Assembly (NCBI GenBank): GCA_025330725.1
Contig: JAIWND010000017.1
Location: 186,001 to 250,000 of the forward strand
Length of the DNA: 64,000 nt
Origin: Chlamydoabsidia padenii
Taxonomy: Eukaryota; Mucoromycota; Mucoromycetes; Mucorales; Cunninghamellaceae
Direction of reading: 5' to 3'
Positions 1 through 64,000 of this stretch are shown here, piece after piece. Each line of letters starts with the position of its first letter. The stretch's first letter is position 1. The notes below the pieces were generated by a model. It had not been told where the DNA came from and searched no databases. It worked only from the letters and a program-made list of their open reading frames with translations. The position numbers and the translations under genes were made by a program.

Positions 1-3000
1 GCACATTTGATCAGCAATAACGTACCATATCGAGCCACCATGGCATGATCGCTTGCATTGTTATTATTGTTGTTGTTGTCATAGTCACTACCGTCGCTTG
101 ATTCATCATCATCACTATTGTCGTCCACCATACCACCAATCTTGATCAATTGCAAAGTTTCTTGAACCATTTCCAAGCACCTTTTCAAGTAAGTATCTTC
201 CATTGAGGCAAAGGCATTAAGCAAAAGTAAAAGTTCCAGACCCGGAAGACTGCTGTCGAGATCCCGATAGTCATGATCTTGATACCGTTCCACTTTGCAT
301 TGCACATAATTGTCCAGTAAGCTTTTACGATGATGTTGTTGATGGCTGAGCACAGGCACTTCATCAAAGGCATCCTTGGCTTCTTGACGTTGACCGAGCA
401 TTTCGTAACATGCACCCACAAAGTATTGACAAAAGGCAGGAGACCAATCACGAGCACAGCATAGTTGTTCAAAATAGGCCGCCGAGGTGTCCCAATCCAG
501 TTGCATGGCATGATTCAATCCAACTTCGTAAGCCACAGTATGTTTCATTGCCACTTCAGCCCAAGCCGCCTTTCTAGTCGAGGTGGTTGCCATGGTGAAT
601 GATTGAGTTGATAAGCCCACGTTTCTTGCCACCCGAGAAATGCGCGCCGCGTAGTACAGGAAGAAACATGATTTAGGATGTGATTTTTGTGCTGCCACCA
701 GACATTCAATGGTAGGTTGGATAGATTCTTGAGCATAAATGGATGGCACCAGACTTGATAACAAGGAGTAGTAGCTTAATAGTCTATATAAAAATAAAAC
801 AAATAAAAAAAGGATTGGGTTAATGCATGATCATGGTGGAGCTGTATTTTGACTTGCATGAGAGATCCAAAAGAAGAACGAGTGCCCTTGCCTGTCATCA
901 CCGATTTCAGCAAAGTCAACCCAAGTGCTCTATCCTTCTTCCACACTAGTCCTGGGAATATCTTGACAATTTTGTCGGGTAGTGAAGATAATAAGAGGTG
1001 TAAGGTCCCCACACCAAATTGTACTGCCAGAGCTGTGTCTTGATCCATCCATTGTGTTACTTGATCGCCCATCATCAGATACTCTTTCCAAACCAGACTA
1101 TAGCTAGCACAAGCTATAAAAGAATAACATACATATTAACTACTATTGCTATTTGATTATTTTGTTTCTTACCTTTTCTAAAGTTTAATCCGCATTTGAG
1201 GTACCCAGTCATAGTTTCTTGAGTCAGTTGTAAAATCCCCATCAGTAGACAACTTTCAGCTTGGATCACCTGAGCACGAAGAACGCCGTTGGCTGTAAAG
1301 CTTTTGGTGGATGATCGTCCGCCGTCGACGTCGGTATTTGCCATTAGAGAAGAGAAGTGTGACGAAAAGGTGTCATCAAAGGACTTTTCTACTTTTGATA
1401 GGTCGGCCTGAGCGCTAGCAATGGTGTATGAATGATTGAGTGATTCCATTGCTTGATCTACGTCGTGTTCATTATATGTCTAGAAAGAAGGAAAGAATTG
1501 TTAGCTCTATTTAGTTGTTGCTTTTGTTAATTGTTTTTGCATACCATCATAGCTGGAATACGGGATCCATCATAAATCAAAGAGTAGAGAAGAATATTGG
1601 TTAGTCTGATATGTTACTAATTCCCCCCCCCCCGCTTTTTTTTTTTGTAACACTATACCTTTCAAAAAAAGCATTGACCCTAAACCAAGTGCATGCAGTG
1701 GTTCACTATGTAAAAAGGTATAAAAAGAATCGCGTTGTTAGCAAACCTTTGTTTTTACATTGCCTAGTTATACCTTTCTGCCTTTGACTTGAATATTGAC
1801 ATTGCCTTTGTAAACTTATTACCAAATAGATAATTCATACCCTGTCGGATCGGTTGATCTTCATGACAAAAAAAAGAAATCGGTGAATATCCAGTTGGTT
1901 GTAATCTTTGTTTTATAACTTACCGGCTTCTTCTTGTTCTCTAGGATCGAGGAAGTTGGGAGCAATACCATCTTCGATAGCGGATTTATCCTTGGAGAGA
2001 TTGCTGTCGGACCTATACATGGATGATCCAATAGGTGTGCTTGTAGTGGAGAAGTATCCCAAGGGTGATTCCAAATGACCAGGACTATGCTGTTCCAATA
2101 GAGTTGATATTGATGGTGTTGAGCTCCGCTTTGTAGACATGAGTGATGATCGTTTGGAAGCTGTGATCGCTGCTGCTGCTGCGATAGATGAAGATGGTGA
2201 GCGGTTTATTGAAGGTGAGGTTGGCCGATCTGAGTAGAATGTGGCTGTCCTTTCATTCACAGTTCCAGGAGGTGTTGAAGGAATCGCGCAAGATGTTGTG
2301 ATTAAAAGTGGTGATTCGTGATTGCTATTATCCAGTGTTGTAGTATCATCCATAATGTCGGTCATGTGTTCCCCCACTGTTTTATCCAAATTAGTATTGT
2401 TGATTGTCGACGGTGTCTTTACCGTTGACTGATCTTCAATTTGCTGTCTATCATCAGTTTTGGCGTTTAATAATCTATCTATATCCGTTGGTGATCCATC
2501 TTTGCCTTCTGTGTCAATTGTTAGTTGAAGTGCTACTGATTGAGGTTCTGTCGTTTCTGTGTCTACTGTTGAGTGAGGCGTTGCTGTATCTGCGCCCACT
2601 GCTAGTTGAGGATTTGCTGTTTTTTTGTCGGCTGATGGTTGGAGTGCTACTGATTGAGGTTGTGATGTTTCTGAGTCTACTGCCGGTTGAGGTGTTTCTG
2701 TGTCTATGTCTATGTCTACTACCGGTTGAGGTGCTGCTGATTGAGGTGCTGTGTCTACTGCCAGTTGAAGATCTGCTGTTTCCGTGTCGACCACCAGTTG
2801 AGATTCTGCTATTTCTTTGTCGACTGATGGTTGAAATGCAGCTGATTGAGGTTCTGTTGTTTCTGTGTCGACTGTTGACCGAGTTGTATCTGTATCCGTT
2901 TCCTTTGGCAGTTGAAGATCTGCTGTTTCCGTGTCGACCACCAGTTGAGATTCTGCTATTTCTTTGTCGACTATCAACTGAGTGGTATTTGTATCCGTTT

Positions 3001-5075
3001 CCTTTGGCAGTTGAAGATCTGCTGTTTCCGCTATTTCTTTCCCGACTGGTGGTTGAAGTGCAGCTGATTGAGGTTCTGTTGTTTCTGTGTCGACTGTTGA
3101 CCGAGTTGTATCTGTATCCGTTTCCTTTAGCAGTTGAAGATCTGTCGTTTCCGTGTCGACTACCAGTTGATATTCTGCTGTTTCTTTATCGACTGATGGT
3201 TGAAGTGCTGCTGATTGGGCCTCTGTTGTATCTGTGTCGACTGTTGACTGAGATGCCGCTGTATCTGTTTCCACTGCCAAATGAGGTACTGCTGATTGAG
3301 ATTCTTCTGTTTCTATATTGCTGATGGTTTGATCGACTTGGTTTATTCCGCCATCCTCCACAGTACCTTCCTCTAAAGTACAACCCTTTTCGCCTACTTC
3401 ATCGATTGCTACATCACTTGGAATATCCGCCGATTTAAAACTATTATTATCCGTGTTGTGGAAGATCGAATGAGTGTCATTGCTGCTGATTATGTTGCCA
3501 TCTGTTGTAAGATCGGTCTCCATTTGACTTGGTACCGCTGTTTTGACAAGTGTTGCATTATTCAGATCCTCTTCAGTGATTGCAGTTATTTCATAGTGAG
3601 GTGATATTGTTGGATCCACAATATGAGGTTCAGCCACTGTATCGTAAGAGCTGGTGGATGAGCATCGTGACAATCTTTGTCCAGATAAAGAAGGTGAGTA
3701 GTGTTGTTGTTGATAAGTCGAGTGATAGGAATCCATGGAGAGTCGGTCAATGTCACCGAAACTTTTAGTATGTCGATGGCTTTGTTGAGGCACAGGCAAA
3801 AATGAATCGGATCCCATGATTTCTAATTCCTGAATATGTTGATCGAATTGGTGTTGCCCAAGAGAAGTGCTTTTTTGATGCCTAGATTGTCGCTGTTGCC
3901 GTTGTGTTTCCTTCATCTTGTTTTCCGCAAGGTCGTCCAGTAGATCATCATCTTCTATATCCCGACCCACATCCTGTAATGAGTTTAGTATAAACAGCAT
4001 GCTGGAGTTTGTGGCAGAGTGTTTACTGTTGCTACTAGTGATACTGCTTGTGCTGCTGTTGGCGGAATCATGGGATGATGTGAGGTGTGTTTGTTGCTGC
4101 AGATGTTCCAGTAAAGTGGGTGCTCTGGGTGGTGAATGTTGGGGTAACGATGGTGCCTGCTGTTGTTGTTGTTGTACATCGCTAGCCATATCATGTGGAG
4201 CCGAAGATGTAGATGTATTGCTGTGTATGCTAATCTGACTATCAACGTCGACGAATTCTTCACTACCAGAGTCATCATCCGTGTCGATTTCTTTTGGCAT
4301 ATCATCTTGACTAGATTCAGGCACATCTTGAGTAGATTCAGATACCACAACATCGGTAGTAGAGGCATTGCTTGGTTTGGAGGCAAGTGATGCCAGACTG
4401 TGTCGACCAAAGGAGAGCAAGCTGCGTCGTTCCAGAGGGGATTTTGGTTTGTCTTTAATTAAAATAACAAGTTAGTTTTGACCAAACTCATTTGACGCCT
4501 TTTTTTATATATATCCTAATGGACATCCTACCTTCTACATTTCCATTGGAGATGATATCAATTTTAAGAGGTTCATTCGACTTGACAGACCGAGAGAAGA
4601 GAGAAGACCTTGTTTTTGATTTCCGATCCTTCCGTTCCTGTTCCTTGAGTAATTTGGCCTGTTCCTTGAGTTCCTTCTTTTGCTGTTCTTTGCGTTGCTT
4701 TTCCAGTTTTTCTTGATCCTTGCGTTCCTGCCGTTCTTGTTTTTCACGTTCTTTGCGTTCCTTGCGTTCCAGAGCTGATTTGCTGCGTTCCACCGTCTTT
4801 GTTAAACTTCCCAGACCAGCAAGTCTTTCTTTTCGAGAAGAAGAATGTGAGGAGGAATGGATGGAGGATACCGAGGAGGATGGTTCTTCCAGAGAATCTT
4901 CAGTGAGTGGTGACTTGATTTCAGAGACATGTTCTTGTTGAGCCAGTGGGCTGAGTGGTGGTCTATCCCAGGAGACAGACGTTCGACCAGATTCTTGAGA
5001 GGGTCTTGTTTCGGCCTTTACGCTGATACCACGCCAAACGGTTTTCCTGGTTTCCTGCTTTGCACCTTTCGCCAT
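1..5075 (-). CDS. IML2: IML2/TTC39-family TPR protein with long disordered N-terminus (3' end outside window)
   Basis: Exons 5075-4532, 4452-1924, 1858-1774, 1705-1659, 1552-1545 (8 nt), 1479-1173, 1113-858 and 783 to beyond the left edge; at least 1,519 residues. The C-terminal third matches the IML2/TTC39 family: GMNYLFGNKF, EPLHALGLGSMLFLK, AMMTYNEHDVDQAMESL, an FGVGTLHLLLSSLPDKI block, then TPR-like helices ending near the window start. IML2 in yeast is linked to lipid droplets and inclusion-body clearance. The first 1,020 or so residues have no recognised fold: a Lys/Glu/Arg-rich coiled-coil stretch (residues 105-160), Ser/Thr-rich segments, and degenerate acidic repeats with words such as DTETTEPQSAA and KEIAESQLVVDTETADLQ (genomic 2530-3260). 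The start at 5075 opens the longest frame. The intron 857-784 must be GC-AG to keep frame. The family call is firm; that the extension belongs to the same protein is inferred from in-frame splicing. Confidence 0.8.
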
Positions 5076-5238
5076 TACTGATTAGAGGAGGAAGGAACAA
5101 GAGAGAGGATTAAAGATATTAATGAAGAATATATATAAAATAAAATAAAGATAAAAATAAAAAAAGCACGATGTGGATTGAAGAAGAAGAAGAAGAAGAA
5201 GAAGAAGGAAAAAGGAAGAGAGGGAAGAAATAAATCTG

Positions 5239-5250
5239 GCGGTGTTTGAA
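5239..5250 (+). promoter_or_regulatory. Shared promoter motif, IML2-like gene
   Basis: GCGGTGTTTGAA, 164 bp upstream of the start at 5075, on the strand opposite to the gene. It is one of the recurring [TGA]CGGNRTTTRAA matches. The role is inferred from recurrence. Confidence 0.55.
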
Positions 5251-5689
5251 CTTTATAAATTTTATTTCGTCCACCATATGAAAGAAGATCAAAGGTCGCA
5301 CAGACTGTAACTGCAAACTGCAAAGTCGAATGTTATGCGAGTCTTTCATGAATATGTACGAGCGTTATGATCAAATAAATGTGAAGGTTCTCTAGTGTTT
5401 CGTTCACCGAATGTGATATATGTCACAGATCATAAATGATGACACTACATATCCACGTCCCATTTTAACATCAAACCATGCATCCCAAATGGCACTCCTT
5501 GACATATACATACAGAGTAGCAGTAATAAAAATAAAATAAAAAAGTAAAATGGTTTATTGGTGGAATAAATTAAAGGTAAACTAAATGTACAATGACTAT
5601 ACTAAATAGGGGTTCTATTGAGCGGGCAGATAGAGTGGCAAATGAATCCCTGGAAATCCTTGTGAGTAGTCATATCGTAAGCTTCAGAT
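5251..5689. other. Intergenic spacer without visible gene
   Basis: AT-rich spacer between the IML2-like gene and the transposase relic. I see no conserved coding sequence, only short A-rich runs. Confidence 0.5.
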
Positions 5690-6480
5690 ACCCTTGGACC
5701 GGAAGTGTTCCATTGGGTTCAATTCGAGAGAGTATGAAGGAATGGATAATTGATACATGTATTGTCGCATTGTCCATATCCAGATCCGCCGAGATATGTC
5801 AATCTGTGGGGTTGAATTTGATACCACGCATTTCTTCACGTTCACCTTTTTTGCTGAGAAGGTCGATAGGATTTCACTTTTATCGAGAAGTGATTGGATT
5901 GTAATAGGTGTGTCAAGAAGAAATATACATGATTCCCGCTAAAGTCCTTGTTGTTTATTGTTGCACAGAATTGTCACCAAAAGAGAGATTTGCCAATTGT
6001 CAGTGGTATCCAGTCCAGGCACAGGAAGTTAGCATGTATCAATTCTACTTGACATAAAACAAAAAGTGCCAGTATCAGAACCTTGATGAGAGTGATGATC
6101 CACAAGTAGAAAGAGGCTACAGTATACGATATTGTCCCACTTGTTTCTTTATATCCTATTATTTGTATGTCTTACCTTTTCCCTCGGTTTGTATCAAGCC
6201 AAAAAAGAGATTTGTCCACCTGCATTACCAGAGCCAATTGTGCATCTTCAGTAATCGTTCCAACCAGTTATAGTCAATCTTCTTGACTATCAAAACTATC
6301 ACCTTGTGCAATCTTACCATTATAGCCAAAGAGAGGAATTAGAAGAATGTCCATAAAGTCCAACAGGCGGGAAAAGTTGTTGTGTCAAGTACTGTTCGCC
6401 TTGTCAAGATGGTTCCGTTTAGTAATCTCATCGAAAAGAATCATTGTTTCGATAAATGCAGATTGTCTTGTTGAGATGAA
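5690..6480 (-). pseudogene. Relic of a Tc1/mariner-type DDE transposase
   Basis: On the minus strand, short fragments in different frames match the C-terminal half of Tc1/mariner-like (DDE_3) transposases: LDMDNATIH at about 5760-5790 corresponds to the second catalytic Asp (consensus DNApiH), and SYSLELNPMEHFRSKG at about 5690-5740 corresponds to the YSPDLNPIEhfWs block with the third acidic residue. The two blocks are out of frame with each other, and a stop follows soon after the second. No intact reading frame and no clear terminal repeats are visible, so this is a decayed copy. The left boundary comes from the motif and the right boundary is a guess. Confidence 0.55.
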
Positions 6481-7388
6481 CACCAGTGATGATGCTTGAT
6501 TAACGTCGTATTTGGTGATTGTTGTGAGGTGAGACAGGAAATAGGATGTGAAAGTCAAGTACGCGCTGCTGCCATGCTAAAAAGTGAAGTTGAGTTAAAG
6601 GGAGGAGTAAGAAGAATGATTAGGTGTCAGGCAAGTGAAAAAAAAAAAAAAAAAAAAAAAAAAAGCAAACTTCCAGTTCTCCACTTTTTTACAAACTTCA
6701 TTTTTTCAGATCCAGATTTCCTAATCAGGATGACTTCTCCATTGACACCTTATTCAATTGAAAGCTTATAACTTGACCCATAAAAGTTCTGATGCTCATT
6801 TTTAAATTATACTGTCTTTATGCTCAAATGTTGAACAAACGAACATCCTTCACCCTTTTGTAAACTTTGACATCGATCTGCTGAATCTTTCTCCTACTTT
6901 TACTTTTTATTTTCTCGACTTGCTCATACATACACTTTTAAAACAGAAGCTTCATCTTTATCTATGACTACTTAGAAATGTTCATTTCTAGTGATGTTTA
7001 TTTCTACCTTTATCCATAAGCGTACGTTTTTACTTTGGATCATTAATAACTCTCTCATTTATATCCCTGATTAATAACCTTTTTTTAACAGGTTTCTTCA
7101 AGTTTCTCAATCAATAAAAAACTTCAAAACAAAAACAAAAGATCCTTCTATAGCCATCAATCTTACACACAGTTACTTCATAAGCGTAACTTCTGTCTTG
7201 GTACAATATCTACTTTTATTTATTTTCAAGTCCCGCTTTCCAAATCAGGAGCTCTATTTTCTCTTACAACAAGTACATTCAAAAGATTGAATCTTACCAA
7301 AAAGATTCTGGTGCTCACTGCTTTTATTACTTTAAACCTATCTATCTTTACCCTTGTTGCCTATACTCATACCAGAAATAGCCGCAAC
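6481..7388. other. Non-coding AT-rich spacer with a 27-nt poly-A tract
   Basis: No gene seen. An A27 run lies at about 6638-6664. The part from 6770 to 7388 is pyrimidine-rich and contains loosely similar short phrases (for example, variants of ttctgatgctcat and ttctggtgctcac at about 6787 and 7307), which may be old mobile-element debris. Confidence 0.4.
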
Positions 7389-7646
7389 TGTCGTTTGAAC
7401 TATAAGACGAGTATTCCTTTTATATATCAGGTGAAGAATCAGGTTTTTATTAAAAGTAAAGTACACATATATATATACTATTCTATTATCGGAGTCTATG
7501 GCTGAATTGGTTATATCGAAGCATCTAGATGTTAAAAGATTTATCGAGAGAGAAAGAAGAGAAAGAAGAGAAAGGAGAAAGAGACAAAAAGAAATTTCCA
7601 GATTGATATCTAATTTTCCAGAGAAAATCACTTTTTATCTCCGACA
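7389..7646 (-). repeat. 3' LTR of the retroelement
   Basis: 258 bp with TGTCG/CGACA ends. Read on the minus strand it holds a TATATAAAAGG box about 40 nt before its end and an AATAAAA signal before that, plus a long pyrimidine tract (reads as GA-rich on the plus strand). By eye it matches the other LTR at every base. Confidence 0.85.
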
Positions 7647-7994
7647 TCATTCCCCACGGGGAGAAGAATCGACCACGATTCCAAGTAAGGTCCAAAAGAA
7701 AAAGGTCGAATTACCAGGGCAACACCGAGAGGAAGGGGAAAAAAAAAAAAATCAGGCACCACCGAGATCCATACCATAACGTCAATTACATCCATAAAGC
7801 AGTATCCGCTGTTGTCCATATTCATGCTGTTGTTCCTGTTATCGCTAAACACTGCTGATTCACCTTTCCCATTGCTTGTTATTGTTCATTTTGCTGTATG
7901 TCGTACCGTAAAAAAAAGAGAGAAAGAGTCCACCGTTCATCATAATTGTCTTCACACTTGAAACCGTCCATGCCGCCGGCGTGATCCAACTGAA

Positions 7995-8175
7995 CGATCT
8001 AAATCCAATAATCCAAATAATAATCCAAAGTAATCGAGTAATCCATGTAAGGTGTCCAAATAAACCACATAAGTAAACCAAATAATCCGAGTACGTAATC
8101 CGAGAAAGTAAACCAAGTAAACCAAGTAAGTAATCCGAGTCAATAATCCAAATAATCCAAAGTAAATAAACCAGA
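7995..8175. repeat. Degenerate short tandem repeats inside the retroelement
   Basis: The words AATCC and AACCAA recur roughly every 10-12 bp, joined by AGTAA or GAGTAA (for example, around 8030-8170). There is no open frame with recognisable content. This resembles expanded internal repeats of non-autonomous elements. Confidence 0.5.
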
Positions 8176-8864
8176 CAATACGAGCAATCCCAATAATACT
8201 AACAAAGCAGGTTTCATAACCGTCGTAAGATTCATTAGCCGATAACCAGGCAGTAAGTGTGATCCTAATCAATGATCCATAAATCAATGTTCCATCATCC
8301 AATAAGCAAGAATAGTTCGTTGATCCAATAGTAGTCGCCAATAATAATAAAGATCTTCTAATCGAACACAACAGAATTATACATGTCAAGGTCCAAGGTT
8401 CAGCCATTCATTCAAAGCAACCGTGTGAGTCCAGTCATCCAATGAGCAATACCAACATTAAAGAACCATAGTTGGGAGGAAGGTACTAGTATCATCATAA
8501 TAAATGTGAGCCAATCATGCACATCGAACGAGCCAGTAAGAACCAATACTAAGAGAGCCGAATAGTAAAGGAACTGAAGAGAGTGAGCGAGCCAACCAGA
8601 TAATATACTTAAGCACAGTGCTAGCCATAGGAGTCCATCATATACTAATTCAAGAGTCACCGAACCAATAGTATGTATGTAAGCTACGCATCCATATCAC
8701 CAACAGCAAGCCATGTATGTCTTGCTGATTAGACGTCCAAGATTCACCGCATTGTTCCAACCATGTACTTGCCCCTCCTTAAGAATTGTTGTCCCCAACA
8801 ATTCCCAAAGATTCACCAACGCAAGCCAGGAGCAAAGTATCGCCGTACCAAAAGGAAAGCCAGA

Positions 8865-8889
8865 GGATCGAAACGTAAACAAGCTACCA
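8865..8889 (-). promoter_or_regulatory. Primer binding site resembling initiator tRNA-Met
   Basis: On the minus strand TGGTAGC (8889-8883), 8 nt, then GTTTCGATCC (8874-8865). The complement of eukaryotic initiator tRNA-Met has TGGTAGC at its 3' end and GTTTCGATCC over the T arm at the same 8-nt spacing. The T-loop ATCGAAA with A54 and A60 is an initiator hallmark. The middle 8 nt differ from the yeast tRNA and have not been compared with the host tRNA. Confidence 0.7.
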
Positions 8890-8890
8890 G

Positions 8891-9148
8891 TGTCGTTTGA
8901 ACTATAAGACGAGTATTCCTTTTATATATCAGGTGAAGAATCAGGTTTTTATTAAAAGTAAAGTACACATATATATATACTATTCTATTATCGGAGTCTA
9001 TGGCTGAATTGGTTATATCGAAGCATCTAGATGTTAAAAGATTTATCGAGAGAGAAAGAAGAGAAAGAAGAGAAAGGAGAAAGAGACAAAAAGAAATTTC
9101 CAGATTGATATCTAATTTTCCAGAGAAAATCACTTTTTATCTCCGACA
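8891..9148 (-). repeat. 5' LTR of the retroelement
   Basis: Second 258-bp copy. In the minus orientation transcription would start near the end closest to 8891, since the TATA-like TATATAAAAGG lies at about 8920-8930. Confidence 0.85.
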
Positions 9149-9194
9149 CAACAAAACTTTGTACTCCGACATCGGAATGCAAAAGGCAAAAAAT

Positions 9195-9267
9195 TGGAGA
9201 ACCTGGGCATTGATCCCAGTACCTCTCACATGCTAAGCGAGCGCTCTACCATCTGAGCTAGATCCCC
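9195..9267 (-). tRNA. tRNA-Ala (anticodon AGC)
   Basis: 73-nt cloverleaf read on the minus strand. Acceptor GGGGATC pairs with GTTCTCC, including the G3:U70 wobble that specifies alanine, followed by discriminator A. D arm has GCTC...GAGC (A box TAGCTCAGATGGTAGAGCG). Anticodon loop TTAGCAT between CTCGC and GTGAG gives AGC. T arm is CTGGG/CCCAG with loop ATCAATG. No intron, and CCA is not encoded. One mismatch, U6:U67, in the acceptor stem. Confidence 0.93.
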
Positions 9268-9642
9268 ATTTCTTTTTTGTCAATCTCTATGTAGTATATA
9301 AAGCAGATAAGTCGGAGTTTGTAAATTTAAAATAGCGATTGTTAATTGTTCTCTTTATTGATAATAAAATAAACACATATTTATACTATTCTATAATTCT
9401 TGCAACTTCCTTTATGTCTATTACTAATATATACTTGAGGGGAAACTATTGGTGTTGTATTAATCATAAAAAAGGTTGTAGAATCTACCACGATATTCTT
9501 GTGGATCGGTCATTCAATGGCGGAGGTTAACGGAGAAAGGGTAGGGTTTGGCCGTTTCTTTCTCCGCTTTGTACCTGCGGTTACCAAAGGTACTCCACGA
9601 TTGTCAACTGTCGGGACTTGAATTCCTTCACTAGGGCCAGAA
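9268..9642. other. Spacer between tRNA gene and MULE
   Basis: No gene recognised. It contains a phrase resembling part of the retroelement LTR (about 9370-9395), too short and diverged to call. Confidence 0.4.
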
Positions 9643-9812
9643 GGCATTACCACTGTACGATTTTCACTGATAAGTCCCGAGTTTCAAAACCCGCCGTGAT
9701 TTTTTTGGACAAAAAACAAAAACGTTTCTCTTTTCCCCCTTTCCCCCTTTTTAGTCTTTACGTCTCTCTAACTTTTATACATTTTATAACTGCATCAATT
9801 ACTTATCAACAT
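9643..9812 (+). repeat. Left terminal inverted repeat of MULE
   Basis: Begins GGCATTACCACTGTACG and runs to the ATCAACAT phrase near 9812; it is the inverted counterpart of 12700-12900. Both copies carry the same GTTTCTC/CCCCTTT and TTTATACATTTTATAACTG blocks. A few substitutions separate the copies, and the right copy has a long poly-T expansion. Confidence 0.85.
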
Positions 9813-10629
9813 TATTTATTTACAAAAACAGCTACAATACTATTTACAGCAACAACAAAACAATCTATTTACAAGTGATAGGTATAACGATGTGCATCAC
9901 CGTATGTTGTGGGCGTTGTCCTCCTGTTACAACGTCGAATAACTCTATCGAGGTATCTGTCACGGTCTGCTTCCTGAAAACTTCTACTTGTTGTCGTGGT
10001 ATTTTTTGAAGGTATTATCGACAAGTCTCTCTTCTTCGACTTCTCCTTCAGCATCTTGTAGTTGTAATACTGCAAGTCTACGCTGCAGCTCTTCTCGTTC
10101 CTGGTTTCTTTGTCGATGATCACTTCGAACTTGCAATCTCGTTACGCCTGGCCGTAGCCTCTTGGTCGATATATGGTGATGATGATGGAGAAATTGAAGG
10201 AATCCTTAATGGTGATGGAACAGGTGAAGGTGAAAAAGAAGTAATTGGTGACGTGGACTGAAGAGATGGGAATATGTTGTCGGTGGGTGGGAGTGAATTG
10301 AATATAACACTCATTTATGGTGATACATTGTTTATGAATGATGGACTGGTGGAAGGATCGGAATGGGTGGGTATTGATAGATTGTTGATGGGTGGGGGTG
10401 AATCGAATATATCACTCAATGTTGGTGATACATTCGTCATATAATGTGGGCTGTTGGAAGGATCGGAATGAATGGGTATCGATGTGTCCTCGGTATTGGC
10501 GGATGGTATGGTTCTGACAGATGACGGATTTAAATGGTGATGAAGATCTCCTGAACGATGATTATTTTGGTATGAAGGCTTTTGACATAGGATATTTATT
10601 ATAGAACATTTATATATTTATATTTTATC

Positions 10630-11602
10630 TCAATAAAGTTTTTTTTTATTACTTACATCGGATATACTTTGCACGGTAATGAATGGGCTTTGTATGTTGC
10701 GCTTGGTATAAAATTCGAAGGGTAAAATTAACCCATGGGGGCTCAAACGGACAAGATGTTTACACAACAAGAAGCGACTTCGGTAGAAATGAGGGCAGGT
10801 GCACACCCATTGTTCGTATGAGTGTTTATGGTGTTTCATAACCTTGTCGGCGATGATATAGGTGAGTAGATTCATGTGAGGTCTGTTTTATTGGTATGGT
10901 ATTCTTGAGGTGAGAGATTAGAGCGACCTGTCGAAGAAATAAAGCCCCTAAAAGGGAAATTCATGCGAGCGGGATTTCAATTATGTTTTTAGTTTCTGCT
11001 TTTTTTTTTAAAAAATAATAATACCTTCTTGAAAGATGGGATGACAACAATAGTGGTCTTTCATTTTTGCAACTATAGAATCCTTCATTGAATCATCCTG
11101 GAGTATTCTTTCACCTTGAGCTCTCGTTGGTATAAAGTTGGTATCAATGAAAGAAAATTCCGCCCTGGCCTGATGCTGGTTATTAAGAGGGGCGTTTGGC
11201 CCACGTTTCGAACGGAGGTGACGAACCACAGCTTGTTCCAAATGCCACAAGTACAAGCGAACACGGTGAGCACCGAGGACGGCCGTTATTGCCTGGATTT
11301 CCGACACATCTTTGTCACAAAACATAAATGAAGGATCAATCCCGCCTTGTCTAATTACATCGAAGAAGTTGGTTAAGGCTGGGATCTTGTACCCCGTTCA
11401 GAGTTTGCAATTACCCCAAACAGTTCACCATGGCCGCTATTGGTGTTGAATGTAGAATCTACGTGATATTCATTCCCCAGTAGATTCAGCACAAAGATCA
11501 AAGAGTGGTGTTTTGAAAGCATGCGCCATATACCCGACATGATCAACCCACAACAACTTTAGTAAACAAGTAGTATCAAATACAAAAAAAAAAGTTTATT
11601 GT

Positions 11603-11634
<32 letters not shown>

Positions 11635-12701
11635 GAATATACACAATGTTTATTTTAAATGTCTGTTCTACACTGCACCCAGATTAAATGATGGTAAAAT
11701 CCCCGATATTATCAATTGTACAACTAAATCTACTCTATGCTACGGCACAAGACTACAGTGATCCAATCGAAGTACACCTTGTCGAGATAAAAGCAACCGA
11801 ATAGTAGTCCACACCATAATTATATGAGAAGCCAACTTGTAGTTTACACCACAGTATCACCACCACTATTACCAATCATTGTATCGCAGATACCCCCTCC
11901 CTCTCTTTTTTTTCCTTTGTTCTTACCTCTTCAAATCTTTGTTGACTTCTTGCACCAATGAGCATTCTTGCGGACACCATTGGATCATCATTCAAACGGT
12001 AAAGGTGTTGAATTGCGTGGAGCTGCCAGTAGTAAACTTGAGCATGAGTGATATGGTGTCCAAAATTGTCGACAGCAGCACGATGAATTTCCGGGGTCGA
12101 TGTTGATACCGCAAGGTTGTTGATTAATTGGCGTTCTTGTTCGGTCAAGTGGACGCGGTGAGAGAAGTGACTCGGGTGACCAACGTCGTGAATGACTTCA
12201 AGATGTATCCAGTTCTTTTCCTTGTTGATGTGCCCCTTGATTTCACCTTTGCAGTCAAACGAAGGGAGCGACAACACCTGGTGCTTTCGAAGATCATTAC
12301 GAAAAACGCACCTAGCCAAAAAAAAAAAAAAAGTGCCGTGAGCAAGAATGTTTCTACCCACCCTTTGGAAGCAGTGTCGATATTCAATTTGCTGGTGGAC
12401 CGCTTCGACGATTTCTATTGCAATGTCTTCGTAGGGGAGTGAGATCAAACGATCGTCCATGTAGATGTCGCATTTCATTCGAGAGTTCGTGCCACCAGAG
12501 AAGAAGCCGCATCAATAGGGAAGTCAGAGAGGAAGACCAATTCGTCAAACAAAGACGCTGGTTGAAGTTCGCGACAACGAGAGCAGTTTTGTAATTGCGA
12601 GTCAAACCTGCAAACATTTGGCGAGGTTTAATGGAGCTGCAACCTTTACAATAAATGAAGTCGACAGGGGTAGGTGAGAGTTCAAAAGGAGAAGAAGACA
12701 T
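10630..12701 (-). pseudogene. MULE transposase, frame-broken
   Basis: Starting at ATG 12701 the pieces follow MULE order. A Cys-rich N-terminal finger begins CKGC; the matching CSRCREL part is in another frame (shift near 12585). A helical region leads to HAQVYYWQ and a splice donor after RSQQRFEE (about 11925). First catalytic Asp in VDSTFNTNSGHGEL (about 11425-11465). After a second frameshift near 11385, CDKDVSEIQAI with the second Asp, and the LYLWHLEQAV helix. A SWIM finger, CTCPHF...LLCKHL, lies at about 10745-10800. Two independent frameshifts between conserved blocks support a dead copy. Low-complexity C-terminal fragments continue to about 9870. Confidence 0.75.
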
Positions 12702-12787
12702 GTTGGTATGTAATTGATGCAGTTATAAAATGTATAAAAGTTAGAGAGAAGTAAAGATTAAAAAGGGGAAAAGGGGGAAAGAGAAAC

Positions 12788-12832
<45 letters not shown>

Positions 12833-12900
12833 GCCAAAAAAAATCACGACGGGGTTTAAAACTCGGGGCTTATCAGTGAAAATCGTACAGTGGTAATGCC
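12700..12900 (-). repeat. Right terminal inverted repeat of MULE
   Basis: Inverted copy of 9643-9812, longer because of T43 at 12789-12831. Its inner edge overlaps the transposase start codon at 12701, so the repeat also serves as the transposase promoter. Confidence 0.85.
12849..12860 (+). promoter_or_regulatory. Shared promoter motif inside the MULE terminal repeat
   Basis: ACGGGGTTTAAA, 148 bp upstream of the transposase ATG. The left repeat has a one-mismatch version (GCGGGTTTTGAA, reverse strand, near 9682-9696). Confidence 0.5.
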
Positions 12901-13070
12901 TTTTATCAAAGTATGAGATCTTGGTTGGGGAGTAATGTGCGTTTTTAACTTTGAATCAGTTTTTACCCAGTCTACGACAAGATTCATACATCCAACAAAA
13001 TTCATCTCTATGGAATGAATGACAAACAATGTCCGTGTTAGTGTAACAGCCAATGAGCATGATGATATCA

Positions 13071-13115
<45 letters not shown>

Positions 13116-13256
13116 AAAAAAAAGTTGTACTGACAACAATGGGTCTCAGTGGTAAGATGGTTATTTTCTTTTTTTCAAATGCATCTCTAAAAAAGTGCTT
13201 GATCATGCGTGATGATGTACTCTTTTCAAACCCATATCTGATCGCCTTGAATCATG
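12901..13256. other. Spacer with a 42-nt poly-T tract
   Basis: No gene seen. T42 at about 13073-13114. This is the second very long T run within 300 bp. Confidence 0.5.
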
Positions 13257-13268
13257 TTCAAACTCCGC
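13257..13268 (-). promoter_or_regulatory. Shared promoter motif, GT49 gene
   Basis: GCGGAGTTTGAA on the minus strand, 125 bp before the start at 13393. A CT-rich tract lies between motif and start. Confidence 0.55.
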
Positions 13269-13392
13269 TTTGTCGAAAAAGTAGAAAAATGCTCTTCCTT
13301 TTCTTTTTCATTCTTCTTTTTCTTTCTTTTCTTTGTTTCTTTCCCAACCTTATTCCCCCCCTCCCCCCTTTTAACACAACAGCATATACGAT

Positions 13393-14905
13393 ATGCGGGA
13401 AACTTCATCGTCCGTTTGGCGAATGGGAAGATACTTTCTCTTTATTTATACATTCTTCTCCCTCCTTTTTACTATCAAACACTTTTACATGGATTCTGGA
13501 TCAAGTTTGCATTCCTTAGAAACATCTTCTGACGTTGATAATAACAATGTACTTTTACCCAGGACTGGTCAAGATGTACACTTTTATGGATCTGAACAAG
13601 GCGATCCTCAACGAATGACTAAAGTACACTCATGGTCAAGTACTCAAGGTAAAATAGTAGAACATTGAAATGATGATTATTTGTACTAACCAAAAAGGAT
13701 TGATTATACATAGACACCTCAGACATGGTATCGGAGTTGAATATACAGTCCAAACTCTTCTCAAGTGCATTGGGGCCATCCACTTTGAAGCCATATTACT
13801 TCAAAGCTTCACATCTTATCCACCCAAAAGATATCACTTTATCCACTTTGGTCACTCGTAATCGATTCCCGGTACTTGGACGCTTGGCTTCACACTATCA
13901 AGGTAAAGATTATTTTATTGTTTCGGCATACAAAACTAAAAATAACAACTTTTTTTTTTTTTTTTTTCTTCTGCGGAACAGGACCAATCAGTGTTGCAAT
14001 TCATATCAACGATGATAATAGCAAGGATCAAGTAATAAAGGAATTACATGAACTCTATGACAGTAATCCAGATGTACGACAATACGTTGATATTCACCTG
14101 GTGATTGACCCTTTTGATCGACAATTCAACCTGTGGCGAAACGTGGCCAAACTATTTGCTCGAACCGACTATATCATGATGCTCGATGTGGACTTTTATC
14201 TGTGTACCGATTTCCGTCGTCGTATCCTTACCAACCCCAACCTACTGGCCTTGCTGGATTCAGGACGTGGTGCTTTGGTGGTACCGGCATTCGAATACCT
14301 ATTACAAGACGATGGACTAGATGCTGCCACTTTTCCTACTCACAAAGAGGATCTTTTGAACCAACTGGATCAATCCAAAATCGATATGTTTCACAAATCT
14401 TGGCTTAATGGTCATGGCGCTACTAACTATTCCAAATGGTACGGGGCTTCCGATCTGTACAAGGTCACCGATTACAACTTTTCTTATGAACCCTATGTCA
14501 TCTTTAGGAAACAGGGTACTCCTTGGTGCGATGAACGGTTTATTGGCTATGGTGGGAACAAGGCCGCTTGTCTTTATGAATTGTATCTGGCCGGATTGGA
14601 ATACTGGGTGTTGCCTGATGACTTTTTGATTCATCAAACACATTCTTATCCTGAAGACACAAGACGAAAAGAGGTAATTCAAAATAGACAATGATAAATA
14701 GATAGGGAGGGAATCGTTACTAACTTTTTATTTTTATTACCAGCGTCAACATAATCGAAAGTTATACAGCAACTTTCGTGAAGAACTTTGTCTACGGTAC
14801 TCGAGGAAATACATTGCCACTGGTGAATGGGATACTTCGAGGTCTGATAATCTCAAGAATGAATGTCAAAAGATCCGTGGATATAGAACTGCTCTACAAA
14901 ACTAG
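13393..14905 (+). CDS. LARGE-like GT49 glycosyltransferase, type II membrane protein
   Basis: Exons 13393-13648, 13714-13902, 13982-14673, 14744-14905; 432 residues. The N-terminus is a short basic segment followed by one membrane helix (residues 13-33, RYFLFIYTFFSLLFTIKHFY), as in Golgi type II enzymes. The catalytic region matches the GT49 family (LARGE/B4GAT1-like): HINDDNSKDQ, FNLWRNVAKLFARTDYIMML, metal-binding DVD at about residues 216-218, PAFEY, the FVIHQTHS-like block (FLIHQTHSYPED) and GYGGNK. Animal homologues extend glucuronate/xylose matriglycan chains. The fungal acceptor and donor are unknown, so a role in wall or secretory glycan assembly is inference. The first in-frame ATG giving the membrane anchor was chosen. 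Confidence 0.85.
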
Positions 14906-15227
14906 GATTCCCTCCCTATCATATAGAACTGTTTAGTTTAGCTATGTATATACTTCATATCCTATTACCTTCATTCGCCCCATTTCCCCGTATGATTATT
15001 CCAACCCACCCACTTTATCTGTATAATGCATTAATAAAAACAAAAAAAAAACTTCCCACATAAAAAATTATCATTGTTTTAAAGGATGCATGAACATAAA
15101 TGTCATGTGATGGCTCAAAAAGCGGCCGATTGTTATCTCGTCATGATGATTCTTTTGTGTTACTCAAGATTTTTTGTCCACAGGAAATGTATCATCATAT
15201 CGAATCATCGACAAAGTTCTATCGTAT

Positions 15228-15263
<36 letters not shown>

Positions 15264-15457
15264 GTTGTCAGGAAGACGAGTCGGGTATACATTTGATAAG
15301 AGTGAGGATCAAATAGTAATTTAGAGTTTATTGATTAAAAAAAAAAAAAAAAACGCATGGATAACAAGTAGACTATTCTATTAAAAGAGACTAACCGTCC
15401 TAAAAACAGGTACACCATATAAAGTAAATCTAGTTTATTGTGTGATGATATGCCTAT
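14906..15457. other. Convergent intergenic region
   Basis: 3' flanks of two convergent genes. AATAAAAAC near 15032 may serve polyadenylation of the GT49 gene. An (AT)n run lies at 15233-15260 and A17 near 15337. No gene seen. Confidence 0.5.
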
Positions 15458-16011
15458 TCAACCAACATGATCACTAAAATCAATGTCAAATATACTATTG
15501 GGATCCGACTTTAATTTGGTTCGTCCATCCTTGATCACTCTATAAAAAAAAAAAAGCAGTATGAGTAAAAAGTGTATCCCCCCTTATTATACACTTTACC
15601 TAGCATCTTTGCGCAGATCACCCGTTTCAATACCAAGTTTTGCTTCAGGTGTCAGAGCTTCAAGGACATAATGATTATCACAGTGAGGACAGTATTCATC
15701 TTCTTCTTCATAATCCCTGAATAAAAAAGAATCGTCAGTATAAAAAAAAAGTTGACACAAATCCCATAGATTACTTACGTCATGTTCTTTCTAAAAGCCT
15801 TTTTACACTTTTTACAAGCAAACACCATTTCATCGGTTTTACGTAAAGGATGATCTGAGACTTCTTGATGGCATTCGGCACAGTCAAACCATCGTCTACA
15901 ACAAGGAGCTCGAATCGCAACCTAAAGTCATTAAAAGAGTCGTTTAGTTATCCATGTTTTTCTTTTTGTTGACCACTATGTTACCTGGACATTCAAGATA
16001 TGTTTACACAT
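15458..16011 (-). CDS. CHY-type zinc-finger protein (HOT13-like)
   Basis: Exons 16011-15985, 15921-15779, 15716-15600, 15539-15458; 122 residues. The protein is built around zinc ligands in CHY order: CKH at residues 2-4, APCCRRWFDCAECHQE, DHPL, FACKKCKKAF and CPHCDNHY. The length and order fit small fungal CHY-finger proteins such as HOT13, an intermembrane-space factor that helps recycle the Mia40 relay by removing zinc; RING-linked CHY proteins are much longer. That role is known for yeast HOT13, and assignment here rests on size and cysteine pattern only. Start chosen because exon 1 supplies the first ligand pair in frame. Confidence 0.75.
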
Positions 16012-16104
16012 TGTTGTAGGGGTATAAAAAAGTAGTGATGAGATGAAGAAGAAAAACAAAAAAAAAGGGAGACCAAACAAAATAATATAAAAACGTCAAA
16101 TTAA

Positions 16105-16116
16105 TTTAAATCCCGC
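16105..16116 (-). promoter_or_regulatory. Shared promoter motif, CHY-finger gene
   Basis: GCGGGATTTAAA on the gene's own strand, 94 bp upstream of the start at 16011. Confidence 0.55.
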
Positions 16117-16162
16117 CCGCACAGTGCACAATGTTTTATTTCATTTATTCCAATACTAGACA

Positions 16163-17967
16163 CTACAAAAAGTTGATACCAATACCAAAGTTAAAACCAC
16201 TATCAATCACATCACCAGTTCTAAAGCGTAGAGGGACAGTAAAGTTGGTTTCCACACGGGCCGCATCGAGATGAAAGATGAGACCTAGACCGACAGAGAC
16301 ACGGGGTTCACGAGCAAGATCTTCCAATGTCTTGTTGACAGGTTCACCACGTTTCCAGTTTGACATATTACCAGCATTAGCAAAAGCATGCATCTTGATG
16401 GGAAATTCAGATGATTGACCAGGTAAAGTGCTGATCAGACTAGCACCCAATGACCAATACATATTGCCACCCAAATTATCATCTAATAGTTGTTCGAATG
16501 ATTATGTCAGTCCTAGTATCTTTTTCTTTTCTTTTACGACATTACTTACTTCCATTCTTTTCACCAATTCTACCCATTTTAAATCCTCGTACAGATAAAG
16601 GTCCACCCAAATAGAGACGATCGGACAGATTCACGGGGCTGTTGTTAAGGGCAGTCAGTAATCCTGCCTTGCCACCAATGCTGAGTGATACACGAGAAGC
16701 ACCATTGTTGACGAGAGTGTGATGACATTGACCAGTCAATTCATGCTTGAAGAAACTCGAATCGCCCTTATTACCCACACCAGCCCATTCTTGGAAAAGT
16801 CCGAGATAATGACCTTGGGTAGGAAGTGTTTTGTGATCACGAGTATCGTGTACAAAGGAATGATGCAATGATGTTTTGTTATTGGCACCACTTTGTTCAC
16901 GGACACTATAAAATATCACCAAAAAAAAAGGGGGGGGGGTGAGTGATGGGTCCTATTTTGTTGTTGTTATTATGGTCACTTACGTTGAAGATGCATTAGG
17001 ATAGGCGGTGATATCACGTTCAGCTGCTACATACGCCAATTCATGTTCACCGTATTGAGATTCGGTCTAATAAAAAAAAAAAAGAGAAATATATCGATCT
17101 AGTTAGTAGTGGGTTCCAATGTTACCCTCTTCTTTCTTACCTTGATTCGTAATCCAGCTGATTTAAGTGCTTCCTTGTAATAGTTGATAGCAGAATGATC
17201 CTTGACTGATCCATTGACGAAGGCTGACAATGAGACATTAGGTGATCCATTCAAAGGAGTCGTAAAAACACCCTATTTTCATTTTTTTTATTTTTAAAAA
17301 AAAGGTGTTTATATCATGTCAACAACACTGATCCATCACTGTGTTCATACTTACTTCGACAGCAGATTTCGTACGATCACCAAAGGCAAAGCTAGTACCA
17401 ATAGATTCAGCACCACCAAAAAGATTCCTTGATACAGCAGACCCAATCTATCCCCCCCCCACAATACAATATTAAAAAAAATAGTCAAATACATGATCCC
17501 AATTAATTTATGCAAAAAAAAAAAAATCACTTACAAATTGGATTTCATTGTTACCAGCGACAAAGGCAGTCTTGACCAATCCTCTAGGTTTTTCCTTTAG
17601 TAAAAGAGTAACATCGACAGAATCCTTGGTTTGTTGATTGGTGTCCAAATAAACCTTGATTTCTTCAAAGATGTCGTGTTTATCGAGTTTGGTGGCCAGA
17701 TCCTTTGTTTCCTTGAAGACTTGTGCAGTGGTCTGTGGTTTAAAGAGACCCGCCGTCAATGTGTCTAGGAATGATTTGCGAGTAATGTTGGTGCCGACAA
17801 CGCGTACCGAATGCACATGCATAGGTGCTTCATCATTATAAGTGGCCTGGTATTCCATCGTAAGTTGAATAATAATAAAGAGAGAGAGAGAGAGAGAGAA
17901 AAGATAAATTAGTACATACATTAATAGATTGTTATTTCCATACCTTGTTCGTGTTTGTAAAAGTCAT
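16163..17967 (-). CDS. SAM50: SAM50, mitochondrial outer-membrane beta-barrel assembly protein
   Basis: Exons 17967-17944, 17846-17535, 17447-17355, 17272-17141, 17066-16984, 16905-16550, 16482-16163; 439 residues (yeast Sam50 484). Omp85 family: a single POTRA-like domain at about residues 12-110 (VRVVGTNITRKSFLD, FEEIKVYLDTN, VDVTLLLKEKP), then a predicted 16-strand barrel. The signature loop GGPLSVRGFKMG with the conserved RGF lies at about residues 312-325, and the barrel closes with FNFGIGINFL, an aromatic-rich beta-signal. It inserts beta-barrel precursors into the outer mitochondrial membrane with Sam35/Sam37. First exon only 24 nt. A weak copy of the shared motif (TCGGAGTGTAAA) is at 18105-18116. 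Confidence 0.93.
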
Positions 17968-18162
17968 TTTATGGCCTTTTGATAGGTAAAGGCAAAAGGA
18001 TTTTTTTAAAAATGGAGTGGGGTGAAGAGAGGAAGTAAAAAGAAGAAGAAAAAGAGGGATAAATCAAACACCCCTGCTGAATTAGCAAAAAAGTGTCGCC
18101 CTAATCGGAGTGTAAAATAAAGTAAAATGGTACATACATAAAGAGTGGGGGGGGGAAGGGGA

Positions 18163-20271
<2,109 letters not shown>

Positions 20272-20357
20272 ATCGTTGTGGGAAAGATAAAAGAATGAAA
20301 AAGGGGAAAAGGGAAGTTGGGAATTCTCGTCTCAGATAATTCAATGAATGTCCTCTA

Positions 20358-20369
20358 TCGGAATTTGAA
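20358..20369 (+). promoter_or_regulatory. Shared promoter motif, MAPK gene
   Basis: TCGGAATTTGAA, 87 bp upstream of the start at 20271, opposite strand to the gene. Confidence 0.6.
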
Positions 20370-20995
20370 ACTACGAGAAGACAGCCTCCGCTCAAAAGCC
20401 ATTATCATCACATGAGATTTATATGATTAGTCAAAACAAGTCTTTCCTTTGTTCTAGAGTGAGCGCCAGCAATGGATGGGAGAAACAATTCAGACTGTTT
20501 CGGGAAACGATTGGAATAAAGAACTACAGTATTGCATTATCACCAGTGAACAGTTTTTCATTATCAGCGTCTGAAGTTGAAAATCATTGATATTCAAAGT
20601 TTGCATGAATCCTTCCTTTATAAAACTATACCAATGGTTTTATTTTTACCATTTGCTTGTAGTCGCTACATATCAGTGACATGTATTTCCCCAAATGATC
20701 TTTTTAATCCCCTCGAGTAGGTTTATACGAGTAAAAAAGAAGCACTTTTTATTTACAAAACGATGATATGATGTATCGCTTCATACGCACGTCGAGACTG
20801 AGCGGGTATTCAACCATTGGGGCTTCAATACATAAATAATCATTGCGCAATACTGATCATTTGTTGCATCACAACTAATTTGTTACCCAGTATGACAGGA
20901 TAAAAGTAACAGTATTTATTTTGTTTTTTTTCAAAAAAAAAAAAAAAAGACATCATAATGGGGAATAGACTAGTCAACAATAGGATGTAATAAAC
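20370..20995. other. Intergenic region, MAPK upstream and ARD downstream
   Basis: No gene seen. A17 run near 20940, close to the ARD 3' end. Confidence 0.5.
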
Positions 20996-21781
20996 CTAGG
21001 GAGCAGTGATATTAAAGCTGGACAAGTAAGCCGCACGATGAGTGTTATCATCAGCCAAAGGACCTTTCATAACATAAACAAACAAAAAAGTTCAAGTACC
21101 AGTTACTATTCCATTGTTAAGTTATACTTACGGTTGATGGGTGTCCAAAGAGGATCTTCCTTGAATAAACGCATAGCTTTGAGGTAGTTGTTGCTATCAG
21201 TGGTGAATCTATGGTACATACCGGAAGGCTTGAAGACATGCATTAGTTCTTTATTCCCCTCTCCCATATTTATTGTTTTACTTACCAGAATGATCATATC
21301 GCCCTTTCCCATAGCAATACGAATCCAAGTATCGTTCTTGTCGCGCACATCAAAGTAACCGGTACCGTCGAGAATGTATCGGATTTCTTCATCTTCGTGA
21401 AGGTGTCTACCAATAGTAAACTATGTTAGTTTAACACAAAACTATGATACCATATAAAACTTACTCTGTGAAGAAGGTTTTCACTTTTTCTTCATAGACA
21501 GCACCTAAAGAGTCAGGCGAGACAGTAATCTAAAAATAAAAAAAAGAGAGAAACTGTTAGCAAAAGTGTTTTATACATAATTCGTAATGAGACCTTACTT
21601 CATCTCTGTTCTTATATTTTCGTTCGGCAGCCAATTCGTTAATTTGTTGTAAAGCATCGGGACCATCAAATTTCCAATAAAGCACACCAATGGCTTTTAA
21701 ATCTTCAATAGACGATTCAATGCCACTATCATGAGGTTCACGTTGATCAAGGTCAGAATTGTCGTAAATGTAAGCACGCAT
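20996..21781 (-). CDS. ADI1: Acireductone dioxygenase (methionine salvage)
   Basis: Exons 21781-21599, 21529-21465, 21406-21286, 21228-21132, 21063-20996; 177 residues, the usual ARD length. Cupin enzyme that oxidises 1,2-dihydroxy-3-keto-5-methylthiopentene to the keto acid precursor of methionine (Fe form). Metal ligands are all present: His84, His86 and Glu90 in [11 protein letters not shown], and His129 in PSGMYHRF, the same spacing as the mouse enzyme (88, 90, 94, 133). The N-terminus ([10 protein letters not shown]) matches the family start. Confidence 0.95.
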
Positions 21782-22338
21782 AGTGAGAGGAGGGAGTGAG
21801 AACAAGAAGGAAAAAAATAAAAATCTAACCCCCACCCTCAAAAAGCAAAATAAACTATTTTCAAACCCCGTATTCACATTCCGACATGTCATCTTTTTGA
21901 AACAATGGATCTCGGACAGTGGAAGCAAAGACAATCAGGGGTGGCCCTGTGATAAAAAAAGGTTAAATGATTGACACATTTTTTTTTTGTTACATTGATA
22001 TCATGATATCTATACTCTAACTTTTTATTAGTCGAGTTGATGTGGATCAGATCAATGAATGGCCCGAATGATTCATCTTTAGTGTATCATCCAAACATCA
22101 ACCCACATCATTCTGATTCCATCAAGATGAAAGCAAAAAGTAAAAGGAGGGGACAAGGAGGAGGATGGTAAAAGGAGGTGGACATGTAAAAAAAAAAAAA
22201 AAAGGAGGCCTCCACTGTTGCAAGCCAATAGAGACAACCCTGATCAGAAGAGGCGGATGAAGACACAACGATCATTAATAGAATGATAAAATACATAAAG
22301 ACAGTTTTATTGTTTATTTAACAAGATAACAATGACTT
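21782..22338. other. Intergenic region between ARD and glutathione synthetase genes
   Basis: Holds the ARD promoter, then a purine-rich stretch around 22140-22200. No gene seen. Confidence 0.5.
21860..21871 (-). promoter_or_regulatory. Shared promoter motif, ARD gene
   Basis: ACGGGGTTTGAA on the gene strand, 79 bp upstream of the start at 21781. Confidence 0.55.
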
Positions 22339-24481
22339 CTATACTAGTAAAGGACTATCTATAACAGCAAATCCAGCAGCAACACCACCTTCCTTGGTTT
22401 CAATGCCTTTGGTTCGTAAGAGATGCCCACCCACTTGATTTACTAATTGATTGGTTCCATCACTATATAAACATCATAAAGATAATATAAAATAAAGTTA
22501 ATCAATGTTTTTGTTTTTCCTCCTTTACCCCTCCCCCCCTTTCCTCTCCCCGTGATGTTCCTTATTTTGTTTCCATTTACCCCTACCTCCCTCCTTAATC
22601 TTCTCCATTCACCCACTTTTCCACCCCCTTTTATATATATAAATATATATATAACAAGATGTAATATACCCCATAGTGCCATTATTACTATCATCACTAC
22701 TTACTTTAGGTAAACCCCGTATATGCCTAGTTCACTGACCACTTGACCTTTCAAAATCACACCTTCTCGAAGCATCAGATTATCCAAGGGCGGAGTTCGA
22801 ATAAGATCCATCAAAATATAAGCATTGCGTTCCTTTTCCGACAGTGTCTTTAGCACCGAGATGATATCGTCGCCATACACATTGTTGCCACCACCTTCAC
22901 GTTGAGGTTTGAGTACATAGCGTTCAGCATCCTTGAGCGCCATTTCATAAGCTTGGGTTCCCTCGAGTGAAGCATCCAAGGGGTATAATCCTGCAAATGA
23001 TCCACGGAGGTGATCTGCTGTGGCGGTATCATCCACATAGTGTTCCAATCGACCAGGCACTGATAAAACCTGCTGGACTTTCTTGGCGCCTACTAGTTGA
23101 TATGCTACAGTAGGACACTTGATCGACAATGATCTTTCAATCGTCAAGCGAGCTTCCCATTCCTAAATATTATTATAATAAATAATGAGTTCATTTTCTT
23201 ATCATATTTGTCATTTTTCTTTACCTTTTCACTTGGGTAGTCTTCAGGTCCATAGCCAGCTCGGAAGTATGTCACCGCAATTTCATGTCCATCCCTATAA
23301 AATAAAATAAAATAAAAAAAAGGGTTTAGTTTGCATTATTAATATGTTTTATTTTACTTACACAATCAGTGCTTTAGTCACAGGATCCAATTTACCATTT
23401 GTGATCACCTGCTCCAAAGATCGACGCAACAATTGGATACCATGTCTAGATGTTGATGAAGGGTCAGTATTGTACATGTCCTTCCTTTTTCCCCTATCAT
23501 CTTCTTACTTTTCCAACAAGCTGTATTCAATCCATCTTTGATCAAATGCGTTCCGTTCACCAGGTTGGACGATCATCATTACACGTGCACTAAAAACAGA
23601 ATATAAAAAGTCAGTCTTGATCTCATTACTGTTCCCCTTTTCCCCCCCTACCACTTACTTTGGCTTGCTGTAAAGTTTCCAAGCTCTGGCCAATCCATGA
23701 GCAATAGATTCAACAGCATTATTATCAGGTAACTGATCCAATGTGATCTGTCCTTGTCCATAATTATCCACTGAAGAAAGAAGATACCTAAAAAGATATA
23801 AAGGATATTAGCCCCACAGTGAGATCCAAGCCCAATTAAATTAACTTGCTTGTGTAATTCGCTGGTTCTGGTGCTTAAGCTTCCAAAGCTTGATGCGATA
23901 GTGTTGAATTCGACTTGTTGAATCCGAGCCGAGCTTGCATCAGCACCAACATCTGCATGTAACAAGTAATCACATCTATGGATCCCCAAGGAAGCTGACT
24001 AATAAGCCGAGCGATTAGTCACCCATTGATATTTATAAACTCCGTCCTTACCTGTGCGATACCTTCCGTTTTCACTTGGACATAAATGTCATAGAGTCGT
24101 TTCATAAAGTCGTCCACCTGAGAGAGTCTACAATAAAATAATTAAAATGAGTACATTCCATACAAGTCTATATACATTGTTTAATTAAATATTTTACGTT
24201 TCCATTAGTTCCTTTATCAATGCTTCGTCTTGACTCATACGGTGAATCAGAGTATTCCAGGGTACTTGTAATTCCTTGGCCTTGTAGAATTCAGTGCGTG
24301 GGAATGGGGTAGGATAGAGAGCCAAGGGGGCATGGGTCACAGCGGCGTTGTGTTCAAAGTGTTGTTGCTTTTCAAGAGTAGGACGCACAATAAGACCATG
24401 AGCGAGGGCCCAGTCAATAGCTTCTGTCCTTATTTCATCTAGCTCCGTGGAGGAAGATAGGGGAGGATAAAGAGAAGTCAT
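22339..24481 (-). CDS. GSH2: Glutathione synthetase
   Basis: Exons 24481-24198, 24127-24052, 23998-23850, 23787-23659, 23589-23509, 23445-23362, 23294-23225, 23162-22705, 22462-22339; 484 residues. ATP-dependent ligation of gamma-glutamylcysteine and glycine in the cytosol. Eukaryotic GSS hallmarks in order: SLGIHRCDYLLH, QQVEFNTIASSFGSL, YGPEDYPSEKEWEARLTIERS, KCPTVAYQLVGAKKVQQ, YVLKPQREGGGNN (ATP-binding glycine-rich loop) and the C-terminal GGVAAGFAVIDSP. The intron 23849-23788 keeps frame only with a GC donor (GCAAGT); the nearby GT alternative leads straight to a stop. Confidence 0.95.
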
Positions 24482-25267
24482 TTGAGTTATTTAATGTATG
24501 TGTAATCAATGAGAGAGAGGGGGAAAAGTGGGTTAAAATAAAAAGGAAAAAAGGGAAAAGAGCGGAAGGTTTTTTCTTTTCTTTTCCCAGTTTCACACCG
24601 AGAAGCGGTGTTTGAATCCACTGTGACGCCCCCATCTTGACATCAAAAATGTACGTGTTGTTACTCCCCTAATTAGGGAGGCGGTGATTGAAAAAAGGGT
24701 ACATTTGAAAATGACATGCGGAGATGCATGAATTGATCGACATGAAGTAGATGAAGAAGAATGATGGACTCCTGTACTGTATCCTGTAGTGTCCTATCGT
24801 GTCAAAACAAGGAAAAGGTGGAAAGGAAGAAGAAGAAATAAAAAAAAAGGGAGAGTAAGGACTCTCCAATTATTAAAAATAGGAGGCATGATGGATTATT
24901 GTCTAAAGGAGATGAATTGAATTGTATTCACTTGAATCCAATGTATGATATGTCTGCAGGATAACAGGAGATCCAAAAGAAGGGGGAGAAAGAGGGAAGG
25001 AGAAGGGAGAAGGAGGGAGAAGATAATGGCCTTTTTTAAGTATAGGAGAAGTAAAAAAAAAAAAAGTTTGAAATCGACCTTACATCGGGTGTTCCTTCAA
25101 TATAACCAAAAATAGTTACACAGCACATTGATTTTCTTGATTTCACATATAAAAAGAAACCACGTACAAAATCATTTTGCCTTTTTTTACTTTTTCATTT
25201 AATCTACTTTCTCGGTTTTTTTTCACTTTATCTTCTTTTTTTTTTTTTTCTATTGAATTTCAAAAAT
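24482..25267. other. Divergent promoter region, GSH2 and C2H2 factor
   Basis: 786 bp between two divergent starts. GCGGTGTTTGAA sits near the GSH2 side; purine-rich blocks at 24970-25030; a TTTGAAATCGACC phrase near 25068 recalls the shared motif but does not match it. No coding sequence recognised. Confidence 0.5.
24605..24616 (+). promoter_or_regulatory. Shared promoter motif, GSH2
   Basis: GCGGTGTTTGAA, 124 bp upstream of the start at 24481, opposite strand. The same 12-mer stands before the IML2-like gene. Confidence 0.6.
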
Positions 25268-26081
25268 ATGGAGTCAAATAACTATTGCTTTTCACCCAGG
25301 TGTCAACAACCCCATGATGACCAAGTACTTTCCCCACCATTGACCCCAGCATTATCTCCATACAAGCGGGGTTTAAATTACCGACGTGCCTCCGCCAATG
25401 ATTATCATCACCCTTATTGGATCAATCCTCCACCACCACAACAACAACAACAACCAAGAGCAATGTCCTTTTCTGATGAAACAGCTGCTTCTAGAAAACG
25501 ACCCATGAAGCAAAATAAGCATGCTTGTAACTACCCTCGATGTGGTTGGAGCTTTAAACGATTTGAACACTTGAAGCGTCACATGTTGGTTCACTCAGGC
25601 GAACGCCCTCATGCTTGTCCTTTCCCTGGTTGTGGTAAACGATTCAGTCGTACCGATAATTTTCATGCCCATTATCGTACTCATCAAAAAAAGGCTTTGC
25701 AAAAGAACACGGATGAATTCATCCATCCTCCTCCTTCTTCATTGCCACCTTCCAGCATGAATTCCACAAACTCCGATATTGAAGCCCCGACTCATCCCTC
25801 TCCTCGGGCAAATGCTCCCTTTCGATCTATTCTGACAAACGAGCAACAACCTCATCTTCATCATCAATATCATCATCATCAGCAATACAACCATCAGGCA
25901 CATGATATGCGTTCCAATCATCTTCACCATCACCATCACCAACAACAGCAACAGCAACAACAGCAACAGCAACAGCAGCAACAACAGCAACAACAGCATC
26001 ATCATCATCATCATCTCCATCATCCTCACCAGCACCCTCATCCACAACAACAACAACAACAGCAACAACAACAACAACAGC

Positions 26082-26124
<43 letters not shown>

Positions 26125-26641
26125 GGCACCATCAGCATCTAGATCCTCGTATGGTGATGATAAGCAACATGTCTGTACCCACCATCAATGCGAGCGGAGA
26201 TTTAAAAGATTAGAGCATTTGAAAAGACACATGAGAATCCACACATTAGAACGACCTTTCCAATGTACCTTTCCTGGCTGTCAAAAAGCATTTTCTAGAA
26301 GCGATAATTTGACACAACATAGCAAAACCCATACTCGATCGAATGAAAACCGAAGAACTAGTCCCACCACATCACCAATCACCACATCTTCGCCTCCCTT
26401 ATCTGCATCCTCCTCTTCTGCTTCTTCTTCTTCACCTTCTTATGGTCATCCTGCATCCTCATCACCAAGCACATTACATCCTGAATCACTTGGTTATAAT
26501 GAATTCATTCGTCCTTCTTCTGGTCCTTCTGCTGGTTCCTTCAACACTAAACATCGCCAGGAGCCTCCATCCTCTTTACATCCTATGCTTCACTGGCAAC
26601 AGCATACTGGCGATGCTACTTCAGGAAGCATCAAATGTTAG
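25268..26641 (+). CDS. C2H2 zinc-finger transcription factor with polyQ/polyH tracts
   Basis: Single exon, 457 residues, from the ATG of MESNNYCF; the frame is open a few codons upstream but without an ATG. Two separate pairs of C2H2 fingers, residues about 86-140 ([20 protein letters not shown]..., [19 protein letters not shown]) and about 302-356 ([38 protein letters not shown]). The FKR-EHLKRH and SRSDN words are the recognition-helix types of MSN2/COM2/USV1-like fungal regulators. Between them lie polyQ and polyH runs (genomic 25939-26127), and the C-terminus is Ser/Pro-rich. Nuclear DNA-binding role inferred; targets unknown. Confidence 0.85.
25939..26127 (+). repeat. CAA/CAG/CAT trinucleotide repeats (polyQ/polyH)
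   Basis: Two glutamine runs split by a histidine-rich stretch, coded by mixed CAA and CAG codons. Likely length-variable among strains. Confidence 0.9.
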
Positions 26642-26874
26642 ATTATATACCATTCTATCTTTTTTATTCCTTACCCCCCTTTTTTTTCTCTCTCTCTCTT
26701 TCTAATTCCCTAGTATACATTGATTCCTCCACATTTTCTTTATTTCCACCCCAATCTATTACAAACTAATAAAGATGCATACCACTAATCTTCATCCATA
26801 CATTTAAAAAGATATTTGTTTTATTGTTTATTCATTCCCAAACATTATTTACATATAATCTATGTTGATTGCTA

Positions 26875-27445
26875 TTACTCTTTAACAGAGCCATCCCGAG
26901 GTCTATATTCTGTGCCGCGTCGTTCCAATTCGTCTTCTACATCTTCTGGTATCCTGCCGTATACCCTAATGGCGTATATCCCTCGAGTGAATTTTTCTAC
27001 ACACAAAACAATAAAGTTCAAGTCGAGTTGTTTGTCCAAGTTATATTAATCAAGAGTCATTACTTACCTACACGTTGCCATCTTGCCACCCAACTTGAGC
27101 CAGGTTGCATCATTGATATCACACTATATAAAGAAGAAGGTGTTGTCAGTGAAAGAGACTTTTACTTTCTGTTTTCCTTACCCTTCAAATTTGGAGCTTG
27201 TGCATTCTAATACCCGATCTGTGCTTCCACGCATTTGTAGAATGTCTTCGCAGTTTTCACAACCGTCTTGGCGAAATTGAGGAGCATTCTGTATCCATAG
27301 ATGATTTAATTTAAAAAAGGTCTATATTAGAATCAGAATTCCTTTTTTTCAAAAAAAAAAAAAGTATTATAAGACTTACCTTTACCAAAGAGCATAGTAA
27401 GCATGCTCGTAGTTGTTTCTTGTCGATGGGTAATACTTGAGACAT
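26875..27445 (-). CDS. SPT4: Transcription elongation factor SPT4
   Basis: Exons 27445-27380, 27288-27182, 27123-27068, 26996-26875; 116 residues (human SUPT4H1 117). Small zinc-ribbon partner of SPT5 in the DSIF complex on RNA polymerase II. Zinc ligands in LRACLLCSLVK and DGCENCEDI; the family block LECTSSKFEGVISMMQPGSS, WVARWQRV and the closing GIYAIRVYGRIPEDV are clear. Divergent from the giant gene at 27731, with 285 bp between starts. Confidence 0.95.
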
Positions 27446-27525
27446 TGTAGTAAGTGGTTGGAAAAGTAAAAGAGAAGGAAGGAGTCACCCTATTTTTTTT
27501 TTTTTTTTTTGAAGGTAAAGGATAA

Positions 27526-27537
27526 TTCAAATGCCGC
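27526..27537 (-). promoter_or_regulatory. Shared promoter motif between SPT4 and the UNC80-like gene
   Basis: GCGGCATTTGAA on the minus strand, 81 bp before the SPT4 start and 194 bp before the start at 27731. An (AT)n run follows at about 27626-27664. Confidence 0.55.
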
Positions 27538-27628
27538 TCCTCTTTCCAGTTAATAACTTGATTCAATTTCTCCTTTCTTCTTCTTCTTCAATTTATACAC
27601 ACCTGCCCTTTACACACACACACTCACG

Positions 27629-27670
<42 letters not shown>

Positions 27671-27730
27671 CACACTTCTTTTTACATATAAAACACTCAT
27701 TTACCTTTTTATATACTTATTTGGTGGTGT

Positions 27731-30700
27731 ATGACTGAGACGAATGAAGATATCATTATAGATATCCCCTCGTCACGAAGAGGGTCGTGTCAAGATCAGG
27801 CTGGCACTGAAGGCTCCCATCGACAAAGCAAGATGAAGGCGGCACCCAAAGCCAAGGAATACATTAAAATGATTCACCTGATACTCAGCAAACTGACGAA
27901 ACGAAAACGACCTCCGCCTCCTATCGCCAACTTTCTTCAATACACCCAACCAGATGCTTCACCACTATTATGGGACCACGACGATACCATTGACCTGTGC
28001 ATCAAACTTCGATCGGTACTTATCATTTGTGAAAACACTGAACTTTATATATTGGACCAAAGGTAATTCCCTCCTCCCTTCTAACAAACAGAAACTTGAT
28101 TTATATTAACAACAACATTTTGCGATAGGGGAAGGGCACTCTATACCTCACCAGGCAATTCAAGGTCAAGCTCACCTGTCCGACCAGAATCTTCAGCACA
28201 TTCACCAAACTCACCTCGCCATCACCAACAAACAAAAAAGGACTCATCAAGTGTATTTGATACCGTCTTACAACTAGTAAACGACCTGATCAGTCACGAT
28301 TGTCGGCATATTGGTTTGCACCCTAAACCTTCTCGACCTCCTCTCACTTTACAAACAACAATCATCGATCTGGCAATACTCTTAATACAAGCTCGTGAAG
28401 ATATACCTTCCCTATACAAGATTGGTATGGTAATGCTACCAGCGTTTGAAATATTCCCTGATTCCACTCTCAAGGTCAAGCTCCTGTCATTCTTTATTGA
28501 TATTCTCCTACCGAAATTGATGCAGTCTCCACATGTGGCCAAGGACAATTCTATTAAAAAGGAAAGATTACCAACACTAGTAAATGATACCGGTAAGAAG
28601 GAAAACCAATTCAATATATATATATATATATATACCACATTTTTTTTTATTAACTTCTTTGTTTTGTTTTTTATATCAAGGCAGACAACGATCGCGCCAC
28701 TCAGGAACGACACCAATCATCAATGTGCAAAGTCCAGAAGGCCAGGAAACAAAAATGGGTTCACTAGCGCTCTCTTCCAGCACAGCAGCTACACCAACAA
28801 CTTCACAGGCCAACAAATCCAGTCATCTCACCATCGATACACACACGGCTTCTTCTTCTTCAGCACTTTTATCACCAACAACTCATCACTCTGTCGATAC
28901 CACGCATCAAATGGTCTCACTCATCGAACCAATTCAACAGTATGCATTATTCACACCTCTCTTGACATTTATGATACAATATTTGGACCCATATCTTGAT
29001 ATGCAGCATATGGCCATGGAAGACCTTCCTGCTCAATTCTCCGGCAAAACCTATTCCATCGTCAACTTCCACAAAGCACTACGATTCATGATTCAACACA
29101 AACCCGACCTCTATCTGGATATACTACAATTGATTGCCTATAGTATGGACGACGTCAAATTCAGGGCTTGTCAGGTGCTTTTCCACTATTACTCTGTCAG
29201 CATGGGCCATGCGGTGATCGCCGAATCTTTACCTAAACTTGGTGTCGTAGAAGAAATTGGTATACTGGATAAGGAACGACTGGTACAGCAAAAACATCAG
29301 CAACAGCAACGACATCAACAATCAATGAACTCAGTGTTTACAGATGAATATCATGATTCATCATCAAACGACTTGTCCACATCGGCCAGCACTGTATACA
29401 ATAATGGGATCAATAGAAAATACGGTACGAATTCTCCTGCCAGCACACCATTACGAAGCAACACTCGAGATGAATTGGAAGAGGGGGGAACGGAAAAGGA
29501 CGGAAACGATCACGTATGGTATTCACACATGTTTGTCATCAACCAGCACCAGCATCACAAATCATCAAGCGACTCGGTATCCGACATGGTCCAACCTCCA
29601 GTACCGGGTATTCTCACTTTGGTCAGTGACGACATGAATGGTACCTACTGCAGTGGCTGTTACAAACTGATCTCTGGGTTTGGTCTTCGATGCTATCAAT
29701 GCAAGCGCAGTGTACACTATCAATGCTATAACTATTGTCTAGCCAATGACGATCTGGATATCATGCTCTATGTCAAGGAAGGTGGGATCCAAAAGGTGGT
29801 CAGTCCTCAGTTTTGCCATGTACAGATCCAACCTCGATTCGTTGACATTGCTGCTGGCCATGAATATCAATGGGACAAATCAAATCGATCGCCAAAGATA
29901 TATCTTTTAGGGCATCAATTCCATCTCGTCAACTTGTATACTCTTCTTTTATGTGCTTGCTGCCGTATGCCTCTCTATGGTATTTCTCAACAAGGCTACC
30001 GATGCTCCATCTGTAACCGATTTGTCCATCCTGCTTGTCTTGATCGATCTGAACACGAAGGTGGATTCCATCACCCTTTATCAACTGTACAGGATTGTCA
30101 ACCTTATCGACCTTTATTGGAAAGCGACACGCGGATCTCATCCAAGGAGCTATCGGATAGCTTAGTACAATTCTATGGTGATATGGTGCCAACCCGGCTG
30201 GGTGATCTGGCGGGACGAAGTTATGAAGAAGTAGGGACTATGGTCAATGTGCTGGTACTTCAAGATAATATCCTACGGTATGGTGTCTCGGCAGGCTGTT
30301 TATTGGTGGATTATGTACCGGATGATGATGAAAAAGAAGAAGGTAGCCACGATGACAGCACTTGTCAACAAGCATGTAACGATCCTCTTTTGCATAATGA
30401 CAAGACATCTGAACTTGACGATCCTGGCTCTACATCTAATTCAAGAAACACAGGACGAGAAAGCACTGACATGTCCATGTGTCCATTGTTACGACGGGCT
30501 ATCGAATTATGCTTCCAACACATCAAGTCTGTTGATTGCCGCCCCTCTTCCTTTTTGGCCGACTTTAAGCACAATCGGGAATGGTCTCAAACGGCGTATG
30601 AATGTCTGCTCAGTCGTGAAGACTATCTCTCTCATATTGGTGCCATGATGAAATCGTTAACAAGCTCTGCTGATACGGATACTGAAGGGGCTCTGTCGTC

Positions 30701-33700
30701 AAGCGACACCAACAAGGACCTTCTCCAAGTGACTCCTTCCTACTTTGTTGCCAAGAATCGACAATCGAATTCACCAGACGGTGAATCTATGACACATCGA
30801 TCCAGTCTATATGGGCAACCACCACCGGAACCGAATAATATTTTGGATCGGGACACATTGCTCTCGTGGACAATGGACAACCTTTACATCAAAAGTCGCA
30901 AGGCTGGTGAAATCTTACTTCAACAGATGCGGAATCTTGGATTATTCGAACGATACGATGCATCACCCATCTTGTTTACAGCCGATCGATGGACCCGAAT
31001 GGACGACTCGACTCACGACTGCCAGACGTTGTGTATTTTCCCGGTTCCTTACGCCATTGATTGCTCGCCACATGTGGAAACTCTCATCAACTCTGTGGAA
31101 TCCTGTTTGAACGACATTGACATTGCCATTAATGAATGTGGTATGCTATTACTGACTCGACGGTGCTGGCCGGATCCATTCATGTCCCCTTATACCAGTG
31201 AACGTTTGATGGTGGCTATCTTGCGCTGGATTCTCTTGGAAGATGAAAAACTGACTGCTCTATATGCCGCCTTTACGATCTCCAACAACATCCAACTCCC
31301 GGGCGTCAAACAGAACAGGTGGGCTCAAACGGCACAATCAGCTCTCTTGACTCGCATGAAAGGTGTGGATTCTCCTGTGTACAATCGCTACCAGGTGGGC
31401 GGAAGCAGCAACAGTGGGTCTTTCAATGGGATCGACGACTCGAATGGAAACAAGCAACACAACTTTGTCTATGGTGCTGGTGTTAGTAGTGGTGCGGGGA
31501 ATGTGTATGTGACGACTCGAAATGTACTTCGCGACCGGTACTTGGCCACGTGGATGTCGACGATGCATGATATTGATCCAGTGGGCTATGCGACTCTTTT
31601 GAATGATGCCATTGATCAAGTTGTGGAATCGGTGATGGATGATACTTCGATCTCTGAATTAGGCCATGCTTCTGTATCACAAGACAAGGTAAAGGGGAAG
31701 AAACAAAGATTTATACATTCTTCTCACCACTCACTCTCACTTTTTTTTCCCCTCATGATATAGAAATCGGCAACTTTACAACATTTTGACATCTTCATGG
31801 GTTACTTGGTGAAACTCAAGTCGCTAGGACTGACCTTTTCAAGTTTGAACACCATCATCGAAACTCAACTAGATCAAGCCATTCATGATTTTGAAAGTCT
31901 CGATATATTGAAGGTAACGAATATATATATATATATATATATGATGTACTCACTTTTATGATTAGGAACGGAAACCTATTGAGATTAGGGCTTTGGCGAA
32001 GCTATTTTCAACGAAATCATCAGCATCCAAATCATATAGTCAACATATGCAAGTGGGTGACGCGACTTCGCCATTCGACATTATCTCAAATATGCTCTTG
32101 GAACAAGGCGGTATATCAGTGGAACGAGGTATTCAATGGCTATCATTGATTGTACATTTAGGGTAAGTTATTTTGAATGATGCTTCAATTTGATCGACTC
32201 ACTTTTATATATATATATATATACACTAGGACTGGCATTCCCTCGGTATCATTGGCCAAAATCGCTCGGGCCTTAGTCCAGGCACAAGCATCTATCAGCA
32301 TAACCGCCGAATTTATCAAATTGATATGGTTCCAAGTGGTGAATGGATTGAATGTGGTGACTTCTCATGCGGTGATTATCGATGTCATTGGTTATCTGAA
32401 CGAAACAGCTTTGGAATCATTGAAATCTAAAAATGAAAGTGAACCACTCAGCATTGAACGGTTGACCAGGTAACGAAAAAAAAAAAAAAGGATGCTCGTT
32501 CGATATACTTACTTTATTCTTTGTAGTGCTCAAGTCTTTATCCGCTACTCGGCTGCATTGACATGTTATGCATACAGTTGTCCATTGGCCAATATCTCTG
32601 ATTTCGACATTGTGCCTTACTTTGCTGATCATATATCTCAATCGTAAGTACCAATGAAAAGCATAAATATATTTTAACTCCTTTTTACTCTCTCTCCCTC
32701 TCCCTCTTTTATTCTTTGTCATAGCCATAGTAAACAATCTCTTCAAATTGATCGCTCACCACCAATGCAAGTAGACAACAACACGCCTATCATCCGATGT
32801 ATGCTTATTTATTTGCGTTTGGACCAACTAAATGTCCGGGAAATCATTATCAAGATGTTTTATGCAATGATCTATTGGGGCATCGGTATCAGCAACAAAC
32901 CTGACTTTATATCAAAATGTATACCAAGCTTGATTCCAACGTAGGTAGCCAAGAATATAAAATATCACCTAATCGTTAAACTCTTTATATTTTTACTTTA
33001 TATATATAAATTATTTCATAGGATCTGGGAACTTCTTCCACCTTCTCATGATGGTATTAGCGACATAAATCTTAATCTGCTAATGAAGTTGATGAACACT
33101 AATGCTACGACTTTCCATGCCTGCGTCTACAAGGTGATGGAAGACCCCAATTGGGAAATACGGTATCAAGGTCTGGATAGTCTTCATGGTCTCTTTACTA
33201 AAATGGATGTGGCGTTCCAAACCAAATGGCTTACTCTGCTGTCTCACCTTGGTCCTGTCTTTAGCACCTTTGTAGCATGTTTGTGGGATAAAGAAGTAAA
33301 TACACGGGGAAACAAAAGATAAAAGTACTGCCATTCTTACTTTTGCTCTCTATAGGAAAACGTTAGGTCCAAAGCGCTGGCGCTCATTCGGACCTTTGGC
33401 ATGCTTCATCTGCGATCAGCTTTTAGGTGTTGGGAAGCCTACTTTTTGACAGCAACAGACCAGCAACGACGGCCCTTGGTAAATCTTATGATCCAACTCA
33501 ACTCTTTGTTTCCAGATTGGCAAGTACTACAGTGGGAATCCTTACTAGAAGCTTTAGAAGCCAAGTTACCCGATACAACAACCTCTGGAGATATTTTGGA
33601 TCAATACGCAAGACCGTCCATGGATCTGGCGACAAAATTTGACAATGGTGGCAAACTCGGCAAGAAGGGATTACTCAACAAGAAGAAAAAAGCACCATTA

Positions 33701-36700
33701 AAGACGACAGTAAACAACACAGATGATACGGTTATACAAAGTGGTGGTGGTAATGACGATCGGCATGAAAATGTGGAATCCCGAAACACCAAGGTTCTCA
33801 TGATGACATTGGCGCTTCAAATGCTCAGTAATCACCTCAGCATCGATTTGGTACAAATCTCTCGATTAAAACTCTTGCTAGTAGTCCATATGGGTTTCCA
33901 AGACTGTCAACGATACAATACATCTGGTGAATGGGTGGTAAGCTTTGGAATCATGCATATCCAGCCCAACGATCCAATGTCTTCGGCAATGATCACAAGC
34001 TGTACTCGTGGTCTCAAAAAAGTGATGGACAGCTTCTCTCCTCTCCCGGCCGAAACGGTGGCAACAATGGCACCCGATGTCTTGGAACGGAACAAATTAA
34101 AACTGGCCGAGAATAGTAGTCCCGGTGTGCACTTCATTGATGTGGCTCTGAAACTATTTACATCTGGTGTGGATTTGACCGGCTTGAATCAGGTTGTTCT
34201 CAGGTCTTGGCTGGAAATCATCCTGATTGTTGTATACAAGGTAGGAGTAACCCTGTTAACTTATAGGATAAACAAAAAAGAAAACTAATGACTTTTTTTT
34301 TTCTTTTCCCTTCAATAGCACAATATCCTGGATCACAATTACGAACACAGCATTGTCAGTAGCATGAAACAGATCATCGATCTGATTACCAAAGACATTG
34401 GAGAAGAAAACAAGCTATTGATCCTGGAAATTCTGAAATGCCTACTTCGACAATCTGATCATTTGACCGCCATGGTGCTATCCAAGCAAATCCTCGCTCT
34501 CGGGAAACTAATGACTAGATGCGGCAAGCGGACTTCTGAACCTGTTTTTTTGAAGGCCAAGCAATTCCTCAAGTCTGCCTTTTTACGATTTGCTGTTGCT
34601 GGTCTGTTTGTACTCATCTTCAAGGTAAGACAAAGGAGATGGACAAATAGTGTGGTTACTAATATTATCTCTTTTTTAGAATCAAACGGTATCCAATGCG
34701 AATTCCAACGACGTGGATTTATTCTACGTGCTTCGAACAGTGATCGATCCTGAAGATGTGGTGCCTGACGAAGATGTCAATCATACTGTGTATTTATTAG
34801 ATCAACCGGTGCGTGATGTCATTGATAAACTCCTGAAACAACAAATGGATCGAAAATCATTCTCGACGGTACTACACAACATGAGCCGATACGTGGAATC
34901 GGTGCACTCTCATCCCTACCCCGAATCGGTGTTAAATGGTAAGCATATGGTGTTGGCCATTCATCCAAAAGAGGTGGGTACTGATGATCTTTTCTTCTTC
35001 TTCTTTGTAGATTATGCGGACTTTTTAAATTTAATTGTCAAGTATACTGCTGACTGGAGACGGTCTGATTGGGATGTTAACTCACTTTTTATAATGTCCT
35101 CATTGTTACTGTTGGAGCATCCATACCATTTTCAGGTACGCCTATGTTTAAACGCCGATAAAACTACATTTACTAAGCACTTTGATCTACTGCATTTAGA
35201 TCCTCCTACCTTCAATTCAAGTGCTATTTCGACATGGCATAAGACATTGTAATGTGTTATCCGAAAGTATTGTTAATCTAATGGTTGCTTATTCCACTAT
35301 TGCCACCATTCCTGGGACACCTCCTGAAAACGTCTTCGTCCAAACAATCATAGAGGAAATCCGATCTGGGCTCACGATGAAGCAAAAACTACACAAGGAT
35401 ACATTACTCACTCTACTGCAGGTAAAATTGACTCTGATGAAAAAAAAGAGAGAGATGGGAAACTGATCATCTTGTGTTTATAGTTGGTTCTTTGGGATTG
35501 CGAAGAGCAATATAGCCAATGGTACACGTCTATTGAAGCTCCATACATTGGTGAAATGCTTCCTGGAAAACAACGACAACCCTATTTTGCCAACAAAGTA
35601 ACTGAACTGTTGGAACCTATGGTTAACTTTTTAAAATCATCATCAAATACGGATCAGTTTACCAAAAAAGACTTCAAGACGTACAACACAGTATCTCATA
35701 TCCTCATGTGGATGTGCAACAAGGACAAGAACAACACCCACCGACTACTACATATGCTAAAGGTAATCATATATAGCACTGTGACTTTTTAATCATGCTA
35801 ACACATCATTTTTGTATCTCAGTTGGATGAAACTAGACATTGTCTTCAATTCCTCAACTGGTTTACTTTGTGCTTGCTCAAAAACCAATGCGACTCAATA
35901 CTGGAAATCATGGAGGATGCTCAAGATATATTGACGGAGCTATTAGTGCAAATCTTCAACTCTATACAAATTAACTTTGACCTACCCGACCCTGGATTTT
36001 CTTCCACTCCCTCTGGTGAAGCATTGACGCTTTGTTTTTTGATTCTCAAGACATGGACCTTACTACACCTGCGTGCTATTCATACTGCCGCCATCCTTGG
36101 TCTTTCTACCAATCAAACCAAATCATCCATCTGGCTCTCAGTGTGGCCTTCTATCAGCCGACTGATGTGCTCTATCGATCCGGCGACTCTCACTATGGTA
36201 AGTAACCAAAAAAGTTAAACACTTGATGATGATGATGATACTCATCCTTTGTCCAATAGACTAGTAATGTTGGTCTATCCATCTGGAACATGTTTTTATC
36301 TTTATTACAATTCCTGCACATGTGTCGAAGTGAAGCTGTGATGACCCATGCCTTTGAATGGTGTAACATATTGGACTATATCATATACCAGGTAAATATA
36401 AAAAGGGAGCGAGGTATTGATGATTATTCAAAACCATTAATGATAGATAACCACTTTGACGGTCGATAATAAGGATCCTGCAAATGACGATGACATGCAA
36501 AATACCACGACACAATTACTTGAACTCAAACAAATGGCTGAGCGGACTCGCCGTATGTTTGTTATCCCACCTATCGAAGTACCCGCCATTAATTTGATCG
36601 ATCATCTCTATCTGGAGCTAAAGGAAATCATGCGCCAACAATCGACAACCTTTGTCTATCAAGATCATTGGAACACGGCCGCTGCAGTATCCACATCGAG

Positions 36701-36716
36701 TGGATTCAGTCTTTAA
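27731..36716 (+). CDS. 2,616-residue helical-repeat protein with C1 zinc finger, UNC80-like candidate
   Basis: Eighteen exons: 27731-28062, 28129-28592, 28681-31688, 31764-31913, 31966-32162, 32230-32469, 32527-32643, 32725-32940, 33022-33295, 33356-34240, 34319-34624, 34680-34938, 35011-35135, 35200-35421, 35484-35762, 35823-36197, 36260-36391, 36447-36716. Mostly alpha-helical, HEAT/ARM-like. Residues about 676-705 form a textbook C1 finger: H-x12-C-x2-C-x13-C-x2-C-x4-H-x2-C (starting HQFHLVNLY, with CACCRMPLYGI and CSICNRFVHPAC); the C1 zinc finger's last Cys is displaced. A second cluster at about 585-620 (CSGC, CYQC, HYQC) looks like a degenerate copy. The N-terminal PPPPIANFL, the central WEIRYQGLDSLHGLF block and overall size recall UNC80, the scaffold of NALCN-type channels; fungi have the related Cch1 channel. 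This family call is tentative. Confidence 0.6.
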
Positions 36717-37612
36717 CTGAAGAATAGATAATATAAACTAGTATAGATCAATCGTTTGATCTTTTTATAAGAAAATAAATAAAAAAAACTGTGTACGCCG
36801 CTACTGTCTGTGTAGATTGGTTAATGTCAATAAAGTTAATTTTTTTTATTTAAAACAGTATAAACTATCGATCCACTACAAAATTAATGGAGGGACAGAG
36901 GAATAACTAAGGCTAATACAAGGCTAATGTAGATATGTAGGTGTAAGTGTGTGGGTAGGAAGGGGTGGTTGGATCTTGATCATAAGAGATGGTCGAGAGA
37001 CTATCGCCTTGTTAATCACCTGTCGATTCAGCCAAGGAGTACTGTAGGATCAAATGCAATGTAGTCAAACACCCAAATTCATTAAAAGGAAGAGTTTCAA
37101 ACAATTAGTATATGATTCAATAAGGGTTGTACACTGGGTTTCCCCGCAAGTTACATTTAAACGAAGAGAGCTATTGTTTTGACTATGAGTATCATCAAGT
37201 GATCGCGAGCATTTGATACCAGAGAGAGAGAGAGAGCTATCAGTCAAGTCATTTTTCAAAATTGATCAAAAGACATTAGTAGTTTGAGAAGGTTGCGTTT
37301 AATAGTTATCATGTTAAAGTGATGAATAAAGCGAAAGACAAAAAAAAAAAAAAATGCATTTGTATGAAAGCGTGATTTTGAAGACCGCTGAACCAAACCC
37401 TTCCATTTCCGGCAAAATAACTTATCTGGGGAATGATACTTGCGAATGATTTCCTCAGAATCATTCGGCATTTAAACACTCATTCACTTGATGAACATAG
37501 TTTGGTTCAACCCTTGCAATCGGTATCATTGACGGAGAAAAAAAAATACCCCCCCCTCATAGCTTGTGAATTAGAAATGCACTCGAGAAGCCATGGTATC
37601 ACTTGGTGAGTA
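36717..37612. other. Intergenic region upstream of GSK3
   Basis: About 0.9 kb, with AATAAA-type signals near 36773 and a short (GA)n run at 37221-37235. No gene recognised. Confidence 0.5.
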
Positions 37613-37624
37613 TTCAAATTCCGA
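37613..37624 (-). promoter_or_regulatory. Shared promoter motif, GSK3 gene
   Basis: TCGGAATTTGAA on the minus strand, 126 bp upstream of the start at 37750; the same 12-mer as at the MAPK gene. Confidence 0.6.
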
Positions 37625-37749
37625 CGGTTCATTGGACGCTCATTGGTGTTTTGCGACTCCTTTTTTTTTTTTTTTGTTCGTCAACGCTTTTTTTTTCTCT
37701 CTCCTTCCTCGTCTTTCTTTCTCTCTTGTTTTTTTACATTCTTCATATC

Positions 37750-37869
37750 ATGTCAGGTAAAAGAAAAGAAATTAGAATAAACAACAAAAAAGGAAATACA
37801 CTTATGGGATATAGATGACTTGACATGATGAGGGGAATAACCTTTTAGGTGTTACCCATTGTGAAAGGT

Positions 37870-37901
<32 letters not shown>

Positions 37902-39465
37902 AGCTAACCTTCTTGTTTTTTTTTTTTTTGGACTATAGTGAATAGTGATCAAACAAAAATAGCACGGGTATTAGCCAAGGATGCTACTACTGGAAAACAA
38001 ATCGAAATCAGCTATGTCAACAAGAAAATTACTGGTAATGGATCTTTTGGAGTCGTCTATCAAACACGCCTGGTGGACACAGATGAAGATGCGGCAATCA
38101 AAAAAGTACTTCAAGACAGGAGATTTAAGGTAGGTATAAAGGCCAAGGTTTAAAAAAGGATCTTGAAGAAGATGATGAGAAAGATGGCGACGGAGACTGG
38201 GGTATACTAACTAGGTAGTTTATTATAGAACCGTGAATTGCAAATAATGCGATTGGTGGATCATCCTAATGTGTGCCGCTTAAAATCCTACTTTTATACT
38301 CAAGTGGACAAAAAGGTAAAGTATCATCGATTGACAAAAGGAGGGGGGGGGGACATTGAGCGATGTGTGATTAAAATCTCTTTTATTTATAATAGGAAGA
38401 CGAAGTATACTTGAATCTGGTGATGGAATACATTCCTGATACGTTGTATCGAGCCACTCGCCTTTACGCAAAATCAAAACAATCCATGCCTATGATCCTC
38501 GTCAAGGTGTATATGTATCAAGTCATCCGATCTCTAGCCTATACCCACTCTTTGGGCATCTGCCATCGTGACATCAAACCTCAAAACATTTTACTGGATC
38601 CAGCTTCTTCTATTTGTAAAATGTGTGATTTTGGAAGGTATAGTAAAGAAGGAGGTTTGGAGGTTGATGACTAAAGATGTAAGCTCCATTTTACTTTTGA
38701 TAGTGCTAAAATCCTAACACCTGGTGAACCAAATGTGTCTTATATCTGCTCTCGTTATTACCGTGCTCCTGAATTGATTTTTGGTGCAACAAACTATACT
38801 CTCAACATTGATGTTTGGTCTACTGGTTGCGTGATGGCTGAATTGATATTGGGTCAACCTTTCTTCCCTGGTGATAGCGGTATTGATCAATTAGTGGAAA
38901 TCATAAAAATCCTCGGTACACCATCAAAACAAGAAATCGCTGCTATGAATGCCAGTTATGTGGAACACAAATTCCCTCAAATCAAGCCACATCCTTTGCA
39001 CAAGGTAAAAACAACAACAACAACAATAGTGACCATGAATAGTATACTAACAACGACCTCCTTTTTTTTGATAGATCTTTGTCGGTGCCTGTGAAGAAGC
39101 AGTGGATCTCTTATCTCGAATGTTGTTGTACGATCCTCAGCAACGAATCACCGCCATCGAAGCCTTATGCCATCCCTTCTTTGATGACATACGCGATCCC
39201 AACACACGTCTTCCTAACGATCAACCACTTCCTCCTGTATTGAACTTTTCTCGACATGGTATGTGTGTTGTGTTACATGGAAAGGATATGCTCACTCATT
39301 TACACCTCTCTCTCTCTCTCTTTTCTCTTTATAGAATTATCAATCCGACCTGATCTTATCCGACGTTTGGTTCCTCCACACTGTGAACAGGAACTACTAT
39401 CTCGAAACATTGACATCCACCACTTTGATCCCATTCCCACTGAACAACTAAAGATATATATTTAA
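37750..39465 (+). CDS. GSK3: Glycogen synthase kinase 3 family Ser/Thr kinase
   Basis: Exons 37750-37756 (7 nt, ATGTCAG), 37939-38129, 38229-38315, 38396-38637, 38704-39004, 39075-39258, 39335-39465; 380 residues. Glycine loop [12 protein letters not shown], catalytic Lys in [48 protein letters not shown] and the GSK3 signature [20 protein letters not shown] with the activating Tyr189. The C-terminal [13 protein letters not shown] and ELSIRPDL are also family marks. It belongs with RIM11/MCK1 and animal GSK3, acting on primed substrates in stress, carbon and differentiation control. The 7-nt first coding exon is inferred; without it the second exon has no ATG upstream of the conserved N-terminus. 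Confidence 0.93.
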
Positions 39466-39859
39466 TCACTCCCCATATCCCTTATTTTATTCACCTCATC
39501 GTCTTTGTTTATATATACATTTATATATACGTATATTATACATACACATACACTTGCTTTTAACTTTACTGTCTCCTTTATTCAAATAGAATATATCATT
39601 CCTTTTTTTTTTTTTTTTTTTTTTTGCCACAGTAAAGCTTGGTGAAGTTATGTCTTGTCTTTTTATAATAATTCTCTTTTACAGTCAATAATAAAAACAT
39701 TGTTGGTAACCAAGTCTCTTTAAACTGCTCGTTTGTACTATCTACAAATGTCATTCGGGACATAATGCATGCATTGATATTTATCGGCCGATTGGGCGTA
39801 ACTTTAATTTTGAAGCCAATATCAGTTACATTTTTAAGATACTAACTGGCCTTGGTATT
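39466..39859. other. Spacer between GSK3 and cysteine-rich protein genes
   Basis: AT-rich 3' flank with a 24-nt poly-T tract near 39602 and AATAAAAAC near 39690. No gene seen. Confidence 0.5.
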
Positions 39860-39871
39860 GCGGGATTTAAA
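39860..39871 (+). promoter_or_regulatory. Shared promoter motif, cysteine-rich protein gene
   Basis: GCGGGATTTAAA on the gene strand, 76 bp before the start at 39947; identical to the CHY-finger gene copy. Confidence 0.55.
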
Positions 39872-39946
39872 TTGTTGTTTTTGATATACAGTGGGAAGGG
39901 ACCCACCCGCTTTTTTTCTTTTTCTTTTCCTTTCTCCATTAACGAC

Positions 39947-40184
39947 ATGTCTGAACCAACAACAACATCGACTAAAATAGCAGCACCTTGTGATCACAAA
40001 CCTTTACAAGAATGCTTACTGAAGAATAATAATGATCGATCCAAATGTATGAAAGAATGGAACGATTTTCAAAAGGCTTGCCAAAGAAAAAAGTAAGGAA
40101 TGAATAATTGGCAGGCCAACAACTCATTAACCCCCCCTTTTTTTTATAGGAAACAAGATTGCGAAGCCTGTCAAAAAGATTGAA
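39947..40184 (+). CDS. Small cysteine-rich CHCH-like protein
   Basis: Exons 39947-40092 and 40151-40184; 59 residues. Six Cys in paired order: CDHKPLQEC (C-x7-C), then C-x10-C twice (ECLLKNNNDRSKC, CMKEWNDFQKAC), and DCEAC near the end. The helical, paired-cysteine layout is that of coiled-coil-helix proteins of the mitochondrial intermembrane space (CMC/COX17-like) that are oxidised by Mia40, although the spacing is x10 rather than the usual x9. No specific orthologue claimed. Confidence 0.65.
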
Positions 40185-40251
40185 TCAATGTAATAGTAGT
40201 AGTAGTTATAGATTGTATATTACGTTTTTATAAATAAACAAATAAACTGTA

Positions 40252-40910
40252 TTATGAAATAGAAAAGATGGATCGTCTCCGAGTACCTTTTTCTACTTGA
40301 TCTTCATTAGGTCTAGCAATAACAATGGCACAAGGGCAATGATGGACACAATAATCACTTACACTACCAAGAAAGGCTCTACCAATGGGGTTTAGCTTTG
40401 ATAACAATAATAATAGTAATAACTTACCTTTTGAATGGACCAAGTTTACGAGATCCCATCACAAGGATATCTGCTTTGATTTCTTTGACTTTACGGATGA
40501 TTTCCTCTTTGGGATCCCCGATCAAAGCGATTGCTTGACAGGCAATGTTTTTCTCACGTAGCCAATGGACATATTCTTTTAGCAAGGCCACACTTTCTTC
40601 TCGTTTTTGACTATCGAGTTCTTCCACAAACCCCGATGGATTGATATAGGGACCTAATGCAGGATCAATTCTTCGTGTGTGAACAAGGACCACCTGAAGA
40701 AAAAAAAAAAAAAAAGGGTATTATTCGATGTCTGGTCTATCTTTCAGCACATACCAAGTCTCTTGATGGGTGAATAAAGTTCGCTAATGCCCATTCCAAT
40801 ATATAAGCTGCAGATGATTTGTCAATGGAAATCACTACCACACGTTCCAATTTGCTTGTATCATGAGAAAACTTTTCAATCAATTCATCACGAGGGTTTT
40901 TGTTACTCAT
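40252..40910 (-). CDS. Universal stress protein (UspA domain)
   Basis: Exons 40910-40755, 40693-40428, 40378-40252; 182 residues. Single Usp fold: VVVISIDKSSAAYILEWAL (first strand and helix), VVLVHTRRID, and the nucleotide-loop region DILVMGSRKLGPFKRAFLGS followed by VSDYCVHHCPCAIVIARP. The canonical G-x2-G-x9-G-S/T has Lys in place of the second Gly (GSRK), so ATP binding is uncertain. Short basic tail. Divergent from the gene at 41280, with 369 bp between starts. Confidence 0.9.
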
Positions 40911-41035
40911 CCTATGTATGTACAGTTTGGAAAAAGGGAGTCTATGGTAAGGATGTCTTTTTTTTTTTTTTTTTTTTTTTCACCATATCCCCAATTGAGA
41001 CCCCTCACTAAAACAATTTAAAGCACGCCGACATT

Positions 41036-41047
41036 TTTAAATTCCGA
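41036..41047 (-). promoter_or_regulatory. Shared promoter motif between Usp gene and the gene at 41280
   Basis: TCGGAATTTAAA on the minus strand, 126 bp before the Usp start. A 22-nt poly-T run at about 40958-40980 lies between motif and Usp start. No other feature seen in this 369-bp divergent spacer except a TATATAAAAAA box at about 41207 facing the plus-strand gene. Confidence 0.55.
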
Positions 41048-41279
41048 TAGTGGTGGAACAAACATCTTGATCAAATGATCCTATCGGAAAGCGACGTTTA
41101 TCCCTTTTTTTGCAACTAAAAAGGGATAATCCAAAGATAAGACCAAACTAATCGTCCAATCATGTCAAATAGATAAGAAAAAGAAACTTTTGTGTGGAAG
41201 AATTAGTATATAAAAAATGATGGTCTCCTTTTTTCTTTCTTCTTCTTCTCTTTCATTCTCCACTTAATAATAAAACAAA

Positions 41280-41546
41280 ATGATGCCTATGAACAAGTTC
41301 TGTGCCTCCACATTACGACGAGGCTGTCGCTCTTTAAGCAGCCATCATAAACCGGGTGTAGTAATGACACAAGATAATAAATGGACCAAGGAACCACGCC
41401 ATCGGGTAGAAGAAATGATGACCTCCGCCACAGAACCTACCAAGTTTACATCGACCATGCCATTTGAAACCTTGGTGCAGGTGATCACGGAACAAGAACT
41501 GGCTGCGGCCAAGAAAGGTAAAAGAAAAGATAACAAAAAAGAATAA
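41280..41546 (+). CDS. Small basic protein with a possible mitochondrial presequence, unknown function
   Basis: Single exon, 88 residues, MMPMNKFCASTLRRGCRSLS... The first 25 residues are rich in Arg, Ser and hydrophobics and lack acids, as in matrix-targeting signals. The middle (MPFETLVQVITEQELAAAKKG) predicts an amphipathic helix and the tail is Lys-rich. Support for a real gene: a TATA-like box 70 bp upstream, CT-rich leader, and an AATAAAA signal downstream near 41696. I do not recognise a family. Confidence 0.55.
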   Translation: MMPMNKFCASTLRRGCRSLSSHHKPGVVMTQDNKWTKEPRHRVEEMMTSATEPTKFTSTMPFETLVQVITEQELAAAKKGKRKDNKKE

Positions 41547-42253
41547 TCATTAACATCTTTCTCTCTCTATACCTAGTGGTCCGTAAATAGTCAATCCTCT
41601 AGTATATATAGTCTCTTAAATTCCCCACCCCGCTTACCTTCTTTTTTACTATTCAGTATAGTATCTTTTGTATATGTCACTTTATCTTTTTATGCAATAA
41701 AAACCAATCTTTATATAAATATACATGATCAGTCATTTACAAACCAAGGTCTATTGATAAGACATGGCATCATGTGGTATGAGCCTATTTTCGTGTTACG
41801 ACTCCTTGATGAAAAAAAAAAAAAATCAAACAGAATCAAATAGATCATCAGGTGTCAGATTCTTCAAATCAATGCAAACCTTTGGGCGAATGAAGCGGCG
41901 TTTCAATCCGCATGAATTTTCTTTTTCTAAATCCACACGGCTACTTTTTTAGCATGACATATAAAGATCCCTATTGTAATAAGCATTCTGATCTATGAAT
42001 GGGTATGTATTTATAGTGATAAAACTTGCTGAAATGCCAAATGTATGCGCATAAGGGGATGTCGAATACAGTTGATCGGTATATACAGTATATTACCCTA
42101 GAAATCCCGCCAGAAAAAAAAGTACCCACGCACCCATGGCGATGGAGGATTTGTTCCTGGTACACAGGAAGATAAAAAAAAAGATAGAGGGAGTAATAAC
42201 AAGATTGTCTTTCTTTATTGTTTATATATGTATCAAGAGGGAATATAAGTAAT
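41547..42253. other. Convergent intergenic region
   Basis: 3' flanks of the small protein gene and the NRAMP gene. No conserved coding sequence recognised. Confidence 0.5.
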
Positions 42254-44340
42254 CTATTGTAAAAGTGGGGTGTTTGAGGATAACATTTCTTGTTGGGGTA
42301 GTAAAGGACTATAAACCAGGTATGAGATAAATCCAAAGTAGGCAGCCGTGAATCCAATCAAGATAATAGAATAACCCCAGCTTTGGATGAAGGTTAAAAA
42401 GGCATAAGCATTGAAGCCAATCACAATCCATGAGACGGTCCAGCAGGTGTACCGTAAAGAGGGGCTGTTCTTAAACCTTGTTGTCATCACATTAGAGGAA
42501 GAAGTCAATTTCAATAAAGGAATCACTGCCATGGGAAGACACAGACTATACATTATAAACCCCCCCCACCAAAAAAAGTGAGTCTATCATATCAATCAAT
42601 ATAAACCCATTTACCTTTGGATCACATTCAAGAGTTCACCCATCGTATCAAAACGATCCACAGCCAAGACAGCCACAAGCATACTTGGAACCAAGGCAAT
42701 GGCTCGGGTAATAGCCACCCGATGCCATTGTTTTTTAAAAAACGCCCCAAAGAATCCTTCCATCACATATTGTCCTGCCAATGTCCCAGTCATGGTCGAG
42801 CTTTGACCTGCCGCCAAGAGTCCTGCTGCCCATAAATACCGTGCGAATCCACCTAGTGACTTTTGTAGTACTTCAGCCGCATCATACAATCCAGGTAGTT
42901 GGGTGATCGTTCGGTCTGGTTGATAAAAGATTTGCGCAAATACCACCACAATCGACAAGTTGATAAAGTACGATGTCAATAAAGCCAGTCCGGATTCCAA
43001 AGTAAAGTAAAAGTTGGCTTCTTTCTTCTTGGTGATACTTGGTTCCGTACCCAAGTTACGAGTTCCTACTAGAGCACTGATTGGAAAATAAAAGAAATGT
43101 TAGATCAGTTTCCCCCATTTTTTTTTTATTTTTTTATTTTTTTTTTTACCTGTGTAGATACATATCGTGAGGCATCAATAAGCAGCCAATCATACCAACA
43201 GCTTGTACAGCAGCATTCGAAGGAATGTTCGGTAAAACCATCCCTTGTAAAATTTGTCCAATGTCCGGTCGAGAAGAGATCATTTCAAACCAAAAACAAC
43301 AGATCATTACCCCAATTAATGACATAAAAAAGACTTCGATCTTTCGTACACCATATTGTTGTAAAAACATAAACAGGAATGTATCGGTCGCCGTGATCAA
43401 GACACCCACCCAAATACTAAAGCCAAAAATAATTCGAAGGGCAATAGCAGTTCCAATGATTTCTTGAATATCAGATCCAATGATTGCACTTTGTGTAAAC
43501 ATCCAAATAATGATGGCTGTCGGTTTGTTATAATATTGTCGTACGTGTTGTGCTAGATGTTTCCCGGTTACTACACCAAGACGAATGGCTAATGTTTGAA
43601 TGGCCAATCCTAATTTGGAAAAGAATAAAAAGGGTCATCATCAGTCTTCCTTCTCCCTAAATAGATCAAAATTACCTGCCACATGGCACCAAAAGAGAAG
43701 CCATAGCAATTTATAACCAGCAACTGATCCTGCTTGTAAATCCGACTATAAATGATGATAGCAACAGTTTAACGAAAAATGTCATCATCCCAATCCATCA
43801 TATCACTAATCCAATTTTTTTTACCTCCTACAAGAGTAATACAATGGGGAAAAAAAAAAGTTAGTACACTTGTTTTTTTTTTTTTCATTTTTCTAGATCG
43901 CATGACCCAGTTTATTGAATGAGTATGATTATAGGTACTTACGAGGTTCCCGGGATCAAGATAAGCAATAGCCCTATATAATTTGTTAATGTAAAGTGAG
44001 TATTAACCAAACACTATAAAATTCTCCATCGATACCTACATGAGCCAACCTGGAAAAAAAAAAAAAGAGAAAGAGAGGATTAAGTATGATACAATAAACA
44101 TACATGTCATACCAGTCAGAATCAGGTCTTACCTGGACCAGTATATTTGGATAGCTTCGCCCAAGAGAAGCCTTCGTTTTCAGTCGTTGTGCCAGTATCC
44201 ACTTGATCCTTGGTATCGTTTTCAATGTCCCATGAAGATTTGACGTTTGTTGGTTCTGGTACATTGTTGTTGCAGACAGATTGGTAAGAAGAAACAGGTT
44301 GATCCATTAAAGTTGTTTCATCACCAGTCTTTCTATTCAT
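42254..44340 (-). CDS. NRAMP-family divalent metal transporter
   Basis: Exons 44340-44133, 44049-44040 (10 nt), 43973-43943, 43827-43825 (3 nt), 43745-43676, 43609-43150, 43076-42615, 42545-42254; 511 residues, 11-12 membrane helices after a soluble N-terminus of about 70 residues. Metal-site motif DPGN in helix 1 (Asp79, Asn82, in AIAYLDPGNLESDLQAG) and, in helix 6, MPHDMYLHS, where most relatives have MPHN. QSSTMTGTLAGQYVMEGF is the conserved intracellular transport signature. Proton-coupled uptake of Mn, Fe or related ions (SMF/DMT1 family); plasma or vacuolar membrane not decided. Glu84 is coded by a 3-nt exon. Confidence 0.93.
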
Positions 44341-44496
44341 TATAGTATATGATATTATAGGTAGTGTAAAGAGAAGTTCATACAAATAAAAGAGGAGAGT
44401 AAGTGTTGGCGAATAATCAAGGAGGATAAAGGAAGAAGAAGAAGGGAAAGGGGTGGGGGGTTTAAAAAAAAAAAAAAAAAAGGCAATTAGCGGCCG

Positions 44497-44508
44497 GCGG
44501 GGTTTAAA
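44497..44508 (+). promoter_or_regulatory. Shared promoter motif, NRAMP gene
   Basis: GCGGGGTTTAAA, 157 bp upstream of the start at 44340, opposite strand, within a short GC-rich patch that also borders the PRE10 3' end. Confidence 0.55.
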
Positions 44509-44575
44509 TAGGACCAACACCACGTCTTTTTTTATTAACAAAGGGAATGTGTAAGACCAAGCTAAAAATAAGATA

Positions 44576-45839
44576 TTATTCTTCCATTTCATCATCCATC
44601 GATTCCTATTTCAATGACAGATAGATATGAGGATTGGATAAATTCATTTTAAACATAAAGTTCCTTTTACTTACCTTGGCCAATCGTTCAGCTTCATCCT
44701 TCAAGTGCTTGGGCACAAATTGATGCTTGAATTGAGATTCGGCACAAATCCAGCTTAATTCCAGTTCAAAGTCCTTATCTTTTGCATCATCATGACAGGT
44801 ATGAATACTACAAAAAAAAAAAAAAAAGAGAGAGATTAGTGTTTCACATTATTGTTGGTCAACTTTTTTCACTTACATGCGGGCGATTTCATTCACTGCT
44901 TCATACACAGTCATTTCATCCAATTTGAGTTTTTCTATTTCGGTTTTGGCTACTGTTTTTCCTTTACCAACTGCGCATCCACGATAACCCTGTTTGATAT
45001 AATAATCGTTCATTAAGACATTATTCAATTATTATAATTACTTCTTACCCAATATAAACCAGAGGGTTCGATCATATACAAAGATGGGACACCGTCATTC
45101 ATTGTACCGACAATAGTAGAAAGTCCAAATGGTCGCACACTTGAATAAAGAGTATAAGCAGATACATATTGACCCAATCGATCAGCAATGGTCTAAATAA
45201 AATAAAAAAATAAAAAAGTTAGTAATCATTATCATATATATATATATATCATTCATTTCTTTACCTTGCCAGGAATGGGTTGACGATAGATATCCTTCCA
45301 TGATTGAGCTTCATCACGAGCACGTTTTACTAAATGTCGACCGTCAGCTACAAGTCCCGCAGATACCTATATATCAAAAAAAAAAAAAAAAAAGTAAGAT
45401 TCCCTTTCTATTCCATAGTTGTTCCTTTACCATTCCAATATGAAGATCTGCACTTTGAATACGACGATTAGCTCCAGCAACAAGAAGTTTTGATTGCACC
45501 AGTTTTTCGACACCGAGAACGACACCATCCTTCACCCTTAATCCGATAGCAGTTCTATATGTATTAAAAAGGTACCAAGTAGAATGGTTAGTAAGAAAAA
45601 GAGATGCAAGTCTTTTTTTTTTTTTTTTTTTTTGCCAGTTAGTATTACTTACCCACTATTGTCAACAGCCTTGTTAGCATATTCAACTTGGAACACGCGT
45701 CCATCAGGAGAATACGTAGACACAGATAAATCGTACTATATAAATAAAAAAAGAAGAAGAATGGTTAATAACCTTGTGTATATTCTATTTTGTTAGTATT
45801 ATTGACTTTATTACTTACACCAGTACCAATGGAAGTCAT
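44576..45839 (-). CDS. PRE10: 20S proteasome subunit alpha-7
   Basis: Exons 45839-45819 (21 nt), 45735-45653, 45554-45431, 45366-45265, 45192-45049, 44989-44877, 44807-44675, 44605-44576; 249 residues. N-terminal alpha signature [29 protein letters not shown] is the alpha-7 (PSMA3/PRE10) version. Further blocks: [42 protein letters not shown] and an acidic C-terminus ESMDDEMEE that is a known casein-kinase-2-type tail in this subunit. Structural, non-catalytic outer-ring subunit. Divergent from the SSR4-like gene, with 215 bp between starts; the shared promoter motif is not found there. Confidence 0.95.
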
Positions 45840-46054
45840 ATTTGTCAGTAAATGAGTTTGAAAGAAGAAAGAAAGAGAGAGAGCGGAAAAGAATGAGGGA
45901 GAAAAAGGGCCGCGTACGTCTGGTTATGAGCTTTAGCTGAGAGAAAAAAAGTCACTTGGTCGAAATAAAATCAAAAATCATTTTTTCAATCAGCGCTCTT
46001 TTCTCCTTGTCTCTGTCTCTCTTTCTTTCTGTCTCTTATTTTTATATATATTGA

Positions 46055-47349
46055 ATGATGGAATCTGCTCACTTTTATAGACAAGCTGGCAATTTGCCCT
46101 TGCCTGCTCAAGGTCGTGCAAGTCCTATGCCTCAACCTCATTATGGTCAAAACCCAGTCGCCTATAGAAGTCCTCAAGGTCAAGATAACGCGCGGAAAAG
46201 AACGAACAAAGTAAATCCTCCCTTGTAACACTTTTCTTTTTGGTTGATTCACTTTATTAATGGGTCTTTTATTTATTATAGTCTTCTTCTAGGCAAGTCG
46301 TCCCGCAACAACCAGACGATGGAGGAGAACCATCGGGAGGTAAAAAAAAGAAAGTACAAGTGGTCAAAATGGTATTAACATGTCACTCTTAATGTATTAG
46401 ATGAACTAGACGATATTTCAGCAAGAGATATTGCTATGGCAAGGTATAAACGGAATCATGATTACTTTTCTGAAATCTTCACACCCTATAATGCAGGTAA
46501 GTATCAAAAAAAGGAAAAACTACTTGACGAATATGAACGAGTACTAACCATTCTCCTTGTGTTATATAGACAGTATTGGACCACCACCTCTCGATATCTC
46601 TCAAAGCAAAGAGGATCTATTACGACTCATTGTAAGATTATCCACCCATTATTATCGACCCCATACTGACCTTTCTTTTGTATATATAGGACGAACAACA
46701 CCAAAAAGCAAAGGAACAACAGGAACAACATGACAATAAAATCAAGCAATTCCAACAAGAACATGATCAATTCTGGAAATCAATGTCCATTCTGAATGAA
46801 GCCACATCACTAGAGGTAACTATTTACACAAGTAAGGATTTGATTTGACTTTGATCCTCCACCCCCCCCCACATTTTATACTAGGCAATCGATAAAGCGG
46901 CTCAAGCAATGGCAGAGACGATCGGCAGCAAGGTGGAACACAATAAAGATAATGTTTACACTATTCAAATACCAGGATTAAAAGATGAACCCATTGTGAT
47001 GCCTACACCACCTAATCAAGTACAACCACAACAACCACAACCACCACTACCATCCTCATCACCATCCTCATCATCGTCTCCTTCTTCAGGTCAACCACAA
47101 CAGTCGACACCCATTCAACCTTCACATTTACAACAACAACAAAATACTGTGATGAATGACGATGTTGATATGTTTACCAACTTTGATCAAACACCTACCG
47201 CGAACGACGAAGATGACAGTAATGACTTTTTTAATGAAATGGTCAACACAGGTCAAGATGATGATGATGATCCAAGTGTCAGCGAATTCTTAAACTCGGA
47301 TATGGACTTTGATCAACCAGATAAACAGGATGATCATATGCAGGAATAG
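46055..47349 (+). CDS. SSR4-like SWI/SNF-RSC subunit (probable)
   Basis: Exons 46055-46210, 46282-46339, 46401-46496, 46570-46631, 46690-46815, 46885-47349; 320 residues. Disordered N-terminus, then the conserved core DELDDISARDIAMARYKRN-H-DYFSEIF-TPYN at residues about 73-104, which resembles the C-terminal R-Y-x-RNHE-x-M-x-EIF-S-PY block of fungal SSR4 proteins. A coiled-coil segment (KAKEQQEQHDNKIKQFQQEH) follows, then Pro/Gln/Ser-rich and very acidic stretches ending DDDD...DFDQPDKQDDHMQE. Chromatin-remodelling role is inferred from this block only. Alternative: another coiled-coil nuclear factor. Confidence 0.55.
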
Positions 47350-47510
47350 ACATACATACGAACATAGTTGTTAGTGATCTTGACTCTAAATAAACTTTAT
47401 ATCCTTTGTAAATCGGGGTTTTAAAATATACTGATTTTTGTACTCTTTCTTTTTTTTTAACTTCTCTTCTCAGTTGATTACTGAAGGAGCATAGCTTTTA
47501 TAATATATAT

Positions 47511-50500
47511 ATGCAAACGGTAAGTCTTCTTAATGTATAATGGTTGGTACTAATCTATTCACTGTTACCATACTGACCAACATGTCTTTCTCTTTCTCTC
47601 TCTCTCTTTTTTTTTTTTTTTGCCTTTTGATCCTAATAGTCAAGTGCTCCTCCACTATTTGGGAAAAAGATCTTGTCAAGTCTTAATGTCCCTCGGCGGT
47701 ACAGCATACCTGTCATCTTACTTCGTGCCCTCAGCCTATTACCCTCTCTCTTAGGCTTTACCTACAATACCAAAGCTGCCTGGAATGTGGCTGAACGTGA
47801 TGCGGGAGGTGCCATCTATCTTTACAATACAAAATCGGACTACTGGGTAGCTACTCTTTGGGTAAGTAAGGTATAGGGGGGGATCAACTTGACATACCCA
47901 ATGTACTAAAAACAACAACAACAACAACAACAACATATCTATCTATTCTATAGTGTGCTCTGGCTGGTTATTGGAGCTGGATTCTCATGACAAGTATGAT
48001 ACGAAGATGGCTTTATCACTATGAAGTAAACAACGCCATTGTCCGCTTACTCACCTTGACCGTACTCAATTGGTCGACATCAGCTTTCATCAGCTCCAAA
48101 GGCGGCTCACCTACCAAGATCTGGATGACCATCTGCTTTGTTCTCTTGGTGTGCAACATTCTCAAACTGGTCATTGCCAATAGTCCAAAGTACCATCGCA
48201 AAGTAGAAGATGTATCCAGCCCACGTATCAATCTCAAATCGACGGCGGTCAAAGTCTTGGTGCTTCCTTTATTTGTCGTGACCTGTTGGACCTTGTATGT
48301 GGGCATTCAACAGACCAATGCTCTTCTTTACACAACAAGTCAACTCATGCAACAACAACCTTATCTATTGGATACAACAGCAACAGGTGGTGGTGTAGTC
48401 ATTCTCATCCTCTCTACTTGGTCGAAACAAGCAGCCGAACGACGACAGATCTTGCGCGATTCGTCTTTGAAACTCTTGACGTCTTCACAGCAGGTGACTT
48501 GGCGATTTGTGATCGGGCAACCTCCTTCGGCATGGGCACAAGCTACGATGGGACCCTCGGTATTGAAGGAATCGAATCAGTATCACGATATTCTCGTCGT
48601 TCCTACTTCTGACTTGCACCAAAGCCGGAAACTCTTCTCGGCACTATGCTGGTCTGTGAATGCTGCTCATTATGATTATCTCGTCAAAACGAACGATGAT
48701 GTTTTTGTGCGATGGGATCGATTACTACAGGAATTGAATCAACAAGGCGCTCAGTCATTGTATTGGAAAGGCTTGGTGTATAGGTAATAATAATATACAT
48801 TGTAGATCAAGAGACTCACTGGTTTAATCATTATTATAGAAATATGGCATGGAACTTTAGAAACACTAAAAAGACAGTCAATGTGGATTTCGGCATCCCC
48901 GTCCTTCCCTCCTTCACTTCTGGAACCATGTATACACTGTCAAAAGATATGGTGGAGCGCGTGGTCAAGCATCATTCGACACACCGATACACTGATCATG
49001 ATGATGAAAATCTCGCCTTTTGGTTATTTGGGGTGGCAATTCGACCCATACATGACCACCGGATTCAAGATCTCGAAAACGTATGTCAAGATGATCTCCT
49101 GGCAAAACCGTTCACCTCCTCTCCCTCACTCATGAAAACAATGTATGATAATGTGATTCTTGGCCGTCCTCAGTGTACGGGATTAGATGTGGATCATTGT
49201 GCAGTATGTTATCCTTGTCATGGCAAAATCGACGATTGGCGAACTTTGGGGTATCAGTGCGACAATATGAAAGGGGTATCTCCTCTTGATCCAGGTTACA
49301 AGCAAATCGCCGACGGTGTGGTCAAGGACGTTTTACCGGTCTCCACCATTGGTGTGAATGATGCATGGATCATCGACGGTATTCTCTCTCAAAGGACCTC
49401 CATGTACTCTGACGGCGACGACTGGAGCCTAGTGTATTGGGTATGCTGGACCAGTCATCCTTCGACATTCACCGAACGACATTGGCGGGCTTTGGAAATG
49501 GTGTGGGTGCATGAACCTCGGGCGGTGATCTTTATGATCTCCAACACGCTGCCTCAGTCCTTCTTTGACGATTACACCAACTATGGATACAACATCAAGG
49601 TAGTGCACTTTAACAAGGAAAATCTCTTGAATTGGCAATGGTATTTTGGCCCGGGCACAAGAGATTGGCTCAGTGATTGGGATAAGTGGGAAAAGGGGCA
49701 ATACTTTTACTGGCATCTGACCGACTATATCCGGTGTTTGCTATTATACAACTATGGTGGTACCTATATGGACATGGATGCGCTTTGGATTCGCCTGCCT
49801 CCCGATACCAATATGGAATTCATTGGATCTGATTATACCAGTGTGACATCCGATCTGCAATGGACCCTGGACGATACTGGACTATATTTACCTCAGGGTG
49901 TCATGCGATTCAAGCGTGGATGGAAACTGTTCAGGGAAATGGCGGAAACTGCCTTCTCGGCATACACGTATGATCCCCAATGCTTCAATTGTGGGGGACC
50001 CAAAGCGATCACCACCTACGTACGACAACATCGGGACTCGCTGGAAGCCAATGGATTCACGATCCTGCCTCGCCAAGTACTCTATCCTTCCAGTTACCTC
50101 GAAATCAACAAGTACCTCTTACCCGACCCACTGGCCGATCAAGAGTTACGCACCCAATTGATGCGTACGAGCTGGAATATCCATTTGTTTGGCAAGATGA
50201 CGAACGGTTTATCGGTGCAACGGAATAGTATTATCGATCTGGTATTGCGTGCGTTTGATCTGGATCTGCCTCATGCCAGTGCCAAGACGGGGGAAATTGT
50301 TAGCTCGACAGGCACCAGGACAGTCCCCTTGCGTCTGATTGGGCCTAGGGATTATATCTATCGTGCGCGATCCTCTCTGTCTCCTTTGACACTCGACTCG
50401 GCACCTGGTAAATTACAAGGTTTGAATGTGATCTATATTCGTGGAGGGCCTTCTCTTTTGGCAAAAGTAACGATTGATGTGGGTGTCACGGTGGGTCGGA

Positions 50501-50742
50501 TCCAATTGGGGGGTGCTGAACCTTTTATCAAGACTTCCATGGTGTTGGAGAAGGTGACTCAACAAGAGGTCAATGCGGTACTAAGCAGTTTGGTGTACTT
50601 GCCTAGTCAGCTACATATAGCGAACGGTGGGAAAGATAGAATGGAGGTCACTGTCACTTGTCAAGATAACAATAACAACAACAACTTGGTCAAGTCGCAT
50701 ATACAAGTGGCCATCATTATTGTAGAAGCTGAAGAAAATTAG
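47511..50742 (+). CDS. Multi-pass membrane GT31-GT32 fusion glycosyltransferase
   Basis: Exons 47511-47519 (ATGCAAACG), 47640-47861, 47954-48783, 48840-50742; 987 residues. Residues 1-175 hold about four to five hydrophobic helices. Next a GT31 (beta-1,3-galactosyltransferase-like) domain with WRFVIGQP, and HYDYLVKTNDDVFVRWDRL with its D-D-x metal motif near residue 325. From about 480 a GT32/alpha-1,4-GalT-like domain: FMISNTLPQSFFDDY, then LTDYIRCLLLYNYGGTYMDM and D660s DxD, WNIHLFGKM as in Gb3 synthase-like C-termini. The last 130 residues look like a beta-sandwich (LIGPRDYIY, LSSLVYLPSQ, MEVTVTC). Two transferase domains on one chain suggest sequential sugar addition in the Golgi. Substrates unknown. 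A one-mismatch promoter motif (TCGGGGTTTTAA) lies at 47413. Confidence 0.82.
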
Positions 50743-50939
50743 AACTAGTTTGGTTTTTTTTATCTTTATATATCATTTTGCATTTTGTAGAAATAAAACT
50801 GTGGCATGGCCACACGCTTAAACATTCAACTCCCGACTTTTTAAACTCCCGACTTTGTGCTTGAAATTTTTTTTCAAGCTTCACTCTTTTTTCTTCTTCA
50901 CTTTTTAAAAAAAAAAAACTACTCTTATTATACCACATC
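50743..50939 (+). promoter_or_regulatory. Spacer with imperfect promoter motif upstream of PFS2
   Basis: Reads TTTAAACTCCCGA at 50840-50852, the shared motif with one extra base, next to a second CCCGACTTTTTAAA phrase. It lies 88 bp from the PFS2 start. Confidence 0.35.
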
Positions 50940-53339
<2,400 letters not shown>

Positions 53340-53489
53340 TGGTGTTACAATTTAGACCTTATTTTAGAATTTGCTACGGTATAATAAAAAAAATCCTCTT
53401 TTTTTAACTTTATATGGGTGTTTTATGTTAACTTCGGGTGGATTGGATTTTCCGATTGACTCATCGGATCAAAAAAAATAAAAAAAAAA

Positions 53490-53501
53490 TCGGGATTTGA
53501 A
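53490..53501 (+). promoter_or_regulatory. Shared promoter motif, UGT gene
   Basis: TCGGGATTTGAA on the gene strand, 62 bp before the start at 53563, the closest spacing in the window. Confidence 0.55.
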
Positions 53502-53562
53502 AATATAAAAAAAAAGGGGAGTCGTACTTTTTGTCTCTCTCTTTACTTTATTCTTCTCAGTC

Positions 53563-55412
53563 ATGAAAACATTGTCCCTACTTTTATCCTTCTTTTTATA
53601 CCTAGCTATTGGTGCTTGTTTCAAGCTGGAACCTACCTATCAGTCGACTCCCAAGAATATTCTGTTTGCTGCCTTTTTACCTGGATCTTCACATATCGTT
53701 TGGGTGCTGCGATTCCTCGACGAACTTGCCAATCGTGGTCATAATGTCACTTTTGTCACTATGGTAAGTCTACACACCCACTTTATAAAAAGATAATAAC
53801 CCCTCTTTATAGGAAGAAAACTTCAAGTATGCTGCCCCTTATCCACGTTTGAAAACGGTGCCTGCTGGGTTTAAAAAAATCGATACTGCTCTTCTCTTTA
53901 AAGATCTTGGAAGTCATCCTCCTCCTACCAAGATTGTGTCCAAGATCTATGACATTGTTGCTCCCAACTGGCGACCTAGTAAGTGGGGGGGGGGGAAAGT
54001 CGAAACGAGCTCTACTAACTTGATCTTGATTTAGGTTTTGAAACATTGGCCAATCTCATTGAATCCAGCCCGGTGGATGTCATTATCTGTGACCATATGA
54101 CTGACCCTTGTGTGGATATAGCTCATCATAAAAACCTCCCACTTATCATGACATCAACGCTTGCCTTTTATCAAGGTAAAAATAAAACTATATAAAATGG
54201 TGGAGGGGAGGGAAATAACACTCACCGATTTTATTATTATTATTATAACAGAAGCAAGCTCAGGTTTTATCAATACTGCCGATCGCCTGACCTTGGATGA
54301 ATTCACGACATTGAATCAATCATTCACCAAACGATTCAAGAACAAATTCCTCATTCCATTATCAGTTCTCCCCACCATCGTACCTCAGCTCAACAAGATC
54401 AAACAACTCAAACGGGATGCTGGATATGTAAACGAACCTGCTTTTGATAAAAAGACCCGACGCGCTCTCAAGATTGTCAGTACTGTCTTTGGGCTCGAAC
54501 CAGCTCGACCTCTGGATCCATTGATTGAACTGATCGGCCCGATTATTGCCACCGACTATCCTGATTTTGACGACCAATCGGCGATCAAACACTACTTGGA
54601 TAGCCATCACCGAGTAGCGTATGTGGCTTTTGGACAACATGCTCGACCGGATGAATTCGATGTCCGTTTGGTCTTGACGGGGCTGATTCAACAGGTGGAA
54701 AAGGGTGGGTTGGATGGTATTGTTTGGTCAAGCAAGCACCACGACACTTTTCCAGATACTCTCACTTCACCTTTTTCGGGCAACACCTATAACTTGACAG
54801 ATAACAAGGGGCCTGTCTTTGTTATTCCTTGGTCACCACAGATGGCTGTCCTGCTTCATCCATCAGTTGTTTTATTTGTCTCTCATGGTGGGTCCAATTC
54901 CTTGGTGGAATCACTTTATGCGGGCAAACGATTGTTGTTTTATCCCTTTTTTGGTGATCAATGGGGTAACTACTGTCGGCGCTTAAATACCTTGCATGAA
55001 TCCTAACTCCTCTTTCTTCTAAATAGGCACGGCTAAACAAATGACTCTCAATGGTCTGGGTGACTATGTCGACCCTTCTATGAATCAAGATCAAGTCAAT
55101 GAACGGGTGGAAAAAGTGGTATTGGATCAAGACGGACATTATCAAGCCCAAGTCAAAAGATATCAAGCCTTGATTCAAATTCACAGCAAAGCCGCGCCTC
55201 TTCGTGCTGCCGATCTGGTGGAAGAAGTCGCTTTTGGTCATAAAGATGCCCAGCTGCCTCATCGTCAAGATATGGGTCAACTCATGTCATGGATCAAACG
55301 ACATAATGTGGATATTTATGGTGTGGCGGTATTATTGGTCGTCGGTCTATTGGGTCTTGTCGGTGTGGGACTATTCCGGTTGTCTAACAAGAGAAAGATA
55401 AAAACACTCTAG
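53563..55412 (+). CDS. UDP-glycosyltransferase (UGT, GT1 family), ER-type
   Basis: Exons 53563-53763, 53813-53978, 54035-54175, 54252-54965, 55027-55412; 535 residues. Signal peptide (residues 1-18, LSLLLSFFLYLAIGAC), N-terminal acceptor half (LPGSSHIVWVLRFLDELANR, VDVIICDHMTDPC), and a C-terminal donor half with VIPWSPQMAVLLHPSVV and FVSHGGSNSLVESLYAGKRL as in the UGT signature. A single C-terminal membrane helix (YGVAVLLVVGLLGLVGVGLF) is followed by a basic cytosolic tail (NKRKIKTL). The layout equals animal UDP-glucuronosyltransferases in the ER lumen; sugar donor and acceptor cannot be told. Fungal membrane-anchored UGTs of this type are unlike sterol glucosyltransferases. Confidence 0.9.
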
Positions 55413-56013
55413 ATTTACTACTACTACCCCCCTCCTCCTCCTCTAGTTTAGATCGTCTCCTTGTTTATGCTTCTTGTCTTGTAATAAATAAAATGTATAT
55501 CCTCCCCAAAAAGGGGGTATTTATAGATAACTCTCATCCCGATTCACATCCGCATGAACGCCCATCACAAGTGATGCTGGTCGGAGTGTCATCCCGCTTT
55601 TTCCGAAAAAGCATCTAAACAAATAAAAAGACATGTTTGGCAGATCACAAGACCAACCATAAAAAAAGAGTTGTAATCAATAATTTTTTATTTATATAAT
55701 ATGGTTTTATAAAGAGAGAGAGAGAGATAAGTTTGGATCATAAATAGTCGAGTACTGCCGTGTAAAAAATAAAATAAAAAAAATAAAAAAAAAGATGGAT
55801 ATATACTAATAAAAAAGTTTTCAATGCATTGAAGAAGGACACATAAGTTAAAAAAGGGGGTAATAAATAGATATAAAAGGACTAGCTTAGAAAGTAAGTA
55901 TTGCGCCAAGCAAAAGACATATACAGAGTTAAAATAAAAAAAGGATGCATAAAATAAAAAACAAACAAAGGGTCGAACTAAACAAGATGGGGTAAAAAGA
56001 AGTGTGGGGGTGG
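55413..56013. other. Convergent intergenic region, UGT and STE12
   Basis: AATAAATAAAA near 55483 after the UGT; A/T-rich with a (GA)n stretch near 55715. No gene recognised. Confidence 0.5.
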
Positions 56014-58776
56014 TTAATTGAATACCGTGGTCATATCATTTGTTGTTGTTAAAGGAGTGTAGAAGGAAGTCAGTGGTGGATAAGACGATGTGGACGATGA
56101 TGAAGAGGTCGAGTGGAAGAGATCGTTCAGTTCTTGAGTCATAGGTTGTTGATAATGGTGATGATGATAATGATGATATTGATTAGGCGATTGGTGTGGA
56201 GGCATGTCAGGTTTAAATGGCGACAACAAGACAGGACCAGGTGGATGGGACAACATATCGTAATAGCTTTGGTAATGAAGGATAGACGAAGGTGATGACG
56301 ATGAGGAGCTCGACAGTTCATCTTCTGGGTGATAAGAGGATAGCATAAAGTCGTTAGCCGAAAATGAAGCATCGATCGGCGTCAGTCCATGATCTGATTG
56401 TCCTGGTGATGCATAAGGAGAATAATGTTGCTGCTGATAAGGTTGGGTATCCACAGACAAGACGACATCCTTCATTTCCAAATCCATATCTTCAACTGGG
56501 CTAAGCATACCCTCAATGCACGCTGTCGATGCACCTGTTGTCTCTGTGTTGAGTGATGGGTGGGATAGTAATGTCGTAGATGCACCAAGCAAATCGTTCT
56601 TTCCATAATGTTGATACATGCTGCTGTCGGTTGCATGAATCGGTCCTGCTTTTGTTGTTGACGATGGAAGAGAACCATCCAGATGATGGTTGTTGCCACT
56701 AGTCGAGCGATGATGATGGTGATGATGGTGATGATAATGGTCGTCCGTATCGTCGTCAGTTTCATCCTTGATCATATAATCATCCCTGTGTATTCCAATC
56801 ATAGCGTCGTGTACCCTGCGATGTTGATCCAAAGTGGTTGAACATTGGAATGATTTCGTGCAATATTCACACACAAAAGTTGTTGGTTGAGAAGACACAA
56901 GGAGAGAAGACGTCGAGGCAGAATTCGCTAATCCATCTTGATCCATTCCACCAAAAGAAGTATCCATCATGGCTGACCAGCTTTGAGGTATCACCAGACT
57001 TGAAGAAGAATCAGAATCAGAAGTTTGTTGGTGCATAAACATAGGAGATCCTTGGTAACGCTGTTGTTGGGGGTATTGATGATGAGATTGATGTCGACTA
57101 CCAAATTCAGCCGCCATTGCTGCCATTGCCAATCGACTCGTGGGTTGCTGCACTGCATTGCCGTTAGCTCCATGCACAGAAACTGTAGATGATGTACGCA
57201 GATGGCAATTGGTGTGACGACGAATGCGGTCTGGTCCACCACCAACAGATGATTGTTGCTGCTGTTGATAAAGTGGGTGAGATTGTTGTTGTTGCTGATT
57301 TCCCGAGGATGAGACCGAGGTAGCACGTCGTCTTCTTTGCTTATACGTAGGTGATCCATCAAACAAAGTCAAGGCACCAAAGATTGTCTTGGTTTTCTTG
57401 AGAGTGTTGGAATCCAATGATTTTGAAGGCAAGACAACACCATTGTTCAATCGTTGCTTTTGTTGCTGATTCGCATGGCTGGCATGATGATGATGATGGT
57501 TAGCTCGAGGTTGTTGTTGCTGTTTACGTTGTCGAATGTTCAGTTGATGCACCCCATCCACTAAAGTATCTTGTGATCGATCCGAGTTGAATGACAATGA
57601 AGAGGAAGGTCGTCGTCCGATAGTGTCGTCGTAATTAAAACCAGAGGTCGAGTCGCTGGCAATCGATTTGGTGGTGGATGAGCTTGAATTATGTTGACGA
57701 GTGGCCAAGGAAGAGGGAGGTGCAAAGTAAGATCCATGGCTCATTCGATACCGTTGTCGTTGTTGCTTTTGTTGCTTTTGGATCAAATGTTGTTGTTGAA
57801 GGTAGCCTTGATCTTGTCCAAAGTCAGCAGGTACAGAATTCACTCGAGATCGCCTGGGTTGAACCCGTTCCGAGAGCCCAGGGTCAATAAAGGCCGTGGT
57901 TTTGGTCGAGGTTGGCATCATCACAGGACATGGTTGAAGATGCTGATCTGGTGAAGACAAGGTAGGAGAAGGTGATCCTTGTGACATGTTGGTATCTAAA
58001 AAAGTAGTATGTAAAAAAAAAAAAAAAAAAAAAAGGGAGCGAGTAAATATGTGGTCAAGGTTACCTGAGTTTTAAAATTACTTACCCAAAGATAGACAAG
58101 TAGTATTGTTGACTTCTTCTTCCAAAGCATGAGCAGTCGCCGCCGCCGACATGGACATTGATTTTCGTAGTTGATCAAACAATTCTTGAGTAGTATCCAG
58201 AGAGGTTGAGGTAGCAGGTTCCGCAATAGCCGTCGTGGTAGGTTCCAATCCCATCTTTTCACGCTTGAGATCACGCTCTAAGGCATCCAAAAAGATGCGA
58301 TCATGAGGGACAGAGTACCAATAAAACACCTTTTGCTTCTTTTGAGTTCGAATGCAGTTGTTTTTGTAAAGCATATCCAGTAAATCTGATTTAGGTTCTT
58401 CCAGACGAGCATCAATTCCAGGCTTGAGATTACGGAGGTCGCTAAAGATACCTTCTTCAAACTTTTTCGCATTAGTGATAGGTCGTCCAAAGGCGTGGAA
58501 TCGAAAGGTGAGTGATCGCACAATATCGGTTCCCGTCACAAAAAAGAGTCCATTCCAAAGCACACAAGAGATAGATTCGCCAGTCGGCAAATGAAATCGT
58601 TTGAGTGGTGGTGAAGAGGGATCCCAATTGTTTGCAGCAGTGGCCAAGAATAGCTTGAGGTCATCAATCAAAGCAAGTCGACTCGTTTCGTTTTCGTTAG
58701 TGGGCTTGATCATTCCAAAGTTGGCGCTGTTGTTATTGTGGATCATTGGCGTAGGTGATTCTTCTCTTGATGACAT
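56014..58776 (-). CDS. STE12: STE12 transcription factor
   Basis: Exons 58776-58086 and 57995-56014; 890 residues. Homeodomain-like STE domain at residues about 35-170: LKLFLATAANNWDPSSP, FHLPTGESISCVLWNGLFF, GTDIVRSLTFRFHAFGRPI, LEEPKSDLLDMLYKNNCIR, QKVFYWYSVPHDRIFLDAL. End-point factor of the mating/filamentation MAPK cascade. The second exon is Gln/His/Ser-rich and disordered apart from one C2H2 finger (FVCEYCTKSFQCSTTLDQHR with C-x2-C-x12-H-x3-H). Filamentous ascomycete STE12 carries two tandem C-terminal fingers and yeast none, so the single finger here is notable. Divergent from the PAK kinase gene across 1.85 kb. Confidence 0.93.
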
Positions 58777-60629
58777 TGTGTCAAAAGTAAAAGTGATAAA
58801 TCAAGTATGGTAATTAAAGGGGGAGGAGGGGGTTTTTAAAAAAAAAAGTGTATATAAAAGGGGAAGAAGGAGAAGGGGGGGATTAAGTAAAATGGGGAGA
58901 CTGATAAGTGAGAAGGGCGTATAAAAGGTTGTCGTGTGGTTTTTTTGTTTTTGTTTTGGTTCAGCAATGGTGAAGTGATTTACAAACAATATAAAAAAGA
59001 GAAGAGGAGTATTTGAAGATAATAATACAAAACAAAGGTAAAAGAAGAATAAAGTAAAAAGAGAGAGAGAAAGGTAAAATAAAACAAAAATAAGAAAGAA
59101 AAAGAAAAAAAAGTTGGGTGGTGAAAAAAAAAGAAAAAGAAGGAAGAAGAGAGGGTAAATAAAAGAGGGGAACAGCTATTGAAAAGAAATACCCAAGTTG
59201 TAAACTCCGCTTTAGTCCACCAATCAAATGACGAGATTCAAACTTGAGGTTGTTTATCCATCATGCAGGCGAAAAAAGGGGGGAAGGTTGAGATTTGAGT
59301 TACCACACATCATGGAATAAGTACCGCCACAAATTAATGTTTCTTTTTACTCTCCACTCTTTATTGCATACTTGTGCAAATAGGTTGGGAGGATAGATCA
59401 TTCTATCCGTCATGTCAAGTCGGAGTTTGAAACCGACGATCACCCACTTGCTATGCCATCACTACCCACAAAAAAGATACAAAAAAAAAGAGCGGACTTT
59501 TTCTGTCATCACTCCATCCCCTGATTGTGTCACAATGAAGATCTTTATTTGAAAAAGACTGAATATCTCATATATATCCTTAAGGTCACATGAGGTGAAT
59601 CATGGTGAACGAAAATAACCCGCCAAGTCCTCCTGCATCCCCACTAAAGCATCTTCACTAAGCAGACGGATCGAAAAAAAAAAAGCTTTGGTTTGTTGTT
59701 TTTTCATGCATCTCTATCAATGTATGACACTTGCTGCCCGGATCACCCATAAAGGGAAAGTCAGTTCTAAATGCCTGGGTTTTGAAATCAACCCAACAAT
59801 GAATCATACATTTTAGTATATAGGAACATTCATGATGGGTGCATTCATGTATCTTTAAAAAAAAAAAAAAAAGTCAAATCACTCGCCCACATGATGCGCA
59901 TACATAATACAGCACCTCATCTAGGAACATGTCCCACATAAATCATCATATCTTGCCAAACAATCAACAAAAGCTGTCTTCTCTTCTTTTTTATTACTCT
60001 GTTTGGGATTCTCTTTCTTTCTTTACACCCAATGTCCACGTGGAATCCTTGTCTTTCTTTGGGCAAATAATGCTTGATTCACTACATCCAGTTACACTAA
60101 TCAGTTTCTTGTTGACAATGCCGTTGGGCGATTCTTTTTTTTTTTTACTTCAATCAACAAACAATCAAAAAGTGCTGTTGGCCATAATTGGTACAAAGTA
60201 TGCATATCCCCATGGATCACCTGTTAAATAGACCGGGAATCAAACTGTCCTTTTATTAACCATTTTCTTCAATTCATGCTGATACTTTATTTAATCGCCG
60301 ATTGAATGTGGATTCCTTTTTCCTCTTTTCTCATTCGTTAAAAAAAAAACTTCCCTTCCCCTCTCCCTCTTTCTCCTTTTTTTCTCCTTAGATATTCCCT
60401 TTGACTATTATTCTACTTGTTTCCCCCCCCCTCCTTATTTATTAGTAGCCTAAAAAACACACTAGTTACTTTTTCTCTTTTGAATTACTTTTACTAGCCT
60501 TTAACATCTCCCTCACTCAATCGATAACTGCGACAAAAAGGTAAAAGAAACAACGAAACAATTCAAACTGGAACTTGACTCTATTTTTTTTCTTCTTTTT
60601 ACAATACCCAACACTTGAATCAATAGGAC
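58777..60629. other. Long divergent intergenic region between STE12 and PAK genes
   Basis: 1,853 bp, the longest spacer among the intact genes. Polypurine block 58990-59165 next to STE12; distal shared motif at 59420; GAAACA words at about 60547 and 60554 that recall the STE12 pheromone-response core (TGAAACA) without its first base; CT-rich leader before the PAK start. No coding sequence recognised. Confidence 0.5.
59420..59431 (+). promoter_or_regulatory. Shared promoter motif, STE12 (distal)
   Basis: TCGGAGTTTGAA, 644 bp from the STE12 start. A one-mismatch copy, GCGGAGTTTACA, lies at 59199-59210. Distance would fit a long 5' leader or a leader intron. Confidence 0.4.
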
Positions 60630-63600
60630 ATGACTTTGGACGCGGTGAAGAAAGATGGATTCGTGCACGTCAAGGAAGAAGGACTCCGGGCTTGGATCTG
60701 GTCAAAGCGATACTTGGTCTTGCGGGAACAAAGCTTAACCATTCATCGAAGTGAAGTAGGTAACTAAAAAGGAAAAGAAAACGTTTGTCTCTCTGTTACT
60801 AATGGTAACAATACTAATGATATTTTATTTTATTTTTACTTTCATTTTGTAGCACTTGGGACAGTGTGTTGCTGTGGTAGCATTAAAAATGGTGGAAGCT
60901 GTCAATCGGTCGGAACTGAAATCGCATTGTTTTGAACTAGAAACCACCAAAAAGAAGATCTATATTGCCTGTAGAAGTGATGAAGAATTATACTCCTGGA
61001 TGGATGAAATATACAATGTAAGTTAATGAAATGAATGAGGGGTGGGGTTAAAAAGGGTCTGATGAATAAAAGATGGGACTGGTGAAAAGAATGTGGAACT
61101 TGATCTTCGTTGATATTTGGATTCTTCTAATCTAACCTTTTATTATAGCTATCACCGCTTGGCGCTTCTGGTCCCACTGACTTTGTACATAAAATACATG
61201 TTGGATTTGATCCTATCACTGGTGCCTTTACTGTAAGTATCTTGTATTCACTATTTTTTATTTTTTATTTTTAAAAAAAGAAGGGGGGGGGTTATAATAC
61301 AAAGATAACTCATTCTTTATATGTACTTTTTCATAGGGTTTACCGGATCAATGGAATACGCTATTAAAGGGATCCAAAATCACACCAGAAGACGCGGCCA
61401 AGAACCCTCAAGCTGTATTGGAAGCCTTGGAATTCTATACTGAACAAAATCGACGTGAAAAACAAGGCTATGACTCTGAAGATTCGGATAAGGACGATGA
61501 CGGATGGTGTCATATATCTCACGACAAACTATCATCATCAACATCATCAGTATCTGATTCTGTACACCCAAAACCAAGTCGATCTACACCTGCTCCTCGT
61601 CAATTCCGTGATCCTCCTGCGCGGCCTCCTTTACCAAAGCCTATAAAGGATGTGCCACTTAAGGGTGACAAGTTAAAGGTAAGATGGATGAATGGAGATT
61701 ATAAAGGCGAAAGGATGATTTAACGTTTTACTATTATTGTAGAAATCGGCATCCAAGGACAAACTTGATGGAAGGAAGCCAAAGCAATCAACAACCATTG
61801 GTCAACCTGTACGAAGTGCTACTACCACTGATCTTGCGTCATCTGTAAAGGTATACTATAAGGATCAACTTGGATAATTTACTTAGATATACTTTTTTGT
61901 TTCTATTTCTCTTTAACTAGACAGCAGCAGATGCTTCCATTCTTCCAAAGAAATCACACAAGTACTCCGGATCTATTGGCAATGTTCCCAGTCGACATCC
62001 TTCAACAAGCACAAGAGTCGGACTGACCCCACCAACACCTCAACCAACTTTATCAAGTGGAAGTCAAGAACGATCCACCAAATCAAACTATCATACCAGC
62101 ACTTTGAAAGCATCAGCAAGTCTACGATCGAACAATAGCATGAAAAAAGACGACTGGACACCAGAGAGTGACAAACAACAACAACGATTAAAAAACCCGG
62201 CTATTCCTGTACCTCATATCGATCGACAAAAATATGGTAACGACAAAAGATCACCCCCCAACGTGGGACTCTCCAGCTCAACTTCAGCAACAGATATAAC
62301 TGGCCGTCATCATACTACTACCAATACGAAAAAGCCTGGAAATCATTACCAGCCCTCACCATCGACTTCGTCCACTTTACAACAAGAGAACAAGAAACTC
62401 GGTACAATGTCACCCAGTAACTCTACCAAGAAGGATACCTTTAAACGACTACCAGACGACAAGCTGTACCACAAAAAACTCGATGAAGAACGGACCAGCC
62501 ATAAACCCGACATTACCAAACTTTCGCTGGGACCATCCAACAGTGTGCTCACACGGAAGAAATCGAATGGAAAACCACAATCAAGCACTCCACCTCAGCC
62601 AGCACCACAATCATCTACACCAGTACCATCCACATCATCACTCAAACAAAAGTCATCACCAAAGCGACAGGAACAACGAATCAGTACCATGAACAATACT
62701 CAAATTATGGAAAGACTTCGTAAGTCGGAACTTTTTTTTATTTTGATAACATAGTGTAGGTCATCTAACTTGTACCACATTCTAGGCTCAGTTGTTTCTA
62801 ATGGTGATCCAAGCTTACTGTACCGAAGAAACAAACGAATTGGACAGGGGTAAGTAGTAAAACAAAAAAAAAAAAAAACTGTTACCAGCTAAAATGGGAT
62901 GTTTATTCAAAATAGGGCATCTGGATCTGTTTATCTCTCAACTCACATGACAGCAAATGCAAAGGTGGCTATTAAGCAAATGGATTTGACAAAACAATCA
63001 CGGTTGGATCTGATTGTAAATGAAATTATGGTCATGCAAGAATCACGTCATAGTAATATTGTCAACTTTTTGGATTCGTTTTTGGTCCGGGGTGATCTTT
63101 GGGTGGTGATGGAATACATGGAAGGAGGGGCTTTGACGGACGTTATTGAAAACAACACAATGACTGAACTTCAAATCGCTACAGTTTGTTTGGAGGTAAA
63201 CATCAATCACTACAATAACCACAACTCACACTTTTTATTTTTATTTTACATATCTGATAATAGACAACCAAAGGTTTGCATCATTTACACTCGCAAAAGA
63301 TCATTCATCGTGATATAAAGTCCGACAATGTGCTATTGAACTTCCAAGGCCAAGTCAAGATCAGTAAGTCATATAATCACCATCCCTCCCTCCTATACGA
63401 CCCATTCACTCTTCACTGTCTCTCTTTCTCTTTTTTATAGGTGATTTTGGATACTGTGCCAAACTAACAGATCAAAAGAACAAACGTGCCACGATGGTCG
63501 GAACACCGTATTGGGTAAGGTCACACTGTATATTCACTTTTTTTCATTTTTATGATACTAACACCACTTTGATAGATGGCACCCGAAGTAGTCAAGCAAA

Positions 63601-63972
63601 AAGAATATGGATCCAAAGTAGATATCTGGTCATTAGGCATCATGGCGATTGAAATGATTGAAAATGAACCTCCTTATCTGGACGAAGAACCCCTCAAGGC
63701 ACTTTATCTCATCGCGACTAATGGTACTCCTTCTTTGAAACATCCAGAGAAACTCTCTAGGGAATTGAAAAGCTTCTTGGCTGTTTGCCTTTGTGTGGAT
63801 GTCAAATCAAGGGCGACTGCTGCTGAACTATTGGAGGTATGTAAAACTAGCCATGTTTTTTTTGGATGTTGGATTACTGACCTTTTTTTTTTTTTGGTAG
63901 CACGAATTTTTAGCAAAAGCTGGGCCTGTGGATCTCTTGCCTCCTTTATTAAGATTTAGAAGGACGGGATAA
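60630..63972 (+). CDS. CLA4: PAK-family kinase with PH and CRIB domains (CLA4 type)
   Basis: Exons 60630-60755, 60853-61017, 61149-61232, 61337-61678, 61743-61850, 61921-62719, 62786-62849, 62916-63195, 63264-63363, 63441-63514, 63576-63836, 63901-63972; 824 residues, complete. PH domain at residues 6-97 ([20 protein letters not shown] ... [12 protein letters not shown]), CRIB at about 102-135 ([20 protein letters not shown]), a 400-residue Ser/Pro-rich linker, then the kinase: [63 protein letters not shown] plus CRIB marks the CLA4/SKM1 class, effectors of Cdc42/Rac in polarity, septin control and hyphal growth, rather than STE20, which lacks the PH domain. Confidence 0.95.
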
Positions 63973-64000
63973 TGGGCGTTAACAAACTTGATCTATTTGT

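Follow-up and report, generated by a model that had tools for sequence, protein, structure and literature searches.

A rigid, abundant sequence motif ahead of most predicted genes of Chlamydoabsidia padenii, a putative general regulatory factor site

Most predicted genes examined in the genome of Chlamydoabsidia padenii (Mucorales) are preceded by copies of a single rigid sequence of about 14–16 bp, which is probably the binding site of a general regulatory factor that would open promoters much as Reb1 and Abf1 do in yeast. To our knowledge, promoter architecture beyond Dikarya is hardly known, and so strong and widespread a motif offers a direct handle on it in a little-studied fungal branch. 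Patterns were counted over the whole 34.2-Mb genome, of which 344 kb in two blocks (1%) were read closely; the remaining genome figures are pattern counts. The gene models for the 344 kb were predicted unsupervised by a script of ours, which gave 128 genes with 739 exons and a median intron of 71 bp. Gene names are those of the original prediction, and gene functions are taken from these names. A single model, that of the GT31-GT32 gene, was compared with a public protein, and both have 987 amino acids.

Sequence and abundance of the motif

The exact pattern, [TGA]CGGNRTTTRAA, occurs 9,089 times in the 34.2 Mb (4,558 + 4,531), whereas the same pattern written backwards occurs 81 times (40 + 41). 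Chance origin is therefore excluded. A refined matrix, approximately [AG][GT]CGGG[AG]TTTGAAWW, gave 250 sites at a threshold of at least 12 bits in the 344 kb, the same sequence on which it had been trained, against 9 for the reversed matrix and a mean of 11.85 for 20 column permutations. Its CGG triplet is near-invariant (C 97%, G 98%, G 99%) and is followed by TTTRAA-WW. The spacer between the two blocks is rigid at 2 bp: CGG-NN-TTTRAA was found 132 times, versus 3, 16 and 5 times with spacers of 1, 3 and 4 bp. Ranked by enrichment, the top five 8-mers of the 200-bp regions ahead of starts are all motif fragments, and no second conserved triplet was seen within 40 bp of 85 sites in either direction. 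Of 28 loci fetched, 8 (80 kb) were compared with Rfam and gave no match. Within the part of the literature covered, our search found no described element of such a form, in line with the original prediction.

Sites relative to genes

In the window, the whole 64-kb stretch of DNA from which the original prediction was made, the exact pattern has 17 matches, 10 forward and 7 reverse. The 14 listed earlier were all recovered in place; those at 25366, 35147 and 37465 had been missed. Distances given here run from the motif centre to the predicted start, and they agree with the earlier ones. Exact copies lie 170 bp ahead of the start at 5075(-) of the IML2-like gene (5239..5250, +), 154 bp ahead of 12701(-) for the MULE transposase-like gene (12849..12860, +), 93 bp ahead of the MAPK gene (20358..20369, +), 83 bp ahead of the ARD gene (21860..21871, -), with a second matrix match at 21869-21886, and 130 bp ahead of the GSH2 gene (24605..24616, +), where a second matrix match at 24679-24696 lies at 206 bp. 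Further along, they precede the SPT4 gene by 85 bp (27526..27537, -; also 303 bp ahead of the UNC80-like gene model), the GSK3 gene by 133 bp (37613..37624, -) with a second upstream copy at 279 bp (37465..37476, +), the cysteine-rich protein gene by 81 bp (39860..39871, +; its model has one internal stop), the Usp gene by 130 bp (41036..41047, -; start 40910(-), with a short predicted gene on the other side of the motif), the NRAMP gene by 163 bp (44497..44508, +), the UGT gene by 67 bp (53490..53501, +; at 22.9 bits the top score in the window) and the STE12 gene by 649 bp (59420..59431, +). Two starts were read by hand. The GT49 motif (13257..13268, -) lies 125 or 155 bp from candidate ATGs at 13393 and 13423(+), and that of the CHY zinc-finger gene (16105..16116, -) lies 94 bp from a candidate ATG at 16011(-), the automatic model having merged this gene with SAM50. 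Another ATG of GT49 is just 21 bp from the motif, and the automatic model began earlier, at 13139. The match at 35147..35158 (-) falls in an intron of the long UNC80-like gene model.

The near-matches reported before three genes proved to be genuine matrix matches. They are at 18103..18120 (+) for SAM50 (13.8 bits, 253 bp ahead of 17858(-)), at 47411..47428 (+) for the GT31-GT32 gene (19.3 bits, 92 bp ahead of 47511(+)) and, as two adjoining sites, at 50821-50838 and 50837-50854 (-) for PFS2 (16.3 bits at 249 bp and 15.4 bits at 233 bp from 51078(+)). The C2H2 gene, said to lack the motif, does not quite do so: an exact match at 25366..25377 (+) lies within its first exon, 98 bp into the reading frame. 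A matrix site is also present 581 bp upstream of this gene.

Across the 344 kb, 92 of the 106 exact matches fall between predicted genes (103 kb); introns (54 kb) hold 10 and exons (187 kb) hold 4. Matrix sites were found within 200 bp upstream of 79 of the 128 genes, within 300 bp of 93 and within 500 bp of 110, leaving 18 genes with none inside 500 bp; the corresponding means over 500 control shifts were 17.1, 24.1 and 35.7, with a maximum of 50 at 500 bp. Removing repeat-borne sites left 65/128 genes with a site within 200 bp and 92/128 within 500 bp (36/128 with none). The original prediction would have fallen had the 200-bp stretch ahead of starts shown no enrichment; enrichment is clearly present there, and the prediction was right to describe a general element ahead of most genes and not bound to one pathway; the earlier observation is real and was understated.

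Sites are most numerous 60-150 bp ahead of the start codon (70 at -150..-61 versus 1 at -60..-1, the final 50 bp being empty), and their distances are spread over about 90 bp. With respect to the gene, 42 have the same and 28 the opposite orientation (p=0.12; 35:23 with repeats out, p=0.15). A pyrimidine- and T-rich stretch follows 40-80 bp downstream of promoter-proximal sites, and further copies occur upstream, with 15 repeat-free sites in the -350..-300 bin. Site density per kb is 2.29 in divergent, 2.15 in tandem (105 sites in 48.7 kb) and 0.92 in convergent intergenic DNA.

Spacing between neighbouring sites

Distances of 40-140 bp are avoided between neighbouring sites and those of 180-260 bp preferred, a rule that is new relative to the original prediction. 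Using all sites, 3 pairs fall in the former range versus 28.9 expected, and 52 in the latter versus 22.6; with repeats out the values are 2 versus 16.5 and 26 versus 12.1, and none of 1000 shuffles was as extreme. Genome-wide, facing pairs were counted at 13 places at 81-111 bp, 59 at 176-206 bp and 31 at 211-241 bp. Pairs in the same orientation numbered 7, 131, 19 and 46 at 81-111, 211-241, 286-316 and 456-486 bp, counts that are inflated because a 240-bp tandem repeat carries the motif. A period of about 230 bp lost its strongest-looking support, namely these same-orientation counts and an apparent second peak, on repeat masking; with repeats out, the peak at double spacing is not significant (16 versus 13.2). 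Among the 100 of 131 pairs listed, distances show no helical phasing at periods of 9-12 bp.

From the geometry alone, a nucleosome between paired sites would fit, so that the favoured spacing could correspond to one nucleosome between two occupied sites. At the midpoints of 23 repeat-free pairs the sequence is AT-rich (GC 0.30-0.33), with no excess of 10-bp periodicity, and the picture is the same with repeats in; on these grounds we rejected the idea of a nucleosome-like sequence there. Since the midway DNA is AT-rich, two sites may instead frame one open region. Unequal distances from the two sides of the factor to the nucleosome fit the facing pairs, fail in a small local sample of back-to-back pairs, and are not claimed.

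Candidate readings and comparison with known systems

The original prediction had preferred a core-promoter or start-site element, and of this the general part stands, the rest being less supported. A directional element of this type, which the basal transcription machinery would read like a TATA box, initiator or DPE, would agree with the sharp peak that stops short of the last 50 bp, with the pyrimidine-rich stretch downstream, as expected near start sites, and with the weak same-strand excess. Yet orientation is nearly free, distances, as measured to start codons, are spread instead of fixed, and additional copies recur 180-260 bp further upstream, which makes it an improbable reading. A signal marking chromatin, either a guide for adenine methylation or an origin-recognition site, is less probable again. 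For adenine methylation the VATB context is common in early-diverging fungi. In Phycomyces 6mA is mostly at VATB (PMC11258239), and the major form GGATTT of our motif includes an ApT in that context; however, about 39% of matrix sites have G at the variable position and hence no ApT, and scaling the 250 sites of the 344 kb to the genome gives some 25,000, which would be more than expected of origins. Spread within dispersed repeats, the least credible of the readings, could apply to the 56 of 249 sites whose flanks have similar counterparts at other places in the 344 kb; a single family of 240-bp tandem units accounts for 33 of the 56. The flanks of the other 193 have no such counterpart, and after repeat removal the enrichment, the peak in position and the spacing are all still seen; this origin, already largely refuted, was rejected after masking.

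Two resemblances to known composite or internal elements are both very unlikely to be meaningful. Read as its reverse complement, TTCAAATCCCG, the motif looks similar to the tRNA B box (consensus GGTTCRANTCC), which would make it a TFIIIC site of the extra-TFIIIC or insulator type; the B-box-like string TTCAAATCC fits TTCRANTCC and is printed in several papers that, by title, concern tRNA. We rejected this on the pattern of conservation, in which conserved and variable positions are swapped: invariant B-box positions vary here (59% C at the equivalent of C56, 62% C at that of C61), the G expected just before is missing (6%), GTTCGA, the form usual in B boxes, is uncommon, and the equivalent of R57, mostly G in the B box, is A (third T of TTT, 96%). 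The 344 kb moreover hold only one tRNA gene. With a GC-rich block upstream of TTTRAA, the motif also recalls the CDE/CHR site of the DREAM/MuvB cell-cycle complex, composed of an E2F-DP half and a LIN54 half; TTTRAA is compatible with the LIN54 consensus TTYRAA (PMC4974476), and the genome has six matches to E2F/DP domains over the cut-off. It precedes most genes, however, and not a cell-cycle subset, and we rejected CDE/CHR on the spacer (2 bp, not 4; 132 versus 5), on the first base of the core, where G and T are about equal, so that there is no GCG core, and on the third T, since TTC is not tolerated (10 CGG..TTC[AG]AA versus 132 CGG..TTT[AG]AA, with TTTCAA commoner at 19). Searches of the genome with PF03638 and with a typed LIN54-like composite, run without a positive control genome, gave no candidate for a LIN54-type CXC protein, which is not proof of absence; the composite itself matches the LIN54 structure 5fd3 at 2.9e-42.

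Nearly free orientation, the spread of about 90 bp, the upstream copies and the sites in tandem intergenic DNA suggest a general regulatory factor and not a TATA box or initiator; the sites stand in promoters of genes whose names point to unrelated functions, and in both orientations. A single abundant, putative sequence-specific DNA-binding protein would act at most protein-coding promoters of C. padenii, binding regardless of gene function. Once bound, it would keep the DNA accessible as a nucleosome-depleted stretch, offering the transcription machinery a fixed starting place, in a mode of action like that of Reb1 and Abf1 in budding yeast. Nucleosome edges at yeast Reb1 sites are reported at about 60-80 bp (PMC8163753), and an account of 12 ascomycetes describes promoter free regions as set by general regulatory factors whose repertoire turns over (PMC2897762). 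It is conceivable, though we hold it doubtful, that one dominant protein organises nearly all promoters through this single 14-16-bp sign and a spacing grammar on the nucleosome scale, unlike the mix of factors in yeasts; if such a barrier factor exists, promoter chromatin in this early branch would be written into the DNA by it.

The motif could help to predict promoters in unannotated Mucorales genomes and serve as bait for isolating the putative factor, and which factor replaced Reb1, Abf1 and Cbf1 in early fungi becomes a directly testable question. If relatives share it, it would also be of use in designing expression vectors and in assessing gene models.

Because CGG is followed by an AT-rich stretch, our guess is that the reading head is a Zn2Cys6 zinc cluster binding as a monomer; 46 of 74 candidates in the genome have matches to this domain. 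The invariant CGG with its AT-rich extension agrees with this family, and the second triplet at a fixed distance that characterises dimeric members was not seen at the 85 sites. The yeast Stb5 site is CGGNSTTATA. Half-sites such as that of AmyR, CGGAAATTTAA, likewise place a similar AT-rich block after CGG (PMC5468973). Unlike these, the motif has a spacer of 2 instead of 3 and lacks the second triplet, and proteins of the AmyR and Stb5 kind are pathway regulators, whereas the motif suggests a general factor. In behaviour it resembles the sites of yeast Reb1, Abf1, Rap1, Cbf1 and Rsc3, in being a strong intergenic element near the start, ahead of genes with many functions and in nearly free orientation, with copies spaced on the nucleosome scale. 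Its sequence differs from theirs. A single motif serves as the candidate site at 110/128 predicted genes of C. padenii, counted to 500 bp upstream, while yeasts divide the task among several factors (PMC2897762).

Occurrence and form of the motif

The motif [TGA]CGGNRTTTRAA occurs as 17 exact matches in the window: the 14 claimed in the original prediction, every one of which is present, and three more at 25366, 35147 and 37465. The first of these (25366-25377) lies in the coding frame of the C2H2 zinc-finger gene, 98 bp past the ATG; the real start of this gene is possibly further downstream, or the match accidental. Across the assembly (34.2 Mb, 95 contigs), the exact pattern was counted 4,558 and 4,531 times on the two strands, versus 40 and 41 for the pattern read backwards, a ratio of ~112. 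Our close reading covered 344 kb, made up of the window and a further 280 kb of this assembly (loci L001-L028). Here, a matrix derived from the exact matches and then re-estimated gave 250 sites at a threshold of at least 12 bits, versus 9 for the reversed matrix and a mean of 11.85 for column-permuted matrices. The refined motif in the 344 kb reads [AG][GT]CGG-G/N-[AG]-TTT-[GA]-AA-[AT][AT], with CGG conserved in 97-99% and TT.AA in 93-99% of matrix sites. The spacer between CGG and TTTRAA is rigid (2 bp in 132 cases, versus 1 bp in 3, 3 bp in 16 and 4 bp in 5). When 8-mers were counted without bias over the 200 bp upstream of each predicted start, the top five were fragments of the motif.

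Position relative to predicted genes

Gene models for the 344 kb were obtained with a small, purpose-written hidden-Markov gene finder, which predicted 128 genes with 739 exons and a median intron of 71 bp. The 106 exact matches fall mostly in intergenic sequence (92 in 103 kb); introns hold 10 in 54 kb, and exons 4 in 187 kb. After merging overlapping matrix sites (249 sites), 79 of the 128 genes had one within 200 bp upstream, 93 within 300 bp and 110 within 500 bp, against means of 17.1, 24.1 and 35.7 for circularly shifted sites; when only the 97 genes with two or more exons and a product of 150 aa or longer were considered, 62 had a site within 200 bp and 84 within 500 bp. Seventy sites lie 61-150 bp before the start codon, and just one lies nearer. 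Site density is 2.29 per kb in divergent, 2.15 in tandem and 0.92 in convergent intergenic regions. The coding strand is strongly biased towards pyrimidines (Y 0.74-0.79) and runs of T over the stretch 40-80 bp downstream of promoter-proximal sites, and this zone is probably the transcription start region.

These results support the claim of a general rather than pathway-specific element, given that sites precede most predicted genes and that the enrichment in the 200 bp before starts is present. The same prediction read the motif as a core-promoter or start-site element; we consider a general regulatory factor site more probable, since orientation is nearly free (at the upstream peak, 42 sites with the gene versus 28 against, p=0.12). 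A strong single sequence, found before most genes, near their starts, in intergenic DNA and with little regard to orientation, argues for a general regulatory factor site, a candidate reading that we hold to be somewhat probable.

Spacing between sites and repeats that carry the motif

We compared the distances between sites with 1,000 shuffles in which each site stayed inside the intergenic, exon or intron segment that it came from. With repeats in, pairs 40-140 bp apart were depleted in the 344 kb (3 versus 28.9 expected) and pairs 180-260 bp apart enriched (52 versus 22.6), no shuffle being as extreme in either case (0/1,000 each). Part of this signal arises because repeats carry the motif: 56 of the 249 sites have similar flanks elsewhere in the 344 kb, and 33 of these belong to a family of tandem units of about 240 bp. 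These dispersed, non-coding units form arrays of about 2-4, each unit typically with one motif copy, at L001:9430-9983, L003:7012-7533, L005:5972-6569, L007:2711-3691, L009:3754-4326, L016:6548-7489 and L018:7794-8367, with a further three arrays in L028, L026 and L021. The family profile matched 38 times in the 344 kb (23 above 100 bits; median 242 bp); no unit lies inside the window, and no Rfam match was found in the 8 loci searched. Left of the window, segments of its contig at about -24007 to -18880 (L028/L027) and -7329 to -2568 (L026), in window coordinates, share duplicated sites: four motif sites with their flanks recur in reverse order on the opposite strand at 94-99% identity, which looks like a large inverted duplication.

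The spacing bias persists after repeat removal. In the repeat-free set (190 sites), there were 2 pairs at 40-140 bp (16.5 expected), 26 at 180-260 bp (12.1) and 1 at 260-300 bp (5.4); a second peak at 420-540 bp was not significant (16 versus 13.2), and pairs closer than 40 bp were not avoided (9 versus 5.2). The 26 pairs at 180-260 bp comprise 8 in the same direction and 18 inverted ones, in which the CGG ends face each other 10 times and the TTTRAA ends 8 times. Genome-wide, exact CGG-facing pairs occupy 13 distinct places at 81-111 bp, 59 at 176-206 bp and 31 at 211-241 bp (18, 91 and 47 when counted on both strands), and same-direction pairs, all counts inflated by the tandem repeat, number 7 at 81-111 bp, 131 at 211-241 bp, 19 at 286-316 bp and 46 at 456-486 bp. 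The former look scarce at 195-199 bp (2/59 genome-wide) and the latter at 223-226 bp (5 of the 100 listed), either of which may reflect chance or repeats.

With 147 bp taken up by a nucleosome, a distance of 180-260 bp leaves 16-56 bp on either side of it, so that one nucleosome between two occupied sites is possible. In yeast, nucleosome edges lie ~60-80 bp from Reb1 sites, and different remodelers set linkers of 12 to 82 bp (PMC8163753). Against such a nucleosome, the sequence at the midpoint of 23 repeat-free pairs is rich in AT, its GC content being 0.30-0.33, compared with 0.38-0.41 on one side (at 40-120 bp) and 0.36-0.38 on the opposite side, and it shows no 10-bp periodicity; the set with repeats in gave the same picture. 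A pair of sites bordering an open region would be the better fit to this.

Comparison with known systems

The strict CGG and AT-rich block recall the sites of zinc-cluster proteins, a purely speculative candidate for the binder; matches to the Zn2Cys6 domain number 46 in the genome. The yeast Stb5 site is CGGNSTTATA, and a literature search for this string listed no paper holding it among its matches. Aspergillus AmyR binds CGGAAATTTAA (PMC5468973). The TTTRAA half also resembles the CHR of cell-cycle genes, which LIN54 binds as TTYRAA, with the CDE four bases upstream (PMC4974476); but spacer, base preferences and breadth of genes all mismatch, and we reject this identity. Domain searches of the genome gave 6 E2F/DP matches and detected no LIN54-type CXC domain, a non-detection that is not proof of absence; partial MuvB loss in this fungus is possible. 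The resemblance of the motif's reverse complement to the tRNA B box does not extend to the conserved positions of the matrix. Under bacterial search settings, with which intron-bearing tRNAs may be missed, the only tRNA gene found in the window is a tRNA-Ala (AGC) at 9196-9267 on the minus strand, and none was reported in L001-L028.

Literature searches for the motif's letters or for a comparable element of early-diverging fungi gave no description of it among the matches listed from the open-licence literature, and a Mucorales methylation paper gives, in the section available, 6mA motifs and not this element (PMC11258239). In yeasts, Reb1, Abf1, Cbf1 and others do the work of general factors, and the factor changes between lineages (PMC2897762). 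The motif is new in sequence and lineage and known in kind.
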